Positions 1-64,000 are shown, numbered from the stretch's first letter. The stretch: DNA of 64,000 bases from Hymenobacter sp. GOD-10R (GCF_035609205.1 NZ_CP141184.1:3686501-3750500); one strand, 5' to 3'. Translations and numbers: made by a program. The notes: generated from the letters alone by a model not told the origin.

Positions 1-1
1 G

Positions 2-115
2 CACCCCGACCCAGGCGCCCGCATTGAAGCCATTACGGCCAAAGCCGCAAGTTTAGGCTGCACCGGCCGCTCGGTTGATAACTCGTCATTTTTGGCGCTG
101 CAAAAAGCACTATAA
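2..115 (+). CDS. C-terminal fragment of an unidentified protein (5' end outside window)
   Basis: An open frame runs from the window edge to a TAA at 113-115, giving 37 residues that begin HPDPGARIEAI and end FLALQKAL. It is followed at once by a strong hairpin terminator, as expected for the true end of a gene. I do not recognise the family from so short a tail, so no function is proposed. Confidence 0.55.
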   Translation, partial: HPDPGARIEAITAKAASLGCTGRSVDNSSFLALQKAL

Positions 116-136
116 GCTGCTCCAAAAGCATTCCTG

Positions 137-175
137 ACAACGTCCGCTGCACTAGTAGCGGACGTTGTTGTTTTT
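137..175 (+). terminator. Rho-independent terminator
   Basis: The inverted repeat ACGTCCGCT / AGCGGACGT with an 8-nt loop is followed by TTGTTGTTTTT. It ends the truncated gene at the window edge. Confidence 0.8.
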
Positions 176-243
176 AGGCGTACCGTAACATTACCGTTGA
201 GGCTTCTCGTATCTTCTGGCCATACCGTTCTTTGTTGCCAACT

Positions 244-1377
244 ATGCCTCTTCTCGACAAACTAAATGACTGGGCTGAACGCGCCGATGACCTCGTGCTT
301 CAGATGCGTGCTCGGCTTGGGTTGTTGCACCCTTTGCAAATAGTACCTTACTGCAGCTACGGCACCCCTTCCCGGCTCTACGTGAAAGGCCGTTTGCTCA
401 CCGATAAAGGCATCGGCGAGCCCTCGGCCGACGACTCCCGCTGGCAGAACCTGCTGAATATGTACCGGCGTTTCGAGAGCAACGAAATTCCCGATGCTCA
501 GCTGTTAATTCGACCCGCCGATGGTTCCGAGCACCCTATCATGACCGACGAGGAAGGATACTTCACGCTCAACTTAGAGCCCTCGATGCTAGGTGAACCA
601 ATCGACTACTTATGGTACGCCGTGGATGTCGAGTTAAAAGCTGCCCCTGCGCCTATCCCCACACCGCCCGGCATACACGCCCAAGCGCGGGTGCTCATTC
701 CGCCCGCCGACGCGGAGTATGGGGTTATCAGCGACCTAGATGATACTGTTATTCAAACGTCCGCTACGGACTTGTTGCAGATGGCCCGCACGGTGCTGCT
801 GCGCAATGCTCATTCGCGCCTACCGTTCAAGGGGGTAGCCGAGTTCTACCGGGCCTTGCAGCTAGGTCGGAACGGCAAGCGTAACAATCCCTTCTTCTAC
901 GTGAGCAGCAGCCCTTGGAACCTGTATGACTTGCTGGAAGACTTCCTGGCGCTAAACAAAATTCCAGCCGGCCCGATTTTGCTGCGCGATATGGCTCTTA
1001 GCCGCAAGCGCAGCGACCGGCACGTCAACCCACACCACGGTCATAAGCTCAAGGAGATAGAAAACCTGTTGCTCACCTACCCAAAGCTTCCCTTCGTGCT
1101 CATCGGCGACAGTGGGCAGGAAGACGCCAACATCTACCGGGAAGTGGTGCAGCGCCACCCGAACCGTATCCTAGCTATTTACATCCGCGACATCATGCGC
1201 CCCGACCGGGCGACGCTCGTGGAGAAAGTAGCCGAAGACTTACTGGATAACGAGCATAAAGTAGAAATGCTGCTGGTGCAAGACACCGTGCAAGCCGCTG
1301 AGCACGCGGCACGGACTGGCCTTATTTTCACCGAAGCCATTCCAGCTATCGAGAAGGAAAAGCAAAAGGACGAGTAA
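244..1377 (+). CDS. App1-family phosphatidate phosphatase-like protein (DUF2183)
   Basis: The protein is 377 aa from the ATG at 244. A TTG 12 nt upstream is in frame but a less likely start. The C-terminal half has a HAD-like phosphatase signature: VISDLDDTVIQT near residues 161-172, with Asp164 and Asp166 in the DxDxT position, then a YVSSSPWNLYD segment and a late FVLIGDSGQED motif. This order matches the App1 catalytic domain, which in yeast App1 dephosphorylates phosphatidic acid. The N-terminal ~150 residues contain a beta-rich segment resembling the accessory region of bacterial homologues. There is no signal peptide, so it is probably cytoplasmic. The substrate in this organism is inferred from the family only. 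The gene stands alone between two hairpin terminators. Confidence 0.9.
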   Translation: MPLLDKLNDWAERADDLVLQMRARLGLLHPLQIVPYCSYGTPSRLYVKGRLLTDKGIGEPSADDSRWQNLLNMYRRFESNEIPDAQLLIRPADGSEHPIMTDEEGYFTLNLEPSMLGEPIDYLWYAVDVELKAAPAPIPTPPGIHAQARVLIPPADAEYGVISDLDDTVIQTSATDLLQMARTVLLRNAHSRLPFKGVAEFYRALQLGRNGKRNNPFFYVSSSPWNLYDLLEDFLALNKIPAGPILLRDMALSRKRSDRHVNPHHGHKLKEIENLLLTYPKLPFVLIGDSGQEDANIYREVVQRHPNRILAIYIRDIMRPDRATLVEKVAEDLLDNEHKVEMLLVQDTVQAAEHAARTGLIFTEAIPAIEKEKQKDE

Positions 1378-1404
1378 ACCTAGGTCTTCTCGAAACTTCT
1401 TTAT

Positions 1405-1434
1405 GCGGCCCGCTAGGTATTCTTGGCGGGCCGC
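1405..1434 (+). terminator. Hairpin terminator without a T tract
   Basis: The perfect 9-bp stem GCGGCCCGC / GCGGGCCGC with a 12-nt loop lies 28 nt after the App1-like gene. No T run follows. Confidence 0.5.
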
Positions 1435-1583
1435 GTGGCTTGTGAGTCTTGGTATTACTAAAGTACCCTCAGTATAATCCTACGATGGTCACTTCTTGGC
1501 GCCACAATTCGCGTAACTGCTTGTATTCTAGTGAATAGTTATTATCTATAGCGTACCAATCCATCTAAAACTAGTATCCTTCT

Positions 1584-4394
1584 ATGCAAAGCTTTATTGC
1601 CTCTATTCGACCGTGGTGCCTAGCGTCTTTACTGCTCACCGCGAGCCTCTCCTCCGTGCATGCGCAAGGCCAGCTTTCCGCGGGCGCCACGAAAGTAACT
1701 TCCGTAGAAGGCATCACCGAATATCAGCTCAGCAACGGGTTGCGGGTGCTGTTGTTCCCGGATGCGTCGAAGCCGACAATGACCGTAAACATCACGTATC
1801 TGGTAGGTTCGCGGCACGAGGGCTACGGGGAAACCGGCATGGCTCACCTGCTCGAACACATGGTGTTTAAGGGGTCGACCAACCACAAGAACATCACCCA
1901 GGAGCTGACCGAGCACGGCGCCCGCCCCAACGGCACCACTTGGTACGACCGCACTAACTACTTTGAAACCTTCGCGGCAACCGACGAAAACCTCAACTGG
2001 GCCCTCAGCCTGGAAGCCGACCGCATGGTGAACAGCTTCATTAGCAAGACGGACCTAGCCACAGAGTTTTCAGTGGTTCGCAATGAGTTTGAAATGGGCG
2101 AAAACTCGCCTCAAGGAGTGCTGATGGAACGGGTATTATCCTCCGCTTACCTATGGCACAACTACGGTAAATCAACCATCGGCTCGAAGGAAGATATTGA
2201 GCGCGTGCCGATTGACAACCTGCAAGCCTTCTACAAACGCTTCTACCAGCCTGATAATGCCGTGCTCGTCGTAGCGGGCAAGATTGATGAGCCGAAAACC
2301 CTGAAGCTGATCAGCCAATACTTTGGGGCTATTCCGAAGCCAACTCGGCAGCTCTCCGCCTCTTACACAACGGAACCCACCCAAGACGGTGAACGAAGCG
2401 TAGCGCTGCGCCGTGTAGGCGACACACAAGGCCTCGCTGTGGCCTACCACACGCCGGCCGGTGCCCACCCCGACTACGCCACCCTCGACGTGCTCATGGA
2501 CGTGCTGACCAACGAGCCTTCCGGCCGTTTGTACAAGGCCCTCGTTGACAAAAAGAAAGTAGCTTATACCTATGGCTGGACGCCGGCCTTGCACGACCCT
2601 GGCTTCGCGTTTTTCTACGCCGAAGTGCGCAAAGAACAGTCATTGGATTCGGCCCGCACGGCCATGCTGGGTACCCTCGATGCCGTGACGCGCCAAGCTC
2701 CCACCCCCGAGGAAGTAGAACGCGCCAAAACCAAGCTTCTGAGCGGGATTGAGATGATGTTCAAGAACACAGAGCGTGTGGGCCTAGATCTGAGCGAATG
2801 GATTGCAGCGGGCGACTGGCGCTTGGTGTTTCTCTACCGCGACAACATTCGTAAGGTGAAGCCCGCCGATGTGCAACGCGTTGCTGGTGCTTACCTAAAG
2901 CCCTCCAACCGCACGGTCGGCGTCTTTATCCCAGATCAGAAGCCTGATCGGGCGGAGATTCCTGCTACGCCGGATGTAGCGGCCCTGGTGAAGAACTACA
3001 AGGGAGAGAAAATTGTAGCGGCGGGCGAAGCCTTCGATGTGTCGCCGGCCAACATTGAAGCGCGGACCAAGCGCGGTCAGGAGAAAGACATCAAGTACGC
3101 TACCCTCGCCAAGAGTACCCGCGGCAACAGCGTCAACGTGCAGCTAACCTTGCGCTACGGCGACGAGAAAAGCCTGACCAACAAGCCCGTGGTAGCCAGC
3201 ATGACCGCCTCCATGCTGGAGCGTGGCACCAAAACCCGCAGCTACCAGCAGATCCGGGATGAGCTAGACAAATTGAAGTCGCGCGCTTACGTGTACGGCG
3301 GCACCCAAACGGCGTCGGTGACGGTGGAGACGGCCAAAGAGAATCTGCCGGCAGTGATGAAGGTGGTAACTGATTACCTGAAGAATCCCTCGTTCCCTGA
3401 AGCAGAATTCAATAAGCTGAGAGAGGAACGCCTAGCAGGCTTAGAAGCGCAAAAACAAGAACCTCAAGCCATTGCCTTCAGCACCAGTCAGCGGCTGCTC
3501 AACCCCTATCCCAAAGGCCACCCGCTCTACGTCATGACCTTTGACGAAGAAATTGAGGCGCTTAAAGCACTAACGCTGAACGAGGTAAAGCAATTCTACA
3601 AAGACTTCTACGGGGCTGACAATGCGGCCCTAGCCGTGGTAGGCGCCAGCGACGAGGCAACCGTGCGCACGCTCGTCAAGAATGACCTAGCTAAGTGGAA
3701 AGCCAGCAAGCCTTATACGCGTATCGCCCGCACGTACCAGGACGTGAAGCCGGGTAGCCAAGCGCTACAAACCACCGACAAAGCCAACGCCGTGTACGTG
3801 GCCGGGCTCAACCTACCCATGCGCGACGACGACCCCGATTATCCAGCGCTTGTGCTAGGCAACTACTTGTTTGGCGGCGGCTTCCTGAACTCGCGGCTCG
3901 CTACACGGGTGCGGCAGAAGGAGGGCATTAGCTACGGTATTGGCTCAACGGTAGGGGCCGACCCGCGCGACAAGCTAGCTTCGTACACCATCTACGCCAT
4001 TTACAACCCCGAAAACAAGGACCGGCTGAACAAGGCGATTCAGGAAGAGTTTGCCCGCATGGCAAAGGAAGGCTTCTCGGCCGACGAGGTGAAAGCGGCC
4101 AAGAGTGGCTACCTGCAAAACCGAGCCGTGTCGCGCGCCCAAGACAACGTGCTGTCAGGTCGTTTGAACACCTACCTCGACCTGAACCGCACCTTTGCTT
4201 GGGATGCTGATTTTGAAAAGAAGATGCAGGCCCTGACGCCCGAGCAGGTAAACAACGCTGTGAAGAAATACCTCGACTACAACAAGCTGGTGTTCGTGGA
4301 AGCCGGTGACTACGAAAAAGCAGCAAAAAAGAAAACGGAGCCCAAGACGGCGGAACCCGCCTCATATCAGGCAACCGCACCGAAAAAACCCTAG
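1584..4394 (+). CDS. Secreted M16 (insulinase/pitrilysin) zinc metallopeptidase
   Basis: This 936-aa protein has a signal peptide with likely cleavage after VHA around residue 27, so it is periplasmic or exported. The inverted zinc motif HxxEH is HLLEH at residues 88-92. The third ligand is probably Glu168 in VVRNEFEMGEN, the spacing normal for M16. A second, catalytically silent M16 half follows from about residue 500, as in two-domain bacterial M16 proteins (PqqL/YmxG type). The C-terminus is Lys- and Ala-rich. M16 enzymes degrade peptides inside a closed chamber; the substrate here is unknown. It appears monocistronic, with a strong terminator behind it. Confidence 0.95.
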   Translation: MQSFIASIRPWCLASLLLTASLSSVHAQGQLSAGATKVTSVEGITEYQLSNGLRVLLFPDASKPTMTVNITYLVGSRHEGYGETGMAHLLEHMVFKGSTNHKNITQELTEHGARPNGTTWYDRTNYFETFAATDENLNWALSLEADRMVNSFISKTDLATEFSVVRNEFEMGENSPQGVLMERVLSSAYLWHNYGKSTIGSKEDIERVPIDNLQAFYKRFYQPDNAVLVVAGKIDEPKTLKLISQYFGAIPKPTRQLSASYTTEPTQDGERSVALRRVGDTQGLAVAYHTPAGAHPDYATLDVLMDVLTNEPSGRLYKALVDKKKVAYTYGWTPALHDPGFAFFYAEVRKEQSLDSARTAMLGTLDAVTRQAPTPEEVERAKTKLLSGIEMMFKNTERVGLDLSEWIAAGDWRLVFLYRDNIRKVKPADVQRVAGAYLKPSNRTVGVFIPDQKPDRAEIPATPDVAALVKNYKGEKIVAAGEAFDVSPANIEARTKRGQEKDIKYATLAKSTRGNSVNVQLTLRYGDEKSLTNKPVVASMTASMLERGTKTRSYQQIRDELDKLKSRAYVYGGTQTASVTVETAKENLPAVMKVVTDYLKNPSFPEAEFNKLREERLAGLEAQKQEPQAIAFSTSQRLLNPYPKGHPLYVMTFDEEIEALKALTLNEVKQFYKDFYGADNAALAVVGASDEATVRTLVKNDLAKWKASKPYTRIARTYQDVKPGSQALQTTDKANAVYVAGLNLPMRDDDPDYPALVLGNYLFGGGFLNSRLATRVRQKEGISYGIGSTVGADPRDKLASYTIYAIYNPENKDRLNKAIQEEFARMAKEGFSADEVKAAKSGYLQNRAVSRAQDNVLSGRLNTYLDLNRTFAWDADFEKKMQALTPEQVNNAVKKYLDYNKLVFVEAGDYEKAAKKKTEPKTAEPASYQATAPKKP

Positions 4395-4422
4395 GTTTGG
4401 TATCGTTTCGCGGTTAAAAACG

Positions 4423-4456
4423 AAAGAGCTTCTGCCAAGGCAGAAGCTCTTTCTGT
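4423..4456 (+). terminator. Rho-independent terminator of the M16 peptidase gene
   Basis: The perfect 14-bp stem AAAGAGCTTCTGCC / GGCAGAAGCTCTTT has a 2-nt loop and a pyrimidine-rich tail. It lies between convergent genes and could work on both strands. Confidence 0.85.
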
Positions 4457-4508
4457 TATATCCTAGATGTGCGGTTCGAGAATACCCCGTCTTCACTGGC
4501 GACTAAAC

Positions 4509-4946
4509 CTAGCTTGAATGATCGGCTACAATCACCCAATGGCCTTCTACACGGCGAAATACCAGCAGGAAATGGCCTTCTAAGTCGCCAGCGGCAGGGC
4601 GCGTGAGGTGCCAACGGCCAACTACCTGCGCTACCTCGGCGCCAAGCGGCGTGATATGCAGGTTGGAGAACGTAAGCTGCCCCATGGCCGCAGCATCGGG
4701 GTAGTTGCGACGGTAGTTATCGAGAGTGGGTTGCCAGCCGTAGGTGAGTCCCCGCTTGCCAATGAATACCAGCGAGTCGGAGTGCCAATAGCCTTGCATG
4801 AACCCAGCTACGTCGCCGCGGTTCCAGGCGGCCGTTTGCGTAGCCAGCACTTGGCTGATAGCCTGCCGGCTCGCCGCTGGGCGCTGTGCCACGGTGGCGG
4901 TAGTGGCGAGCATCACCAGACTGATAATGAGTACACCTAGCTTCAT
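4509..4946 (-). CDS. Exported DUF4440 / SnoaL-like (NTF2-fold) protein
   Basis: The product is 145 aa, with an N-terminal signal peptide (hydrophobic stretch LGVLIISLVMLATTATVA, cleavage near residue 20). The mature part has the NTF2-like DUF4440 pattern: a helix with AAWNRGDVAGFMQGYW, then VFIGKRGLTYGWQ, and a closing strand pair FLLVFRRVEGHWVIVADHSS. Such proteins are small cone-shaped domains that bind ligands or act as simple enzymes; no catalytic function can be assigned. It begins 28 nt after mtgA on the same strand, so the two are probably co-transcribed. Confidence 0.88.
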   Translation of the reverse strand: MKLGVLIISLVMLATTATVAQRPAASRQAISQVLATQTAAWNRGDVAGFMQGYWHSDSLVFIGKRGLTYGWQPTLDNYRRNYPDAAAMGQLTFSNLHITPLGAEVAQVVGRWHLTRPAAGDLEGHFLLVFRRVEGHWVIVADHSS

Positions 4947-4974
4947 GCAACTTCAAAGATTAGGATTAGGAAGG

Positions 4975-5757
4975 TTATTCTGTTATCAGCTCTCGCACGT
5001 AGGCTGTACCACCTAGTCGCCGCATGTTGCGGAGCACGCGCTGCTGTTTGGCTCGCGCCACCGGCCCCGGATTGCTAGCTCGGAAGCGCAGGGGGTTCGG
5101 CAATACGCCAGCCAGCAACGCCGCTTCTCCTGGCGTGAGGCGATTGGCCGGCTTATGAAAGTAGCGTTGCGCCGCTGCTTCTACCCCGAAGGTACAGTCA
5201 CCCATCTCGGCCACGCTCAGGTACATTTCCATGATGCGGCGCTTGTTCCAGAGCAGTTCGATGAGCACCGTGAAGTACGCTTCCGCGGCCTTGCGGATGT
5301 AGCTGCGCCCCTGCCACAGAAACACGTTTTTGGCTACCTGCTGCGAGATGGTGCTGCCGCCGCGCAACTTCTTACCCCCACTCATATTGTATTTGGCAGC
5401 TTCCCATAGGGCGTTGCCATCGAAGCCGTGGTGAATGAGAAAGCGCTGATCTTCGGCTGCAATCAGGGCTAGTGGCACTTGGGGTGCTACTTCATCTAGG
5501 TGCCGAAAACGGTAGCGAATACGCCGGTCGTCCTCCTGAATACCATAGTAGCCTTTGCCGACGGGCGCGTGAGCCCGCCGCTCCAACATCAGGAACGTGG
5601 CCGGCGGCGACACCCACCGGTAGATCAGCACCCAGGCAATGGAAGTTAGGAACAATGCTACCACTACTTGCAGCAGGATACGCTGAGCGAGCTGCCAATA
5701 TCGTTTAAAATCTGTCGACACTGCTGAGAAAACGAACCGTAGAAAGCGAGCCGCCAT
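4975..5757 (-). CDS. mtgA: Monofunctional biosynthetic peptidoglycan transglycosylase
   Basis: The 260-aa protein has a single N-terminal membrane anchor at about residues 27-47, followed by a GT51 domain. The catalytic Glu is expected at 102 in ALIAAEDQRFLIHHG, followed by GGSTISQQVAKN and a KRRIMEMYLSVAEMG segment, all hallmarks of GT51. There is no transpeptidase domain, so it is the monofunctional MtgA type that polymerises lipid II into glycan strands at the membrane surface. A -7-like element (TACTTTTG on the minus strand, 5769-5776) lies only 12 nt before the start, suggesting a very short leader. The Lon-N gene is divergent. Confidence 0.95.
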   Translation of the reverse strand: MAARFLRFVFSAVSTDFKRYWQLAQRILLQVVVALFLTSIAWVLIYRWVSPPATFLMLERRAHAPVGKGYYGIQEDDRRIRYRFRHLDEVAPQVPLALIAAEDQRFLIHHGFDGNALWEAAKYNMSGGKKLRGGSTISQQVAKNVFLWQGRSYIRKAAEAYFTVLIELLWNKRRIMEMYLSVAEMGDCTFGVEAAAQRYFHKPANRLTPGEAALLAGVLPNPLRFRASNPGPVARAKQQRVLRNMRRLGGTAYVRELITE

Positions 5758-5768
5758 GGGCTCACGGG

Positions 5769-5776
5769 CAAAAGTA
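5769..5776 (-). promoter_or_regulatory. Candidate -7 element for mtgA
   Basis: The minus strand reads TACTTTTG, a full match to the Bacteroidota TAnnTTTG element, 12 nt before the mtgA ATG. I see no TTTG -33 element at the expected spacing. Confidence 0.4.
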
Positions 5777-5850
5777 GCAGATTTGCTTCCGCCGCTTGAG
5801 AACTGTACAGCTTTTTGCGGTACTTTTCCTGCGTCTTCTTCTCACTCGCC

Positions 5851-6486
5851 ATGCCCCGCACCCTCGCCCTATTTCCGCTTAACCTCGTCGTTTTTCCTGG
5901 CGAAAAGCTTAACCTCCACATCTTTGAGCCCCGCTACCGCCAACTCGTGCGCGACTGCATTGAAAGCGGTATCACCTTCGGCATTCCGCCTTATATCAAC
6001 GAGAGCGTAAGTGAGCTAGGTACAGAGGTGCGCCTATTGGACGTGGAGAAGACTTACCCCAACGGCGAAATGGATGTTCGAACCCAGGGTGTCAGCGTGT
6101 TTCGAATCCGCGACTTTTACCGGCAAGCACCCGGCAAGCTTTATGCGGCAGCCCGCATCGAAGACATTACCGATGATACCACGGAAGACCCGCTGCTTAA
6201 GCCGCGCATCACGGAATACGTGCGCCAGCTCTACGAAGCCCTGGGCCTCAGACGTCTCTTCCTAGACCTAGCGCCCAACTACCGGGTCTATGAAATTGCC
6301 CACCACTTAGGTTTCACGCAAGAGCAAGAATATCAGCTACTGGAAGCTACGAGCGAAAGCGAGCGGCAAGAGATTGTGCTGGAGCACTTAGAAAATATTT
6401 TGCCGGTGGTCGTCGAGACAGAACGCTTGAAGGAACGTGTGCGCCTCAACGGCCACTTCAAGAACCTAACACCCCCCAATTTTTAA
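5851..6486 (+). CDS. Lon protease N-terminal (substrate-binding) domain protein
   Basis: The product is 211 aa from the ATG at 5851. An in-frame TTG at 5815 would add 12 residues but is disfavoured. The start MPRTLALFPLNLVVFPGEKL and HIFEPRYRQLVRDC is the classic Lon-N beta-domain opening (PLxxxxxFPG, HIFEPRYR). The C-terminal half is helical. There is no AAA+ or protease domain, so this is a stand-alone LON substrate-binding-domain protein of YcaO/CRBN-like length. In other bacteria such proteins have no settled role. It lies divergent from mtgA with a 93-nt gap. Confidence 0.9.
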   Translation: MPRTLALFPLNLVVFPGEKLNLHIFEPRYRQLVRDCIESGITFGIPPYINESVSELGTEVRLLDVEKTYPNGEMDVRTQGVSVFRIRDFYRQAPGKLYAAARIEDITDDTTEDPLLKPRITEYVRQLYEALGLRRLFLDLAPNYRVYEIAHHLGFTQEQEYQLLEATSESERQEIVLEHLENILPVVVETERLKERVRLNGHFKNLTPPNF

Positions 6487-6574
6487 CCCCTAGGCAAGGG
6501 CTAACCGCGAAGAATTATCCAAGTTGATAGCAGTGTTTGGAGCAGCGCCGTATAAGAGGTAAAAGCCTACTGCG

Positions 6575-7837
6575 TTGCCTAGCTATCTTCTTTACTCGCT
6601 GCTACTTATCCTCGGGCTGCTGGTGCTCTGGCTCGCGTACAACTACACGCAAGAACGTCGCTACCGGCGCCAGCCCTACGTGGCGCCTAGCCTGCACGAC
6701 TGGGCAGATCACCAACCTAGCCCCGATTTAGCCTTGCGCCACCGCATTGCGCTGGTCGGCGACATAGGTGCCGTGGCTACGGATGGCTCCGACCCCGTGC
6801 TCAATCTCTTGCAAGGCTGGCTTCGGGAAGCCGACGCAGCCAGTACCGTCGTGCTGCTCGGCGACAATGTATACCCGACGGGGTTGCCCGCTGAGGATGC
6901 TCCCGGCCGAGCCGCCGCCGAACACCGTCTGAACATCCAGCTCGATACGTTGCGCAACTATGTCGGCCGTATTGTTTACCTCAGTGGCAACCATGATTGG
7001 AACAAAGGTCGCCACAACGGTTACCAGTACCTGCTGCGGCAAGAAGCGTACGTAAAACAGCACTTACCCACTGCTTACTACTTGCCCGCTAACGGCTGCC
7101 CTGGTCCCTCCACGTTGCAACTCGCTGAAAACCTGTTGTTGGTGGTGATCAATACGCAGTGGTGGGTGCAGCATGGGCCGCGTCCCCTAGGTGCCCTGCA
7201 TGGCTGCACGGCCTCCGATTCGAAGACGCCCTTTCAGCAGTTGCAGAAGATTCTGGAGCAGAACCGCCACCAGCAGATTGTGGTAGCTGGGCATCACCCG
7301 TTATACTCTAATGCCCTGCACGGGGGTAAGTTCACGGCCAAGCAGCACGTTTTTCCGCTTACCACAGTCTACAAGAAGGCCTATGTACCCCTACCGATTA
7401 TCGGGTCGTTGCTGCCGCTTTACCGCAAAGTAGTAGGCGCTGAAGAAGACATGGCCCACCCCCGCTACCGCAAAATGCGCCGACGCTTGCTGAAAGTGTT
7501 GCAGCAGTTTCCGAACATCATCTACGCCGCCGGCCACGACCACAACTTGCAGTACTTCCACTACAAAAATGGCCACTATCTGGTGAGCGGCTCGGGTAGC
7601 AAAACGGCCTTTGTGCAGAAGGGCGGCCGCGCCACCTTTATTCACGAACACAAGGGTTTCTTCGGGCTCGACTTTTACCAAAACGGCGAAGTGTGGCTGC
7701 GCACCCTGGAGCCTACCGATGCTGTCAACCCTAGCCCCGAAGTGTTTCGGCAGCAACTTGTTGGGGCTTCGGCTATTACTCCTGCTCCTCCGGTTGTGGC
7801 ACGGGCGTCAGCACCCGCAGGCTCCGCGGGTGTATAA
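6575..7837 (+). CDS. Membrane-anchored metallophosphoesterase
   Basis: The 420-aa protein starts at a TTG. An in-frame TAA at 6560-6562 excludes earlier starts, and a transmembrane helix begins at residue 3 (YLLYSLLLILGLLVLWLAY), so a later start would remove the anchor. All calcineurin-like motifs are present in order: ALVGDIGA, LLGDNVYP, SGNHDW, AGHHPLYS and AGHDHNLQ, which together form the two-metal site. The substrate could be a nucleotide, phosphoprotein or lipid phosphate. The last 62 nt overlap the 3' end of the convergent lipid-kinase gene. The C-terminal Ala/Pro-rich tail lies in that overlap. Confidence 0.92.
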   Translation: MPSYLLYSLLLILGLLVLWLAYNYTQERRYRRQPYVAPSLHDWADHQPSPDLALRHRIALVGDIGAVATDGSDPVLNLLQGWLREADAASTVVLLGDNVYPTGLPAEDAPGRAAAEHRLNIQLDTLRNYVGRIVYLSGNHDWNKGRHNGYQYLLRQEAYVKQHLPTAYYLPANGCPGPSTLQLAENLLLVVINTQWWVQHGPRPLGALHGCTASDSKTPFQQLQKILEQNRHQQIVVAGHHPLYSNALHGGKFTAKQHVFPLTTVYKKAYVPLPIIGSLLPLYRKVVGAEEDMAHPRYRKMRRRLLKVLQQFPNIIYAAGHDHNLQYFHYKNGHYLVSGSGSKTAFVQKGGRATFIHEHKGFFGLDFYQNGEVWLRTLEPTDAVNPSPEVFRQQLVGASAITPAPPVVARASAPAGSAGV

Positions 7838-8696
7838 CCACCTCAATCGGTAGAGTCAGCTCAATCGGCTCGCCATCGACCTGCGCTAGCACCTGCTGCT
7901 GCCCCGGCACCGAAATGCTAGCCCGTCGGCAACGCATACGGCGCGTGTACGTGGAGGCGTCAAAAGCATTCGTGTACAGTTGATAAAGAATGCCAATACC
8001 GGCCGTTACGGGAAACGGCTCAATGAGGCACACCTCGAACTCCCCATCATCTAGGTCACTATCGGGGTTGATAACCACGTTGCTGCCGAACGTATTGGCA
8101 TTGGCAATGGTCAGCATAAACGCCGGGCCTTCGTACGTCTCGCGGTCCGTCTCAATGCGATACGTGCACGGCTCGTAGTTCATGTACTCCTGCATGGCAA
8201 TACGGATGTACGCACCTGGTCCACGGGTATCCCCGCTGCAAAAACGCTCCACTACCAGCGCATTAAAACCTAGGTCGGCGAGGTGCGCAGAGAAATGCCC
8301 ACCTACTTCCATCGTGTCAATCTCGCGCACCTGGTAATCCCAGATCAGCTGACGCGCCGCCTCCAAATCCTGCGGAATACCTAGGTCCTTGGAGAGTCCA
8401 TTGCCTGAGCCGAGGGGCAGTATTCCCAGCAACAGGTCACTACCGAGTAAGGCTTCAGCTACGAGCTTTACAGTGCCGTCGCCGCCCGCCGCAAATACTG
8501 CATCGTACGAGTGATCGGCTAGGTGGGCGCGCAGCTTATCGAGGTCGTCTTCGCCGGTGGTGTAGAAGAAAGCAGCCGTACGACCCCGCTCTGTGCAGAA
8601 GGCAGTTAGCTCTTCCTCTAGGTCGCCTTTGTCGATGTCACCCGAAACGGGGTTTAGCACGAAAAGCAGCTGGCGTAGAATGGTCGATGGAGGCAT
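7776..8696 (-). CDS. Diacylglycerol/lipid kinase family protein (YegS/DagK-like)
   Basis: The 306-aa protein begins with LLFVLNPVSGDIDKGDLE (nucleotide-binding strand and loop). It continues with FAAGGDGTVKLVAEAL, the diagnostic GGDGT motif, then LGILPLGSGNGLSKDLGIP with the GSGN(D/G) loop. The C-terminal half carries the lobe with FEVCLIEPF and a final strand VVIHPRSLRVLTPV. This is the soluble DAGK-catalytic fold of YegS, DgkB and sphingosine-kinase relatives, which phosphorylate a lipid hydroxyl using ATP. The true lipid is unknown. Its stop lies inside the convergent metallophosphoesterase gene. Confidence 0.93.
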   Translation of the reverse strand: MPPSTILRQLLFVLNPVSGDIDKGDLEEELTAFCTERGRTAAFFYTTGEDDLDKLRAHLADHSYDAVFAAGGDGTVKLVAEALLGSDLLLGILPLGSGNGLSKDLGIPQDLEAARQLIWDYQVREIDTMEVGGHFSAHLADLGFNALVVERFCSGDTRGPGAYIRIAMQEYMNYEPCTYRIETDRETYEGPAFMLTIANANTFGSNVVINPDSDLDDGEFEVCLIEPFPVTAGIGILYQLYTNAFDASTYTRRMRCRRASISVPGQQQVLAQVDGEPIELTLPIEVVIHPRSLRVLTPVPQPEEQE

Positions 8697-8757
8697 ATAG
8701 GTGTTGGTGAAAATGGTAGGCGTTGGCTAGCTAAGCTAGCTCGTCAGATTAAACGCA

Positions 8758-8786
8758 ACGTGGCCGAAAGTTTCTCCCGGCCACGT
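8758..8786. terminator. Hairpin terminator of the M48 gene
   Basis: The stem ACGTGGCCG / CGGCCACGT (9 bp) has an 11-nt loop, between the M48 stop and the lipid-kinase start. There is no strong T run on the minus strand. Confidence 0.6.
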
Positions 8787-8814
8787 GCATTCTTTTTGTC
8801 TTAAATAGTGGGGT

Positions 8815-9624
8815 TTACTGCTTCAAACCCGTTGGGACGCCGCTGGGATAATCGGCGGCAATTTCCTTCTGCAATTCCTGGATGCGGTTGCCGGGGTTTG
8901 GGTGTGTGCTTAAGAACTCAGGGGTCCGACCGCTGCCGCCTTCCTGTTGCAACACTTCCATTACTTTGATCATAGACCGCGGGTCGTAGCCAGCCGGCAC
9001 CGTGAAATCAACAGCTAGCTTATCTGCCTCCAGCTCGTCTTGTCGGCCATAGCGCAGGTTGAGCAATTTGGCCACCATTGCTGCCACAGCAGCATTGGCG
9101 ATGGTACCGGGCCGGTCGGGGTCGTAGCTAGCAATAGCGGCCGCGCCCGTCAGCCCTTGCGTGAGTTGCGACTTGGCAACTTGCTCGGCGGAGTGCCGAC
9201 CAACCACGTGTCCAATTTCGTGCGCCAAGACACCAGCAACTTCGCCTTCTGAACTTAGCTTTTTGAGTAGCCCCGCCGTGATAAATACCTGCCCGCCCGG
9301 TAGCGCGAAAGCATTGATTGTGTTTTCGTCGGCCAGCAAGTGGAACTGGAATTTGTAGGGTGTCTGGCCCGCTTTGGTGCTGTGTATAATCTGCTGACCA
9401 ATGCGCTCTACAGCCGCGCCAGCAGCTTTATCGGGGTGGATACCCCCATATTGCTGAGCCATTTCGGGTGCAGCCTGCAAGCCAAGGGCAATTTCTTGGT
9501 CAGCCGACATGGAGACGTGCTGCACTTCACCGGTCACTTCATTGGTGGAGCGGTTGCAGTAATAGGTGGCGAAAGAGAAGGCGGCCATCACCAACGCAAT
9601 CAAATAGCGAAGATTTCCTCTCAT
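8815..9624 (-). CDS. M48-family zinc metalloprotease
   Basis: The 269-aa product has an N-terminal hydrophobic segment (YLIALVMAAFSFATYY) acting as signal or anchor; the following Cys lacks a proper lipobox. The catalytic motif HEIGH (HExxH) stands in GVLAHEIGHVVGRHSAEQ, and the third ligand Glu is likely in RYGRQDELEADKLAVDF. FALPGGQVFITAGLL upstream is typical of the BepA/LoiP/Oma1 branch of M48. These proteases degrade misfolded envelope proteins. It is transcribed alone, divergent from a small membrane protein. Confidence 0.95.
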   Translation of the reverse strand: MRGNLRYLIALVMAAFSFATYYCNRSTNEVTGEVQHVSMSADQEIALGLQAAPEMAQQYGGIHPDKAAGAAVERIGQQIIHSTKAGQTPYKFQFHLLADENTINAFALPGGQVFITAGLLKKLSSEGEVAGVLAHEIGHVVGRHSAEQVAKSQLTQGLTGAAAIASYDPDRPGTIANAAVAAMVAKLLNLRYGRQDELEADKLAVDFTVPAGYDPRSMIKVMEVLQQEGGSGRTPEFLSTHPNPGNRIQELQKEIAADYPSGVPTGLKQ

Positions 9625-9818
9625 GGTAAAAGAGACATTAAAAAGGGAACAGGGAGAGACAAAACAGCTTGTACATGGCTGTCGGGCTTGTAACGCGCGG
9701 CTGCAAGCAGGGTTGCATAGGATTTAAGACAGCCTAAATGTGAAAGTTTACGTATTAGGCTTAGTTAATATTCTAACCTTCCTCTCCCCTTTCTCCTCTT
9801 CAACTCAACTTCTTCATC

Positions 9819-10013
9819 ATGAATCAGAAACGCACCTTCGGCTCGTTACTTACCCTCCTCGGTATTATCGGTATTATCTACGGCGCGCTCGGCTTTATGC
9901 AAATTGCTGGGCTAGGTCTTAGCAAAATGAACTCACTTGTTCCCTTCTTCGTCGGTCTGATCTTTTTCTTCGCCGGCATCAACCTGGTAAAAACGACCAG
10001 CGACCGAGCGTAG
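9819..10013 (+). CDS. Small two-helix membrane protein
   Basis: This 64-aa protein (MNQKRTFGSLLTLLG...) has two transmembrane segments, about residues 7-30 and 40-58, and a short charged tail. The frame starts with ATG after a pyrimidine-rich leader and ends 37 nt before a perfect terminator, which supports a real gene. I do not recognise a named family or function. Confidence 0.7.
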   Translation: MNQKRTFGSLLTLLGIIGIIYGALGFMQIAGLGLSKMNSLVPFFVGLIFFFAGINLVKTTSDRA

Positions 10014-10050
10014 TCGTTGTTTAAGCTGTTTGGTCCTAATAGTATAGTAT

Positions 10051-10086
10051 ACAAGAAAGCCCGGCTAATAGGCCGGGCTTTCTTGT
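10051..10086. terminator. Bidirectional Rho-independent terminator
   Basis: The perfect 15-bp stem ACAAGAAAGCCCGGC / GCCGGGCTTTCTTGT has a 6-nt loop and lies between convergent genes. Confidence 0.9.
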
Positions 10087-10109
10087 GTGTTGCTGTATAA
10101 GCAAGCCGC

Positions 10110-10925
10110 CTAGCTAACAGGCATGCCCTTGCTGCGCGCAAAGCCGAGCAGCGCCCCATCCAGCTGCAGCCAATTAGAGTTGTAGCTGGCAGCTGCGGGT
10201 CCATGGATGTAGATAGCACTACCGCCTTTGATAACCTTAATTATCTCGGAACTCAGCTCGGTGGGCAGGGCTGGGCAGCCTTGGCTGCGGCCTAGACGGC
10301 CGTGTTGCTGCACAAAAGCTTCGCTCACATACTCAGCGCCATGCACCACAATTGAGCGGTCATGTGCATTGGTGTTATAGTTGGGGTCAAGGCCGTGCAG
10401 CTTCAGCGACAGGCCGTGCTTGCCTTGGTACGTGCGGCCCGTGCGATAAAAACCTAGGCTGCTCATTTCGGAGCCTTCTACGTTGGAAAACTTCTCAGCA
10501 AACTCTTCCCCCGTGTTCTTGCCGTGCGCTACTAGGGTGTTGAATAGCAATTGTTGCCGCTGTAAGTCAATCACCCACAGGCGCTTCATCCGACTGGAGC
10601 GGCTGAAGTCGATAACCGTTAGCACGTGCTTATCCGTCGATACGGAACCGCGGCGTTGCAAGCTATAGTAACCGAGCAGGGCTTCGCGAAATACCGTCAG
10701 CGGCAGACCCGTCGTCGTCAGATTTGCCTGCACGTAGGTAAGAGCTACATTCTGCTCAAAAGCAGCGAGGTACATGGCACGGCGGGCGGCGTCGGTGATG
10801 ATGGGCGTACCCGTTGCTTTTGGCGCTGGGTGCAGCGTAGCCGCGCTAGGGGCGGCACTCACGGGCAGCAAGAAAGTGCTGCAGAAAAGCAAGAAGCTGG
10901 CAATCGTAGTCGGGGCTTTGGTCAT
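10110..10925 (-). CDS. Murein L,D-transpeptidase catalytic domain family protein
   Basis: The 271-aa protein has a signal peptide (SFLLFCSTFLLPVSA). The mature region contains VIDFSRSSRMKRLWVIDLQRQQLLF, then HGLDPNYNTNAHDRSIVVHGAEY and the Cys motif GRSQGCPALP. These match the YkuD-like L,D-transpeptidase catalytic family (PF13645), with His in the VVHGA segment and Cys in SQGCPA as the probable catalytic pair. Such enzymes make 3-3 cross-links or anchor proteins to peptidoglycan; the activity of this subfamily is less well tested. It is convergent with the small membrane protein. Confidence 0.88.
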   Translation of the reverse strand: MTKAPTTIASFLLFCSTFLLPVSAAPSAATLHPAPKATGTPIITDAARRAMYLAAFEQNVALTYVQANLTTTGLPLTVFREALLGYYSLQRRGSVSTDKHVLTVIDFSRSSRMKRLWVIDLQRQQLLFNTLVAHGKNTGEEFAEKFSNVEGSEMSSLGFYRTGRTYQGKHGLSLKLHGLDPNYNTNAHDRSIVVHGAEYVSEAFVQQHGRLGRSQGCPALPTELSSEIIKVIKGGSAIYIHGPAAASYNSNWLQLDGALLGFARSKGMPVS

Positions 10926-10999
10926 TGGCTACAATAAGTCAACAATGCGGTAAATGAGTCGAAAACCGTGTGCCGCAGGGGCGGAACATTACAAATCTA

Positions 11000-11007
11000 G
11001 TACTTTC
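11000..11007 (+). promoter_or_regulatory. Candidate -7 element (TAnTTTCG variant)
   Basis: TACTTTCG lies 66 nt before the lipoprotein ATG. The same octamer form occurs upstream of hbd-like, fabH and gltA. No clear -33 element. Confidence 0.35.
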
Positions 11008-11073
11008 GTCGTACTTAGGCTCTAGAAAATTGTGTGCCTTTTTCTCAACGTCAGCAGCGGCTGACTCCTACTT

Positions 11074-11481
11074 ATGCTTGCTCGTCGTTTCTACAGTTGC
11101 CTGCTATTCAGCCTTTTTTCCGCTCCAACGCTGTTTCTGGGGGCGTGCGGCCACTCCCTGCCCGACTTTCCCGACTTCGATGCGGCTGCTTGGCAAAGCG
11201 ACTCTTTTGGGTGTCAAAATAAGCGGGCTGGGTTGCTTCCCATTCTTGAAAAACACCGCGCAGAACTATTTGGCGCCCGTACCAACGCTATTGATGCTTT
11301 CCTAGGTCACCCCGATGGGGCCGAACTCGACGAACAAACGGAGAAGACGTACTTCTACTACATTGAGTCAGGACCGCAGTGCGAGCGGGGGCACGCGCGT
11401 TCAGCAGCCAACAAGCTGCTGATTCACTTCGGCGCGACGGGTACCGTTACGGAGATTCACTACGAGCGTCCCCGGAAATAA
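11074..11481 (+). CDS. Hypothetical lipoprotein
   Basis: The 135-aa product has a signal sequence ending in a lipobox-like FLGAC, placing the lipidated Cys at about residue 25. The mature part includes LLPILEKHRAELFG followed by AIDAFLGHPDGAELDEQTEKTYFYYIE and a C-terminal IHFGATGTVTEIHYER strand. The 'LG.PD' turn followed by a strand resembles small BamE/SmpA-like lipoproteins, but the likeness is too weak to assign. A terminator follows 39 nt downstream. Confidence 0.75.
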   Translation: MLARRFYSCLLFSLFSAPTLFLGACGHSLPDFPDFDAAAWQSDSFGCQNKRAGLLPILEKHRAELFGARTNAIDAFLGHPDGAELDEQTEKTYFYYIESGPQCERGHARSAANKLLIHFGATGTVTEIHYERPRK

Positions 11482-11519
11482 CCTAGGCTCCGGGTGCTGG
11501 CCACCGTGGCGTATAAAGC

Positions 11520-11553
11520 AAAAGGCGCTGCCGATAATTCGACAGCGCCTTTT
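11520..11553. terminator. Bidirectional terminator
   Basis: The stem AAAAGGCGCTG / CAGCGCCTTTT lies between the lipoprotein gene and the convergent EGQYV gene. Confidence 0.8.
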
Positions 11554-11580
11554 GGTTGGGAGAGAGTACGTACGGGGTGC

Positions 11581-11982
11581 TTAGCCTACGCCATTTTCCT
11601 TGGAGGAAACGTTGCTTGGTTTGGCGTCGTGCAAGAATTCGCTGTGGTAGAGGCTTAATTGGGTCGGTGTCAGGATGCGGCTGCACTCGGCTTCGTACTG
11701 GCCTTCTAGCTCATTGAGCTTCGCATTGCGCTTGATGACATCGGTGTATTGCCACTCGATTTCTTCAATTGCGGTTAGTTTAATCTCGTTCACGGCCCGG
11801 AGCTGCACGTACTGGCCTTCGTTGAGGTGAAGCTTGTTAGCCATCTGCCGGGTTAGGTTATCAATCATCTCAGCTGGCGGGGCACTCGACACAGCACGTT
11901 CTGCGCGCCAATCGTTCATTTGGGCAGCCGCCGAGTTTACAAGGGCAACAAGCAGAGCGAAAGTGAAAAACAACGCTTTCAT
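11581..11982 (-). CDS. Small secreted helical protein, EGQYV family (paralog 1)
   Basis: The 133-aa protein is read from the ATG at 11982, which opens a clean signal peptide (MKALFFTFALLVALVNSAAA). An in-frame upstream ATG would bury that signal, so I reject it. The mature part is helical and contains NKLHLNEGQYVQLRAVNEIKL and, near the C-terminus, ILTPTQLSLY. The same pattern (K..L.EGQYV.....N and later P.QL..Y) occurs in the proteins at 38525-38884 and 39216-39590. The layout resembles LTXXQ/Spy-CpxP periplasmic proteins, where two short motifs flank a helical hairpin. That link is my inference. A matching promoter lies about 100 nt upstream. Confidence 0.8.
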   Translation of the reverse strand: MKALFFTFALLVALVNSAAAQMNDWRAERAVSSAPPAEMIDNLTRQMANKLHLNEGQYVQLRAVNEIKLTAIEEIEWQYTDVIKRNAKLNELEGQYEAECSRILTPTQLSLYHSEFLHDAKPSNVSSKENGVG

Positions 11983-12082
11983 GAAGGTGTGTAATGAGGG
12001 GAATTTTCGGGAGCTGTCGGCTACACTTCTCAAAAACCAGGCAAAACTTGCTGTCTAGCTCTTCTGCGTGCTTTATATAATA

Positions 12083-12114
12083 CAAACATATATTATATAT
12101 GTTTAATAAGCAAA
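12083..12114 (-). promoter_or_regulatory. Bacteroidota-type promoter with overlapping palindrome
   Basis: The minus strand reads TTTG, a 20-nt spacer, then TATGTTTG, which fits the -33/-7 consensus TTTG-N19-21-TAnnTTTG. A perfect palindrome with 10-bp arms (12084-12104, arms AAACATATAT / ATATATGTTT) overlaps the -7 element and most of the spacer and could be an operator. It would drive the EGQYV gene with a leader of about 95 nt. Confidence 0.6.
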
Positions 12115-12185
12115 TGCCGGTCGAGCTTTTTTACAAATTATATTCATACAATTTATAAGTATATTCCATAAAGTGCATATAGACG

Positions 12186-12218
12186 CAAAAAAGCCAGTTC
12201 TTGTACAGAACTGGCTTC
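12186..12218 (-). terminator. Rho-independent terminator of the DUF4199 gene
   Basis: On the minus strand, GAAGCCAGTTCT / AGAACTGGCTT with a short loop is followed by TTTTTT. Confidence 0.85.
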
Positions 12219-12240
12219 CATTTTAGCAGCAATAAGTAGC

Positions 12241-12711
12241 TTACTCGATTCCTTCGATCGGCTTATGATCGGGGCTCTTGAAATATTGCATGGCTACTAG
12301 TGAAATAATGACACCGCCAAGCGTACCCATTAGGATGATAGCCAAGAAGGCCATGAGGGCCGACAAATCATAGCCGAACAAGTCACGTGCGTGGCTTAAG
12401 TCAAGTAAGTTGGGCTTGATGGCACTCATGACAATAAAGAAGAACCCTAGCACAATGCTAGCGACCATTGCCGTAATCGAACCGGTACCCATGCCTTGCA
12501 GGTAGGCAATACGATTGTCTTTGGCGCGCTTGAAGTTGGCAATGGCCATCGAGATGCCGATGGAGATAATGACGAGGTTGAGGCCACCAGCTTCGAGCCG
12601 GTCGAAGAACCCAGCGAAAACCGCTATCAGCGTGTACACAATCATGGCAGCGGCGGTAAGCAGCCCGTAGCGGAAGCCATTTTGTTCGGGGGTAAGGCGA
12701 GCGTCACCCAT
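12241..12711 (-). CDS. DUF4199 membrane protein
   Basis: The 156-aa protein has four predicted transmembrane helices (about residues 15-35, 44-60, 75-98 and 118-142), a cytoplasmic N-terminus MGDARLTPEQNGFRYGLL and a polar tail. The NGFRYGLLTAAAMIVYTLI opening and the LGFFFIVMSAIKPNLLD segment are typical of DUF4199, common in Bacteroidota and of unknown function. It is followed by a strong terminator and appears to be a single-gene unit. Confidence 0.88.
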   Translation of the reverse strand: MGDARLTPEQNGFRYGLLTAAAMIVYTLIAVFAGFFDRLEAGGLNLVIISIGISMAIANFKRAKDNRIAYLQGMGTGSITAMVASIVLGFFFIVMSAIKPNLLDLSHARDLFGYDLSALMAFLAIILMGTLGGVIISLVAMQYFKSPDHKPIEGIE

Positions 12712-13076
12712 AGGAGGTCAGGAAAAATGTTTTGGAGATAGAGGAGATAGATCAAAGAAGCGGGCGGAACTGCCGCACGGCTATTCTGTGTTAGATAACA
12801 CCCAGAGTAGCGGGCATTTCCACTTTGTTTTTTCTATACTCTTTTCTGGAAGCTGATGTTGTGCAGCTCGCTATTTTTTTTGGTTTAACCGCTATCCACG
12901 GCACTTTTAAGTAAACCAAACACTTGAGAATGAGCGACCAAGTTTTTCGGATAGTTTACTTTTGATATACGCTGTTTAGCGGCTGCACGTGGCATTTTGC
13001 GTATTTTTGCGCGCCACGACAGCTAGGGTTAGTTTACACAACCAGTTGACATCTCGTTTCTCCGCATTTTTCTGCT
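12712..13076. other. 365-nt gap upstream of the ABC-F gene
   Basis: No convincing open frame. The gap holds the divergent leaders of DUF4199 and the ABC-F gene and a -7-like TATTTTTG at 13002-13009 on the plus strand, 67 nt before the ABC-F ATG, without a clear -33 element. Confidence 0.4.
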
Positions 13077-14699
13077 ATGATCAGTACCTCCAATGTAAGT
13101 CTGCGCTACGGTAAGCGCGTATTGTTTGAAGACGTTACAATCAAATTTCTACCAGGCAACGTGTACGGCCTCATTGGGGCTAACGGAGCAGGTAAATCAA
13201 CTTTCCTGAAAATTCTGTCGGGTGAGATTGAAGCTAACACGGGTTCCGTGGATATGCCAAAAGGCGCCCGCCTTTCGGTCTTGAAACAGAACCAGTTTGA
13301 GTACGACAATTATCCTGTGCTCCAAACCGTCATAATGGGCCACACGCGCCTGTGGAAGGTGATGGAGGAGAAGGACGCCATCTATGCCAAAGCCGATTTT
13401 TCGGATGCTGATGGCGAGCGGGCCGCGGAGTTGGAAGGCGAGTTTGCCGACTTAGAAGGCTGGAATGCCGACTACGAAGCGGCTGAACTACTCAGCGGCC
13501 TAGGTATTGGCGAAGACAAGCACTACACCATGATGTCCGACCTAGGTACGTCGGATAAGGTGCGCGTGCTGCTGGCCCAGGCGCTGTTCGGTAACCCCGA
13601 CGTGCTACTGCTCGACGAACCAACCAACGGTCTGGATGCCGAGACCGTGCTATGGCTCGAAAACTTCCTCGACTCGTTCCAGAACACGGTTATCGTGGTG
13701 AGCCACGACCGCCACTTCCTCGACGCGGTATGTAATTACATGGCCGACCTCGATTTCTCGAAAATCACGATGTACCCCGGCAACTACTCGTTTTGGTACG
13801 AGTCGTCGCAACTGGCTTTGCGTCAGCGTCAGGAGGTAAACAAAAAGACGGAAGACAAGCGGAAGGAATTGGAGGAGTTTGTGCGTCGTTTCTCGGCTAA
13901 CGCCTCTAAGTCGAAACAGGCAACTTCCCGTCAGAAATTGCTGCAAAAGCTCACGCTGGAGGAAATCAAGCCATCGTCGCGCAAGTATCCTTATATCGCC
14001 TTCAAAGCAGAGCGCGAGGCGGGCAATCAGTTGCTGACGGTAGATAACCTGTCGGCTTCGGTTGATGGACAGCCTATTTTCCGCAACGTATCATTCTCGC
14101 TCGATAAAGGCGACAAAGTAGCCATCGTGGGCCGCGACGACCGAGCCGCTTCCCTCCTCTTCGACATCTTGTTTGAGCAGATCAAGGCGGAGAAAGGCAC
14201 TTTCAAATGGGGCACCACTATTACCCCTAGCTATTTCCCGAAGGAAAACACCGAGTTCTTTGACACCGATCTGAACCTGGTAGACTGGTTGCGCCAGTAC
14301 TCAACGGAGAAGGATGAGAGCTTTATCCGCGGCTTCCTAGGCCGGATGCTGTTTTCGGGTGAAGAGTCGCAGAAAAAGTCGAACGTGCTGAGCGGGGGCG
14401 AGAAAGTGCGCTGCATGCTTTCCAAGATGATGATGGAAGCTGGCAACGTGCTTGTGCTCGACGACCCAACGAACCACTTGGATCTAGAAAGCATCCAGGC
14501 GCTGAACAACTCGTTGCGCGACTTCAGCGGCACGCTCATCTTCGCTTCACACGACTTGCAGTTTATTGATACTGTAGCCAATCGTATCATCGAGTTGACG
14601 CCCGATGGAATTTTGGATCGTCGGATGACGTATGAAGAGTATCTGGCCGATGAGCAAATAAAAGCGCAACGCCAGCGCATGTACCAACTCGTGTCGTAA
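13077..14699 (+). CDS. ABC-F ATPase (YbiT-like), one degenerate ATP site
   Basis: The 540-aa protein has two ABC domains joined by a charged linker (about residues 240-310) and no membrane segment, as in ABC-F proteins that act on the ribosome. NBD1 has an intact Walker A, GANGAGKST (34-42), and Walker B LLLDEP (Asp180-Glu181), but its signature is LGTSD (156-160) rather than LSGGQ. NBD2 has a normal signature LSGGE (438-442), but its Walker A is GRDDRAAS (352-359) with no Lys, and its Walker B reads LDDP (Asp462-Asp463) in place of the Glu. Because each site pairs one Walker A with the other domain's signature, one composite site looks active and the other dead. Family YbiT is known for a weak NBD1 signature. 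The outer-membrane protein gene follows after 17 nt. Confidence 0.92.
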   Translation: MISTSNVSLRYGKRVLFEDVTIKFLPGNVYGLIGANGAGKSTFLKILSGEIEANTGSVDMPKGARLSVLKQNQFEYDNYPVLQTVIMGHTRLWKVMEEKDAIYAKADFSDADGERAAELEGEFADLEGWNADYEAAELLSGLGIGEDKHYTMMSDLGTSDKVRVLLAQALFGNPDVLLLDEPTNGLDAETVLWLENFLDSFQNTVIVVSHDRHFLDAVCNYMADLDFSKITMYPGNYSFWYESSQLALRQRQEVNKKTEDKRKELEEFVRRFSANASKSKQATSRQKLLQKLTLEEIKPSSRKYPYIAFKAEREAGNQLLTVDNLSASVDGQPIFRNVSFSLDKGDKVAIVGRDDRAASLLFDILFEQIKAEKGTFKWGTTITPSYFPKENTEFFDTDLNLVDWLRQYSTEKDESFIRGFLGRMLFSGEESQKKSNVLSGGEKVRCMLSKMMMEAGNVLVLDDPTNHLDLESIQALNNSLRDFSGTLIFASHDLQFIDTVANRIIELTPDGILDRRMTYEEYLADEQIKAQRQRMYQLVS

Positions 14700-14716
14700 G
14701 CACGTTGTAGCTGTCT

Positions 14717-15523
14717 ATGAAACGTTTTCTTTCCGTGCTGGCTCTTGCAGGAGCTAGCTTGCTAGTGGCTCCGGGGGCAGCGCTAGCTCAGACTGACACT
14801 ACCTCCACTAAGCCCCAGCTGAATACGGCACCTCCCGGTTCCAAACCCCAACTCAATACCGCGCCGCCCGGCAGAACCGCCCCGCCTACGTACGAGAAGA
14901 CAGCACCGCGGCCAGCGGTGCCTGTACCGGTTCCACCGCCCATCGATGAGCCGCTGCCTTCCCAGCAGCCACGCCCTAGCAAGGATAATCCTTCGGGGTT
15001 AAGCTTCCCGAAAGGCACGTCTTCTGCCGAGCAGCCGAAGCCGATATACAAGTATTTTGTGTACAGCAACTTTGGCTTAGGCTACAGCAGCCTCTACGGC
15101 CTAAATCAATTCAGCGCCAGTATTGCTCCGGCCATAGGCTACCGGGTTACGGAGAAGTTTGCTTTCGGACCGGGCATTTCGTACGCCTATAACAGCTATG
15201 CTTACCAAGGCGGCGGCAAAGGTATTCACACCAACAGCCTAGGCGTGAAGCTCTTTGGTCAGTATATGGTGTTCAACCAGTTCTTTATTCACGCCGAATA
15301 CGAAGTGACGCACGCCGAGGTACTGTTTGAGGACAACCAAGGATATCTCTATCCGGGCAAGATGACGGTAAAAACGCCGTTGGCTGGTGTTGGCTACCGC
15401 CAGCAGTTCAGTGATAAGTTTGCTGGCGACATCGTAATCCTGTATAACTTCAATGACGGCTACCAGGACATCTACGGCCAGCCAGTTATTCGCTTTAGCT
15501 TCCTATACAACCTAGGTAAGTAG
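14717..15523 (+). CDS. Outer-membrane beta-barrel protein with Pro-rich N-terminal linker
   Basis: The 268-aa protein has a signal peptide (cleavage after ALA, residue ~24). A low-complexity linker rich in Pro and Thr follows to about residue 110 and includes two consecutive 11-residue copies of KPQLNTAPPG(S/R). The remaining ~150 residues are amphipathic strands with Tyr and Gly (NFGLGYSSLYG, SIAPAIGYRVTEKFAFGPGISYAY) and end in FSFLYNLGK, typical of an 8-stranded porin-like fold. No specific family is recognised. It starts 17 nt after the ABC-F gene and is followed by a terminator, so the two probably form an operon. Confidence 0.8.
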   Translation: MKRFLSVLALAGASLLVAPGAALAQTDTTSTKPQLNTAPPGSKPQLNTAPPGRTAPPTYEKTAPRPAVPVPVPPPIDEPLPSQQPRPSKDNPSGLSFPKGTSSAEQPKPIYKYFVYSNFGLGYSSLYGLNQFSASIAPAIGYRVTEKFAFGPGISYAYNSYAYQGGGKGIHTNSLGVKLFGQYMVFNQFFIHAEYEVTHAEVLFEDNQGYLYPGKMTVKTPLAGVGYRQQFSDKFAGDIVILYNFNDGYQDIYGQPVIRFSFLYNLGK

Positions 15524-15539
15524 CCTTCGACGTAGACAC

Positions 15540-15577
15540 AAAAAAGGAGCGGCCCCGATTGGGGCCGCTCCTTTTTT
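15540..15577. terminator. Rho-independent terminator
   Basis: The perfect 17-bp stem AAAAAAGGAGCGGCCCC / GGGGCCGCTCCTTTTTT has loop GATT. Confidence 0.95.
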
Positions 15578-15632
15578 GTTTTTCAGACAGTAGCATCAAA
15601 CCGATGCATCAGCCACAAGCAGGCGGGCTAGT

Positions 15633-15800
15633 TTATACCGTGCCGCCGCGAATCAGGCGTAGCACAATAGCAATGATAGCCAGCACCAGCAAAATGTGGA
15701 TCAGGTTACCGCTGGCAATGCCAGCGCCTAATACGCCAAAGAAACCCAGCGCCCAGATGATGATGAGAATGACGGCGATGATGTACAGCAAATTACCCAT
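15633..15800 (-). CDS. lmo0937-family small membrane protein
   Basis: A 55-aa frame runs from the ATG at 15800 (MGNLLYIIAVILIIIWALG) to a TAA at 15633. Two hydrophobic helices are separated by a Gly-rich turn, and the second contains LIHILLVLAIIAIVLRLIRGG. The xxHxLLVxAxI..xxRL ending is characteristic of the lmo0937 family, about 50 residues long, abundant in Bacteroidota and often linked to stress or stationary phase. Its role is unknown. It is convergent with the upstream operon. Confidence 0.8.
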   Translation of the reverse strand: MGNLLYIIAVILIIIWALGFFGVLGAGIASGNLIHILLVLAIIAIVLRLIRGGTV

Positions 15801-16148
15801 GGTGTTTGGAATTGTTTGATGATGGAAAGGGGGAGAGAAACCTTTCGCCTCATACCAAGTTGCTCCTTGGAGAAGCCCTTAGTGCGACGATTTGATGGTT
15901 TGTACGCTACGGTATTTCAAAAGGATATATTTGGATTAAATTATTATATCTAAAAAATACGCTTTTCACCGAAAAACGCCATTTTCTGCTTAATTTGGCT
16001 GTTTTCTGCGCGTACGTTTTTTTTCTTTCAGCGGATTCCGACCTCCTAATTTCGTACATATACCCAGACGAGTTTTCGGCTTAGCTTTACCACCAATCCC
16101 CCTACCGCACACTGGTGCGGCTATAGTTCCACCCAAATTTCACGTCAC
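15801..16148. other. 348-nt gap, divergent promoters
   Basis: No coding frame is supported. The plus strand carries TATATTTG at 15926-15933, 23 nt after a TTTG (15899-15902), slightly wider than consensus. It also carries TAATTTCG at 16058-16065, 83 nt before the dehydrogenase ATG. The middle is AT-rich. Confidence 0.4.
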
Positions 16149-17039
16149 ATGCTTACTGTCGCCGTTATCGGCTCTGGCACCATGGGCAATGGTATTGCCC
16201 ACGTTTTCGCACAACACGGCTTTTCCGTTGCTCTTATCGACATCAACCAACCAGCCTTAGATAAAGCGCTGGGTACCATCGGCAAAAACCTCGACCGCCA
16301 AGTAACCAAGGGGAGCCTAACGGCCGAAGACAAGGATGCTACCCTAAGTCGCCTGACCACCTACACCAGCCTAGCCGAGGGTGTACGCGAAGCCCAGCTG
16401 GTGGTAGAAGCAGCCACCGAGAACATTGACCTGAAGCTGAAGATCTTCCGCGACCTTGATCAGCATGCGCCCAAGGAAGCCATCCTAGCTTCCAACACCT
16501 CCTCCATTTCTATCACCCAGATTGCGGCCGTCACCCAGCGGCCCACGCAGGTGATTGGCATGCACTTCATGAACCCGGTGCCGGTGATGCAGCTCGTCGA
16601 AGTCATTCGCGGCTACGCCACCTCTGACGCCGTGACAACCCAGGTAATGGACCTAGCCCGTCAGCTCAACAAAACGCCGGTTGAAGTGAACGACTACCCG
16701 GGCTTCGTGGCCAACCGCATTCTGATGCCCATGATCAACGAGGCGATTTATACCTTGTTTGAAGGTGTGGCTGGCGTAGCCGAAATCGACACGGTGATGA
16801 AGCTAGGTATGGCCCACCCCATGGGGCCCTTGCAGCTCGCCGACTTCATTGGGCTGGACGTGTGCCTCGCTATTTTGAAAGTTTTGCACGAAGGTTTTGG
16901 CAACCCTAAATACGCTCCCTGTCCTTTACTCGTAAATATGGTAGCGGCGGGTCGTTTGGGCGTGAAATCGGGCGAAGGTTTCTACTCCTGGGGGCACAGC
17001 ACAAAGGACTTGGTGCTGGCCGAGCGGTTCCGAAAGTAG
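16149..17039 (+). CDS. 3-hydroxyacyl-CoA (3-hydroxybutyryl-CoA) dehydrogenase
   Basis: The 296-aa protein has an N-terminal Rossmann fold with VIGSGTMGNGIAHVFAQHG (GxGxxG at 8-13) and Asp31 in LIDIN selecting NAD. It continues with ASNTSSISIT and the catalytic-His segment GMHFMNPVPVM. The C-terminal domain has NDYPGFVANRILMPMINEAI and GVKSGEGFYSW. Length and motifs match the short 3-hydroxybutyryl-CoA dehydrogenases (Hbd/PaaH/MmgB). It oxidises 3-hydroxyacyl-CoA in fatty-acid degradation or in butanoate-type pathways; no pathway partner lies nearby. msrA follows after 81 nt. Confidence 0.93.
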   Translation: MLTVAVIGSGTMGNGIAHVFAQHGFSVALIDINQPALDKALGTIGKNLDRQVTKGSLTAEDKDATLSRLTTYTSLAEGVREAQLVVEAATENIDLKLKIFRDLDQHAPKEAILASNTSSISITQIAAVTQRPTQVIGMHFMNPVPVMQLVEVIRGYATSDAVTTQVMDLARQLNKTPVEVNDYPGFVANRILMPMINEAIYTLFEGVAGVAEIDTVMKLGMAHPMGPLQLADFIGLDVCLAILKVLHEGFGNPKYAPCPLLVNMVAAGRLGVKSGEGFYSWGHSTKDLVLAERFRK

Positions 17040-17120
17040 GCAGCGAGCCGGTGCCGAATCAGCCGCCCGTGCATAGTTGAGCTTTTTAAACTTTTTCGCC
17101 TGAAATATCCTTGTATTCGT

Positions 17121-17771
17121 ATGGTAAAGCTTTTAACGGCCGTGCTGCTGACGCTAGGCCTTTCGTCGGTCAGTTTTGCGCAGGGCAAGGCCGTAACTCA
17201 ACCTGTAACTTCAACTAAGAACATGGAATTAGCAACATTCGGTGCCGGCTGCTTCTGGTGCACAGAAGCCGTTTTTCAGGATTTAGAAGGCGTCGAGAAA
17301 GTAGAATCGGGCTACGCTGGTGGGCGCATTGCCAACCCTACGTACAAGGAAGTATGCTCGGGCCTCACGGGCCACGCCGAAGTGATTAACATCACCTACG
17401 ACCCAAGCAAAATTAGCTTTGAAGAGTTGCTGGAAGTGTTTTGGAAAACTCACGACCCGACCACGCTCAACCGCCAGGGCAACGACGTGGGTACCCAGTA
17501 CCGCTCGGTAGTGTACTACCACAACGACGAGCAGAAGCGCCTCACCGAGGAGTATAAGAAGAAACTCAACGACGCCCACGCTTTCCCAAACCCCGTTGTA
17601 ACGGAAATCACGGCAGCTCCTACCTTCTACAAGGCCGAGAACTACCACCAAGACTACTACAATCTGAATGGCACTCAGCCTTACTGCCAGTTTGTAGTGA
17701 AGCCGAAAGTCGATAAAGTCCGCGCTGTATTTGGCGACAAGCTGAAGAAGTCGGCTACGGCAGCGAAGTAA
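17121..17771 (+). CDS. msrA: Peptide-methionine (S)-S-oxide reductase, exported
   Basis: The 216-aa protein has a signal peptide (LLTAVLLTLGLSSVSFA). The MsrA domain begins LATFGAGCFWCTEAVFQ, with catalytic Cys44 in GCFWC. It continues with ESGYAGG, TGHAEVINITYDP and the late YHQDYY segment that binds the substrate. MsrA reduces methionine-S-sulfoxide in damaged proteins using thioredoxin-like donors. The leader implies repair of envelope proteins. The next gene on the plus strand is far away, and a terminator follows. Confidence 0.96.
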   Translation: MVKLLTAVLLTLGLSSVSFAQGKAVTQPVTSTKNMELATFGAGCFWCTEAVFQDLEGVEKVESGYAGGRIANPTYKEVCSGLTGHAEVINITYDPSKISFEELLEVFWKTHDPTTLNRQGNDVGTQYRSVVYYHNDEQKRLTEEYKKKLNDAHAFPNPVVTEITAAPTFYKAENYHQDYYNLNGTQPYCQFVVKPKVDKVRAVFGDKLKKSATAAK

Positions 17772-17824
17772 TCTGAACCACAGATTTTTCGGATTTTGTA
17801 GTCGGTTTGACAGTACCAAATAGT

Positions 17825-17856
17825 AAAAGAGGCCACCCGCTTGGGTGGCCTCTTTT
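17825..17856. terminator. Bidirectional Rho-independent terminator
   Basis: The perfect 14-bp stem AAAAGAGGCCACCC / GGGTGGCCTCTTTT has loop GCTT, between convergent msrA and the efflux pump gene. Confidence 0.92.
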
Positions 17857-17875
17857 GTTTGGGCTTCTTGGCTAG

Positions 17876-20800
17876 TTATGCCTTCCGAGCAGCTAGCTTT
17901 TTGTCGTGCCCGCGGTGGGTGGCTTCGAAGATCAGGGGGAAGATGAACAGCGTCAGGATGGTGGAGGTTACTAGGCCGCCGATGACCACGATGGCTAAAG
18001 GCTTTTGTGTTTGGGAGCCGATGCCGGTGCTGATGGCGGCCGGAAACAAGCCGATGGCGGCCATCATGGCGGTCATGAGCACGGGGCGGATACGGCTGGT
18101 AACGCCCTCGTAAATGGACTGGTCGAGTGGCAGCTTTTTGAGCAGGTTCTGTTTGAAGACGGTGATGAGAATCACGCCATCTTGGATACAAATACCAAAC
18201 AGGGCGATGAAACCGATGCCCGCCGAGATGCTGAAGTTGGTGCCGGTGATGAGCAGGGCCGCAATGCCGCCAGTGATGGCGAAGGGCACATTGAGCAGCA
18301 CCAATCCGGCATCCTTCATATTGCCGAACAGCACAAACAGAATAAAGAATATCAGCAGCAGCGAGATGGGCACTACTTGGGCGAGGCGCTGGGTGGCGCG
18401 CTGTTGGTTTTCGAAGTCGCCGGCCCAGGAGTACAAGTAGCCTCGGGGCAGCGGCACGGCGCCATTCACTTTGCTTTGGGCTTCCTCAATGGTGCTGCCC
18501 ATATCGCGGCCGCGCACCGAGAATTTCACGGCAATGAAGCGCTCCGTGTTATCACGGAAGATGAGCGAAGGGCCGGTGAGCGTGCTAATAGTGGCAATTT
18601 CGCGTAGCGGAATCTTGGTTTCGTTCATCGTTGGCACCATCAGGCGGCCGATTTCCTCCTCAGTTTTACGGAACTCGGGTAGGTAGCGCACCCGGATGCT
18701 GAAGCGCCGCTCGCCATCGTAGAACTGTGAGGCTTCTTTACCCCCGATTGCCATTTCGACCACCGCATTGGCGTCGGCGGGGCTCACGCCGTAGCGGGCC
18801 ATGCGCCGCTCGCTCAGGTCGATGCGCAACTCGGGCTGACCCACGGCATGCACAATACCTAGGTCGGCAATGCCTTGCACGGAGCTGAGCTCTTTGTACA
18901 CGGCATCCGCTTTCTGCTCCAAGAAGTTGAGGTCGTCGCCGAAGATCTTCACGGCAATAGAGCCTTTCACCCCCGATACCGCCTCTTCTACGTTATCCTG
19001 AATAGGCTGCGAGAAGTTGAACACCACACTCGGGAACACGCTCAGCGCCCGCTGCATACTATCGATGAGGGCGGCGCGATAAACCGGGTTTTTCATTTCC
19101 GGCGTGTGCTTGGTGTCTACGTGAAACTCCACGTTGTAGAAGCCTGTCGGGTCGGTGCCGTCGTTAGGGCGCCCGGTTTGGCTCATCACCTGCTTTACTT
19201 GCTTGAAGGTCAGCAACTTTTCGCGCATTTTATTGCTCATCGCCACCGATTTATCCAGCGAAATACTCATGGGCAGTGAGGCGCGCACGTAGAGCGAGCC
19301 TTCGTCGAGTTGGGGCAGGAATTCAGAACCTAGCAGCCGGAAGGCCCCGATGCCCACCACCAGCCACACGCCCGCCACCAGTAGGCTAATGGCCTTGTTG
19401 CGGTACACCCGGCGGAAAATGAACAACGAACCCCGTGTGACGAAGTCCACGAAGTAGTTGTGCTTCTCGCGCACGTTCTTCTTCAGCATGATGCTCGCCA
19501 GCACCGGCACCAGCGTGAGCGTGAAAATGAGCGCGCCGAGCAGGGCGAAACCTAGGGTCCAGGCCAGGGGCGAGAACATCTTGCCTTCTACCTTCTCGAA
19601 GGAGAAAATAGGCAGCAACGCCGTGATGATGATGAGCTTAGCCGTGAAGATGGTTTTGCCCATCTCGGTGCCAGTCTTGCGGATCAGACCTAGCTTGGCG
19701 AGCTTGTTGAACTTCTCCATGCCCACCTTATGGGCCTTATGGTCGAGGGCGACAAAGAGCCCTTCCACCATCACGACGGCCCCGTCCACGATAATCCCGA
19801 AGTCGATGGCGCCCATACTCAACAGGTTAGCCGACATGCCTTTTAGCCGCAGACAGATAAAGGCAAAGAGCAGCGCCAGCGGAATCACTACCGACACGGT
19901 GACAGTGGTACGCCAGTCGGCCATGAATAGGAATACGACCACCGTTACCAGCAGAATACCCTCTAGGAGGTTGTGCAACACGGTATCGGTGGCGAAGTTG
20001 ATGAGCACTTCGCGGTCGTAGAACAGCTTGATCTTGACGTCGCCGGGCAGAACTTTCTCGTTCAGCTCAGTGATTTTAGTTTTGATCCGAGCAATAACTT
20101 CCGACGGATTTTCACCCTTGCGCATCACTACAATGCCTTCCACCACGTCCTTATTGTGGTCGAGGCCCACCTGACCTAGGCGGGGCAGCGCCGACTCGTG
20201 CACATCGGCCACGTTGCGCACCAGCAGCGGCGTGCCGTTGATGTTCTTGATGATGATGTTGCTGATATCGTCGAGCTTAGTAAGCAAGCTGATGCCGCGC
20301 ACCACGTAGGCCTCGCCGTTTTTCTCAATCACATCGCCGCCCACGTTGATGTTGGAGCGCGACACGGCCTCGTACACGTCGAGGGGCGTGATATCGTAGG
20401 CTTGCAGGCGCCGCGGGTTGATGCTCAGCTCGAAGCTCTTGACCTCGCCGCCGAAGCTGTTCACGTCGGCCACACCGGCCACGGCTTTCAGGCGCCGCTC
20501 GATTACCCAGTCCTGCAAGGTTTTCAGCTCGCGTACGTCGCGGGTTTTGCTGGTGAGCGTGTAGCGGAAGATTTCGCCGGTGGGGCCGTAGGGCGGCTGC
20601 ACCTCGGGCTCAACGCCTTCGGGCAGCGCGGCGCCGGGCAGCAGGTTATTCACCTGCACGCGGGCGTAGGCGTCGTCTACATCATCATCAAAAATCACTT
20701 TCACCACCGACAGGCCAAAGAGTGTGGTCGAGCGGATGTTGTTCTTTTTCTGAGCCGGGTTGAGGGCTACCTCGATGGGCAGGGTGATGAACTTCTCAAT

Positions 20801-20989
20801 CTCTTCGGCCGAGCGGCCCGGCCACTGCGTGATAATCGTGACCTGGGTGTTGGTAACGTCCGGGAATGCATCGATGGCCGTGTGCTTGTAGCTGTACACG
20901 CCCGCCGCAATAGCCAGCGCCGTGCAGAAAAACACGAAGTAGCGGTTGCGTAGCGAGAAACCTAGGATACCTTGAATGAACTTATGCAT
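17876..20989 (-). CDS. czcA: CusA/CzcA-family heavy-metal RND efflux transporter
   Basis: The 1037-aa RND pump has 12 expected transmembrane segments and two large periplasmic loops. The start contains DAFPDVTNTQVTI and WPGRSAEEIEKFIT, diagnostic of the heavy-metal (HME) branch. The proton-relay motif DFGIIVDGAVVMVEG lies in TM4. The C-terminal half repeats the fold (NVPFAITGGIAALLITG, GIGFIALFGICIQDGVIL). It exports divalent or monovalent metal ions from periplasm and cytoplasm through an adaptor and a TolC-like channel, both encoded upstream. The metal (Zn/Co/Cd or Cu/Ag) cannot be told from motifs alone. It is last in the minus-strand efflux block. Confidence 0.95.
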   Translation of the reverse strand: MHKFIQGILGFSLRNRYFVFFCTALAIAAGVYSYKHTAIDAFPDVTNTQVTIITQWPGRSAEEIEKFITLPIEVALNPAQKKNNIRSTTLFGLSVVKVIFDDDVDDAYARVQVNNLLPGAALPEGVEPEVQPPYGPTGEIFRYTLTSKTRDVRELKTLQDWVIERRLKAVAGVADVNSFGGEVKSFELSINPRRLQAYDITPLDVYEAVSRSNINVGGDVIEKNGEAYVVRGISLLTKLDDISNIIIKNINGTPLLVRNVADVHESALPRLGQVGLDHNKDVVEGIVVMRKGENPSEVIARIKTKITELNEKVLPGDVKIKLFYDREVLINFATDTVLHNLLEGILLVTVVVFLFMADWRTTVTVSVVIPLALLFAFICLRLKGMSANLLSMGAIDFGIIVDGAVVMVEGLFVALDHKAHKVGMEKFNKLAKLGLIRKTGTEMGKTIFTAKLIIITALLPIFSFEKVEGKMFSPLAWTLGFALLGALIFTLTLVPVLASIMLKKNVREKHNYFVDFVTRGSLFIFRRVYRNKAISLLVAGVWLVVGIGAFRLLGSEFLPQLDEGSLYVRASLPMSISLDKSVAMSNKMREKLLTFKQVKQVMSQTGRPNDGTDPTGFYNVEFHVDTKHTPEMKNPVYRAALIDSMQRALSVFPSVVFNFSQPIQDNVEEAVSGVKGSIAVKIFGDDLNFLEQKADAVYKELSSVQGIADLGIVHAVGQPELRIDLSERRMARYGVSPADANAVVEMAIGGKEASQFYDGERRFSIRVRYLPEFRKTEEEIGRLMVPTMNETKIPLREIATISTLTGPSLIFRDNTERFIAVKFSVRGRDMGSTIEEAQSKVNGAVPLPRGYLYSWAGDFENQQRATQRLAQVVPISLLLIFFILFVLFGNMKDAGLVLLNVPFAITGGIAALLITGTNFSISAGIGFIALFGICIQDGVILITVFKQNLLKKLPLDQSIYEGVTSRIRPVLMTAMMAAIGLFPAAISTGIGSQTQKPLAIVVIGGLVTSTILTLFIFPLIFEATHRGHDKKLAARKA

Positions 20990-21107
20990 ATGTGAGGGAT
21001 AAACAGGGAGCCAGCACTGGCCAGCGAAGGCTGTAGGCTAGCCTCCCTCCTGTTGGTGAGGAGGATAACGGGAGCTAGGAAATCCAAGGGAGCGGCAAGC
21101 AATAGTG

Positions 21108-21187
21108 CCAGGAACCAGAAGCTGAGCTGAATAATGGGCTCCTTTACTCCCTTCTCAAAAAGGAGCCTAGCTAGCTTCTGGTCCTGG
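21108..21187 (-). promoter_or_regulatory. Nested hairpin between adaptor and pump genes
   Basis: The outer arms (21108-21128 and 21169-21187) pair almost fully around CCAGAAGCT / AGCTTCTGG. Inside, GGCTCCTTT (21137-21145) pairs with AAAGGAGCC (21159-21167). The structure sits in the 237-nt czcB-czcA gap and could attenuate or process the operon mRNA. Confidence 0.6.
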
Positions 21188-21226
21188 ACTTTTGTCGAAG
21201 CCTCGCGTGAGGAGGCCGAGTTTGGG

Positions 21227-22324
21227 CTACTTATTCAGCGCATGATAGAGCAGCAGCGGGTCGTTGCTCACTACCTGCTCGCCGGGCTTCAGCCCCGCGC
21301 GGATGTAGGTGATGCCGTTGGCGCTGGGGCCGGGCGTCACGGGGCGCGTTTCGATGTTGTTGCGGTCGTGAAAGACCAAAATGAAGTTGCGGCTGCGCTC
21401 AAATACCAGCGCCGACGACGGCACGCTCAGCATCACCGAGTCGGTGAGGGACGTGACGGTCACGTTGGCGAACATCTCGGGCTTAAGCCGGTTCTCGGGG
21501 TTCGCCAAGCGAATGCGCACGCGCATCACTTTGCTCTCGGGGTCGAGGGCACTGTAGGTGTTGTCGATTTTGCCGTGGTACACCTTGCCGGGAAAAGCCA
21601 GGGTGGTGATGGTGGCCGCCTGACCGGGCTGCACGCGGGCAATGTCGTCCTCGAATACGCTGGCCGTCACCCACACCGATTTCAGGTCGGAGATGGTGAA
21701 CATCGTTTGGTCGTTGTCGGGGCGAATGAGGGTACGCGGGTTCACCGCTTTTTCCACCACGAAGCCCGACTCCGGCGCTTTCACTTGGTAGCGGGCGGAG
21801 CTGCTGCCGCTACGTGTGCCGTAAATATTGCCTACTGCTTGGTTGCGCTGCACCTCGGCGCGGGCTTTGAGCACTTCCTGCTTGGCCTCTTCGTATTCGC
21901 GCTCCGAAGCTAGTCCGTTCTGAAATAGCTCCTTGGTGCTAGCCAGCGCCCGCTGAGCCGTGGCCAGCGTCGCGTTGGACGCCGCCGATTCGTTGCGGAA
22001 GCCGGCAATGTCGGAGCTTTCCAGTTCGGCTAGTACCTGGCCCGCCTTCACGTACTGGCCGAGGCCCGCGTTTACTTTCGTAACGATACCGCTTACCAGC
22101 GGGAACACTTTGTTGACGTGCTCTTCATCGTAGGCAATTTTGCCGGTGAGCTTTAGCTCGTCGCGCACGGGGGCACGACGCACGGTCTCCAGTTGGATGC
22201 GGTTCAGCAAAGAATCGGTGAGCACAAACGACGGCTCTTTCACCGCAACTTCCTTGGGCGCCTCGTGGCAGCCGCTCAAGCCAAGGCTGATGATGGCCAA
22301 GACGGCAGTCAAGCGGCCGACCAT
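21227..22324 (-). CDS. czcB: RND efflux periplasmic adaptor, CzcB/CusB-like lipoprotein
   Basis: The 365-aa protein is read from the ATG at 22324, which gives a lipoprotein signal ending in LSGC near residue 19. A farther ATG at 22390 would bury it. The membrane-fusion pattern follows: a barrel-sandwich opening KLTGKIAYDEEHVNKVFPLVSG and GQYVKAGQVLAELES, a helical hairpin with ATAQRALASTKELFQNGLASEREYEEAKQ, and the closing half with VKAPESGFVVEKAV and the beta-barrel. This links CzcA to the outer-membrane channel. It lies between the TolC-like and pump genes, 152 nt and 237 nt away. Confidence 0.92.
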   Translation of the reverse strand: MVGRLTAVLAIISLGLSGCHEAPKEVAVKEPSFVLTDSLLNRIQLETVRRAPVRDELKLTGKIAYDEEHVNKVFPLVSGIVTKVNAGLGQYVKAGQVLAELESSDIAGFRNESAASNATLATAQRALASTKELFQNGLASEREYEEAKQEVLKARAEVQRNQAVGNIYGTRSGSSSARYQVKAPESGFVVEKAVNPRTLIRPDNDQTMFTISDLKSVWVTASVFEDDIARVQPGQAATITTLAFPGKVYHGKIDNTYSALDPESKVMRVRIRLANPENRLKPEMFANVTVTSLTDSVMLSVPSSALVFERSRNFILVFHDRNNIETRPVTPGPSANGITYIRAGLKPGEQVVSNDPLLLYHALNK

Positions 22325-22476
22325 GATCCAGCGCCCAGTCAGGCAATTTATCGAGAATAGTGGTCGACGGCTAAAAGCAAATAACCACATAGAATGTACA
22401 GTTGAGGGTTAGAATAAAGGATGAGTGGTGCTATCTGGCCCGCGGCCGGAGATAGTTGAAGCGAAACCTAGGTAGG

Positions 22477-23799
22477 CTACCAGGCAAACACCCGGCGACC
22501 TAGGTTCTGGTTGAGGTTCTCGAAGGCGTTGAGCTGTTCGGCGCGCGCATCGTTGAGCTGCACCATGTTGTCTTTGTAAGACTCCAGGAAGTCCAGAAAC
22601 TCCAGCGTGCTGATGGCTTTGCGTTGGTAGCTGATCAGTACGCCGTCGAAGAGTTTATTGAAATCGGTGAAGTAGGCGTTGGGAAAACTGCTTGCCAAGC
22701 GCTCAGCCTCGGCCGCTTTGGCGTAGGCTTCGGCTACTTCGGTCTCCACTTGGGTGGCTTGCTGGTTCAGGGCCTGCTCGCTGGCTTTGATCTGCGCCTC
22801 CGCCAACTTAATGTTACCCTGGTTGCGGTTGAACAGCGGCAGCGGCACGCCTACGGTCAGGCCCGTGTAGTTCTTCCCCACCGAGCCGTTGAAATCATAT
22901 AAGCCGCCCACGGTGAGGTCGGGTACGGCAAGGGCTTTCTGCACCCGTAGGTTCTGCTGCTCCTGCCGGTTGATGGCCTCCGCCGCACGCAGATCGGGCC
23001 GACTTTCGCGGGCAATTTCCAGAGCCTGGGCCAGTGGGAAGCTTTCGAGACGCAGGTTGCTGGCCGCGGCCGTGGGTAAGCTAGGTTGCAGGGTGCGCGG
23101 CGGGCGGTTACCGAGCAGTAAGTTCAGCGTGGCTTGGTACTCGCTAATGTCGTTTACCAGCTCTTTCCGCTCGCTTTCCAGCGAAAACAGCGCGGCTTTC
23201 AGGCGCACCACTTCTTTCAATGACACGTTACCCTTTTCCAGCTGGGCTTGGTAAATGGTGAGCGTGCGCTGCAAGGCCTCGCGCTGACGCTGGTACACGC
23301 CCAGCGTCTGCTGATCGTAGTAGAGCTTCACGAAATTGCTGCGCAATTCGTAGTGTAACGTGCGCACCAAGTCGTTGAAGTTGTGGCCTTCTATCTCAGT
23401 ACCAATACGCTGATACTCGACATTCTTGCGCCGCTTGCCACCCAGCAAGAGTAGCTGCTGATACGAGGCCACCCACTGCTTCCGATCCTCCACCGTTTCA
23501 AAGAGGCGGTGGTTGTAGGGGTTATAGGCATTGCGCTCGACGGAAACTTCCGGGTTGGCAAACAGCCTAGCTTGTACCTCTTGGGCCTGCGCCGCCGTGA
23601 TGTTGAACTTTTGCGCCAGCAGCTGAAAGTTGGTATTCAGGAACTGCTGCTCGGCTTCCGCCAAGGTTAGGCGCAGCGTATCGGTGGGTAGCGGCGCGGC
23701 TATCGGCGTCGTCAGACTGGGCTGCGTAGTTTGGGCAACAGCCAGATTAGAGACCGACGCTAAAATTAATAAACCACTAAATAGCAAGTATGTACGCAT
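22477..23799 (-). CDS. czcC: TolC-family outer-membrane channel, CzcC/CusC-like
   Basis: The 440-aa protein has a signal peptide (cleavage near AVAQ, residue ~23). Two repeated OEP domains of long coiled coils follow, with LTLAEAEQQFLNTNFQLLAQK, the ESRPDLRAAEAINRQEQQNLRVQKA segment and VGVPLPLFNRNQGNI, typical of the heavy-metal TolC branch. It forms the trimeric outer-membrane exit duct. A -7 element and a shared operator candidate lie within 90 nt upstream, so it is probably the first gene of a pump transcript. Confidence 0.93.
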   Translation of the reverse strand: MRTYLLFSGLLILASVSNLAVAQTTQPSLTTPIAAPLPTDTLRLTLAEAEQQFLNTNFQLLAQKFNITAAQAQEVQARLFANPEVSVERNAYNPYNHRLFETVEDRKQWVASYQQLLLLGGKRRKNVEYQRIGTEIEGHNFNDLVRTLHYELRSNFVKLYYDQQTLGVYQRQREALQRTLTIYQAQLEKGNVSLKEVVRLKAALFSLESERKELVNDISEYQATLNLLLGNRPPRTLQPSLPTAAASNLRLESFPLAQALEIARESRPDLRAAEAINRQEQQNLRVQKALAVPDLTVGGLYDFNGSVGKNYTGLTVGVPLPLFNRNQGNIKLAEAQIKASEQALNQQATQVETEVAEAYAKAAEAERLASSFPNAYFTDFNKLFDGVLISYQRKAISTLEFLDFLESYKDNMVQLNDARAEQLNAFENLNQNLGRRVFAW

Positions 23800-23828
23800 G
23801 AGCTACGGGATAGTCCGGATTGGTCATG

Positions 23829-23888
23829 CAAAGGTACCGTAGCCTAAAAGAGAGGAAATTATAGGGTTATTAGAAGTGTATTAGATTA
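23829..23888 (-). promoter_or_regulatory. Candidate activated promoter and response-regulator box for czcC
   Basis: On the minus strand a -7 element TACCTTTG (23829-23836) lies 30 nt before the czcC ATG. Upstream of it, 23870-23888 holds two direct repeats TCTAATA-N4-TCTAATA (period 11). No TTTG -33 element is present, as expected if activation depends on a bound regulator. An almost identical box precedes the response-regulator gene. Confidence 0.6.
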
Positions 23889-23978
23889 GGATTAGAAGCC
23901 CCGCGCTAGGCTAGGTAGCAGACTCTAACTGTGCATCAACGGCTTCCCTTATCTCTCGATGGTGCCCGCAACAGCTTC

Positions 23979-25346
23979 TTATCCGGCCAGCGGCAGCACC
24001 ACGCGCATGGTGGTACCCTTGTGCACCTCCGAATCAATTTCTAGCTCGCCACCGTGCAGAGAGATAATCTTGATGGCCAAGGGCAACCCGACCCCAAAAC
24101 CACTAAAGTCGAGGGCGTTGCCGGCGCGGAAAAACGTTTGGCGGATGTGCGGCAGATCTTCCGGGGCAATGCCAATACCTTGATCAATAATGCAGAGTAC
24201 CAGCCGCTTGCCGTCGTAGTTGAGGGTGCACACCACTGGTCTGTTATCCGAGAATTTGCAGGCGTTGTTGATGAGATTGGTGAGTGCTAGGCGCAACAGG
24301 TTTCGGTCGCCCGGAAGTGTGAGTTGCTCAGCATCGTCGGGCAGCTCCCCTACCTGTATAGACAAGCTACAGCCGGGCTGCACCAGCGTCATTTCCTCGC
24401 AGGCTTCGTACAAAACCTCGTCTAGGCGGAGCGTGCCGCCCATGGGTAACGTGGCCTCATCGGCGTTGAGTTGCGCCAGTTGCAGGAGGCGATTGGTAAT
24501 ATCCTTGAGCTTTTGCGCTTCAGCCAGTGACGATTGCAGCGCTTCCTGGTACATCTCGGCGGAGCGCGGCCGATTCAGGATGATATCCATTTCCCCAATC
24601 ATAGCCGTGAGCGGCGTACGCAGCTCGTGCGAGGCATTGGCAATAAAGCTCTGCTGCTGCTGAAACGCCGCTTCCAAGCGCTGAATCATCAAGTTGAAGG
24701 TTTCGGCTAACTCCGTCAGCTCATCGTGGCTGGTCCCTACGGGCACGCGCAAGTGCAAGCCTGAAGCGCCAATGCGCTGGGCGTGCTGCACCACATGGCG
24801 CACCGGCTCCAGCGCGCTTTTGGCAAATAGCCGACCTAGGCCAAAGCTCAGCGCTAAGCCCGTGATTAGCACGCTCCCCATCACCAAGCGCAGGTAGGCG
24901 AGCCGCTCCCACCCGCCCACGTACACGGCCGATACCAAGATGCGAAAGTCGCCTTGGTTGTCGTGGTACAGAATGCCCACCGTTTGCCGGTCGCCCTGCC
25001 GTAGCACGATTTGCGGCTGCTGCGCCAGCCGCGGCAGTAGGTCGGGCGGAAAGTGTTGCAGCGGCTCTTTTGTGAATCGGGACTTTCCGTTGCTGTCGTA
25101 GATACCTAGGTACTCGTCGGGAAGCTCGTGGATAAAGCGTTGGCGGGCCTTCTCGGTGGCGGTCCGGCTTTGCTCGTCGGCTTCCAGAAACAAGGCCGCC
25201 GCGAGTTGGGCCCGCTCAAGCAGGCGCTGGGCAAAAACGCGTTCGGTGCTCTGCTCGGCCAGGTAATAAATTACGCCAAAGCTGCCGAGCAGCAGCAGCG
25301 CAACCAGCAGCGTAAACTGAAGGGCTAGCTTGTTGCGAATACTCAT
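23979..25346 (-). CDS. Sensor histidine kinase (CusS-like) of the metal-efflux block
   Basis: The 455-aa membrane kinase has TM1 at about residues 9-30, a periplasmic sensor of about 115 residues and TM2 at about 150-172. A HAMP domain follows (LEPVRHVVQHAQRIGASGLHLRVPV), then HisKA with the phosphorylated His240 in ANASHELRTPLTAM. The HATPase domain has NLINNACKFSD (N box), IDQGIGIAPEDLP (G1) and GFGVGLPLAIKI (G2). Context suggests it senses periplasmic metal. Its ATG overlaps the regulator stop as ATGA, so the two are translationally coupled. Confidence 0.94.
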   Translation of the reverse strand: MSIRNKLALQFTLLVALLLLGSFGVIYYLAEQSTERVFAQRLLERAQLAAALFLEADEQSRTATEKARQRFIHELPDEYLGIYDSNGKSRFTKEPLQHFPPDLLPRLAQQPQIVLRQGDRQTVGILYHDNQGDFRILVSAVYVGGWERLAYLRLVMGSVLITGLALSFGLGRLFAKSALEPVRHVVQHAQRIGASGLHLRVPVGTSHDELTELAETFNLMIQRLEAAFQQQQSFIANASHELRTPLTAMIGEMDIILNRPRSAEMYQEALQSSLAEAQKLKDITNRLLQLAQLNADEATLPMGGTLRLDEVLYEACEEMTLVQPGCSLSIQVGELPDDAEQLTLPGDRNLLRLALTNLINNACKFSDNRPVVCTLNYDGKRLVLCIIDQGIGIAPEDLPHIRQTFFRAGNALDFSGFGVGLPLAIKIISLHGGELEIDSEVHKGTTMRVVLPLAG

Positions 25347-26023
25347 GTTCCTGGTTCGTCGCGTAGCACATATCCCATCCCGATTACCGTCTGAATCAGC
25401 GGATAGGCGAAGGGTTTGTCGATCTTGTTGCGCAGATAGTTGATGTACACATCTACCACGTTGGTGCCGGTGTCAAAATTCAGCGTCCAGACTTTTTCGG
25501 CAATGAGGGGGCGAGAAAGCACCTCGTTTTTGTGCAGCAACAGCAGCTCCAATAACGCAAACTCGCGGGCCGTGAGATTGATCAACTGCCCGGCCCGGCG
25601 CACCACTTTCGTCTGCGGGTTCAGCTCTAGGTCAGCCGCCACCAGCTCAGCCGGGCTAGCTCGCGTGGCCCGCCGGGCCAGGGCCTGCACCCGTGCCAGC
25701 AACTCGCGGAAGGCAAATGGCTTTACGACGTAATCGTCGGCACCGAGCTGAAACGCTTCTACTTTATTGTCGGTCGTACCTAGGGCCGTCAGCATCAGGA
25801 TGGGCACGGTGGCGTCGCGCCGCCGGATCAGGGTACACAGCTCATAGCCGTTGAGGTAAGGCAGCCCCACATCGAGCACAATTACATCGTAGCTGTTGCT
25901 CAGGGCGAGGTGCTGGCCGACTTTGCCATCGTAGGCCACATCTACTTCGTAGCCTTCTTCCTCGAAGCCCATTTTTAGGGTGGCTACTACTTTCAACTCG
26001 TCCTCTACCAGGAGAATTTTCAT
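25343..26023 (-). CDS. OmpR/CusR-family response regulator
   Basis: The 226-aa protein has an N-terminal receiver domain with phosphoacceptor Asp51 (VIVLDVGLP), acidic pocket VEDE near 6-9, Thr in MLTALG and Lys in VVKPFAFREL. The C-terminal winged helix carries LTAREFALLELLLLHKNEVLSR and FDTGTNVVDVYINYLRNKID. These proteins bind tandem direct repeats as dimers. Two 11-nt-period boxes, one before this gene and one before czcC, are likely targets. It is the first gene of the block. Confidence 0.95.
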   Translation of the reverse strand: MKILLVEDELKVVATLKMGFEEEGYEVDVAYDGKVGQHLALSNSYDVIVLDVGLPYLNGYELCTLIRRRDATVPILMLTALGTTDNKVEAFQLGADDYVVKPFAFRELLARVQALARRATRASPAELVAADLELNPQTKVVRRAGQLINLTAREFALLELLLLHKNEVLSRPLIAEKVWTLNFDTGTNVVDVYINYLRNKIDKPFAYPLIQTVIGMGYVLRDEPGT

Positions 26024-26106
26024 AGGCGAATAACTGACGGTGCAGACGTAAATGAACTACGTACAACTGGTGCTGGCCCGTCATCTGCCAAGCTAGGTTG
26101 CTGAGG

Positions 26107-26156
26107 CAAAGGTAGCTCCGCCGGTAGCCGACTGATGTTAGAAGGGTATTAGATTA
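26107..26156 (-). promoter_or_regulatory. Candidate promoter and response-regulator box of the two-component operon
   Basis: On the minus strand TACCTTTG (26107-26114) is a -7 match. The box at 26138-26156 reads TCTAATA-N4-TCTAACA and differs from the czcC box by one base over the 19-nt core. This suggests autoregulation by the response regulator. Confidence 0.6.
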
Positions 26157-26230
26157 CATACCTCCTTGCTGTTTGGCTCTACATTGGGCTAGGTGATGCT
26201 TTCAGAAAATAGAGTGATTTGAGCTAAAAC

Positions 26231-26268
26231 CACAAAGCGCCAACTGCTGGTGCAGTTGGCGCTTTGTG
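26231..26268. terminator. Rho-independent terminator of dapD
   Basis: The perfect 17-bp stem CACAAAGCGCCAACTGC / GCAGTTGGCGCTTTGTG has loop TGGT. It is placed after dapD on the minus strand. Confidence 0.93.
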
Positions 26269-26315
26269 TAAAAAGACTGGCAGAAACTGCGGCGATGTGA
26301 CTCTGCAACGCGACC

Positions 26316-27143
26316 TTATACTGCTACGTCGTTCTCGCGCAGGGCGTCGTTCAATGACGTCTTCAGGTCGGTGCTAGCTTTGCGCTGACCGATGATGAGG
26401 GCGCAAGGCACGTGGAACTCGCCTGCCGGGAACTGCTTAGCGTACGAACCCGGAATAACAACCGAGCGGGCGGGCACAACGCCGCGGTACTCTTTCGGCT
26501 CGGGGCCCGTCACGTCGATAATTTTGGTGCTGCCGGTGATGGTCACGCCGGCACCGATTACGGCTTCTTTGCCGATGTGGCAACCTTCCACCAGGATACT
26601 GCGCGAGCCGATGAAGGCGCCATCTTCTACAATAACGGGGGCCGCCTGCACGGGCTCCAGCACGCCACCGATGCCCACGCCGCCGCTCAAGTGTACGCCT
26701 TTACCAATCTGCGCGCACGAGCCTACCGTTGCCCAGGTATCTACCATGGTACCCTCGCCTACGTAGGCGCCGATGTTGGTGTAGCTCGGCATCAGGATAA
26801 CGCCAGAAGCTAGGTACGCGCCGTAGCGGGCCGTTGCGGGCGGCACTACACGCACGCCTTGGCTAGCGTAGTCGGTCTTGAGGCGCATTTTGTCGCGGTA
26901 CTCAAAGGGCTTCAGCTCAATGGTTTCCATCTGCTGAATGGGGAAGTACAGGATGACGGCTTTCTTCACCCAGTCGTTCACCTGCCACTCACCTTCTTTG
27001 CCCTCGATGGGCTGCGCTACGCGCAAACGGCCCTTGTCGAGCTCTTCGATAACGGCGTGAATGGCGTCGGTGGTGGTGGTTTGCTGGAGCAGGCTGCGGT
27101 CGTTCCAGGCCGCTTCAATGATGCTTTGGAGGTCGGTGTTCAT
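26316..27143 (-). CDS. dapD: 2,3,4,5-tetrahydropyridine-2,6-dicarboxylate N-succinyltransferase
   Basis: The 275-aa protein starts at the ATG at 27143 (MNTDLQSIIEAAWNDR). An ATG at 27185 lies upstream of a TAGCTTTG -7 element (27174-27181) and is rejected. The N-terminal domain is followed by the left-handed beta-helix with VILMPSYTNIGAYVGEGTMVDTWATVGSCAQIG and HLSGGVGIGGVLEPVQAAPV, characteristic of DapD. It transfers succinyl from succinyl-CoA in the lysine/diaminopimelate pathway in the cytoplasm. It stands alone with its own terminator. Confidence 0.97.
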   Translation of the reverse strand: MNTDLQSIIEAAWNDRSLLQQTTTTDAIHAVIEELDKGRLRVAQPIEGKEGEWQVNDWVKKAVILYFPIQQMETIELKPFEYRDKMRLKTDYASQGVRVVPPATARYGAYLASGVILMPSYTNIGAYVGEGTMVDTWATVGSCAQIGKGVHLSGGVGIGGVLEPVQAAPVIVEDGAFIGSRSILVEGCHIGKEAVIGAGVTITGSTKIIDVTGPEPKEYRGVVPARSVVIPGSYAKQFPAGEFHVPCALIIGQRKASTDLKTSLNDALRENDVAV

Positions 27144-27173
27144 GAGAAATCTTACACAAGACGAAATGAACGG

Positions 27174-27181
27174 CAAAGCTA
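27174..27181 (-). promoter_or_regulatory. Candidate -7 element for dapD
   Basis: The minus strand reads TAGCTTTG, a full TAnnTTTG match, 31 nt before the ATG. No -33 match. Confidence 0.4.
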
Positions 27182-27297
27182 GCACGTCTGGTCAGACTTC
27201 CCCGTCGAATCTCTTCATCAGAAAGCCGAAACCTAGGGTTGCTTCCCACGAAAGGCACGCCGCTTAGCGCTAAGAAGCAGCTATTGCTACCAACGGC

Positions 27298-28041
27298 TCA
27301 GACATCTAGGTGCTGTAGCAGGCGGCTCAAGTCGCGGGCGGGTTCTTTGCGGTGAATGTTGCGCCGGTGGGTGTTCACCGTGTGGCGACTCACGCATAAG
27401 CGTTCGGCGATTTCCACGGAGCTCAGCCCCTGCAATACGAGGTCGAGCACTTGCTGCTCCCGCGTGCTCAGGTCGGCTTCGGTGCGCTGCACGCGCTGCG
27501 TGACCCAGGCCGCAAAGCTAGGATGACTGCCATGGAAGCGCACTTCGTGGGTGCGTTTGTGGTGGGTAAGGTCGGTATAGATGCCGCCAATTATCACCGG
27601 TGTGCCGTCCGCATCCAGCTGAAGCATAAAGTTTTGGCGCAACACGCGCACATAATGCCCTGCCTGGTGGCGCAACCGGTAATCGACGCTGAATACGTGG
27701 TCGTGGCAAGCCGGACCTAGGCCTTTTGAGAACTCAGCCGCTAGCGCCGTAGCCTGCGCGACTAGTGGCGCGTCGTCGGGGTGCATGCGCGCATATAGGT
27801 CCTCCAGACTGAAAGCTTCGGGCTCAATACCGAGCAACAGTTGTACCCCCGCACTGACGAAAAGGGTTTGCTGCGCCCGCACATCGTAGGCCATCAAAAA
27901 CTGTTTGCTCAATATGTGCTCGGCCACGGCGCTGGCAGCATCGAGAGCCGATTGGGCGGGCTCTTCTTTATCCCCGTTGGGATAAATCGTACGCCAAACA
28001 TCACGCACAAGGCCAAGAGCCGTTGCTGGAGGATTCACCAT
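27298..28041 (-). CDS. PAS-domain LuxR-type transcriptional regulator
   Basis: The 247-aa protein has a PAS fold across about residues 45-165 (FLMAYDVRAQQTLFVSAGVQLLLG, YRLRHQAGHYVRVLRQNFMLQLDADGTPVIIGGIYTDLT), a linker, and a C-terminal LuxR helix-turn-helix (LSTREQQVLDLVLQGLSSVEIAERLCVSRHTVNTHRRNI). There is no receiver domain and no membrane segment, so it is a cytoplasmic one-component regulator that may sense a small ligand or redox state. It is divergent from the secreted-protein/metalloprotease pair, with a palindrome between them. Confidence 0.9.
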   Translation of the reverse strand: MVNPPATALGLVRDVWRTIYPNGDKEEPAQSALDAASAVAEHILSKQFLMAYDVRAQQTLFVSAGVQLLLGIEPEAFSLEDLYARMHPDDAPLVAQATALAAEFSKGLGPACHDHVFSVDYRLRHQAGHYVRVLRQNFMLQLDADGTPVIIGGIYTDLTHHKRTHEVRFHGSHPSFAAWVTQRVQRTEADLSTREQQVLDLVLQGLSSVEIAERLCVSRHTVNTHRRNIHRKEPARDLSRLLQHLDV

Positions 28042-28131
28042 TGGTCCGTTCGGTAGCTTAGTGTATAAAGGATGTTCAATACCACATCAAAAAGTACTGA
28101 TTATTAATAAGTAGCGAGCGAAAATTACCTA

Positions 28132-28161
28132 AAAATGAGTATTGATTGTGGTACTCATTTT
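28132..28161. promoter_or_regulatory. Perfect inverted repeat in the divergent gap
   Basis: The perfect 10-bp arms AAAATGAGTA / TACTCATTTT are separated by 10 nt. The repeat lies 90 nt from the LuxR-type gene start and 140 nt before the exported-protein gene. It may be an operator; no T run makes it a terminator. Confidence 0.45.
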
Positions 28162-28301
28162 AAGGGAATTTTAACAGAGTAAGGTCTGGCTTTCACTAGC
28201 CCCGGCGCACCCGCCTCCACTAACTAGGTTGGCCGCAGTATCCTATTTATCTGTGAAGTAGAAACACGCTTATATCCTCCACTTTATCTATTCCTTTTCT
28301 C

Positions 28302-29333
28302 ATGAAAAAACCGCTACTAAAGCAGCTGCTCGCGCACTTATTGCCAGTGCTTGGCCTTGCCAGCTTATTTATCCAGCCAGTGCAGGCGCAGAAGGTGCAA
28401 GACGAAATCTTCTGGACGACCTTCCACAAAACGCCTAGCGTTACTTTGAAACCGCAATACGCCACCTACTCTGTGGAGTATGACCTAGGCAACCTGGTGA
28501 TGAACGTAAGCAGCCGGCCCGTTTTGCAAGACCTTACCTACCAAAAAGCGGATGGCGACCTGCTGCTACGCATCACGGCAAAGAATCTATACATAACGCA
28601 CCGTGAGTTGAATCGCAGCAACACCCGCAACGGCTACGAGTTTTCCTACACCGTCAATTACAGCGGGGACTTTGGCTATGAGCTGCGTGATACCAAAAAC
28701 GACAAAGTGCTAGCGACCTACCATAAGACGGAGGGGGCCGTGAACACATCAGCTTTCAACAACCCGCGCGACTTGGAGTCTTACACGAACAACGCCTTTG
28801 TGGGCGAGAAAAGCCGACAGCTATTAGAGAGCATGATGCAACGAGCTGATTTTGCGTTGAACTCGCACGACTACAAAGTTGGTCTCACGCTCAACACCAT
28901 GGAAGGCACCGCTCCCGCTTACTCCGATATCAACAAAGCAACCAACGAGTTAAAAGCGTTGCTCGCCAGCAAGGACCCCATGGATAAAGCGAAGGTACAA
29001 ACCCTGGCAGCTACTTGGTCGCAACATCTAGCGCATGCCAATTGGGAGGATAAGAAAAGCGAAATCAATAAGAAGATTGCCGGAGCCCTGCTCGAAAACC
29101 TATGCGTAGCGTCGCTGCTAACCGAAGATTACACGAAGCTAGGTGAGTATGCGACAGAGTACATCAAGCGTAATCCGGGTCTGTTCAGCCGCCCCCTGTC
29201 GTTTGCATCAGACCTGAGCTATGGGGGTACATCGCAAACATCTGAGGCCACCGTTTCGCTGAACCGAAATGTGCCCGTTCATAAAAGCGTGTACTATGAC
29301 GACTTGGTGGCCGATGTGATGCCCCGCAAGTAG
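28302..29333 (+). CDS. Exported protein of unknown function, partner of the T9SS metalloprotease
   Basis: The 343-aa protein has a signal peptide (cleavage after VQAQ, residue ~30). A beta-rich first half follows (TPSVTLKPQYATYSVEYDLGNLVMNVSSRP, DFGYELRDTKNDKVLATYHK). The helical second half contains INKATNELKALLASKDPMDKAKVQTLAATW and IAGALLENLCVASLLTEDYTKLGEYATEYI, resembling a solvent-exposed repeat. It has no C-terminal sorting domain and no membrane segment. I do not recognise a family. The metalloprotease gene starts 31 nt downstream, so it may be a co-secreted or chaperone partner. Confidence 0.75.
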   Translation: MKKPLLKQLLAHLLPVLGLASLFIQPVQAQKVQDEIFWTTFHKTPSVTLKPQYATYSVEYDLGNLVMNVSSRPVLQDLTYQKADGDLLLRITAKNLYITHRELNRSNTRNGYEFSYTVNYSGDFGYELRDTKNDKVLATYHKTEGAVNTSAFNNPRDLESYTNNAFVGEKSRQLLESMMQRADFALNSHDYKVGLTLNTMEGTAPAYSDINKATNELKALLASKDPMDKAKVQTLAATWSQHLAHANWEDKKSEINKKIAGALLENLCVASLLTEDYTKLGEYATEYIKRNPGLFSRPLSFASDLSYGGTSQTSEATVSLNRNVPVHKSVYYDDLVADVMPRK

Positions 29334-29363
29334 CTACTCACCCCCTCTTCATACCTAGTTGCT

Positions 29364-30566
29364 ATGAATTCTTCGTCAGTAAGTTTTCGTCGGCAAGGGC
29401 AGCCGCTCTACCTTGGGCGGCTGCTCGGGTTAGTTGGGTTGCTCTTGGCGCTGCTTGTGGGGAATCGCACCCTAGCCCAGCAAGGCTCTAAGATGCCTAC
29501 TCCTAGCGATTTGCACTGGTGCCGACCGGAGGCGCTGAGCAAGCCTGGGGCTGATCTGATTGGAAAGCTAGCTGGCCTGAATGTGGCTCGTATGGGTGCG
29601 ATTGTGCCGGAAGTTCGGCTCATCTATTTGGTACCGAGCGACCGAACTATCAACCCGGTTTACGCCGGCGCTATTGCCAACGCAGCCCGCGACCTGCGGC
29701 GTTGGTACCAGCAGCAGCTCGGCAATACGAAAACATTCACCTTGCACTCACCTGTGGTCGAGACCTACCAGACCACGCACTCAGTTTCCTGGTACCAAAC
29801 AAACCCCAATGGCGCACCCTTCGCGCAGTTCTACTACAATGCAGCCCAAGATGTTTTTGCCATTACCGGCGGCACCTACTATGACCCGAACTACGTGTAC
29901 GCCATCTACATCGACGCCGAATCGAGCTGCGGCCAATGCGGCGGGTGCGGCGGTGGCGGGGTGCTGGTCGTAAACTCCAATGACTTACGCGGGCTAGTGG
30001 GCCAACCGGCCATCCGCATGTGCGCCAACGACCCGGAACCGGTGCAGTACCCACCTTGCCGGTGGGTAGGCGGCCTAGGCCACGAGCTAGGCCATGCTTT
30101 CGGGTTGCCCCATCCACCTGGTTGCGACGAGGGCCAGAGCACCTGCGACTACAACGACCTGATGTGGTTGGGCTACATTCCGTATCCAGCCACTTACCTG
30201 CGCGCCAGCGAGCAAGCCACGCTCAACCAAAGTCCCTTCTTCACGGCGCAAAGCCCTGCCACCGGTCCTACTTCCTGCAATATTCTACTGGCAACTCACT
30301 CGTCGAATTCGCTGGTGGGCTTAAGTTTGAGTCCAAACCCAGCCCATGCAAGCGTCACGGTGCAGTTGCCTGCTCTGGTTGGCGCCACCCAAGTTACTCT
30401 CACGCTGATCGACGCCCTGGGGCGCACGGTAAGTACGTACACGAGGGCGCTATCCGCCGGAGGCCTGCGCCAGGAGCTAGCCCTTTCGGGGCTGACCCAA
30501 GGGGTGTATGTCGTACACGCGCAAGTTGGTACGGCGCACGCCGTACGCCGCTTGCTAGTTGAATGA
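29364..30566 (+). CDS. Secreted zinc metalloprotease with T9SS C-terminal domain
   Basis: The 400-aa protein has an N-terminal signal sequence (LLGLVGLLLALLVGNRTLAQ). The catalytic region ends in HELGHAFGLPHP, a metzincin HExxHxxGxxH with His240, Glu241, His244 and His250. A Met-turn follows at Met267 in NDLMWLGY. The region between contains many Cys (ESSCGQCGGCGGGGVLVV). From about residue 315, LSLSPNPAHASVTVQLP and LSAGGLRQELALSGLTQGVYVVHAQVG are typical of the type A T9SS sorting domain, which is recognised by the outer-membrane translocon. The protease is therefore predicted to be released or surface-attached. Confidence 0.85.
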   Translation: MNSSSVSFRRQGQPLYLGRLLGLVGLLLALLVGNRTLAQQGSKMPTPSDLHWCRPEALSKPGADLIGKLAGLNVARMGAIVPEVRLIYLVPSDRTINPVYAGAIANAARDLRRWYQQQLGNTKTFTLHSPVVETYQTTHSVSWYQTNPNGAPFAQFYYNAAQDVFAITGGTYYDPNYVYAIYIDAESSCGQCGGCGGGGVLVVNSNDLRGLVGQPAIRMCANDPEPVQYPPCRWVGGLGHELGHAFGLPHPPGCDEGQSTCDYNDLMWLGYIPYPATYLRASEQATLNQSPFFTAQSPATGPTSCNILLATHSSNSLVGLSLSPNPAHASVTVQLPALVGATQVTLTLIDALGRTVSTYTRALSAGGLRQELALSGLTQGVYVVHAQVGTAHAVRRLLVE

Positions 30567-30619
30567 CCATTGACTCCCTACCTCCCGGAAGGCTGTACGC
30601 TTGCGCCTATAATCTAGCC

Positions 30620-30647
30620 GTGAGGCGCTGCTTTGGCAGCGCCTCAC
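30620..30647 (+). terminator. Hairpin terminator
   Basis: The perfect 12-bp stem GTGAGGCGCTGC / GCAGCGCCTCAC has loop TTTG and lies 54 nt after the metalloprotease stop. Confidence 0.85.
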
Positions 30648-30754
30648 TTGCTTTCTAGCTGTCAGAAAAAACTCGGTGGTAACTTAGCCACCCGGCTTGG
30701 TTCAAATCAAAGCAGAACCAGCGGCGCAACTTCACCTAGCTTTTGGCCGCACCG

Positions 30755-31894
30755 ATGGCGCTTTCTCCCCTGCTACTGGCTTCCGTCCTGAAACCGCTGG
30801 ATGACACGCGCATGTACGGTAAGTTTGGCCGTACCCTAGCAAGTCGGCCAGATCTGGACGTCCACGTGGCCGGACGACGTGCACCGCGCCCCGAGAATGC
30901 GCCTCCGAACCTGCACACGCACGAGTTGCTGGCCGGTTCGCGCCTGAGCCTAGGTCGGCTGGTGGCGCAGTGGCGCTATTGGCAGTTGCTGAAGCAAGTA
31001 AAGCCTAGGTTGGTTATCGTGCATGCCCCGGAGCTGCTGCCGCTTACGTTGCTGTGGCGCAGCCTAGGTGGCGAGCGGCACTTCGTGTACGATGTGCGTG
31101 AGAATTATGCCCTCAACATCCTGACCCAGCAGGTATACCCTAGCTGGTTGCGCCGGATCTTAGCAAGCCTGGTACGTCGCGCAGAAAAGGCCGCTGCTCG
31201 CCGGGCGGCCAAGATCATTTTGGCTGAGCGCAGCTACGCTGATGAGCTGCCATTTGCCACGGCAGAGCGCACCGTTATTCTGGAAAACAAATACCAGCCG
31301 CAGCCGGGTGAAGCTGTCCCGACGCAAGCACGCCCTATACCAGAACCGGATGCGCCGCTGCAACTGCTGTATTCGGGCACCATTTCGAAGCTAAACGGTG
31401 TATTCGAGGCCATTGGCTTTGCCCAGAAGCTGCGGGAACAATGGCCTGCGGCGCACCTTACCATCATCGGGTTTTGTCAGCAGCCGGAGGTCTTGGCGCA
31501 ACTCCAGGCCATCGTCGCCGCCGATCCGGGTATTACGCTCATTGGTGGCGGTGAGCTAATTCCTCATGCGCGCATCGTAGCCGAGATTCAGCGTAGCCAC
31601 CTAGGTCTGCTTCCGTATCAGCACCACCCTAGCTCGGCGCGCTGCATGCCTACCAAGCTGTTCGAATACCTAGCCAATGGATTGCCCATTCTCACGCCGC
31701 CTGCCGCGCTTTGGACAGACGTTGTGAATGAGTTGCAAGCGGGAATGAACGTTACCTTTCGGCCGCCTTTTGAAACGCCCAATTTTGCCGAACGCCTGCG
31801 TGCTCACCACTTCTACCCGCGTGGCATCCCGCCCGAAGCATTTTGGGCGTCGGAAGCACCTAAATTGTGGCAAATAGTGGATTCTCTGTCGTAA
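30755..31894 (+). CDS. Glycosyltransferase, GT-B fold (GT4-like)
   Basis: The 379-aa protein starts at the ATG at 30755; an upstream TTG at 30743 is less likely. The N-terminal Rossmann-like domain ends near residue 180. The C-terminal nucleotide-sugar domain has LYSGTISKLNGVFEAIGFAQKL, HLTIIGFCQQPEVL and the donor-binding region SSARCMPTKLFEYLANGLPILTPP, with the typical E-x7-E spacing replaced by a related form. Donor and acceptor are unknown. No polysaccharide cluster surrounds it. Confidence 0.87.
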   Translation: MALSPLLLASVLKPLDDTRMYGKFGRTLASRPDLDVHVAGRRAPRPENAPPNLHTHELLAGSRLSLGRLVAQWRYWQLLKQVKPRLVIVHAPELLPLTLLWRSLGGERHFVYDVRENYALNILTQQVYPSWLRRILASLVRRAEKAAARRAAKIILAERSYADELPFATAERTVILENKYQPQPGEAVPTQARPIPEPDAPLQLLYSGTISKLNGVFEAIGFAQKLREQWPAAHLTIIGFCQQPEVLAQLQAIVAADPGITLIGGGELIPHARIVAEIQRSHLGLLPYQHHPSSARCMPTKLFEYLANGLPILTPPAALWTDVVNELQAGMNVTFRPPFETPNFAERLRAHHFYPRGIPPEAFWASEAPKLWQIVDSLS

Positions 31895-31950
31895 CTCCCG
31901 ACCTTTGCCGCCCGCCTGACACCTAAAGGCCAATTGTGGTTTACTTTCTG

Positions 31951-31958
31951 TAGTTTCG
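31951..31958 (+). promoter_or_regulatory. Candidate -7 element for fabH
   Basis: TAGTTTCG lies 43 nt before the fabH ATG, identical to the octamer before gltA. Confidence 0.35.
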
Positions 31959-32001
31959 ACTGACTTTCCTCCCTATTCCACCCGCCCAACTAACCTAGCT
32001 T

Positions 32002-33012
32002 ATGTCCTCTCTCCGTTCTTCCGAAATTGCTGGCGTCGGCCACTACGTACCCGACCGTGTAATCCGCAACGCGGATATCGAACAACTCATGGAAACTTCC
32101 GATGCTTGGATCCAAGAACGGACCGGCATTCAGGAGCGCCGCTGGTTCACGGAGGGCGTGGATACTACCTCCAACATGGGCGCCAAAGCCGCGCAGCGCG
32201 CCCTCGATGCGGCCGGCCTCACGCCCGATGATGTGCAGCTCATCGTGTTTGCCACCCTATCACCCGACTACGTTTTCCCGGGTTCGGGCGTGTTGTTGCA
32301 GCGCGAAATGGGCATGAAGGGCAGCACTCCGGCCTTCGACGTGCGCAACCAGTGCTCGGGCTTCATTTACTCCCTTTCCCTGGCCGATCAGTTTATCAAG
32401 ACGGGCATGTACGATACGGTACTGGTCGTCGGCTCCGAGATTCACTCCTCGGGTCTGGATAAGACCACGCGTGGCCGCAGCGTTTCGGTTATTTTTGGCG
32501 ACGGCGCCGGCGCTGTGGTGCTGCGCCCTAGCACCCGCGAAGGCCACGGTGTTCTAAGCACCCACCTGCACGCACAGGGCGAGCACGCTGAAGAGTTGAT
32601 TGTGAAAGAGCCCGGTTCGAACCGCGAAAACCGGGTGAAGGTTGCCTTTGAAAATGAGCCCGACATGTACCCGTACATGAACGGCCAAAACGTGTTCAAA
32701 CACGCAGTGGTGCGCTTTCCCCAGGTGATCAAGGAGGCACTCGATCAAAACGGCTATCAGCCCCAGGACATCAACATGCTCATTCCGCACCAAGCTAACC
32801 TGCGCATCACGCAGTACGTGCAGCAGAAGATGGGCCTCACCGACGATAAAATCTTCAGCAACATTCAGCGTTACGGCAACACTACCGCTGCCTCCATCCC
32901 AATTGCCTTAAGCGAGGCCGTACAAGAAGGCCGTATCAAACGCGGCGACCTGGTATGCCTAGCTGCCTTTGGCTCGGGCTTCACGTGGGCTTCTGCGCTA
33001 GTTAAGTGGTAA
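32002..33012 (+). CDS. fabH: Beta-ketoacyl-ACP synthase III
   Basis: The 336-aa protein has the FabH catalytic triad Cys118 (RNQCSGFIYS), His263 (LIPHQANLRI) and Asn293 (RYGNTTAAS). It starts the fatty-acid chain by condensing an acyl-CoA with malonyl-ACP in the cytoplasm. Gly-rich strand LVCLAAFGSGFTWASALVKW closes the fold. The gene is isolated from other fab genes. A long inverted repeat (33035-33133) separates it from the DtxR-type gene. Confidence 0.97.
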   Translation: MSSLRSSEIAGVGHYVPDRVIRNADIEQLMETSDAWIQERTGIQERRWFTEGVDTTSNMGAKAAQRALDAAGLTPDDVQLIVFATLSPDYVFPGSGVLLQREMGMKGSTPAFDVRNQCSGFIYSLSLADQFIKTGMYDTVLVVGSEIHSSGLDKTTRGRSVSVIFGDGAGAVVLRPSTREGHGVLSTHLHAQGEHAEELIVKEPGSNRENRVKVAFENEPDMYPYMNGQNVFKHAVVRFPQVIKEALDQNGYQPQDINMLIPHQANLRITQYVQQKMGLTDDKIFSNIQRYGNTTAASIPIALSEAVQEGRIKRGDLVCLAAFGSGFTWASALVKW

Positions 33013-33034
33013 GTCGCGGGTAAGCCGTTTCACC

Positions 33035-33133
33035 CGTCACGCTGAGCTTACCAGAGCCTCTCTACCGCACTGCTAATCCTGCCTTGATAGGAGGATGGAG
33101 CGGTAGAGAGGCTCTGTTAAGCTCAGCATGACG
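33035..33133. repeat. MITE-like inverted repeat, copy A
   Basis: Two 34-nt arms (33035-33068 and 33100-33133) match as inverted repeats at 32 of 34 positions, with 31 nt between. The arm carries GTCA-GCTGAGC and CTCTACCGC blocks shared with copies C, D and E. It occupies most of the fabH-dtxR gap and ends 24 nt before the regulator ATG. Confidence 0.8.
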
Positions 33134-33157
33134 CTTTGATTATATAAACTGAAGTAA

Positions 33158-33814
33158 ATGCCTAGCCACACCGAGGAAAATTATCTAAAGGCCATTTATA
33201 AACTCTCGGAAGCCGAGCCCGGTACGGAGGTCAGCACCAACCGCATCGCGGACGTGCTGCAAACGCGGGCGGCTTCAGTAACGGATATGCTGCGCCGCCT
33301 CGGGGAAAAGGGTCTGCTACACTACCAACGCTACCGCGGCGTGTCGCTCACGCATGAAGGCCGGCAGGTGGCTCTGCTCACCATTCGGAAGCACCGGCTG
33401 TGGGAAGTGTTCTTGGTGCAAAAGCTAGGGTTCAACTGGGATGAGGTACACGAGGTAGCCGAAGAGATGGAGCACCTTCAGTCGCCACTACTCATTCGTC
33501 GCCTCGATGAGTTTCTGGAATTCCCCCAGTTCGACCCACATGGTGACCCTATTCCAAGTGAAGATGGCGCCATGCGCCGCCCCAAAAATCGCCTGCTCGC
33601 TGACCTCAATCCCGGTGACTGCGGAACGTTGGTAGCGGTTCGCAACACCTCCCAGCCTTTTCTTCAGTATCTCGATAAGGCCGGCCTGAACCTAGGTACT
33701 CGTATTGAAGTACTAGATAAAGCACTCTTCGATAATTCTTTGGAAATCAATGTTGATCAACAACGAAAAACATTGATTTCGGCGGAGGTTAGCCGGAATC
33801 TTTTCGTGGCTTAG
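33158..33814 (+). CDS. DtxR/MntR-family metal-dependent regulator
   Basis: The 218-aa protein has an N-terminal winged helix (SHTEENYLKAIYKLSE, NRIADVLQTRAASVTDMLRRLGEKGLLHYQRYRGVSLTHEGR), a central dimerisation and metal-binding domain (KHRLWEVFLVQKLGFNWDEVHEVAEEMEH, with acidic and His ligands) and a C-terminal FeoA/SH3-like domain. This three-domain layout matches DtxR/IdeR/MntR, which repress metal uptake when Fe or Mn is bound. The metal is not determined here. It is flanked by two long hairpins, 33035-33133 and 33827-33919. Confidence 0.92.
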   Translation: MPSHTEENYLKAIYKLSEAEPGTEVSTNRIADVLQTRAASVTDMLRRLGEKGLLHYQRYRGVSLTHEGRQVALLTIRKHRLWEVFLVQKLGFNWDEVHEVAEEMEHLQSPLLIRRLDEFLEFPQFDPHGDPIPSEDGAMRRPKNRLLADLNPGDCGTLVAVRNTSQPFLQYLDKAGLNLGTRIEVLDKALFDNSLEINVDQQRKTLISAEVSRNLFVA

Positions 33815-33826
33815 CGCTTGCACTTC

Positions 33827-33919
33827 GTTGTCATCTTGAGCTTGCGAAGGACCTTATCACGCCAGAACATTTCGCGTCTGCAAACGTGACAGGGTTCTTT
33901 GCAAGCATAGGATGACAGC
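33827..33919. repeat. Diverged inverted repeat, copy B
   Basis: Arms at 33827-33853 and 33893-33919 pair at about 21 of 27 positions (GTCATCTTGAGCTTGCGAAG against its complement). This is a more distant member of the same GTCAT..TGAGC family, in the dtxR-mnmE gap. Confidence 0.6.
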
Positions 33920-34019
33920 GCAACTATTTCGGTCAAGCGCTGCCCTGTTGTTCTCTTTTTCTGTTTAACAGTTAGTTCTGTGTCTCGCAGTTTTGCGGGT
34001 TAAATGCCAGGTACCGCTT

Positions 34020-35411
34020 GTGGCTGCTCTCTTACCTCCTGTTCTTTCCGATACCATCGTAGCACTCTCGACGCCGCCAGGCGCGGGTGCCATTGCGCTT
34101 GTGCGCCTCTCGGGTCCGAATGCCATTGCCCTTACCGACGAGGTATTTTCCGGTAAGCGTTTGCGCGACCAGCCCGGCAACACCTTGCACTACGGCACCA
34201 TCCGCGACGGAGAGCGGATCTTGGATGAGGTAGTCGTTTCGCTTTTCCGAGCGCCGCACTCCTACACCCGTGAGGATGTAGTGGAAATCAGCTGCCACGG
34301 CTCCGACTACATTGTGCAGCAACTGCTGAGCTTGCTCATACGACGTGGCGCCCGCTTGGCCGAGGCTGGCGAGTTCACGAAGCGAGCCTTCCTACACGGC
34401 GCTTTCGACCTAGCCCAGGCCGAAGCCGTGGCCGATCTGATTGCCTCCAACTCAGCCTTATCGCACCAGGTGGCGATGCAGCAGATGCGCGGGGGCTTCT
34501 CGCAGGAACTACGCGCCTTGCGGGCCCAGATGGTGAAGTTTGCCGCCTTACTGGAGCTCGAGCTAGACTTCGGTGAGGAAGATGTGGAGTTTGCCGACCG
34601 CACGGGCCTCGTGGCGCTCCTGCAAGAAGTACAAGCCTTGGTTCGGCGGCTTCTGCGCTCCTTCGAGCTAGGCAACGTCATCAAGAACGGCGTGACTACT
34701 GTTATTGCGGGCAAGCCGAACGCGGGCAAATCGACTTTGCTCAATGCCCTGCTCCATGAAGAGCGCGCCATTGTATCGGCGGTTGCCGGCACCACCCGCG
34801 ACCTGATTGAGGACGAAGTCAGCATCGACGGAATTCGCTTCCGGTTCGTCGATACTGCCGGCCTGCGCGAAACGACCGATGTGGTAGAATCCATCGGTGT
34901 AGAGCGTACCCGCAAGCGTGTTCAGCAGGCAGCTTTGCTGTTATATCTGGTTGATATCGCTACTAGTACACCCGAGGAGGTTAAAGCGGAGCTAGAAGCA
35001 TTGAATCCGGATCAACAGATTCCAACCCTGATCGTTGGTAACAAACTCGACCTAGCTTCAGAAGCGCAAGTCGAGGCCTTCCGCCGTCTGCCTGACGTGG
35101 TGATGGTGGCAGCAGCCCGCGGAGAAGGCCTAGAGGATTTGCAGGAAGCGTTGCTAGCCCGTGTCCGCGGGGAAGGGCTAGACCAGACCGGCGCCACGAC
35201 CATCGTCACCAACCTGCGCCACGTCCGCAGCCTGGAAGCGACGAACGCAGCGCTAGACGCTGTGCTCATAGGCTTGAACGCTGGCACTGGCACTGAGCTA
35301 CTAGCCGCTGACCTGCGTCAAGCCCTCGCTTCGCTGGGTGAAATCACCGGCGAAATTTCCTCTGATGATCTGCTCACTAGCATCTTCACGCAATTCTGTA
35401 TCGGGAAGTAA
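34020..35411 (+). CDS. mnmE: tRNA uridine-5-carboxymethylaminomethyl modification GTPase
   Basis: The 463-aa protein is read from a GTG at 34020. A TTG at 33993 is also possible, and no ATG is in frame. It has an N-terminal tetrahydrofolate-binding domain (SDTIVALSTPPGAGAIALVRLSG). A helical domain surrounds a G domain with GKPNAGKSTLLN (G1), GTTRD (G2), DTAGLRE (G3) and NKLD (G4). The C-terminal FCIGK motif carries the catalytic Cys. With MnmG it modifies wobble U34 of several tRNAs. It is followed 113 nt later by a lipoprotein gene. Confidence 0.96.
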   Translation: MAALLPPVLSDTIVALSTPPGAGAIALVRLSGPNAIALTDEVFSGKRLRDQPGNTLHYGTIRDGERILDEVVVSLFRAPHSYTREDVVEISCHGSDYIVQQLLSLLIRRGARLAEAGEFTKRAFLHGAFDLAQAEAVADLIASNSALSHQVAMQQMRGGFSQELRALRAQMVKFAALLELELDFGEEDVEFADRTGLVALLQEVQALVRRLLRSFELGNVIKNGVTTVIAGKPNAGKSTLLNALLHEERAIVSAVAGTTRDLIEDEVSIDGIRFRFVDTAGLRETTDVVESIGVERTRKRVQQAALLLYLVDIATSTPEEVKAELEALNPDQQIPTLIVGNKLDLASEAQVEAFRRLPDVVMVAAARGEGLEDLQEALLARVRGEGLDQTGATTIVTNLRHVRSLEATNAALDAVLIGLNAGTGTELLAADLRQALASLGEITGEISSDDLLTSIFTQFCIGK

Positions 35412-35523
35412 ACATGCCGTTAGCTGGTGCAGCTTTCTAGACCCTAGGCCGCGCAAGCACAACAGTAAGCAGCAAGACGCGTAGAGCAGAGTAGATCGTT
35501 TTACTTCTACTCCCACCTACCTT

Positions 35524-35766
35524 ATGAAAACCCTCCTACTGCTCCTCTGTGTTGCCGGAGCGACCCTAGCTTCCTGTTCGCAGGAGAAGTCTTCTACCCC
35601 TCTGGAGCAGGCGGCTGACCTGCCTGCTGGCACCACCGTAAAAGGTGCCGATGGCAGTAAGATCAAGAAGCAAGCCGACGGCGACATCAAGTACAAAGAC
35701 GCTGACGGCAACGTCGTTAAGAAGGACGCTGACGATGGTACCGTGAAGGCCAAGTCGGCCGACTAA
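35524..35766 (+). CDS. Small repeat-bearing lipoprotein
   Basis: The 80-aa protein has a lipobox LASC, so Cys18 or 19 would be lipidated. The mature part is almost entirely charged and built of a loose repeat (KGADGSKIKKQADGDIKYKD, then ADGNVVKKDADDG). It is probably a flexible periplasmic or outer-membrane lipoprotein. No family is recognised. Confidence 0.75.
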   Translation: MKTLLLLLCVAGATLASCSQEKSSTPLEQAADLPAGTTVKGADGSKIKKQADGDIKYKDADGNVVKKDADDGTVKAKSAD

Positions 35767-35799
35767 AGCTAGGCAACGCTAACAGCTAGCTTTCATACG

Positions 35800-36696
35800 T
35801 CAACGGTGCTGCTCATAGCGGTTGGGCAGCACCGTACTGCGTAGCTCCTCCACCTCTGATGCGGTCAGCGCTGGGGCTTTTGCCACCCAGATAGCTTCCT
35901 GCAACTGCTCATCGGTGCGAACACCGAGCACCCCCGAAGCCACTACCGGCGACGCCAGCACAAAGCGCACAGCTACTTCTGCTGCCGTCCGGCCGGCGCC
36001 TGCTACCTCCTTGATGGCAGTGGCTGCTTTGGCTACTTGTTCGGGCGTATGCCCTAGATACTCCTTAGCCGGCTTACCTAGCAAAAGCCCCTGCGCGTAG
36101 CTCCCGCGAGCTAACACGCTAATCTGGTGTTCCTGCAACAAACCTAGGCTGCTTTCCTCTGGTCGGCGGTCGAGCAGGCTGTATTGCATCATCACGCTCA
36201 CAATGTTGGAGCGCTGCACGTACTCACGAATCACATTTGGCCGGATAGACGAAATGCCGTAGTAGCGAATTTTGCCTTCCTGCACCAGTTGCTCGAAGGC
36301 TTCAATCGTCTCGCCGATAGGATCATCGAGTGTGCCGCCGTGCAGCTGATACAGGTCTATGTAGTCGGTTTGCAGACGTTGCAGGCTTTTGTCGACGGCT
36401 TGCAGAATGTAGCGCTTGCTCGGGTTCCAATCCCAACCGCTACCATCGGGCCGCCCTTGATTCCCAACTTTGGTCGCTAGGATAACTTGGTCGCGCCGGT
36501 CACGGAATGCTTTACCTACCGTCTCCTCGTTCGCTCCTTGTTGGTACAGGTCAGCCGTGTCGAAGTAGTTGATGCCATTGTCTAACGCCTGGTGGAGCAG
36601 CCGAGCATTGGCAGAGTGGTCTTCACCCAACGACATGCAGCCGAAGCTGATTTCGCTAACGTGCAGATCGGACTTTCCGAGTTGGTTGTACTTCAT
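35800..36696 (-). CDS. Aldo/keto reductase
   Basis: The 298-aa TIM-barrel protein has the AKR signature MKYNQLGKSDLHVSEISFGCMSLG, and NYFDTADLYQQGANEETVGKAFRD, in which Asp and Tyr belong to the catalytic tetrad. YIDLYQLHGG supplies the usual His; the Lys lies in ILATKVGN. It reduces aldehydes or ketones with NADPH; the substrate is unknown. The gene is single and convergent with the small lipoprotein. Confidence 0.93.
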   Translation of the reverse strand: MKYNQLGKSDLHVSEISFGCMSLGEDHSANARLLHQALDNGINYFDTADLYQQGANEETVGKAFRDRRDQVILATKVGNQGRPDGSGWDWNPSKRYILQAVDKSLQRLQTDYIDLYQLHGGTLDDPIGETIEAFEQLVQEGKIRYYGISSIRPNVIREYVQRSNIVSVMMQYSLLDRRPEESSLGLLQEHQISVLARGSYAQGLLLGKPAKEYLGHTPEQVAKAATAIKEVAGAGRTAAEVAVRFVLASPVVASGVLGVRTDEQLQEAIWVAKAPALTASEVEELRSTVLPNRYEQHR

Positions 36697-37108
36697 TCGT
36701 TATTAGCTAACAAGTAATCCTCGGTGTACTCGCCCCATCCGCTATAGGTTGTGCTACCTAGGTAGTGCGGACGTTGTAGGCAGCTAGGTGAACGTCAGTC
36801 ATTCTACTAGAAAGTTCGCACGGCAACCAGTCCGACGCTTAGGGCGCCGGACCGGCAGGCGTAAGTTGTGCTGAAACCCTCCGACCGTATTTTTTCTCTC
36901 CCAAGGCAGCCTACTTCAGCAGTAAGTGTCAATACTTGCGTAAGGGTGCTAAAACGTTTCCAAAAGTCTCACAGGCAGATGGAAGTTTCTCTTGTGCTCT
37001 GCTGCCTTCAGCGTTAAGATTACCCCTATCTTGCCGCTTAGCTAGCGTATATAGCTTAAACAACACACTTGCTCAGCTTGTAGTATAGTATTCAAATCGT
37101 CTTTGACT
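36697..37108. other. Long gap with repeat copy 1 of a 37-bp element
   Basis: No convincing frame. A 37-bp repeat lies at 36825-36861 and the gltA promoter candidate at its end. The rest is mixed sequence without a clear structure. Confidence 0.5.
36825..36861. repeat. 37-bp palindromic repeat, copy 1
   Basis: The unit starts AACCAGTCCGACGC and ends GGACCGGCAGGCG. Its arms CCAGTCCGACGC and GCGCCGGACCGG pair with two mismatches around TTAGG. Copies lie at 45859-45895 and 63775-63811, aligned without gaps. Confidence 0.75.
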
Positions 37109-37138
37109 TTTGGCCTTGCGGCTAATTCTTTAGTTTCG
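37109..37138 (+). promoter_or_regulatory. Candidate gltA promoter
   Basis: TTTG (37109-37112), an 18-nt spacer, then TAGTTTCG (37131-37138). It lies 28 nt upstream of the ATG and excludes the in-frame start candidate at 37103. Confidence 0.5.
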
Positions 37139-37165
37139 CCTCATCACCACCTCCAACTATCCCCT

Positions 37166-38452
37166 ATGGCAGAGTCTGCTGAAATTATCCTGGACGGAAA
37201 GACCTACTCCTTTCCGGTCACAGAAGGCACTGAGCACGAGAAGGCAATCGACATTGCCAAACTGCGTGACCAGTCCGGCTACGTAACCCTCGACTCGGGC
37301 TACAAGAACACGGGCGCTACGAAGAGTGCCATCACATTTCTCGATGGTGAGGAAGGGATTCTACGCTACCGGGGCTACCCCATCGAGCAACTAGCGGAGA
37401 AGTCAAGCTTCCTAGAAGTAGCGTACCTGCTGATCTACGGCGCTCTGCCCACCCAAACGGAGCTGGATACCTTCAGCCATAACATCACCATGCATAGCCT
37501 CGTGCACGAGGACATGCGCAAGATCTTCGACGGTTTCCCGAGCAGCACCCACCCCATGGCTATCCTCTCTAGCCTGGTTTGCGCGCTAACGGGCTTCTAT
37601 CCTAAGAGCATCGACCCGGTTCAGAGCAAGGAAGAAATCGACCTGAACATCTACCGTCTGATGGCTAAAATCTCGACGATTGCCGCCTGGACGTACAAGA
37701 ACCAAATGGGTCATCCGCTGAACTATCCGCGCAACGACCTCGACTACTGCTCGAACTTCCTGTACATGATGTTCAGCTTCCCCACGGAGCAATACAAAGT
37801 GAACCCGGTGGTGGCCCGTGCCCTGAACAAGCTGCTCATCCTGCACGCCGATCATGAGCAAAACTGCTCGACTTCGACGGTACGTTTGGTGGGCTCGTCG
37901 AATGCTAGCCTCTACGGCTCTGTATCGGCTGGTATCAATGCGCTGTGGGGCCCGCTGCACGGCGGTGCTAACCAAGAGGTGATTGAGATGCTAGAAGCCA
38001 TTCAGCGCGACGGTGGCGACACCCAGAAATTCGTTGACAAAGCCAAAGACAAGAACGACCCGTTCCGCCTCATGGGCTTTGGTCACCGCGTGTACAAAAA
38101 CTTTGACCCGCGCGCCAAGATCATTAAGGTAACGGCCGACGAAGTACTAAAGGAGCTCGGGGTAAACGACCCGCTGCTGACCATCGCGCAGGAGCTAGAG
38201 CAAGCTGCCCTCACCGACCCATATTTCGTTGAGCGCAAGCTGTATCCGAACGTTGACTTCTACTCGGGCATTATCTACAAAGCCCTAGGTATTCCGACGC
38301 AGATGTTTACCGTGCTCTTCGCCATGGGCCGCCTCCCCGGCTGGATTTCCCAGTGGAAAGAGATGCGTGAGAACAAAGAGCCTATCGGCCGTCCACGTCA
38401 GATCTACACCGGCGCCACCGAGCGCGACTACGTGGAAATTGGCAACCGCTAA
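37166..38452 (+). CDS. gltA: Citrate synthase
   Basis: The 428-aa protein, begun at the ATG at 37166, has the normal length of type II bacterial citrate synthase. It shows GYVTLDSGYKNTGATKSAITFLDGEEGILRYRGYPIEQLA, the helix with NLYMMFS, the substrate His segment LHADHEQNCSTSTVRLVGSS, and MGFGHRVYKNFDPRAKII, the last with active-site His and Arg. It condenses acetyl-CoA and oxaloacetate in the TCA cycle. A strong terminator follows. Confidence 0.98.
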   Translation: MAESAEIILDGKTYSFPVTEGTEHEKAIDIAKLRDQSGYVTLDSGYKNTGATKSAITFLDGEEGILRYRGYPIEQLAEKSSFLEVAYLLIYGALPTQTELDTFSHNITMHSLVHEDMRKIFDGFPSSTHPMAILSSLVCALTGFYPKSIDPVQSKEEIDLNIYRLMAKISTIAAWTYKNQMGHPLNYPRNDLDYCSNFLYMMFSFPTEQYKVNPVVARALNKLLILHADHEQNCSTSTVRLVGSSNASLYGSVSAGINALWGPLHGGANQEVIEMLEAIQRDGGDTQKFVDKAKDKNDPFRLMGFGHRVYKNFDPRAKIIKVTADEVLKELGVNDPLLTIAQELEQAALTDPYFVERKLYPNVDFYSGIIYKALGIPTQMFTVLFAMGRLPGWISQWKEMRENKEPIGRPRQIYTGATERDYVEIGNR

Positions 38453-38469
38453 TCTCAGTATGGTACTAC

Positions 38470-38506
38470 CACAAAAAAAGCCCGCTAGCAGCGGGCTTTT
38501 TTTGTG
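38470..38506. terminator. Rho-independent terminator
   Basis: The perfect 17-bp stem CACAAAAAAAGCCCGCT / AGCGGGCTTTTTTTGTG has loop AGC, between gltA and the convergent EGQYV gene. Confidence 0.95.
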
Positions 38507-38524
38507 AACCTATCCTTCCCTAGC

Positions 38525-38884
38525 CTAGTGGATAGAAAGTGCCGTCATCGTGGATTTAGCCTGGTTATAGGCCGTCATCTGGTTAGGCCACAGGATAGCG
38601 GCCATATCCCATTCGTAGTGCATTTGAACCTCAGCCATACGCTCATCTAGTACGGCTGGGTCACTGGCGTACTGCGTTTTCAACTCCGCAACTGCCGTAA
38701 GCATTTGCAGGTTGAGCTTTCGCACTTTTACGTACTGTCCTTCGCTCAGCTTTACTTTGCTGGCAATTTGCCGGGTCATGGTTGTGGCACGGGAGGTCGG
38801 GTTGTCGTTGCCCTGTCCTGCTTGGGTAGCAAGCGGAGCACTCAGGCTCAATAGAAGCCCTAGGGCGCAGTAGCTTTTTTTCAT
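38525..38884 (-). CDS. Small secreted helical protein, EGQYV family (paralog 2)
   Basis: The 119-aa protein has a signal peptide (cleavage after TQA, residue ~22). The mature part contains IASKVKLSEGQYVKVRKLNLQML, an acidic middle (ASDPAVLDERMAEVQMHY) and ILWPNQMTAYNQAKSTM. It aligns with the proteins at 11581-11982 and 39216-39590 over its whole mature length. Structure and function are unknown; similarity to LTXXQ/Spy-type proteins is inferred from the two spaced motifs. I found no clear -7 element upstream. Confidence 0.8.
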   Translation of the reverse strand: MKKSYCALGLLLSLSAPLATQAGQGNDNPTSRATTMTRQIASKVKLSEGQYVKVRKLNLQMLTAVAELKTQYASDPAVLDERMAEVQMHYEWDMAAILWPNQMTAYNQAKSTMTALSIH

Positions 38885-39215
38885 GGTGGTGGAAGTTTTG
38901 AGTGGAGTTGAAAAAAAGTGGAGACAAGTTGTGCGGCGGTACTAGCGCCTCCGAAGATTTAGCTGCTCGGAAGGCAACCAGATTTGCATTGCACAGTTAA
39001 ATATATAATAAGTTAAGTATAATTAAAAGCTTTATTACTATTTTTTCATGTCTGGATTTTATTCAATTGCTGAGCTTCCCTTCTGCCAACTAATTTCAGG
39101 GCGCTTTCACTAGGCATGTATTCTATAGTAAGTGGCCTTTTCGTTTTAACCTAACCAAGAAAACCAGCTTCCTTCTGGCTTCTCTAGGCAGAGGAAAGCT
39201 GGCCGGTAATAGGAG
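38885..39215. other. 331-nt AT-rich gap
   Basis: No frame is supported. It contains the leader of paralog 2, a run of A/T around 39000-39060 and the terminator of paralog 3 at 39164-39202. Confidence 0.4.
39164..39202 (-). terminator. Terminator of paralog 3
   Basis: Arms CCAGCTTCCTTCTG and CAGAGGAAAGCTGG (12 of 14 paired), followed on the minus strand by TTTTCTT. Confidence 0.65.
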
Positions 39216-39590
39216 CTATTTTGTGGGATTGAACAGTGCCGTCATGCTGCTGCGCGCCTGCTGGTATAAGGCGAGTTGCGCGGGGTGCATTAGTTCTAGC
39301 AGGGCTGCATTGTAGCGGGTTTGTGCAGAAGCCAAATGATGATCCAGCATAGCTTGATCGGCAGCATACTCGTTTTTTATGCCTTCTACTTCATTTAGCA
39401 TCTGTTCATTAAGCTGCTTTACTTTTACATACTGCCCTTCTTCCAAGTTTACCTTAGCGGCTAGTGCGCGGGCCATGCTTGTAGCACGGGCATGAATAGA
39501 AGGCGGATTGTCGGATGAAGAGCGGGCGAAGTTCCCTCCTGCATTTTGCAGGGTAAATACGGTGATAGCCAGGAGACAAAGTTTTAGCAT
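39216..39590 (-). CDS. Small secreted helical protein, EGQYV family (paralog 3)
   Basis: The 124-aa protein has a signal peptide (LCLLAITVFTLQNAGG). Its mature part has ALAAKVNLEEGQYVKVKQLNEQML, then AADQAMLDHHLASAQTRYNAALLELMHPAQLALYQQARSSM. It is closest to paralog 2, with shared endings (S(S/T)MTAL). A -7 match TACATTTG lies at 39705-39712 on the minus strand, 115 nt before the ATG, similar to paralog 1. The region between 2 and 3 is a 331-nt AT-rich gap, so they form a tandem pair. Confidence 0.8.
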   Translation of the reverse strand: MLKLCLLAITVFTLQNAGGNFARSSSDNPPSIHARATSMARALAAKVNLEEGQYVKVKQLNEQMLNEVEGIKNEYAADQAMLDHHLASAQTRYNAALLELMHPAQLALYQQARSSMTALFNPTK

Positions 39591-39835
39591 AATTGTAAGC
39601 GTTCGAGTGAAAGGTTAGAATCAATGTAGCGAGTGAATATGAGTACTTACCTACCCTTAGGTTTAGCACACGTTCTTTGCTAAACGCTATTGACTAGGCA
39701 CTGACAAATGTATGAATTCATATTAAACAATAATTTTATTTTTTATAACTATTCTAATGCAAAGCTTTTATCAAATTCATTGATCAGTCTCATTATCAGA
39801 CTTGTCATAGTTCAATAAAAAAGGAATACTATAAA
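39591..39835. other. AT-rich gap, no gene
   Basis: The sequence is strongly AT-rich from about 39700, with the -7 candidate of paralog 3 (39705-39712). No coding signal is seen. Confidence 0.4.
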
Positions 39836-39873
39836 TAAAAAAAGCCCCGACGATTTGTATCGTCAGGACTTTC
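39836..39873 (-). terminator. Terminator of the OmpA-family gene
   Basis: Stem AAGCCCCGACGAT / ATCGTCAGGACTTT with two mismatches, then a T run on the minus strand. Confidence 0.75.
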
Positions 39874-39896
39874 AGAATCTAGAGTAACCAGATCGG

Positions 39897-41840
39897 CTAC
39901 AGAATTCGCAATTCGATGCGCCTGTTTTGCTGACGGTGCAAGTCTGAATCGTTTGGGGTTAGCGGCTTAGTTTCGCCATAACCTTTGAAACGCAACCTAG
40001 CTTCGGGAATGCCCTGCTTCACGAGGTAAGTGTACACGGAACGGGCCCGGTTCTGCGACAACGCCATGTTGTCGGCGTCGGCCCCTATATCGTCGGTATG
40101 ACCCGATATTTCCACCTGAATCTCCCGGTACTGCTGCATAAACTGAATCAGTCGGTTTAGCTCCGTCTGCGACTTCGGTTTCAACTCATACTGGTTCGTC
40201 TCAAAGAACAGGTTGTTCAGCACAATGCTGCGACCAGCACGCACGGGTTCTAGGTAGATGTCGAGCGTAAGCGGGTCAAAGTTCTTTTTGTCGGTATAGT
40301 CGAAGCTCAAACTCTTCATCAAGTACTTGTCCGCGGCGGCGTACATAGCGTACTGCCGGCCTTCATTGAGCACAACAGTGTAGTCACCTACTTCGGGGTC
40401 AGACGTCACGAACTGCGTCAGCTCATCGGTGTTCAGGTCGTAGAGCTGCACATCAGCCTTGATGGGCTTTTTTGTGATGGCATCGAATACGCGACCTTGC
40501 GTGTACGTGCTGGTTTCGCGCGCTTGCACAGGCTTGGGCACCTCAAAGCCAAACAGCTCCACCGGCCGGTCGCGGTCCGATTTAGTACCGGGCTCATTGG
40601 CCCGCGAGCGAGAGCAGAAACCGCGTTTGTTATCAGAAGTAATGAAGAGCGACGCTTCGTTTTCAAACGTGTTGAGCGGATACCCTAGGTTTAGTGGCAC
40701 GCTCCACTTGTTGCCGCGTTCTAGCTCACACCGGTACACATCCAGTCCCCCCATTCCTACCAGACCATCTGTGACGTAATAGAGTGTAGTGCCACTAGCG
40801 TGGATAAAGGGTGCCATGTCTTTGCCCGGAGTATTTACGGGGGCGCCCAAATTGCGCGCCACACTCCAGGTACCGTCAGGCTGTAGCATCGTCATGTAAA
40901 TGTCTTCCTGCCCTAGCCCGCCACGCCGGTCGGAGGTAAAGTACAACGTCCGGCCGTCGGCCGACAGCGTAGGCTGCGAGTCCCACGCCGGCGAGTTCAC
41001 ATTGCGCCCTAAGTTCTGGGGCTTACTCCAGTTATTGCCGGTTCGGCGCGAGATATACAGATCACAGGTACCAAGCGAACCAGGCCGGTCGCACGACACA
41101 AACACCAGCGTTTTACCATCCCCCGAGATGGTAGCGGCACCTTCGTTGTAAGCCGTGTTGATGATTGGTGAGATGGAAACCGGCGCCCCAAACCCTCCGT
41201 CCTTTTCCTGCCGGCTGATGTACAAGTCCTCGCCGTTGTCAACTTTCAGCCGGCCCGTAAACAGCAAGAAGCGGTTGTCCGCCGTCAGAGCCGGAAAGTA
41301 CTGATAACGAAAGTTATTAAGTGGTTCACCTAAACGAGTAGGTGTAATACCTATTGGGTTAGCCATTGCCTTGATGGCAAACTCACAGTTCAGCAACTGC
41401 CGTTGGGCACGAGCCTGATTGCGCAACACCTTGGGCGCCACCTTGAGGTACTTCTTGTAGCTATCAGCGGCGGTCGAGTAGTCGCCAAACGACATAGCTA
41501 GCTCACCCAGCGTGTAGTAGTCCGTGGCGCGCGCCGGGTCGAGCGTTGCTTTCGCCAGCCCATCGCGGTACGCTTGGAAGGCCGCCTGGTTTTCGCCCAT
41601 CGCCTTTAGCAAAGAACCCTTCTTGATGAACGGCTCCGGCAACGACGGAAATTTTTGATTGAGCTGCGTGAGCGTCTCAATGGCTTTCGGAAAGTCACGG
41701 GCAGTAGCTTGCTCTTGCGCTTTCTCCCACAAGTTGTTCGCCTTTGTATTTGTCGACGCGAGTTTGGCTTGCGACTGAGCTAACGTGGGTGAGAGAACCG
41801 CTAAGGACAACAGCAGGGAAGCAGAAAACAAACGGCGCAT
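39897..41840 (-). CDS. OmpA-family protein with TPR, beta-propeller and CRD (PorE-like)
   Basis: The 647-aa protein has a signal peptide (cleavage after LAQ). Domains in order are TPR-like helices (about 35-175), a PD40/WD40-like propeller (about 200-430, with repeats such as GKTLVFVSCDRPGSLGTCDLYIS and GRTLYFTSDRRGGLGQEDIYM), a short carboxypeptidase-regulatory domain (about 445-520) and a C-terminal OmpA domain (EISGHTDDIGADADNMALSQNRARSVYTYL) that binds peptidoglycan. This order matches PorE of the type IX secretion system, but no T9SS operon is present here, so the assignment is tentative. queE lies 15 nt upstream and is probably co-transcribed. Confidence 0.85.
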   Translation of the reverse strand: MRRLFSASLLLSLAVLSPTLAQSQAKLASTNTKANNLWEKAQEQATARDFPKAIETLTQLNQKFPSLPEPFIKKGSLLKAMGENQAAFQAYRDGLAKATLDPARATDYYTLGELAMSFGDYSTAADSYKKYLKVAPKVLRNQARAQRQLLNCEFAIKAMANPIGITPTRLGEPLNNFRYQYFPALTADNRFLLFTGRLKVDNGEDLYISRQEKDGGFGAPVSISPIINTAYNEGAATISGDGKTLVFVSCDRPGSLGTCDLYISRRTGNNWSKPQNLGRNVNSPAWDSQPTLSADGRTLYFTSDRRGGLGQEDIYMTMLQPDGTWSVARNLGAPVNTPGKDMAPFIHASGTTLYYVTDGLVGMGGLDVYRCELERGNKWSVPLNLGYPLNTFENEASLFITSDNKRGFCSRSRANEPGTKSDRDRPVELFGFEVPKPVQARETSTYTQGRVFDAITKKPIKADVQLYDLNTDELTQFVTSDPEVGDYTVVLNEGRQYAMYAAADKYLMKSLSFDYTDKKNFDPLTLDIYLEPVRAGRSIVLNNLFFETNQYELKPKSQTELNRLIQFMQQYREIQVEISGHTDDIGADADNMALSQNRARSVYTYLVKQGIPEARLRFKGYGETKPLTPNDSDLHRQQNRRIELRIL

Positions 41841-41855
41841 GAGGAAGCTAAAGAC

Positions 41856-42503
41856 CTACGGAATGTCGAGAAATTTGTGCGTTTGCAAGGAAACTTGCCA
41901 CTGGGGGTGCTCCTTCACATAATCGACAATGAGCGGCATCATGGCGGTGGCTTTGCTCCACTCGGGCTGCAAGTATAGGCGGGTATGCTCGCCTACCTGC
42001 GCCGCATGCTGTTCAGCCCAGGTAAAGTCGCTTTTGTTGAAGACGATGATCTTCAACTCGTTCGCCTGTCTGAGCACTTCGGGCAGGGGCGCCTTGAATT
42101 TCTTCGGCGATACGCAGATCCAATCCCACTGTCCTGAAAGCGGGTAGGCACCGGAGGTTTCGATCCACGTTTGGCAGCCGGCTTCTTTGAGCGCACCGGT
42201 CAATGCGGTAAGATCGTGCATGAGGGGTTCACCGCCGGTAATCACGACGTTACGGCCGGGGTGAGCGGTGACGGCGGCTACCATATCGGTAATAGCCACG
42301 CGCGGGTGCTGGTCAGCGTCCCACGACTCTTTCACGTCGCACCACACGCAGCCTACATCGCAGCCACCTAGGCGCAGAAAGTAGGCCGCCCGGCCGGTAT
42401 TGTATCCCTCGCCCTGAATCGTGTAGAACTGCTCCATGAGGGGCAGGGCCACGGCCGTCGTGGGCTCAACTGACGGCGCAAGTATGGAAAGTGAGTGTAG
42501 CAA
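41856..42503 (-). CDS. queE: 7-carboxy-7-deazaguanine synthase
   Basis: The 215-aa radical-SAM protein contains FYTIQGEGYNTGRAAYFLRLGG and the [4Fe-4S] motif CDVGCVWC (CxxxCxxC), then VVITGGEPLMHDL and a C-terminal PEWSKATAMMPLIVDYV. QueE converts 6-carboxy-tetrahydropterin to 7-carboxy-7-deazaguanine in queuosine synthesis. The start is uncertain: the coordinates use a TTG at 42503, which keeps the LPLMEQFY leader found in relatives, while the first ATG is at 42437. The other que genes are not in the window. Confidence 0.93.
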   Translation of the reverse strand: MLHSLSILAPSVEPTTAVALPLMEQFYTIQGEGYNTGRAAYFLRLGGCDVGCVWCDVKESWDADQHPRVAITDMVAAVTAHPGRNVVITGGEPLMHDLTALTGALKEAGCQTWIETSGAYPLSGQWDWICVSPKKFKAPLPEVLRQANELKIIVFNKSDFTWAEQHAAQVGEHTRLYLQPEWSKATAMMPLIVDYVKEHPQWQVSLQTHKFLDIP

Positions 42504-42596
42504 AGCAAAAAACTAATAGAGCCAACTATTCGAGATACAACAACCGGACCGCAAAAAAAGTCCGCCGTTAGCTGATAGTTAGACCTTAAAAGTACT

Positions 42597-42632
42597 AGAA
42601 CGGCCGGAATCTTCGCTGTTTCCGGCCGTTCT
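42597..42632 (-). terminator. Terminator of folD
   Basis: The perfect 13-bp stem AGAACGGCCGGAA / TTCCGGCCGTTCT with a 10-nt loop, downstream of folD on the minus strand. Confidence 0.8.
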
Positions 42633-42640
42633 ATTCGCTT

Positions 42641-43555
42641 CTACTTCGGATAAACTTCCCCTTTGGCAGCCTTCAACGTGTTGCGCAGCAGCATGGCAAT
42701 GGTCATGGGACCAACGCCACCGGGCACGGGCGTGATGTAGCTAGCCTTCGGCGCCACCTCCGCAAAGTTGACGTCGCCTTTCAGCACGAAGCCCGACTTG
42801 CGGTTGGCGTCTTCTACCCGCGTTGTGCCTACATCAATAACCACGGCACCGGGCCGTACCATATCAGCTGTCACGAACTCCGGCTTGCCGAGGGCAGCTA
42901 CTACGATGTCCGCTTGCTGCACGATACTAGCTAGGTCCTTCGTGCGCGAGTGACATAAAGTAACGGTGCAGTTACCAGGTTCTAAGTTCTTCGCAAGCAG
43001 AATGCTAACAGGTGTACCCACAATGTTACTGCGACCAATTACCACGCAATGCTTGCCGCTCGTTTTGATGTTGTAGCGAGCCAGCAGCTCCACGATGCCC
43101 GAAGGCGTAGCCGGCAGCAATGCTGGCAAGCCCGCCACCATCCGACCTAGGTTCATCGGGTGGAAACCGTCGACGTCTTTCTCCGGCCGAATGGCTTCAA
43201 TCACCTTGTCGGGGTTGATGTGCTTAGGCAAAGGCAGCTGCACGATGAAGCCATCTATTTCCGGATCTTGGTTCAGCTCCTCCACTTTCGCTAGCAGCTC
43301 TGCCTCCGTGATATCGTCTTCGTAGCGGAGCAACGTGGAGCCAAAGCCAACTCGCTCGCAGGCTAGCACTTTGTTGCGCACGTACGTTTCGGAGCCTCCA
43401 TCGTGGCCCACGAGGATGGCTGCTAGGTGCGGCACTTTCTGGCCAGCGGCTTTCAGCGCCTCAACTTCAGCGGCAATTTCAATTTTGATATCCTCAGCAG
43501 TTTTCTTGCCGTCGATAAGCTGGTAAGTGGTTGTTTGCTCGGAGGCAGTGGTCAT
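42641..43555 (-). CDS. folD: Bifunctional methylenetetrahydrofolate dehydrogenase/cyclohydrolase
   Basis: The 304-aa protein is read from the ATG at 43555 ([17 protein letters not shown]). An upstream TTG at 43624 would overlap the small gene at 43566-43751. The folate site has the catalytic Lys in [13 protein letters not shown], and the Rossmann half has [17 protein letters not shown] and [16 protein letters not shown]. It interconverts methylene- and formyl-tetrahydrofolate with NADP. The 61-aa gene ends 10 nt upstream. Confidence 0.96.
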
Positions 43556-43565
43556 GCGTGTTCCT

Positions 43566-43751
43566 TTATGCGTGATCTGGTTCTTGTTTGTGCTTGTCTT
43601 CATAAGCAGCAATGGCGGTAGCACCTGCTGCCAGAATGGCTTTTTCCATGGCGGGCCAATCGTCCCTCCACCGGAATTTACGCTCTTGTCCTTTGCGGAT
43701 CTTCTCTAGCTGTGCTTCGTTCGTACAGTTCTTGGTGAGGCTCTCAGACAT
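43566..43751 (-). CDS. Small conserved-looking protein of unknown function
   Basis: The 61-aa frame ([21 protein letters not shown]...) is charged and helical, with [29 protein letters not shown]. It ends 10 nt before the folD ATG on the same strand, which supports a translated small gene in the folD operon. No family is recognised. Confidence 0.55.
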
Positions 43752-43824
43752 GGTTTTGAAGTTATCATAGCACGCCGTGTCAAGAAGTGTATGAGGTGAA
43801 AAAAGAGGTTATAATGAGCGCAAA

Positions 43825-43853
43825 AAAAACGCGCCCGGCTAGGGCGCGTTTTG
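43825..43853 (-). terminator. Terminator of lepA
   Basis: Stem AAAACGCGCCC / GGGCGCGTTTT with a T run on the minus strand. Confidence 0.88.
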
Positions 43854-43855
43854 AG

Positions 43856-45643
43856 TTAATCGATTTTTAGTACGGCGAGGAAAGCTTCTTGCGGGATTTC
43901 CACGGAGCCCACTTGGCGCATCCGCTTCTTACCTTCTTTCTGCTTTTCGAGCAGTTTGCGCTTCCGCGAGATGTCGCCGCCGTAGCACTTGGCAATTACG
44001 TTTTTGCGTAGGGCCTTCACGGTTTCGCGGGCGATGATCTTTTGCCCGATACTGGCCTGAATGGCGATTTCAAACATCTGACGGGGTAGCAGCTCGCGCA
44101 GCTTTTCGCACAGGCGACGGCCCCAATCGTAGCTCTTAGAACGGTGTACGATGGCCGACAACGCATCGACCTTCTCACCATTCAGCATGATATCAAGCTT
44201 CACCATGTCCGACTGACGGAAGCCGATCAGCTCGTAGTCAAGGGAAGCGTAGCCGCGGCTGATGGTCTTCAGCTTATCAAAGAAGTCGAATACGATTTCT
44301 GACAGTGGCAGTTCAAAGTTCAGTTCCACCCGCTCAGAGGTCAGGTAGCTCTGGCCTTTGATGATGCCACGCTTATCCATACACAGCGTGATGATGGCGC
44401 CTACGTACTCGGAAGCCGTGATGATCTGGGCCTTGATGAAGGGCTCCTCGATGTATTTCATGTTGTTCGGCTCCGGCATTTCCGACGGGGCGTTTACAAT
44501 CATGAGCTGATCTTTGGTGCCAACAGCGTGGAACTGCACAGACGGCACCGTAGTAATCACCGTCATGTTGAACTCCCGCTCAAGGCGCTCCTGCACGATT
44601 TCCATGTGCAGCATACCGAGGAAGCCACAACGGAAGCCAAAACCTAGGGCCGCCGAGGTCTCGGGTTCCCACACTAGGGCTGCGTCGTTGAGCTGAAGCT
44701 TTTCCATGCTGGCGCGCAGCTCTTCGTACTCGCTGGTTTCTACAGGGTAGATACCGGCGAATACCATTGGCTTCACGTCCTCGAAGCCGTGAATAGCTTC
44801 TTTCGTGGGATTGGCGACGTTCGTAATCGTGTCACCAACTTTTACCTCGCGAGCTTCCTTAATACCGGAAATAAGGTAGCCCACATTGCCAGCCAACATT
44901 TCGGGGCGGGGCTCCTGATTCAGACCTAGGATGCCGATTTCGTCGGCGCCGTACTCCTTACCGGTCGCCATGAAGCGGAGCTTATCGCCCTTGCGCATGG
45001 TGCCGTTTTTGATACGGAACAGTACCTCGATACCACGGTACGAGTTGAAAACGGAGTCGAAGATGAGGGCTTGCAGCGGCGCATTTGGGTCACCTACTGG
45101 CGCCGGAATTCGCTCACAGATAGCATTTAGAATGTTCTCAATCCCGATACCTGCTTTACCCGAAGCATGGATAATTTCCTCCCGGTCGCAGCCGATTAGG
45201 TCCACGATTTCGTCGGACACCTCCTCAGGCATGGAGTGCGGTAGGTCAATTTTGTTGAGAACCGGGATGATGGTCAGATCGGAGCCGATGGCTAGGTAGA
45301 GGTTCGATATCGTCTGAGCCTCAATACCTTGGGAAGAGTCTACGATGAGCAGGGCGCCTTCGCAAGCGGCGATGCTGCGGCTTACTTCGTAGCTAAAGTC
45401 GACGTGGCCGGGCGTATCAATCAGGTTGAGCGTGTACTGCTCGCCCTTGTACTGATACTGCATCTGGATGGCGTGGCTCTTGATGGTAATGCCCCGCTCC
45501 CGCTCCAGGTCCATGTTGTCGAGCAGTTGAGCTTGCATATCGCGCTTGGCCACGGTGCTGGTAAATTCCAGCAGACGGTCGGCCAGGGTGCTCTTGCCGT
45601 GGTCGATGTGTGCAATGATGCAGAAATTGCGGATGTTCTTCAC
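43856..45643 (-). CDS. lepA: Elongation factor 4 (ribosomal back-translocase LepA)
   Basis: The 595-aa GTPase begins [26 protein letters not shown] (G1), with RERGITIKS (G2 region), [12 protein letters not shown] (G3) and PVLNKIDLP (G4). The C-terminal EF4-specific domain contains [26 protein letters not shown] and [39 protein letters not shown]. It acts on stalled or mis-translocated ribosomes. A 378-nt gap follows to the GH15 gene. Confidence 0.97.
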
Positions 45644-46021
45644 TAGAGGCGGTTTTTTCCAACCGCGAAGTTAATCAAATCAGCCGGGAAAAGCTAGGTC
45701 GACAGGCTGTAGTATGTCGGAGCGCACTACAATTCGCATACACCGAAGCAAGGTTGCAGGTCTGCGGCACGTTGTCCGTCGGTCCGCCGTAGTAGCGTCC
45801 GACCAGTGTTGTTATGGCCGGGCAAATAGTAGTCGCTCTGTGGGCTTGTGCTGTCAACAACCGGTCGGACGCCTAATGTGTCGGACCGGCAGACGTCTGT
45901 TGTGCAACGCTAGGCGTGGCTGAGCTTGTGCTACTAGTCACTCATATTTTCCGGGGATTCTGTTCAATAGCTCGGCAGCGGGCTAGCATTTTCCGTTAAG
46001 CCTTCCAAACGGATTATTTTT
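45644..46021. other. Gap with repeat copy 2 and possible hairpins
   Basis: The 37-bp repeat lies at 45859-45895. Weak inverted GTCGGA / TCCGAC motifs occur upstream (around 45718-45806). No frame is supported, and no strong promoter element is seen. Confidence 0.45.
45859..45895. repeat. 37-bp palindromic repeat, copy 2
   Basis: AACCGGTCGGACGC ... GGACCGGCAGACG aligns without gaps to copies 1 and 3. Confidence 0.75.
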
Positions 46022-47872
46022 ATGAAGCAAGCTACCCCGCTGGAAGACTATGGCCTGATCGGCAACTTACATACTGTGGCACTGGTCTCGAAAGCCGGTT
46101 CGCTAGACTACTTGCCCTTCACTCGCTTCGACTCCCCCACTATTTTCGCGGCCCTGCTGGATGTCGATAAGGGCGGGTCGTGGAGCCTGCAGCCTGTGGG
46201 CGACGAAGTACGCAGCAAACAGCTCTACCTGCCTGATACCGGCGTACTGATCACCCGGTTTTTTACGGGTGATGGCATTGCTGAGCTTACGGACTTTATG
46301 CCCATTAAGCGCCACGAGCAGAACTGTGCCGTGGTACGTAGCCTCCGTATCGTGAAGGGCACCATGGAGTTTAAGATGCGGTGCGCTCCTCGCTTCGACT
46401 ATGCGCGCACCAAGCATACCATTCAGGCGCAAGGAGATGGCAGCTTGCTCTTCCGCAGTTGCGGCCCCGACGGCTTTCAATTTCGATTGCTCGGCAATCA
46501 GCCCTTCGATACAACTGAGGCGGGTGATGCTACCGGCAGTTGGCAGCTCCAAGCAGGTGATACCGTTAGCTTTGTGATAGAAGCGACTCCCGTAGACGAC
46601 CCTAGCTTCATTGCCCGCGAACTAGTTCACTACACAGAAGCTGCTTTTCACGACACGCTCAACTTTTGGCGCGATTGGGTGGAGAGCAGCACTTACACGG
46701 GACGCTGGCGCGAAATGATGCTGCGCTCGGCGATTACACTAAAACTGCTCACCTCGCTCGAATATGGCTCTACTGTAGCAGCGGCTACGTTTAGCTTACC
46801 TGAAAACATTGGCGGCGACCGGAACTGGGATTACCGCTTCACGTGGATTCGGGATGCGGCTTTTACCATGTATGCCTTTCTGCGCCTAGGTTTTACGCGG
46901 GAATCAAAAGACTTCTTGCGCTGGATTATGGATCGGTGTGAGCAGCTTACTGAAGCGGGCGATTTGCAGCTGATGTACGCCGTAGATGGCACCTCCGACT
47001 TGCCCGAACTGGAGCTAGGCCACCTCAGCGGCTACCGCAATTCGAAGCCGGTGCGCATCGGCAACGGAGCCGCACAGCAGTTCCAGTTGGATATCTACGG
47101 AGAGTTGCTCGATACGATTTACCTCTATAATAAGTACGGAGGCCGCATCACCTATGCGTTTTGGCAACATATCACGCGGCTAGTCGATTTTGTGGCGGAA
47201 AACTGGCAACGCCCCGACCACGGCATCTGGGAGGTGCGTGACCAGGAACGGCAGTTCCTGTCGGGTAAAATGATGTGCTGGGTGGCACTAGATCGGGCCA
47301 TCAGCATTGCCCGCGACCGGTCGTTTCCCGCGCCGCTAGCGGAGTGGCACCGCGTGCGGGACGAGATTTATAAGGAAGTGTACGACAATTACTGGAGCGA
47401 AGAAAAGCAAGCTTTTGTGCAGTACAAAGGCAGTGATGTACTCGATGCCAGTGTGTTACTTCTGCCGCTCATTCGCATGTTCAGCCCCGTGGAGCCGCGC
47501 TGGCAAAGCACAATGCGCGCTATTGAAAAAGAGCTGCTGCTCGACTCCCTCCTTTTCCGTTACCACACGAATGGCGGCGCTACCGACGGCCTCACTGGCG
47601 AGGAAGGCACCTTCACCATGTGCTCGTTTTGGTACATCGAAAACCTGTCGCGGGGTGGTGATGTCGATAAAGCTAGGTTGCTCTTTGAGAAGCTACTTGG
47701 CTTTGCTAGTCCCCTAGGTCTGTACTCTGAGCAGATTGGACCACAAGGCGAACAGATCGGTAACTATCCGCAGGCCTTCACCCACCTAACGTTGATCAGC
47801 GCTGCCTTCCAGCTAAACCGTGACCTAGATGCTAGGCAAAATGGTCAACGCGGTGGGCACCAGTTTGTGTAG
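46022..47872 (+). CDS. Glycoside hydrolase family 15 protein
   Basis: The 616-aa protein has the bacterial GH15 N-terminal beta-sandwich (PLEDYGLIGNLHTVALVSKAGSLDYL) and an (alpha/alpha)6 barrel with ENIGGDRNWDYRFTWIRDAAFTMYAFLRLG. The likely catalytic Glu residues are in HGIWEVRD and LYSEQIGPQGEQIGNYPQAFTHL. GH15 members include glucoamylase, glucodextranase and trehalase-like enzymes; which one this is cannot be said. There is no signal peptide, so it probably works in the cytoplasm. No partner trehalose or glycogen genes are adjacent. Confidence 0.92.
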   Translation: MKQATPLEDYGLIGNLHTVALVSKAGSLDYLPFTRFDSPTIFAALLDVDKGGSWSLQPVGDEVRSKQLYLPDTGVLITRFFTGDGIAELTDFMPIKRHEQNCAVVRSLRIVKGTMEFKMRCAPRFDYARTKHTIQAQGDGSLLFRSCGPDGFQFRLLGNQPFDTTEAGDATGSWQLQAGDTVSFVIEATPVDDPSFIARELVHYTEAAFHDTLNFWRDWVESSTYTGRWREMMLRSAITLKLLTSLEYGSTVAAATFSLPENIGGDRNWDYRFTWIRDAAFTMYAFLRLGFTRESKDFLRWIMDRCEQLTEAGDLQLMYAVDGTSDLPELELGHLSGYRNSKPVRIGNGAAQQFQLDIYGELLDTIYLYNKYGGRITYAFWQHITRLVDFVAENWQRPDHGIWEVRDQERQFLSGKMMCWVALDRAISIARDRSFPAPLAEWHRVRDEIYKEVYDNYWSEEKQAFVQYKGSDVLDASVLLLPLIRMFSPVEPRWQSTMRAIEKELLLDSLLFRYHTNGGATDGLTGEEGTFTMCSFWYIENLSRGGDVDKARLLFEKLLGFASPLGLYSEQIGPQGEQIGNYPQAFTHLTLISAAFQLNRDLDARQNGQRGGHQFV

Positions 47873-47898
47873 GCTAGGCTTCTTGGATAGCCTCCATT

Positions 47899-48106
47899 TG
47901 TCATGCTGCGCTGGCAGAAGCATCTCTCTATTGCTTCGTTGCTTAGCGTAGAGGCGCAACATTTTGCGTCTTGTCGTTACTGACGTTGTGTACCTAGGTA
48001 GTTCTAGCTAGGTCGTTCGACGAGTAGACGCAAAGTATTGCGTCTCTACATGGTTCCGGCAAATGCAATGAAACGGTAGAGATGCTTCGGCCAGCGCAGC
48101 AGGATG
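47899..48106. repeat. MITE-like nested inverted repeat, copy C
   Basis: The outer arms (TGTCATGCTGCGCTGGCAGA at 47899 onward, and its complement ending at 48106) enclose an inner pair, 47948-47971 and 48026-48049, matching at 21 of 24 positions (GTAGAGGCGCAACATTTTGC). It fills most of the gap between the GH15 gene and the small acidic gene. Confidence 0.75.
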
Positions 48107-48213
48107 TTCTTAAATGTCGAGCAAATCAGGTAGGCTCAACCTTAACCGAACAACGGTTGAGGCGTAAACAATGGCTAGGCATCTGCCTTTCCCTCACCCA
48201 ATCTCTCCTAATC

Positions 48214-48567
48214 ATGAGCACCGAACTAAATCCTCAAGCTGTAAAATATGCCCGCAAGCTGATCGAAGAAGGCAAGATCAAAAACGACGAAGGCCAGTGG
48301 GGCGAGCACAACCCCGACTCCGACGAGGAAAACAAGTTCCTCGAAAAGCACGAAATCGAGGAGTACGGCAACTGGCACCTAGGTCTCGACAGCGACAAAG
48401 GCGAAGACACAAAAGGTCGCTACAAGTTTCCGTATGGCGACTTCAAAACCGTGCACCGCGACGGCCTGATCGCCGCTAAGGAGCGCGCCGCCCAACAAGG
48501 CTATGCTGACATTGAGAAAGCCGCTGACGAGCTCTTGCAAGCCTTGGAACAGCAGGCAGGCGCTTAG
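48214..48567 (+). CDS. Small acidic protein of unknown function
   Basis: The 117-aa protein is read from the ATG at 48214 (MSTELNPQAVKYARKLIEEGKI). An earlier frame continuation into the repeat region is disfavoured. It is rich in Glu, Asp and Lys, with EGQWGEHNPDSDEENKFLEKHEIEEYGNWHLGLD and a C-terminal helix ADELLQALEQQAGA. There is no signal or membrane segment. I do not recognise a family. A terminator follows 30 nt downstream. Confidence 0.75.
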   Translation: MSTELNPQAVKYARKLIEEGKIKNDEGQWGEHNPDSDEENKFLEKHEIEEYGNWHLGLDSDKGEDTKGRYKFPYGDFKTVHRDGLIAAKERAAQQGYADIEKAADELLQALEQQAGA

Positions 48568-48596
48568 AAACCTAGTTGAGCGCTAGCTAAATAACT

Positions 48597-48641
48597 AAGC
48601 CCCGATTAGCTGAGTGCTGTTACGCAACTAGTCGGGGCTTC
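48597..48641. terminator. Hairpin terminator
   Basis: AAGCCCCGA / TCGGGGCTT arms with partial pairing inward, between convergent genes. Confidence 0.7.
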
Positions 48642-48683
48642 CTTTATGCAGTTATTAGAGTACTGCTACAGATTATTCCTAGC

Positions 48684-50633
48684 CTATGGTGCAGGTTCAA
48701 TGCGCGCAGCAAAGCCGCCATCCGGCACCATCGTCAGCTTGATGGTCTCGCCGGCTTTGATGGGCTGCACAATCTTCTTGTAATCCATGGCTTGCACATC
48801 GGCATTCACACCGTCTTTGAGCAGCGTGATTTGGTAAGCCACACCTTTGGGCAGGAAATCGGTGGGCAGCACTACTTCATGGGCCTTCTCGGCGGTCATG
48901 CCGCCTACGTACCAGGTGGTGCCTTTCCGCTTGGCTGTCACGATGTAGTCTCCGACGGCGGCTTCCAGGACGCGGGTTTCGTCCCAGGTGACGGGCACGG
49001 AGGTGATGAATGAGGTGGTTTCGGGCTCGCGCAAGTAGTTGAAGGGGTTATCGGCGAGCATCTGCAAGCCGCTTTCGAACACGATGTACATGGCCAGCTG
49101 GTGCCCGCGTGTGCCGATGCTCATGGTGTTCACCCAGTTGGGGCGGTAGTCCTTGGGGTGGGCCGAGCGCATGGCGCCGGGCGTGTAATCCATCGGCCCC
49201 ACGGCATTACGCAGGAATGGCAGGAAGAGGTTGTTCTTGGGCGTAGCTAGGCCCCCGCCGATGTTCTGCTCCATGCCAATCACGCCTTCGTAGGACAACA
49301 CATTGGGGTACGCCACCTCTAGGCCAGCTGGTTTGAAGGCGCCATGAAAATCAACCAAGATGTGGTGCTTGGCGGCCTCTTTCGCTACGCGGGTGTAGTA
49401 GTTCACCATCCACTGGTCGCTGCGGTCCATGAAGTCGATCTTCATGCCGGCAATGCCCCACTTCTCCAGCGTTTCAAATACATTGAAGTTGTTCTGCACG
49501 GCTAGCCAAGTAAACCACAGGATGATCTTGACATTCTTGCTCTTGCCATAGGCAATGAGTTCTTGCAGGTTGATCGTAGGGTTGGGCTCGAAAGGGTTGA
49601 GCGTGGTTTTGGCCCACCCTTCGTCCATGATGATGTAAGGGATGCCGAACTTGGAGGCAAAGTCGATGTAGTACTTGTAGGTATCCTGGTTGTAGCCCGA
49701 CTTAAAATCAACGCCGTACACGTAGGCATTGTGCCACCACTCCCAAGTCACTTGGCCGGGCTTGATCCACTTCGTATCCTTTAGCTGGTTGGGTGTACTG
49801 AGCTTATACACCATCTGGTTCGCAGCTATTTGCGCGTCTTGGTCGGTTATTACCAAGAACCGCCACGGGAAAGAACGCTTGCCGGCCGTCTTAGCTAGGT
49901 ACGGCGCTTCCTTCTCGATCTTCAGGCTTCGGTCGCCATCGGGCCCGAACGCCAGTGGTGCTTTCGGGAAGGTGGCGTCGATGCTTTGGTCGCTGCTGGC
50001 TTTCACGAATAAGGCGGGGTAGTCGTACAAGTCGGCTTCGGAGAACAGCAGTTTGCCCTTCTTGGTATCAAAAAGAATAGGCAACACGCTCATCTTTTGC
50101 TTGTCCACCGCCCCTAGGTCTTTGCGCTTGTAGAGGATTTCGTAAGAGGTTTTGAAGCTGCCGGTTTCGAGGTAAGAAGTCTCCACTGGCTCGGCAAACT
50201 GGAGGTGCACGTCCTCGCTGTTCACCACCACCGAATCCTTCTTGTTGGTGATAAAGCGGTACGCAATGCCATCGTTATACGCCCGGAACTCGACGCTGAA
50301 GTCATTCTTGAAATCGAGCCGCAGCTGGTTGTAGTGGTTGGTTACGGTGCTGTTTTTAAGCGAAACCACGGGGCGCGACGTGGTGTTGACCGTCGTAAAG
50401 GACTTCTTGCGCAACTGGGCCTTCTCGCCGAGAGGCTGGTTAGCTAGGTTTAGCTGCAAATAACTCTTGCTTAGTAAGGTGCTGCCATTCAGCGCCACCG
50501 AGTAGCTTAAACGATTTTGCAAATCGACCGAAATTTTGATTCGTTTGTCGGGTGAGAGCAGGTCAATGGGCGCACTGAGCAGGCGGGCCGAGACGAGCAG
50601 GAACCCGCAGGCAAACAAGAGCTTTGCTTTCAT
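48684..50633 (-). CDS. Glycoside hydrolase family 97 protein
   Basis: The 649-aa secreted protein has a signal peptide (LLFACGFLLVSARLLS). Domains: an N-terminal beta-sandwich (ISVDLQNRLSYSVALNG), a (beta/alpha)8 barrel with GIPYIIMDEGWAKTTLNP and WGIAGMKIDFMDRSDQWMVNYYTRVA, and a C-terminal all-beta domain. Asp400 in KIDFMDR sits where retaining GH97 enzymes have the nucleophile, which leans towards an alpha-galactosidase-like type rather than the inverting SusB type; this is not proved. It belongs to the polysaccharide locus and is its last gene, after copy D of the hairpin family. Confidence 0.93.
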   Translation of the reverse strand: MKAKLLFACGFLLVSARLLSAPIDLLSPDKRIKISVDLQNRLSYSVALNGSTLLSKSYLQLNLANQPLGEKAQLRKKSFTTVNTTSRPVVSLKNSTVTNHYNQLRLDFKNDFSVEFRAYNDGIAYRFITNKKDSVVVNSEDVHLQFAEPVETSYLETGSFKTSYEILYKRKDLGAVDKQKMSVLPILFDTKKGKLLFSEADLYDYPALFVKASSDQSIDATFPKAPLAFGPDGDRSLKIEKEAPYLAKTAGKRSFPWRFLVITDQDAQIAANQMVYKLSTPNQLKDTKWIKPGQVTWEWWHNAYVYGVDFKSGYNQDTYKYYIDFASKFGIPYIIMDEGWAKTTLNPFEPNPTINLQELIAYGKSKNVKIILWFTWLAVQNNFNVFETLEKWGIAGMKIDFMDRSDQWMVNYYTRVAKEAAKHHILVDFHGAFKPAGLEVAYPNVLSYEGVIGMEQNIGGGLATPKNNLFLPFLRNAVGPMDYTPGAMRSAHPKDYRPNWVNTMSIGTRGHQLAMYIVFESGLQMLADNPFNYLREPETTSFITSVPVTWDETRVLEAAVGDYIVTAKRKGTTWYVGGMTAEKAHEVVLPTDFLPKGVAYQITLLKDGVNADVQAMDYKKIVQPIKAGETIKLTMVPDGGFAARIEPAP

Positions 50634-50757
50634 TCGTTGGTGGGTGTTTTGGTGTAGCCCCCGCTCCCAGTAAAACTGAAACGGGCACCGTAAGATAGGT
50701 GCCCGTTCCGCTTAATACCACGAGTTTGTTGAGGAATTCGCCAAAAGTCACCGAGTC

Positions 50758-50854
50758 GTCATGCTGAGCTGGTCGAAGCATCTCTACCGCAATGGTAAAC
50801 CCTAACGGTGGAGGTACTTTGGCGGTAGAGATGCTTCGACCAGCTCACCTTGAC
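50758..50854. repeat. MITE-like inverted repeat, copy D (inside the polysaccharide locus)
   Basis: Arms 50758-50790 and 50822-50854 match as inverted repeats at 31 of 33 positions. It lies in the 231-nt gap between the CE15-like and GH97 genes, so an mRNA hairpin would form between them. Confidence 0.82.
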
Positions 50855-50864
50855 CGAAACTTAA

Positions 50865-52211
50865 CTACTTACTCTGCACCAAATGTGCGCGCATGAACTC
50901 GGCAAACACATTATAGTCGGAAGGAATAATGCCGTGGCCGCCGTCGTGCATGTAGTAGCTCAACGTTTGGCCTACTAGCTTGCTAGGCGCGGGCATGGGC
51001 CCGGCGGGTACCCCCTGCTGCCCTAGCAAGTTGTACACCGGCGTAGCCGCCACAGCCGACAGAAACTCGCCTTTCGGGTCGCTCCAATAATCAGTGCTGC
51101 CGGTTTGCAGCAGCAAGGGACGTGGCGCTACCAAGGCTACCAGCATGTGCGAATCCATGGGCGCGTCGGTGCGGTTGGCGAGCTTCTGGTAGTTCTCGCA
51201 AAACTGGTACGGGTAGCGGGTCGGTGCGACGAGGTGGGCAATGGTTTCACCGTAGTTGCGCCGGGCCAGGGCCGCGCCGCCTTCGCCTGACACGCTGGCA
51301 ATCGTGAGGGCAAACCTAGAGTCGTTGGCGCCGGTCCAGAGTACCGTTTTGCCTAGGCGCGAGGCACCTAGCAGGGCTACCCGCTTGCTATCCACGGCTT
51401 TGTCGGTTTCGAAGTAATCGAGGGCGCGGCTCAGGCCCCAGCTCCACGCCGCCACGGCGCCCCACTCATTGGGCGCGAATTTTTCCTGGCCGGACTTGAG
51501 GTAGAGGCTGCGCACGCCATACTTCACGCCGCCATCGAAGTCCGGCTCAATGTCGCCGTAGTACACGGAGGCGACGCCAATGCCTTTCTCCAGAAACGGC
51601 TCTACTGTGAGCTTCATGAAGCCATTCGGGTTGTAGGCTGGCGCTGGCACTTTCTGCTTATCCTTGTTCCAATACTGCCCCTGCCGCACGCCGGGGTCGT
51701 CGATCAGCATGGAGTTCGGCATGAAGTTGATGTTGAGCAGCAGCGGCACCGGCTTGGTGGTGTTGGCGGGCAAATACACCAGCAGATCCATCTTGGGCCC
51801 GTCGTTGCGCTCGGAGAAGTACACCGTTACCTGCTTGCGCGTAGCCTTGCCGTTGAGGGCAGGCGTGCCTTTATCGAACACCTCGAAGCGCAGGTTGCGG
51901 GGCTTGCCGGGCGCGCGGCCGTACACGTTTTGCTCAAACCACGTCCGGATTTCGGGGCGGCGCTGCTTGGTCCAGGTAGCGGCGTCCGTCACCTTTTTGC
52001 TGTTGGCAAGCACCAACGGATCGGGCAGCGTGTAGGTGCCTACTGAGTCTTCGCTGTAGTTTACCGGAATGCCGGCTACTATGCGTGCCGGCTTATTTGC
52101 CGCGGGCGCCTGGGGCGTAGCTGGCGGCTGCGCCTGAGCTATCAAGGCATGCGGTAACAAGCTGAAAGTAGCACAACCTAGGACCACTGAGAAGAAGAAT
52201 GAAGGCTTCAT
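50865..52211 (-). CDS. CE15-like glucuronoyl esterase / carbohydrate esterase
   Basis: The 448-aa secreted alpha/beta hydrolase has a signal peptide ending near IAQAQ. The nucleophile motif is GASRLGKTVLW with Ser284, matching the CE15 G-x-S-R-x-G-K pattern. A following SGEGGAALARRNYGETIAHL and the C-terminal MHDGGHGIIPSDYN (His) fit the fold. CE15 enzymes cleave the ester between 4-O-methyl-glucuronic acid and alcohols such as lignin or glycans. Its ATG overlaps the GH106 stop by 4 nt (ATGA), so the two are translationally coupled. Confidence 0.85.
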   Translation of the reverse strand: MKPSFFFSVVLGCATFSLLPHALIAQAQPPATPQAPAANKPARIVAGIPVNYSEDSVGTYTLPDPLVLANSKKVTDAATWTKQRRPEIRTWFEQNVYGRAPGKPRNLRFEVFDKGTPALNGKATRKQVTVYFSERNDGPKMDLLVYLPANTTKPVPLLLNINFMPNSMLIDDPGVRQGQYWNKDKQKVPAPAYNPNGFMKLTVEPFLEKGIGVASVYYGDIEPDFDGGVKYGVRSLYLKSGQEKFAPNEWGAVAAWSWGLSRALDYFETDKAVDSKRVALLGASRLGKTVLWTGANDSRFALTIASVSGEGGAALARRNYGETIAHLVAPTRYPYQFCENYQKLANRTDAPMDSHMLVALVAPRPLLLQTGSTDYWSDPKGEFLSAVAATPVYNLLGQQGVPAGPMPAPSKLVGQTLSYYMHDGGHGIIPSDYNVFAEFMRAHLVQSK

Positions 52212-55200
52212 TTGGTTTGCATGGTTAACGATTGAGGTTTTCCGCTTGGGCTCTCTGCTTTCTCCACGGCCATAATCCGCACCGGACCTAACAGCCCAGA
52301 CCGACCTAGCTCGTATTGTCCGCCGAAGGGTGCCGTGTACGAATCCAACACTTTCTTGTCGGGGCCAGCTAGCTTATCGCCCATCAGGCGGTTGGTCCAC
52401 TCGTTGATTACTTGGATTTCTACCTGGTTTTTGCCGGGCTTAAGTAGCCTGGTTACGTCGGCCTGGAATGGCGCCTGCCAGAGCAGCTCCAGCTTCTGCC
52501 CGTTCACCGTCACCTCAGCCATGTCGCCGACGCTACCTAGGTCAAGCACGATCCGGCGCCCGTTGTGAAACCACTTCTTACTGGCTTCAATGGTTTTGTG
52601 GTAGGTGGCCGCACCGGAGAAATACTTGATACCAGCATCCTGATTATCCGTCCAAGAAGCTAGCTGCGCGAAGGTTGCTTCGGCTGGGGCACCTAGCTTC
52701 GGGGCAAACGTCACCCGCCACGGCCCCTCTACCGTGAGCAGTGTAGACTCAGTCGGCACCGGCGCCGCAGCCCGAGCGGTGGCGGGCGCCGCGTGATTGA
52801 ACACCACGAACACCGTTTCGCGCTCCTTTAAATGCAGCGGTACAGTAGTTTGCCCACCACTGATGGTGTAGCCGGCCGGCTCCATTTCGCCGGTAGCTGA
52901 GTGCCACAGCGCTACGTCTTTGCCACTCACGCGAAACTGCGCTTTCAGGTCTTGCGTGCTATCAGACCGGTTGACCACATAATACAAATCAGCATCACCC
53001 ACGCGGCGGTGAATCCAAGGGACTTGGCTACCTAGGGGCCGGCTACACTCCACGTCGGGGGTGAGACCGGCCAGGGGCATCACCTGCGCCAGCGGCAAAC
53101 CCCACACGATCTGGCCTTTGCCGTAGTGGCGCTTGGTCCGGCTGCGGCCGTCCAAGTCGCCCCAGACGTCACTGGCAATTTCCTGCAGCTCAGGATCGGA
53201 GCTAGGGTACGCCGTCAGGCCGGGCGCTTTCACGGGCTTGGGACCTACGATGGTGGCACCACCTTGCGCTAGCTCCCGCACTTTGCGCAGCACGGGCAAG
53301 GTCATTTGTTCGATTTCGGGCAATACGAGCACGCCGTAGCTCATGCCGTCGGGTAGCACAAGGCGACCTTTGTCGTTCACCGACATGCGGGTAATCAGCG
53401 CGTCGGCGTTGATGTAGTCGAAGGCGTAGCCCTCGGGCAAAGCGGGCTGCAAACCGGCACCCCAAAACGGCATAGTCGACGGAGCACCTTCGTTGAGCAG
53501 GTACGCCACATCGGCCACGTACTGGCCCTGCTGCAACATAAAGGTGTTGCGGGCTAGGTAGGTCATCAGCGGCTTAGCTTGCTCGGCCCAGGTGATGTTG
53601 CGGTTCAGGTGGGTGCCTACCATCGTATTGCCAGGCTTGGTATCGAGGGGCTGGTGGGCGGAGGTATGGAACACCAAGCGATTGATACCCTGCGTAAACC
53701 AGTAATCACTGATCTTCTTCAGCGTGTACGGCGACTCGTAGTTGCCGCCCGTGAATGACTCAGCCGCAATCAGGTTCTTGCCATACACGTGGCCCGACGA
53801 AGCCGCTCCGCGCACATCCTCGTAGTACATACTCGACGGATGCAGGTCCTTCACCCAAAACTCGCCCATCGGAATATCGACGTACTTTTTATAAAGGAGG
53901 GCGTCTTCAATCGTCTCCAAGGATACGCCGCCCGCTTCCCCATAAGTCTGGATGCCCTGCTTGTGCAGGAAATCGGTGACGGTGCCGTAGTGGTTTTCGG
54001 CGAACATATCCACGAGCGTGCGGCGGAAGTCCCACAGCACCCGGTCGCTGATTTCGGCGCTGCCCACTACCCTACCGGCTAGCACCGGCAAGTACGGCGT
54101 GAGGTCGTAGCCGCGGCGCTTCTGAAACTCGGGCAGCATCTCGTCGGTCCAGTTCTGAATGCCGGCTTCCCAGCTGTCCATCAACATGTAGCGCAAGGCC
54201 TTCCCGTAAAGCGGACCTAGAGCTTGCCGCAGCGGCTCGGTGTAGCCTTGCATGTACGCCTCGGTGTGCTTGCGGCTGAGCTTGTCAACTTCGAGCCCGT
54301 TGGCCGCGGGCACGGCTGGGCGGTTTCTAGCACCGGTGAGCGAGTAGCCTAGGCGCATAATCGTCCACTTGCCGGGCGGCACCTGCCAGGTGAGCGTGCC
54401 GTCGGGTTGCATTTTGGAAGTCAGCACCACCACGTTGGTCGGGCTGATGGTGGCGGGCGCGGCTACTGGTGGCGTGGCCGTTGATTCGTACTCAAACAGA
54501 AAGTTGAAGCCAGCTTTGTCTTCCCAGCGGTTTACCCTAGCTCCGGTGTGCAGTTGAAACTCGTTGAGGGCGTAGCTGCTATCGGGTTGGGCAGGCGCTT
54601 CGGAAATCACCTCGGCGGGCTTCATAGGCGCGCCACTCAGCTCCAGGCGGTAGTAGCGGGCGGTGGTCGTCGGAATAGAAAAGGTGCGGACGGTGCCGCC
54701 GCGGTAGCCTTGCTTGCCCGGCAGCGCCGTGAGCGTGGTAAATTGCTTTCCATCGGAGCTTGCTTGCAAGCGCCCAAACGGAATACCGCGGGTGCCTGCC
54801 ACGGTAAACGCCTGCACCTTTGTGGGTTGCTTAAAGCTATATTGCACCCAAGCTGTGCCACGCTTTTCCGCAGGCTTTACGACCAAAGACGTATTTAGGT
54901 CATCATCCAGCAGCGCTTTGGCGTCGATGGTGCCGGCGTTGGTCATCACTGTTGGCTGTAGGTGCGCTTCTTCCGCTTCGGTCGTAGGAGTTCGGAAGGC
55001 AATAACGGCCGTTTCGCCGTAGAAGCCGGTTGCAGGGCTGTTTTTGCTGCGAGCTAGGTTGCGGATTGCACCTTCCACGGAAGGCGGTTGCGGTAGCTTT
55101 CCTTTGAACGTCTTACCGCCTTCCACCTGCAACTCGCTCCACACCAGCTTCTTCATGGCTTGTTCGGGCTTCACCCACGGGGCGCCGGTGAGACTCCAGC

Positions 55201-55579
55201 CGGGCGAAGTGAACATGGTCATTTCCAAACCTAGCCTGTCGGCTTCAGCGGCGGTGTGCTTCACAGCATCGAGCCAGGCGGGCGTACCGAACACTACTTT
55301 TTCATTCACCGTTTGTCCGCTACCAGCCCCTACGTCGGCTAGCTGAAAGCCTGCGATGCCTGAGCGCTTCATCCATTCCAAGTCCTTGGTGATGCCCTCT
55401 TTGGTGATGTTGCTGTTGGTCCAGTGCCACCAGGTGCGGGGCCTGGCTGCTTCGGGCGGATTTTTAAAACCCTGTTCCAGCGCAACGCTGGCATCCTGCG
55501 CCCTGGTCATGAACGGCAGCGCCGTAAGAGCTAGGCCAACCAAGACTTGCGGCTTGGGCCAGCGACGAAAAACAACCAT
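52208..55579 (-). CDS. GH106-like alpha-L-rhamnosidase
   Basis: The 1123-aa protein is read from the ATG at 55579, giving a signal peptide ending near TRAQ. The catalytic barrel begins ARPRTWWHWTNSNITKEGITKDLEWMKRSGIAGFQLADVGAG, diagnostic of GH106, followed by GLEMTMFTSPGWSLTGAPWVKPEQAMKKLVW. A further domain carries YMLMDSWEAGIQNWTDEMLPEFQKRRGYD. A C-terminal jelly-roll/galactose-binding-like domain has GPWRVTFAPKLG. It releases terminal alpha-L-rhamnose. It precedes the CE15 gene and follows susD after copy E of the hairpin. Confidence 0.92.
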   Translation of the reverse strand: MVVFRRWPKPQVLVGLALTALPFMTRAQDASVALEQGFKNPPEAARPRTWWHWTNSNITKEGITKDLEWMKRSGIAGFQLADVGAGSGQTVNEKVVFGTPAWLDAVKHTAAEADRLGLEMTMFTSPGWSLTGAPWVKPEQAMKKLVWSELQVEGGKTFKGKLPQPPSVEGAIRNLARSKNSPATGFYGETAVIAFRTPTTEAEEAHLQPTVMTNAGTIDAKALLDDDLNTSLVVKPAEKRGTAWVQYSFKQPTKVQAFTVAGTRGIPFGRLQASSDGKQFTTLTALPGKQGYRGGTVRTFSIPTTTARYYRLELSGAPMKPAEVISEAPAQPDSSYALNEFQLHTGARVNRWEDKAGFNFLFEYESTATPPVAAPATISPTNVVVLTSKMQPDGTLTWQVPPGKWTIMRLGYSLTGARNRPAVPAANGLEVDKLSRKHTEAYMQGYTEPLRQALGPLYGKALRYMLMDSWEAGIQNWTDEMLPEFQKRRGYDLTPYLPVLAGRVVGSAEISDRVLWDFRRTLVDMFAENHYGTVTDFLHKQGIQTYGEAGGVSLETIEDALLYKKYVDIPMGEFWVKDLHPSSMYYEDVRGAASSGHVYGKNLIAAESFTGGNYESPYTLKKISDYWFTQGINRLVFHTSAHQPLDTKPGNTMVGTHLNRNITWAEQAKPLMTYLARNTFMLQQGQYVADVAYLLNEGAPSTMPFWGAGLQPALPEGYAFDYINADALITRMSVNDKGRLVLPDGMSYGVLVLPEIEQMTLPVLRKVRELAQGGATIVGPKPVKAPGLTAYPSSDPELQEIASDVWGDLDGRSRTKRHYGKGQIVWGLPLAQVMPLAGLTPDVECSRPLGSQVPWIHRRVGDADLYYVVNRSDSTQDLKAQFRVSGKDVALWHSATGEMEPAGYTISGGQTTVPLHLKERETVFVVFNHAAPATARAAAPVPTESTLLTVEGPWRVTFAPKLGAPAEATFAQLASWTDNQDAGIKYFSGAATYHKTIEASKKWFHNGRRIVLDLGSVGDMAEVTVNGQKLELLWQAPFQADVTRLLKPGKNQVEIQVINEWTNRLMGDKLAGPDKKVLDSYTAPFGGQYELGRSGLLGPVRIMAVEKAESPSGKPQSLTMQTK

Positions 55580-55653
55580 AAGCTTTGTGTTGTGGGAATA
55601 ATTTGGTGCGCGTGGTAAGTGTAGAAGAAAGGCCATAGCTGGCCTCCCTGGTC

Positions 55654-55833
55654 CGTCATGCTGAGCTTGCCTGAACGATGTAGAGACGCGACACTTCGCG
55701 TCTTGGCGTTGAACGATTCAACCTAGAACGACGCCGAGATATTAACAGCATCAGCAACACGGAGACGCGAAGTGTCGCGTCTCTACATCGTGCAATGAAG
55801 CAGTAGAGATGCTTTGGCCAGCCCAGCATAACG
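55654..55833. repeat. MITE-like nested inverted repeat, copy E (inside the polysaccharide locus)
   Basis: The inner arms 55676-55703 and 55763-55790 are perfect 28-nt inverted repeats. The outer arms (55654 onward and ending at 55833) are the diverged GTCATGCTGAGC family. It sits exactly between susD and the GH106 gene. Confidence 0.85.
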
Positions 55834-55847
55834 TTCAGACCTTATCC

Positions 55848-57293
55848 TTAATAACCAGGATTTTGCGTGATTTTATTTGGGTTCAGGTTCACCTGGTAAC
55901 GTGGAATCGGAAACAGTTGCTCGTACGCCTGCACCGAGTTGCCGCTGCCGATTTCGTCATTGGATAAGCCACTGGCAAAGTGCGCGTTCATCACCGGGAG
56001 CAGGCGACCGGTGCGCAGCAAATCGAACCATCGGTGGCCTTCGTTGTAGAGTTCTAGGCGGCGCTCCTGCTCAAGAGCTAGGCGCATGGCGCTTTGGTTA
56101 CCACGTAAGTTATCGGAGGTGGTGAGGCCGGCGCGGGTACGTACTTGCTGGAGGTAGGTGAAGGCCGCGGCCGTGTTGCCTAGCTCGTTTTGCACCTCAG
56201 CGTACATCAGCAGCATATCGGCGTAGCGCAGCTCAATCCAGTCGTTGCCGGAGTCCACGGTTGTAGTCATGCCTTTATCGAAGTACTTGGTAGTGAAGTT
56301 GTAGGCGCGGCGAGAGCCGGTCAGGCGACTAATCGTGGCCTTGCGCGTGTCGGTGGCGGTGAAGAGGTTATAAAGCTCGTCGGTGATGAGGAAGGTGCCC
56401 ACGCCACGCCGCAGCGCGCCCGTGCCAATATCCTCATTCGCAAAGGCATACTGCACAAACGGGTTGCCCTGCACCGGATCAAAGCCGCGGGCGTACTGCA
56501 CCGCAAAGATGACCTCGGCGTTGTTAGGCTGGGCCGCGTCGAATATGTCAGCGTAGTTGGGCAGCAGGCGGTAGGTGCCAGAGTTGATGACTTCCAGCAG
56601 CTTGGGGCTAGCATCGCCGTAGCGCTTTAATGTGAGGTACACCTTGGCTAGCAAAGCTTTCGCCGCCCCACGCGTGGCCCGACCGATATCGGCGTTTTGG
56701 GTGTACGTCAGGGGCAGCTGCTCGGCGTCCTTCAGATCAGCAATGATCTGCTCGTAGACTTGCGCCACCGGCGTACGGCCAAATTCATAGGCTTCCTGAC
56801 TGGTTTTGATGTCCTTCAACACCAATGGTACGTCGCCGTAGATGCGGACCAGGTTGAAGTACATTAGGGCGCGTAAGAACTTGGCTTCGTTGATGTAGCG
56901 CAGCTTGGTGTCGTCGTTCATCGGGATGTTGCCGATATTATCGAGCACCAGGTTGCAGCGCGAGATGGTGGCGTACGAGCGGTTCCACATCTCGCTCACG
57001 ATACCGTTATCGGCCACCACGTTCGACTCATTAATGGTGATGTGGTCGGTGGAGTTGTTGAACTTGCTGTTGTACGCGTCGTCGGCGGCTAGGTCACCGA
57101 AGGCAAACTTGTAGCGGTACGATTCGCGCAGAGTGAAGTAGGCGTCGTTCAGCACCTGCCGCACGCTGGTTTCGTCGGTGTAGAAGGTGCTCTCGGCGGG
57201 CTGGTCGAGCGGGGTACGATCGAAGTAGTCGTCCTTACAGGCACCTAGGCTCACGGCAAGGACGAGGGCAGAAAGAAATTTGGCCGTTTTCAT
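55848..57293 (-). CDS. susD: SusD/RagB-family glycan-binding lipoprotein
   Basis: The 481-aa protein has a lipobox LGAC (Cys19). The TPR-like fold has SVRQVLNDAYFTLRESYRYKFAFGDLAADDAYNS. The C-terminal part has GNDWIELRYADMLLMYAEVQNELG and LYNEGHRWFDLLRTGRLLPVMN. The ending (YEQLFPIPRYQVNLNPNKITQNPGY) is the SusD hallmark. It binds oligosaccharide on the cell surface and acts as lid to the SusC transporter. It lies 4 nt after susC. Confidence 0.95.
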   Translation of the reverse strand: MKTAKFLSALVLAVSLGACKDDYFDRTPLDQPAESTFYTDETSVRQVLNDAYFTLRESYRYKFAFGDLAADDAYNSKFNNSTDHITINESNVVADNGIVSEMWNRSYATISRCNLVLDNIGNIPMNDDTKLRYINEAKFLRALMYFNLVRIYGDVPLVLKDIKTSQEAYEFGRTPVAQVYEQIIADLKDAEQLPLTYTQNADIGRATRGAAKALLAKVYLTLKRYGDASPKLLEVINSGTYRLLPNYADIFDAAQPNNAEVIFAVQYARGFDPVQGNPFVQYAFANEDIGTGALRRGVGTFLITDELYNLFTATDTRKATISRLTGSRRAYNFTTKYFDKGMTTTVDSGNDWIELRYADMLLMYAEVQNELGNTAAAFTYLQQVRTRAGLTTSDNLRGNQSAMRLALEQERRLELYNEGHRWFDLLRTGRLLPVMNAHFASGLSNDEIGSGNSVQAYEQLFPIPRYQVNLNPNKITQNPGY

Positions 57294-57297
57294 TGCC

Positions 57298-60200
57298 TCA
57301 GAAAGTTAGGTTTAAGCCCATAGAGATGTTGCGCGAAATCGGGTAGGTGCCGTTGTCCACGCCGCTGTTGGTGGGGTTGTCGGTGGCGCCGTTGGTGGTA
57401 GCCCCGTTGGCCTGCGGGTTGCGGAAACCACCGGCTTTGGTGAAGGTGTAAATGTTCTGCCCCGTGGCGTAGAGGCGCAGACGCTGCACGTGGATCTTCT
57501 CGGAGAGCACCGTGGGCAGCGTGTAGCCGAGCGTGATGTTGCGGATGCGCAAAAAGCTAGCATCGTAGAGGTAGCGGGTGCTGGAGGCAATGTCGGAGGA
57601 GAGGTTGGTGGTACCAGCCCGGTGAAACTTGCCATTGCCGGGGTCCGACTCCGAGCGCCACCGGTCCAACGACTGCTTCGAGCCGTTTTCGAGCCACCGA
57701 CCTAGGGCTAGCGGCAACTCCTGGCTGCGGTAGATTTCACCGCCCTGTGAGCCATCAAGCAAGATGTTCAGGTCGAAGTTGCTATAGGTAAAGGTGTTGC
57801 CGAACCCGTACACAAAGTCGGGCTGGTAGTTGCCGGCCCGCACTTGGTCGTCGGCGGTGATGCGGCCATCGGGCACGCCACCGGGGCCACTCACGTCGCG
57901 GTAGCGCAAATCGCCAATGCCCTGCGAGCCTAGCTTCGGGTAAGTGTCGACGTCGTTTTGGTTATTGAAGGTGCCGTCGACGATGTACAGGTAAAAGTCG
58001 CCCATGGGGCGGCCCACGTAGTTGCGCACCACACCTTGGTTAGCGAGCTGCGTTTGGCCGCTGGCCAGACTCATGATCTGGTTGCGGTTGAAGGAGATGT
58101 TGAAGTTGGTGTTCCACTTCAACTTCCCGTCGATGTTGAGCGTGTTCAGGGTCACTTCCAGGCCACGGTTGCGCACGTTGCCCACGTTCTGAATCACCGA
58201 CGCCGCCTTGCCATTAATGCTCGGAATATCAGCCGACAAGATGATGTTGCTGTTGCGGTTGTACAGATCCACCGACAGGCCAATGCGGTCGTTCAGAAAA
58301 CCTAGGTCCAGCCCGGCATCAAACTGCTTGTTCTTCTCCCAACCTAGGTCGAGGTTCGAGAAACCACTCGGCCGGAAGGCCACCACCTGTGCGTCGGTGG
58401 TGCCGAAGTTGTAGGCTTCGCGTTGCATGGTGGCAATCCAGGGGTAGTAGCCGGGCAGCTGGTCGTTGCCGGTTTCGCCGTAGCTCGCCCGGATTTTCAG
58501 CATCGACACCGCTTTGTTTTCTGCCAGGAAGCTTTCTTCACTCACGTTCCAGCCCGCTGACACGGATGGGAATATGCCAGCGCGGTTCGTCGGTCCGAAG
58601 CGGCTCGACCGGTCGCGGCGCAACGAGCCCGAGAGCAGGTAGCGTCCTTTATAGTTGTAGTTGAGGCGGCCAAACACGGCATCAAACACGTATTCGCGTC
58701 GCTCCGAAGCACCCTTGTTCAGCACCGCGCCCTGCACATTTTTCACGCTAGAGTTCACGAATGCCACCGGATTGTCGCGGTCGGTGCGGGGTTCCAGGGT
58801 TACGTAGAAGTCGTTTTGGCGCGACACGTCATAACCTAGGAGCGCCGTGAAGTTGTGGTCTTGGTGCAGGGAGAAGTCGTAGGTCGCCGTGTTCGACCAG
58901 TACCAGTTGATGTTGGTTGTGTTGTTGCGGCGAGCCCGGATCTGCGCTAGGTTCGGCGTGGAAATGTTACCCGTGTTGCCGTTGCCGCGGGCCAGGAAAG
59001 GCTCCACAAACCATTCTTCCCGCTCGGACACCAAGCCCACATTCATACGGGAGTTAAGCTTTAGTCCTTCAATGGGTTCGTACTCCAGGTAGGCGTTGCC
59101 GGTCTGTCGGAAGGAGTAGAAAAAGTCCTTATTAGCATCAAGCTTCACCAGCGGATTCGACAGCTCGTCGTTGAAGATGGTTTTCATCTCCGGGTCCTGC
59201 GTAATCACGAAGTAGTCGCCGTTGGGCCGCCACACCGGTAGGATCGGCGGCATCGTCAGTGCCTCGGCCAAGATGCCATCGACACCCGTTGAAGTGTTGC
59301 CGCCGGTGGTTTGCTGCACGCGGCGCTGGGTGTACGACGGTTGCAGGTTCACCCCTACCCGCACTTTGCTGGTCAGGTCGGCGTCGAGGCTAGCCCGCAG
59401 GTTGTAGCGCTTCAGGAAGGTGTTTTTCAGCGTGCCTTGCTGGTCGATGTATCCGCCCGACACCGAGAAACGAACTTTGTCGCTGCCGCCGGTGGCGCTG
59501 AGCTGATAATTCTGGAACGGTGCCTTGCGAAAAATCACGTCCTGCCAGTCGGTGTTGGCCCAACGCTCGGGCTGGTTCAGAAAGGCTGGAATGGGTCGGT
59601 TTTGGTAAGCTAGGCCTTCTTTGGCCATGTCAACGAATTCCTGCCCGTTCAGCAGATCGTAGCGGTGCATCACCGTCTCGACGCCGGCGGTGGCATTTAG
59701 CGAAAACGTCGTCTTGCCCGACTTGCCCCGCTTGGTCGTGACGATGATAACCCCGTTACCGGCCCGCGACCCGTAGATGGCCGCTGAAGCCGCATCTTTC
59801 AGAATGTCAATACTTTCAATATCCTGGGGCGAAATGGCGTTGAACAAGTTACCATCATTCGTCGGATAGCCATCTATAACGTAGAGCGGGCTGTTGCCGC
59901 TGGTAATGGAGCCCGCGCCCCGAATCCGGATGGCCGGTGGGTCGCCGGGAGCCCCGCTCGTTTGCTGCAACTGCACCCCCGACACCTGCCCCACCAGCGC
60001 CTGCGTGGGGTTCGTGACGGGTAGGTTGGCGACCTGGTCGCCTTTCACGCTGGATATGGCCGTCGTGACGGTGCGCTTGCTTTGAGTACCATAGCCTACT
60101 ACTACTACTTCCTTCAGCGCCTGCGTGTCCTCGGAGAGCCGGATGCTCAAGGCCGTGCTAGCTTCCGTCACCGGCACTTCCTGCCTGATAAAGCCTACCG

Positions 60201-60777
60201 AGCTAATTACCAAAGTGCTACCGGGCGGCACGTTCAGCGTAAACCGGCCGTCGGCGTCGGTGCTGGTAACCGTGGTGGTGCCTTTTACCACCACGGTTAC
60301 CCCCGGCAGCGGCTGGCCGTTGCTCTGCATGACGCGTCCCGACACGGGGAAATCGCGCTTGGCAGAAACGTTTGCAGTTGAAAGTAAATCAACGGAAACG
60401 TTTGCGGGTACAGCACTCGAAGACTTGGCGGGTAGCACGATATAATACTTCGCGCGTGTTTTCTCGAAGCGCAGCCCCACTTGCGACAACACCGCTTTGA
60501 GCTTGGCGTCCAGGCTGCCGTCGGTTTCTCGGGGCACCACTACTTTGTCGCCGATCAAATCGGTATCGTAGCCGATGGAAGCACCGTATTGGGTTTCCCA
60601 TTGCGCCAGCAACTGCTTGAGCGAAATGGTGGTAGGTTGCCGTGCTACTTGTTGGGTGGAAGCCAGCAGCTGCGCGGACGCAGACGAGGCCAAGGGAGGT
60701 AGGCAGAGTACGCACACCGTCAGCGAAGCCGCGCGCGCCCAACTGCCACCAGAACAGCAGGTAAGGTTTCTTTTCAT
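57298..60777 (-). CDS. susC: SusC/RagA TonB-dependent transporter with STN domain
   Basis: The 1159-aa protein has an N-terminal STN domain (about residues 50-120, TTISLKQLLAQWETQYGASIGYDTDLIGDKVVVP), a carboxypeptidase-regulatory repeat (VSGRVMQSNGQPLPGVTVVVKGT), the SusC signature KEVVVVGYGTQSKRTVTTAISSV, a plug (RIRGAGSITSGNSPLYVIDGYP) and a 22-strand barrel ending in SMGLNLTF. The STN domain shows it both transports and signals: it would pass the presence of substrate to FecR, which lies 5 nt upstream. The TonB-ExbB motor is elsewhere. Confidence 0.96.
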   Translation of the reverse strand: MKRNLTCCSGGSWARAASLTVCVLCLPPLASSASAQLLASTQQVARQPTTISLKQLLAQWETQYGASIGYDTDLIGDKVVVPRETDGSLDAKLKAVLSQVGLRFEKTRAKYYIVLPAKSSSAVPANVSVDLLSTANVSAKRDFPVSGRVMQSNGQPLPGVTVVVKGTTTVTSTDADGRFTLNVPPGSTLVISSVGFIRQEVPVTEASTALSIRLSEDTQALKEVVVVGYGTQSKRTVTTAISSVKGDQVANLPVTNPTQALVGQVSGVQLQQTSGAPGDPPAIRIRGAGSITSGNSPLYVIDGYPTNDGNLFNAISPQDIESIDILKDAASAAIYGSRAGNGVIIVTTKRGKSGKTTFSLNATAGVETVMHRYDLLNGQEFVDMAKEGLAYQNRPIPAFLNQPERWANTDWQDVIFRKAPFQNYQLSATGGSDKVRFSVSGGYIDQQGTLKNTFLKRYNLRASLDADLTSKVRVGVNLQPSYTQRRVQQTTGGNTSTGVDGILAEALTMPPILPVWRPNGDYFVITQDPEMKTIFNDELSNPLVKLDANKDFFYSFRQTGNAYLEYEPIEGLKLNSRMNVGLVSEREEWFVEPFLARGNGNTGNISTPNLAQIRARRNNTTNINWYWSNTATYDFSLHQDHNFTALLGYDVSRQNDFYVTLEPRTDRDNPVAFVNSSVKNVQGAVLNKGASERREYVFDAVFGRLNYNYKGRYLLSGSLRRDRSSRFGPTNRAGIFPSVSAGWNVSEESFLAENKAVSMLKIRASYGETGNDQLPGYYPWIATMQREAYNFGTTDAQVVAFRPSGFSNLDLGWEKNKQFDAGLDLGFLNDRIGLSVDLYNRNSNIILSADIPSINGKAASVIQNVGNVRNRGLEVTLNTLNIDGKLKWNTNFNISFNRNQIMSLASGQTQLANQGVVRNYVGRPMGDFYLYIVDGTFNNQNDVDTYPKLGSQGIGDLRYRDVSGPGGVPDGRITADDQVRAGNYQPDFVYGFGNTFTYSNFDLNILLDGSQGGEIYRSQELPLALGRWLENGSKQSLDRWRSESDPGNGKFHRAGTTNLSSDIASSTRYLYDASFLRIRNITLGYTLPTVLSEKIHVQRLRLYATGQNIYTFTKAGGFRNPQANGATTNGATDNPTNSGVDNGTYPISRNISMGLNLTF

Positions 60778-60782
60778 AGGGG

Positions 60783-61808
60783 TTAGTGGGAAGAATGATC
60801 AGAAAGAATAATTCGATTTTGCTCGCGGCTTACGGTCAGCTGAAAGCTTTTTTCTAGCAACTGAAGCAGCGCTTCTAAGTCGCCCACCGAAAAAGTACCC
60901 GAGATCTTGCGCTGGTTGAGCGCCGGGTTTTCGACTACCACGGCCACCCCGTAGGTGTCGCTCAGGCGGGTCGCGACTTCAGCCAACGTCGTGCCGTCGA
61001 ACACCAGCTTGTCGTCCTTCCAGGCAGCGTACGGGGCAGTGTTTACCACTTTGTGCACTACTTGCCGGGGTTGCGCGTCCCAGGTTTCGACCAGCTCGCC
61101 CGGCTTGAGCACCACGTCGTTGCTGCGGGTCCTGTCTGTGAAGCCAACCTTCACCTTGCCCGAAAGCAGCACCACCCGCCCCTGCTGGTGGCGCCGGTAC
61201 ACGGTGAACTTGGTGCCGAGCACCTCCACCCGGAAGCCCGCCGTGGTGCGCACCACAAAGCGGCGGTGGTTGGGCAGGTGCTTCACGGCAAAATACGCTT
61301 CACCATCGAGCCACACCTCCCGCACGCTTGCCTGACCTAGGTCGGCAGCATAGCGCAGCGTTGAGTGGCTATTGAGCGTGACGGTGGAGCCATCCGGAAG
61401 CCGCACTACGCGAGTTTGGCCGTAAGGCGTGGTGAGCTGCGTAAGTGGTGGCGTAGCGTATTGAGTTTGCCAGAGCCACCCACCGCCCGCCGCAACGCCG
61501 ACCAGTACCGCGGCGGCAGCGGCCCAACGTCGCCAAGGCAGGTTGCGCTTCTGCGCTTCCGCTTCGATCTGGTTGGGCACTAAACCTAGCTGCTGCAGGA
61601 GTGCGGCCTGCATGTGGTCAAAATCCGGCGTGTCCTGTGTCAGGCCCTGTTCGTGCTCCAGCAGCTGCGCGTATTTCTCCATCCAATGCTGCGCCACCAA
61701 CGCATTGGTGGGCTGGGCTAACCAAGCCAGCACGGCACGGGTTTCCGCGGGTGAAGATTGGCGCCGCAGGTACCGCAGATACGCTTCGAAATCGACTGGA
61801 GTAGGCAT
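60783..61808 (-). CDS. FecR-family anti-sigma factor
   Basis: The 341-aa protein has a cytoplasmic helical N-terminal domain (FEAYLRYLRRQSSPAETRAVLAWLAQP), one membrane helix at about 92-112 (WAAAAAVLVGVAAGGGWLW) and a periplasmic FecR domain (TPYGQTRVVRLPDGSTVTLNSHSTLRYAADLG). The C-terminal STN-like domain FDGTTLAEVATRLSDTYGVAVVVENPALNQRKISGTFSVGDLEALLQLL pairs with the transporter's STN domain. It holds the ECF sigma encoded divergently, and its own transcript carries susC and susD. Confidence 0.94.
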   Translation of the reverse strand: MPTPVDFEAYLRYLRRQSSPAETRAVLAWLAQPTNALVAQHWMEKYAQLLEHEQGLTQDTPDFDHMQAALLQQLGLVPNQIEAEAQKRNLPWRRWAAAAAVLVGVAAGGGWLWQTQYATPPLTQLTTPYGQTRVVRLPDGSTVTLNSHSTLRYAADLGQASVREVWLDGEAYFAVKHLPNHRRFVVRTTAGFRVEVLGTKFTVYRRHQQGRVVLLSGKVKVGFTDRTRSNDVVLKPGELVETWDAQPRQVVHKVVNTAPYAAWKDDKLVFDGTTLAEVATRLSDTYGVAVVVENPALNQRKISGTFSVGDLEALLQLLEKSFQLTVSREQNRIILSDHSSH

Positions 61809-62385
61809 AAGGCTAGGGTAGGTTTCCCTCTAGTACAAACGACACCCGAGCCAAGGCCAACCCCTATTCAGCTTTTGAAAAAAATTTTATTTATAGCAAA
61901 ATACATCTTTCATTAACCTAGTAAATATGCTATCAATCAGCTAGTTATCACAGATATAACTATTGTTGTCAAGCCGAGTTTACAATCCGGTCCTTTAGAG
62001 CTGTTGCCGCTGAGCCGGGTTTGTAATCCGGTCTTTGGGAGCTGCGGATTTGCAATCCGCTACGTCTGCGCTGCCAGCAAGCCCATTCGAAAAAAGAGCC
62101 CGTCGTTGCGTGTGAGAATCCCTCTCCAAGTGACTAAGGAGCCCAGATTGCAGATCTGGCCAAGCATCCAACGCGTTCCAGAAAACTGCTCAAGCTAGGT
62201 ACTCCCTAATCCCTTGGAGAACACCTAGCTAGCTCCTGCATAGGCTCGGCCAAAACTCATGAGAGTGCAGGAGAGTGCAGGTATTTTTTTAAAACTACCT
62301 TAGTGAAGCGTTGCCCAAGTAGTGGCCAACACCGCCGGATTGGCCGGCAGCGTGCTCTGGGTCTCCCTCAACTTATTCTCTCCCA
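61809..62385. other. 577-nt divergent gap with REP-like repeats
   Basis: The gap separates fecR from the ECF sigma gene. It has an A/T-rich run around 61870-61940, four short palindromes with the core ATCCG (61973-62161) and a tandem duplication of GAGAGTGCAG at 62261-62280. No -33/-7 pair is clear. Confidence 0.45.
61973..62161. repeat. REP-like palindrome cluster (four units)
   Basis: Units at 61973-61992, 62012-62033, 62041-62062 and 62141-62161 share GGNTTNNAATCCGG-type palindromes, such as CGGATTTGCAATCCG. The first two are parts of a direct repeat of about 33 nt. Confidence 0.6.
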
Positions 62386-62979
62386 GTGAAGCTTACGAAG
62401 AACTTTCCGGAAGAAGCAGAGGCCGCAGCGTCGGACGACGAGCGGCAGTGGTTTCAGACGCTCTTTAAGCAACATGCTACGGGCCTGTACCACCTAGCCT
62501 ACAACCACCTCCGCTCGCGCGCCGAAGCGCAGGAGATTGTGCAAGATTGCTTTCTGAAGTTCTGGGAGAAGCGCCACGAAGTGGGCCCCGAGGCTACGGC
62601 GGCGAAAGGCTACCTCTACACCTCGGCCTACCACGCCATCCTGAACCAGGTGCGCCACCGCCACTACTGGGTGTACGAGGACTGCCCCGACGACTTGATG
62701 GTGGAGCAGGAGCCGCAGAGCAGCGGTCTGGAGTACGAGCAGCTCCAGGATTTATATAACAATGCCCTCGCGCAACTGCCCCTGAAGCGGCGCCAGATCT
62801 TCGCCATGAGCCGGCAGCAAGGCCTATCGAACGCCAAGATTGCCCAGGAGCTGAATATCTCCATCAAGACCGTGGAAAACCAGATGACCCAGGCGCTGAA
62901 GTTTCTGCGGCACTACTTCGTAGCGCACGGCGTGCTGCTGGAGTTCATGCTGCTGCTTTCCGTGTCAGCACTCGTCTAA
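62386..62979 (+). CDS. ECF RNA polymerase sigma factor (FecI/SigW-type)
   Basis: The 197-aa protein starts at a GTG (62386). Sigma-2 region: LFKQHATGLYHLAYNHLRSRAEAQEIVQDCFLKFWEKR. Sigma-4 region: LPLKRRQIFAMSRQQGLSNAKIAQELNISIKTVENQMTQALKFLRHYFV. A hydrophobic tail (LLEFMLLLSVSAL) ends it, as in many Bacteroidota ECF factors. It is encoded divergently from fecR, rather than upstream in the same operon as is usual. It should activate the polysaccharide locus when substrate is sensed. Confidence 0.94.
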   Translation: MKLTKNFPEEAEAAASDDERQWFQTLFKQHATGLYHLAYNHLRSRAEAQEIVQDCFLKFWEKRHEVGPEATAAKGYLYTSAYHAILNQVRHRHYWVYEDCPDDLMVEQEPQSSGLEYEQLQDLYNNALAQLPLKRRQIFAMSRQQGLSNAKIAQELNISIKTVENQMTQALKFLRHYFVAHGVLLEFMLLLSVSALV

Positions 62980-63045
62980 CGTCCCGGAGAAAGTGCGTCT
63001 ACCCACCAGCCGGACGGCTACGCCACCTAGGCCACGTACCATAAA

Positions 63046-63077
63046 ACCCTGACAGAGGCTTGAAGCCCTGTCAGGGT
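63046..63077 (+). terminator. Hairpin terminator of the sigma gene
   Basis: Perfect 10-bp stem ACCCTGACAG / CTGTCAGGGT, loop of 12 nt. T run is weak. Confidence 0.7.
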
Positions 63078-63190
63078 CAAAACGTCTTACGACTTACCGC
63101 TCTGGTAGCCATGCTTCGCCAAAACCAGCCGTTCTGTTTTTTAGAATACATTTACACTCATTGCTTACCAACCACAACCCTCCTATCCGA

Positions 63191-63592
63191 ATGAGTATCA
63201 CGTTAGAACAAGCTGAACAAGCTATCAAAGCCGCCAAGCAGAAATCAACCGAGCTAGGTGTCAAAATGAACATCGCCGTGGTAGATGCCGGTGCCAACCT
63301 CACGGCGTTCGCCCGCATGGACGACGCTTGGCTGGGCTCGGTCGACATTGCCATGCGTAAGGCCCGCACCGCCCGCTTCTTCGACATGCCCACCGGCAAC
63401 CTAGGCCAAGCCTCCCAGCCCGGTGGCTCGCTCTACAACATCGAGCACTCCAACGGCGGCCTGATCACCTTCCCCGGCGGCTTACCCATCAAGGACGGCA
63501 GCGGTAAGATCATCGGCGCTATTGGGGTGTCGGGCGACACCGTGGAGAACGACCACACCGTAGCGCAGGCTGGTGTGGATGCGTTGCAATAG
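63191..63592 (+). CDS. GlcG/HbpS-family protein
   Basis: The 133-aa protein is read from the ATG at 63191. The HbpS/GlcG fold is seen in [64 protein letters not shown] and [27 protein letters not shown]. Family members bind haem or cobalamin-like ligands or are found in glycolate operons, but the function here is not known. No signal peptide is visible. A perfect 56-nt palindrome follows. Confidence 0.9.
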
Positions 63593-63601
63593 GCTCCCCA
63601 A

Positions 63602-63657
63602 AAGCTCTTCAAACAAAAAGCCGGACCTAGGTCCGGCTTTTTGTTTGAAGAGCTTTG
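63602..63657. terminator. Perfect 56-nt palindrome, probable bidirectional terminator
   Basis: Two 28-nt arms pair without any mismatch or loop, from AAAGCTCTTC at 63602 to GAAGAGCTTT at 63657. The centre is CCTAGG. Inner part (GCCGGACC / GGTCCGGC, then TTTTT) would be a terminator on both strands. Confidence 0.85.
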
Positions 63658-63774
63658 TCAAAGTCCTTCCCCATTCGGACTGCTGAGCGTCGCCGGACCG
63701 GTTGCTGTGTGCATCGTTCGGGGGTTGTTCGCTTATTGCTATTTGAACCAATTTGTGCAATGACTACAGCCGAT

Positions 63775-63811
63775 AACCGGTCGGGCACCTAGGACGTTGG
63801 ATCGGCAGGCG
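63775..63811. repeat. 37-bp palindromic repeat, copy 3
   Basis: AACCGGTCGGGCAC ... GGATCGGCAGGCG aligns without gaps to the copies at 36825 and 45859. Confidence 0.7.
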
Positions 63812-63833
63812 GCGCTACAGGTACACCTTCCAA

Positions 63834-64000
63834 CTAAGCTCCCTGCCCGAGTAGCCGCATGAAGGCGCCGTCCATGACATAGGTAGAGCCCGATACGTAG
63901 TCCGAATCGGCGGAGGCTAGGAACAGGGCTAGCTTAGCAATTTCCTCGGGGTGGCCGGCTCGCTTCATTGGAATCTTCTGCGCTTGCTCGTCACGAAACT
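63834..64000 (-). CDS. SDR-family oxidoreductase, C-terminal fragment (5' end outside window)
   Basis: The minus frame reads 55 residues ending at a TAG (63834-63836), including [42 protein letters not shown]. The GxPxEIAxxxLFLAS and YVxGxxxxxDGG-like pattern is the C-terminus of classical short-chain dehydrogenases. The catalytic SYK region lies outside the window. Substrate cannot be inferred. Confidence 0.9.

Follow-up and report, generated by a model that had tools for sequence, protein, structure and literature searches.

The closest described counterpart of the repeats analysed here is the cyanobacterial highly iterated palindrome (HIP) HIP1, GCGATCGC, a short palindrome found in coding and non-coding DNA at about 500-2500 copies per Mb (PMC4390886). 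HIP1 has a core with a preferred outer pair, and some lineages carry different palindromes, the alternates given being TCGATCGA, GGGATCCC, GGCGCC, rCCGGy and GCsGC (PMC4390886). In Elhai's report every highly over-represented sequence has at least one putative enzyme, and some HIP1-rich genomes are described as having no CGATCG enzyme (PMC4390886). The origin and maintenance of HIP1 are unsettled, with proposals ranging from a by-product of repair (PMC4390886) to selection and chromosome structure (as cited in PMC6604393). The Neisseriaceae DUS and Pasteurellaceae USS form a second group, as these sources describe them: they occur in thousands of copies, accumulate by drive and are deficient in recent acquisitions. 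Eight DUS dialects share a common core (PMC3630211), the spacing of Neisseria DUS matches the size of conversion fragments and recently acquired genes lack DUS (PMC2397512), while two USS less than 100 bp apart gave no detectable extra receptor binding (PMC7811141). A third system, the AvrII/BlnI-type restriction-modification system, recognizes a hexamer identical to CCTAGG (site named in PMC1939737). Unlike what would be seen with such a system, CCTAGG was over-represented in the DNA studied here and no candidate methyltransferase was found in the Hymenobacter genome G000 among the families searched. Restriction would favour avoidance of a site, not its excess. In Escherichia coli K-12, GCCTAGGC does not occur (0 versus 151 expected).

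The window, which is the whole stretch of 64,000 nucleotides analysed, contains 62 CCTAGG sites, close to the 60 or so reported in a preliminary description of this DNA. Base composition predicts 18.9 sites, in agreement with the figure of about 20 given there, although the GC content is 55.7% and not about 57%. Dinucleotide shuffles of the window (n = 100) gave 13.9 ± 3.4 sites, with a largest value of 22. The excess also survived the codon- and dinucleotide-preserving shuffle proposed earlier as a check, in which amino acids and the codon counts of each gene were fixed and dinucleotides were fixed in non-genic stretches (62 versus 13.0 ± 3.2, largest 21, in 100 shuffles). Under codon-preserving shuffling, the control palindromes GGCGCC and GGATCC occurred 52 versus 44.7 times and once versus 8.9 times, respectively, in the window. 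The excess was broader than CCTAGG: C or G flanked CTAG on each side in 223 of its 321 occurrences in the window. A maximal-order Markov model predicted 56 CCTAGG sites in the window, a result that reflects only the independence of the two CTAG flanks and leaves the excess of the pentamers themselves unexplained.

Forty-eight of the 62 sites lie within genes in the frame x-CTA-GGn (hyphens separate codons), one is in the frame CCT-AGG, one overlaps a gene end and 12 were called non-genic. Among the sites originally placed directly after stop codons, position 1379 was right, and positions 6487 and 11481 were off by one to two bases, the true starts being 6489 and 11482. All sites are listed below with their coordinates, the sequence that contains CCTAGG and their context; the strand is given as '.' throughout, and "kept" denotes CCTAGG at the same site in the named relative.

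1379..1384, ACCTAGGT, non-genic, one base 3' of stop codon
4390..4395, CCCTAGGT, TAG is the stop codon of ORF 1584-4394; kept G050
6489..6494, CCCTAGGC, non-genic, two bases 3' of stop codon
7186..7191, CCCTAGGT, x-CTA-GGn
8269..8274, ACCTAGGT, x-CTA-GGn; kept G050, G059
8380..8385, ACCTAGGT, x-CTA-GGn; kept G050, G059
10453..10458, ACCTAGGC, x-CTA-GGn; kept G050; also in poor G032
11301..11306, TCCTAGGT, called non-genic (overlaps mechanical ORFs 10970-11305 and 11074-11481); kept G050
11482..11487, ACCTAGGC, directly 3' of stop of ORF 11074-11481
13499..13504, GCCTAGGT, x-CTA-GGn; kept G050
13541..13546, ACCTAGGT, x-CTA-GGn; kept G059
14336..14341, TCCTAGGC, x-CTA-GGn; kept G050
15238..15243, GCCTAGGC, x-CTA-GGn; kept G050
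15511..15516, ACCTAGGT, x-CTA-GGn; kept G050, G059
18858..18863, ACCTAGGT, x-CTA-GGn, AcrB-type gene; kept G050
19551..19556, ACCTAGGG, x-CTA-GGn; kept G050
20175..20180, ACCTAGGC, x-CTA-GGn; kept G050
20961..20966, ACCTAGGA, x-CTA-GGn; kept G050
22467..22472, ACCTAGGT, non-genic; kept G050
22499..22504, ACCTAGGT, x-CTA-GGn; kept G050
24835..24840, ACCTAGGC, x-CTA-GGn; kept G050
25105..25110, ACCTAGGT, x-CTA-GGn; kept G050
25779..25784, ACCTAGGG, x-CTA-GGn
27232..27237, ACCTAGGG, non-genic; kept G050
27716..27721, ACCTAGGC, x-CTA-GGn
28484..28489, ACCTAGGC, x-CTA-GGn; kept G050
30074..30079, GCCTAGGC, x-CTA-GGn; kept G050
30949..30954, GCCTAGGT, x-CTA-GGn; kept G050
31004..31009, GCCTAGGT, sole CCT-AGG frame in the window; kept G059
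31063..31068, GCCTAGGT, x-CTA-GGn; kept G050, G059
31600..31605, ACCTAGGT, x-CTA-GGn; kept G059
33691..33696, ACCTAGGT, x-CTA-GGn; CCTAGG also in G033
35443..35448, CCCTAGGC, non-genic
36143..36148, ACCTAGGC, x-CTA-GGn
36757..36762, ACCTAGGT, non-genic; kept G050
38284..38289, CCCTAGGT, x-CTA-GGn
38859..38864, CCCTAGGG, x-CTA-GGn; kept G050
40684..40689, CCCTAGGT, x-CTA-GGn; kept G050, G059; also in poor G032
42367..42372, ACCTAGGC, x-CTA-GGn; CCTAGG also in G050, G059, G033, G021
43146..43151, ACCTAGGT, x-CTA-GGn; CCTAGG also in G050, G033, G021, not in G059
44643..44648, ACCTAGGG, lepA; also in G050, G059, G033, G021, G071; absent from 4 of 4 aligned poor genomes and from G018
44925..44930, ACCTAGGA, lepA; kept G050, G059
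46885..46890, GCCTAGGT, x-CTA-GGn; kept G050
47713..47718, CCCTAGGT, x-CTA-GGn; CCTAGG also in G018
47993..47998, ACCTAGGT, within a dispersed intergenic repeat
48378..48383, ACCTAGGT, x-CTA-GGn; kept G050, G059
50113..50118, CCCTAGGT, x-CTA-GGn; kept G050
51352..51357, GCCTAGGC, x-CTA-GGn
52177..52182, ACCTAGGA, x-CTA-GGn; kept G059
52536..52541, ACCTAGGT, x-CTA-GGn; kept G050, G059
53031..53036, ACCTAGGG, x-CTA-GGn; kept G050, G059
54348..54353, GCCTAGGC, x-CTA-GGn
57244..57249, ACCTAGGC, x-CTA-GGn; kept G059
57701..57706, ACCTAGGG, x-CTA-GGn; kept G050
58301..58306, ACCTAGGT, x-CTA-GGn; kept G050, G059
58343..58348, ACCTAGGT, x-CTA-GGn; kept G059
58835..58840, ACCTAGGA, x-CTA-GGn; kept G050
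61336..61341, ACCTAGGT, x-CTA-GGn; kept G050, G059
63026..63031, ACCTAGGC, called non-genic
63400..63405, ACCTAGGC, x-CTA-GGn; kept G050, G059; also in G018
63626..63631, ACCTAGGT, non-genic; kept G050
63788..63793, ACCTAGGA, non-genic

The over-representation extended along the chromosome. In 804 kb, comprising the window and 37 chromosome stretches of 20 kb each, 683 CCTAGG sites were counted versus 168.6 ± 11.9 in 30 codon-preserving shuffles, and the whole genome G000 (7.5 Mb) contains 5585. The octamer ACCTAGGT occurred 20 times in the window and 234 times in the 804 kb, versus 0.9 and 10.3, respectively, after codon-preserving shuffling. CCTAGG density in G000 was 0.80 per kb in coding and 0.89 per kb in non-genic DNA. 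A replication or segregation signal, one of the roles first suggested, found no support in a light test: density over 17 chromosome stretches was fairly even (0.50-1.45 per kb) and the palindrome has no orientation. The plasmid-sized contigs C2-C4 were poorer in CCTAGG (0.05-0.50 per kb). The reported placement of sites directly 3' of stop codons held in the 804 kb, where density was 3.1 per kb in the first 20 nucleotides after stops and dropped to 0.3-1.0 per kb beyond 60 nucleotides.

Wherever the sequence is otherwise free to vary, it is drawn towards the palindrome, both within and outside genes and from all the starting codons tested. When a leucine codon stands in the fixed context C-Leu-GG, CTA was used in 636 of 935 cases (68%) in G000, G050 and G059 and in 466 of 755 (62%) in G033, G071 and G021 together (151 of 323 in G071 alone), compared with 18 of 209 (9%) in nine pooled poor genomes, that is, genomes with few CCTAGG sites. 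Before A, C or T, the CTA fraction was alike in all three groups of genomes (0.08-0.10). CTA gained 7- to 53-fold on each of the five other leucine codons, including transversion neighbours and TTA, and in clade A and G033 the pull was strongest against CTG (44- and 53-fold, respectively). Between 47 and 73% of the C-Leu-GG opportunities were occupied in the three best sampled genomes. Non-genic DNA gave the same picture, with 148 CCTAGG sites versus 40 expected in G000, 121 versus 19 in G033 and 80 versus 12 in G071, compared with 5 versus 12.7 summed over nine poor genomes. Flank preferences around CCTAGG mirror each other and differ among lineages, the octamer unit being ACCTAGGT in G000 and CCCTAGGG in G071. 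The free third base of the glycine codon after CCTAGG was T at 0.67, 0.52 and 0.83 in G000, G050 and G059, compared with 0.24, 0.23 and 0.47 when the leucine codon was CTC, CTG or CTT. In G071 this base was G at 0.70, compared with 0.23 after the same three codons, and G033 had no single dialect (T 0.32, G 0.34).

Comparison with other Hymenobacter genomes, also proposed earlier as a check, showed that rich genomes are scattered over several lineages and that most relatives hold little CCTAGG. Among 204 Hymenobacteraceae genomes, 12 had 2027-8806 copies and 188 had 54-677. With genome sizes rounded, nine of the 12 rich genomes had about 740-1480 copies per Mb, and G018, G156 and G177 had about 365-400. 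A tree built from a single gene, lepA, for 53 Hymenobacter genomes (9 rich, 40 poor and 4 between) requires four switches between rich and poor, each of which could be a gain or a loss; well supported branches by themselves force three. A second genus, g51, was also mixed, with three rich genomes out of eight, and 15 kb each of G257 and G261 had CTA in 11 of 15 and 9 of 13 C-Leu-GG contexts, respectively. Sites were conserved above background: G050, at 85% identity, kept 40 of 59 CCTAGG sites versus 376 of 909 for all palindromic hexamers, and G059 kept 20 of 38 versus 216 of 653, whereas four poor genomes kept 2 of 52 versus 166 of 860. Isolated sites were no better conserved than crowded ones (23 of 37 versus 17 of 22 in G050; 9 of 22 versus 11 of 16 in G059), which argues against a simple redundancy model.

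The CCTAGG excess is a HIP phenomenon like that of cyanobacterial HIP1, here in Bacteroidota. The HIP1-like model raised in the preliminary description is well supported in pattern: the palindrome remains strongly over-represented after correction for composition and codon usage, it is spread along the chromosome, inside and outside genes, at roughly 0.5-2 sites per kb, it is kept between relatives and its outer bases vary. It differs from HIP1 in its phylum, its CTAG core and its sporadic distribution within one family, and from cyanobacterial HIPs in that no candidate methyltransferase was found in G000 among six Pfam families. We give about even chances to our preferred reading, that CCTAGG is the HIP core of a Hymenobacter clade, spread via molecular drive by a site-specific DNA-recognizing factor. 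The unit would be the 8-base palindrome ACCTAGGT, tolerating G at the second base and C at the seventh. The putative factor, a sequence-specific DNA recognizer, is probably dimeric, given its palindromic target, and the patchy distribution makes its transfer from one lineage to another probable. It would bias which allele is kept at DNA repair or recombination, a molecular drive possibly accompanied by selection. Sequences that differ from CCTAGG by one or two steps would thereby become CCTAGG wherever this is compatible with the encoded protein. The step involved may be repair, recombination that follows the uptake of DNA, or selection for the binding of a protein.

A more specific form of this drive, which we hold tentatively and with less confidence, is a methylation-independent HIP in which a mobile, undescribed DNA-recognition module, with CCTAGG as its core and outer bases that vary by lineage, spread into several lineages of Hymenobacteraceae and rewrote their chromosomes, for example as a palindromic uptake or recombination signal, the first in Bacteroidota. 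Because a single genus contains both rich and poor genomes, its lepA tree has three or more well supported switches between the two states, a second genus adds others and the outer bases differ, the cause can be mapped as a gene that rich genomes share and their close poor relatives lack.

An analogue of DNA uptake sequences, the version of this drive that lends itself best to testing, is possible but rather doubtful. A natural-transformation receptor would prefer the palindrome, and fragments with one site would be taken up and recombined preferentially, so that sites would accumulate and dialects differ by lineage. The pattern in the DNA resembles that of DUS and USS in its genome-wide over-representation, dialects, density of about one site per kb, deficit on plasmid-sized contigs and spread-out spacing, features known or expected for uptake sequences, with a spacing effect that is firm only below 60 bp. 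CCTAGG sites close together (<60 bp) are disfavoured: pairs of occupied sites were depleted at 6-30 bp (11 versus 23.5) and at 30-60 bp (13 versus 25.8), and none of eight control classes had a comparable deficit. On-off pairs were in excess and off-off pairs were not. Permutation within genes gave 24 versus 35.8 pairs at 6-60 bp (p 0.003) and no exclusion beyond 60 bp; pair correlation was about zero from 100 bp on and slightly positive at 450-1000 bp, and in a regression neighbour counts still mattered out to 300 bp. However, the uptake sequences in the papers cited above are non-palindromic and 9-10 bases or longer, whereas the CCTAGG unit is a palindrome of 6-8 bp and not a longer motif with an orientation, and the finding that isolated sites are no better conserved also counts against the analogy. 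Short-range exclusion and the strength of the codon-level pull are numbers that any mechanism must meet.

An unlikely explanation is the methylation-dependent HIP proposed by Elhai for cyanobacteria, in which mismatch repair, directed by the methyl marks that an orphan methyltransferase places on the palindrome, drives sequences stepwise towards that palindrome. The anatomy is the same, a palindromic core and preferred outer pair with other palindromes in some lineages, and saturation at high site density is a prediction of the model (PMC4390886). Gene content, on the other hand, did not support the methylation target suggested earlier, and the proposed search for a cognate enzyme, reported in cyanobacteria and not part of the strict definition of a HIP, yielded no palindrome-type candidate in G000 among six Pfam families. 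Profiles PF01555, PF00145, PF02086 and PF05063 had no match in G000, G021 or G050, and in G000 PF02384 and PF07669 matched only a type I HsdM (contig C6) and an MmeI-like protein (contig C2). Only PF02384 matched every rich genome in which it was sought (7 of 7); it was as common in the others (22 of 28), its matches being classified only for G000. PF07669 was missing from rich G177 and G258. The searches of G156 and G177 covered PF07669, PF05063 and Vsr, and those of the rich g51 genomes PF07669 and PF05063. If it holds, the absence of a recognizable palindrome-type methyltransferase from G000 would remove the leading mechanism for this case.

Equally improbable is that sites are selected because an abundant protein of the nucleoid or of chromosome architecture recognizes and binds the palindrome, a role in chromosome structure having been suggested for HIP1 (Xu et al., 2018, as cited in PMC6604393). 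A DNA-level palindrome spread along the chromosome and enriched just after stop codons, with exclusion below 60-100 bp compatible with footprints, is consistent with such a protein, but occupancy of 47-73% would need effective selection at thousands of sites, and presence varies between close relatives (the poor genome nearest by lepA, G032, has 308 copies).

Atypical mutation bias, which would raise CTAG through context-dependent change (e.g., C to T at CCAG or CTGG) or loss of very-short-patch repair, is very improbable despite the strength of the pull against CTG, because CTA beats all five other leucine codons (CTC, CTT and TTA included), the favoured outer base has become T in one lineage but G in another, and close pairs are avoided. 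Of 120 Hymenobacter, 25 had Vsr matches, and G059 and G177 were the only two of the nine rich genomes among them, as repair loss would suggest, but just 7 of the 95 genomes without Vsr were rich, so that Vsr status does not track CCTAGG content. Where the window and poor genomes differed by one base, the poor genome had CCAG or CTGG in 39 of 51 comparisons; many sites arose via a single transition, as a mutational process would also give.

CCTAGG occurs 62 times in the window, where base composition alone predicts 18.9 copies and dinucleotide shuffles of the window contained 13.9 ± 3.4. The preliminary description had claimed that the hexamer is highly iterated and had proposed a codon- and dinucleotide-preserving shuffle as a check. 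The claim held up in the window, as 100 shuffles that kept the proteins, the codon counts of each gene and the dinucleotides of non-genic DNA contained 13.0 ± 3.2 copies, with a maximum of 21. Genes were called with a simple codon-usage caller rather than taken from annotation. The source genome (G000, 7.5 Mb) contains 5585 copies. The window belongs to contig C1 (6.76 Mb), and density along the chromosome was 0.50-1.45 per kb (17 stretches) vs 0.05, 0.50 and 0.25 per kb in the plasmid-size contigs C2, C3 and C4 (20 kb read of each).

Comparison with other Hymenobacter genomes, also proposed in the preliminary description, revealed that the excess is not genus-wide. Twelve of 204 genomes of the family Hymenobacteraceae (120 of them Hymenobacter) were rich in CCTAGG, with 2027 to 8806 copies. 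These comprised nine of the 120 Hymenobacter genomes (G000, G050, G059, G018, G156, G177, G021, G033, and G071) and three of the eight genomes of a second genus, g51 (G257, G258, and G261). Four genomes were intermediate (G175, G057, G158, and G064; 763-1209 copies) and the remaining 188 were poor, with 54 to 677. G156, G177 and G175 entered the comparison by copy number rather than codon context, and G258 by copy number only. In an earlier, smaller draw, 7 of 91 Hymenobacter genomes had more than 2000 copies, and 58 genomes elsewhere in the same order had 1 to 1349. Among named genomes, lepA matched Hymenobacter sp. BT18 at 94% and H. terrenus at 92%, in line with the genus. In a lepA phylogeny covering 53 Hymenobacter genomes (9 rich, 40 poor and 4 between), the rich/poor state required four changes (4-5 across bootstrap trees), and the well supported branches by themselves required three, each a gain or a loss. 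The source genome and its rich relatives G050 and G059 (together, clade A) adjoin poor G032; rich G156, G018 and G177 group with intermediate G175; and rich G021/G033 and G071 sit amid poor G040, G047 and G173.

Non-genic DNA of rich genomes also carried more CCTAGG than expected (148 vs 40.1 in G000, 121 vs 19.4 in G033 and 80 vs 11.8 in G071), and nine poor genomes together had 5 vs 12.7 expected. The density in the first 20 nt past stop codons was 3.1 per kb in G000, 5.2 in G033, 5.6 in G071, 4.2 in G050 and 4.3 in G059, which was the peak density, or nearly so, in all five rich genomes examined.

Codon choice was compared at a fixed protein context, a leucine codon preceded by C and followed by a glycine codon (C-Leu-Gly), where CTA writes CCTAGG. 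In clade A, CTA filled 636 of 935 such positions, and G033, G071 and G021 together had 466 of 755 (290/397 in G033 and 151/323 in G071; an earlier, smaller sample of the three had given 125/189). A pool of nine poor genomes had 18 of 209. The intermediate genome G064 (763 copies) was left out of the poor pool, with a CTA fraction of 0.29 (n = 14). For leucine before A, C or T, the CTA fractions were alike: 0.096, 0.079, and 0.080 in clade A, G021/G033/G071 and the poor pool, respectively. Relative to the poor pool, clade A favored CTA over CTC 11-fold, CTG 44-fold, CTT 7-fold, TTA 14-fold, and TTG 26-fold, and G033, G071 and G021 together favored it 13- to 25-fold over the same five codons. 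Because CTA is favored over all five other leucine codons, all codon neighbors tested, those differing by transversion included, yield to the palindrome. The fixed-context test, together with the shuffles, rules out chance as the source of the excess and, with the codon-preserving shuffle, codon usage as its cause. A translational effect of the rare CTA codon was rejected as well, since the non-motif CTA fraction was independent of nearby CCTAGG (0.166, 0.148, 0.163, and 0.141 with 0, 1, 2, and 3 or more copies within 300 bp). Leu-Gly dipeptides occurred at 1.12 times expectation in sampled proteins of G033 and G071; the ratio was 1.01 for clade A and 0.96 for the poor pool. The difference may reflect lineage composition rather than a motif effect.

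The favored sequence extends beyond the hexamer. In clade A, each of the four forms of CTAG with a strong base on either side was enriched, with a preceding A and a following T; in G021, G071, G257 and G261 the excess was mostly CCTAGG itself, and in G033 it was somewhat broader. The free third base of the glycine codon following CCTAGG served as a dialect test. It was T in 0.67 of cases in G000 (n = 483), 0.52 in G050 (n = 77), and 0.83 in G059 (n = 76) vs 0.24, 0.23, and 0.47 after CTC, CTG or CTT. In G071 the third base was G in 0.70 (n = 151) vs 0.23 (n = 158) and the base preceding CCTAGG was C in 0.71 vs 0.26, and G033 had no single dialect (T 0.32 and G 0.34 vs 0.15 and 0.16). Since the free third base is lineage-specific, the unit that repeats has eight bases and comes in dialects: clade A uses ACCTAGGT and G071 uses CCCTAGGG.

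Within clade A, sites were retained more often than palindromic hexamers in general: 40 of 59 vs 376 of 909 in G050 (62 kb aligned, 85% identity) and 20 of 38 vs 216 of 653 in G059. In the poor genomes G032, G172, G026 and G061, CCTAGG was present at 2 of 52 sites, compared with 166 of 860 when every palindromic hexamer was counted. The site at 44643 in lepA is also CCTAGG in rich G050, G059, G033, G021 and G071 and is absent from all four aligned poor genomes and from G018, a pattern consistent with the same codon having been reached by convergence. When CTAG flanked by C/G was compared with poor genomes, 51 of 162 comparisons were one base apart, with CCAG or CTGG in 39 of the 51. These differences first suggested a single type of mutation, such as deamination at CCAG, and an atypical mutation bias had been among the initial proposals. 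A single mutation type is insufficient because TTA, CTC and CTT are replaced too and the outer base depends on lineage.

Sites in close proximity were depleted. Among 1690 C-Leu-Gly positions in six rich genomes, 11 occupied pairs lay 6-30 bp apart where 23.5 were expected (z -3.8), and 13 lay 30-60 bp apart where 25.8 were expected (z -3.4); the deficit was weaker at 60-300 bp (z -1.7 to -2.3) and there was none farther. The pooled spacing tests did not include G018 (20 kb sample, CTA 0.35, n = 20). None of eight control classes had a comparable deficit, and the class of C-Pro-GG type had a short-range excess, the opposite. In clade A, the spacing effect was weaker for relaxed classes of the motif. 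When gene covariates were included in a regression (n = 1485), the log-odds per neighboring CCTAGG were -1.54 at 6-30 bp, -1.00 at 30-60 bp, about -0.7 out to 150 bp and about -0.4 out to 300 bp. The strictest test, a within-gene permutation, gave 24 vs 35.8 pairs (p 0.003) and was significant at 6-60 bp only. Pair tables had an on-off excess without an off-off excess below 60 bp, a correlation of about zero beyond 100 bp and a slightly positive one at 450-1000 bp. We take short-range exclusion between sites as real, but exclusion reaching 300 bp is unproven because these two stricter tests weakened it. Contrary to prediction, isolated sites were not better conserved than crowded ones.

At the DNA level, the palindrome is an attractor specific to the octamer; it comes in dialects, shows exclusion at short range and is present in several lineages. 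A site-specific DNA-recognizing factor, probably dimeric, could bias fixation toward the palindrome, and such biased fixation would amount to molecular drive through repair or recombination, the mechanism that we weigh highest. Its most testable form is drive linked to DNA uptake, and the dialects of uptake sequences are the nearest functional analogy to those of CCTAGG (PMC3630211; PMC2397512; PMC7811141).

Ranked next after molecular drive are methylation-directed repair and binding by an architecture protein. The nearest kind to CCTAGG of Hymenobacter is HIP1, the highly iterated palindrome of cyanobacteria, with the alternate HIPs (PMC4390886); the anatomy is the same, but the phylum and the core differ and the methyltransferase is missing (six Pfam families, G000). 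Searches of open-licence literature gave nothing on CCTAGG in Hymenobacter or on Hymenobacter methylomes, and no report of an iterated-palindrome system of this kind in Bacteroidota. A methylation target with a cognate methyltransferase, as initially envisaged, did not emerge from profiles of PF01555 (37 genomes), PF00145 (37), PF02086 (20), PF02384 (35), PF07669 (26), and PF05063 (50), which covered G156, G177 and the g51 genomes only partly. The profile search of G000 gave no match to PF01555, PF00145, PF02086, PF05063 or the very-short-patch repair protein Vsr (PF03852); a type I HsdM on contig C6 accounts for its PF02384 match, and an MmeI-like protein on contig C2 for the second of its PF07669 matches. 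Among seven rich genomes tested, PF01555 was detected only in G033 and G071 and PF00145 only in G018 and G059, and PF02384 occurred in every one of the seven, although 22 of 28 other genomes had it too. With these families patchy or common to both groups, none of the six distinguishes rich genomes from poor ones, though an enzyme of another family, or one too divergent for these profiles, may exist. A survey of 120 genomes led to rejection of Vsr loss or gain as the cause; G059 and G177 were the rich Hymenobacter with Vsr.

Two dispersed repeats were recognized in the window:
47900-48112, an intergenic repeat about 210 bp long; this copy contains ACCTAGGT and AGCTAGGT
50757-50855, a REP-like inverted repeat, about 98 bp long, with matches on both strands
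They were rejected as carriers of the sites, the one at 47993 being the sole site inside either. Among the matches listed for the first repeat, nearly all other copies were in G050 and G059, with one partial copy in G172. G050 and G059 carry at least tens of copies of the second, and G172, G061 and G026 carry some.

Other palindromes were avoided in the window by comparison with maximal-order Markov expectation, including CTCGAG (1 vs 15.8), CCCGGG (2 vs 11.7), and GATC (124 vs 208). Positions 1-20000 of contig C2, which encodes the MmeI-like enzyme and a Tn3-type transposase, contain zero GATC vs 0.85-2.70 per kb in the 17 chromosome stretches. Across Hymenobacter, GGATCC, the reversed control pattern, had 0-20 copies in many genomes and 100-325 in others, which suggests that GATC-type sites are avoided lineage by lineage.
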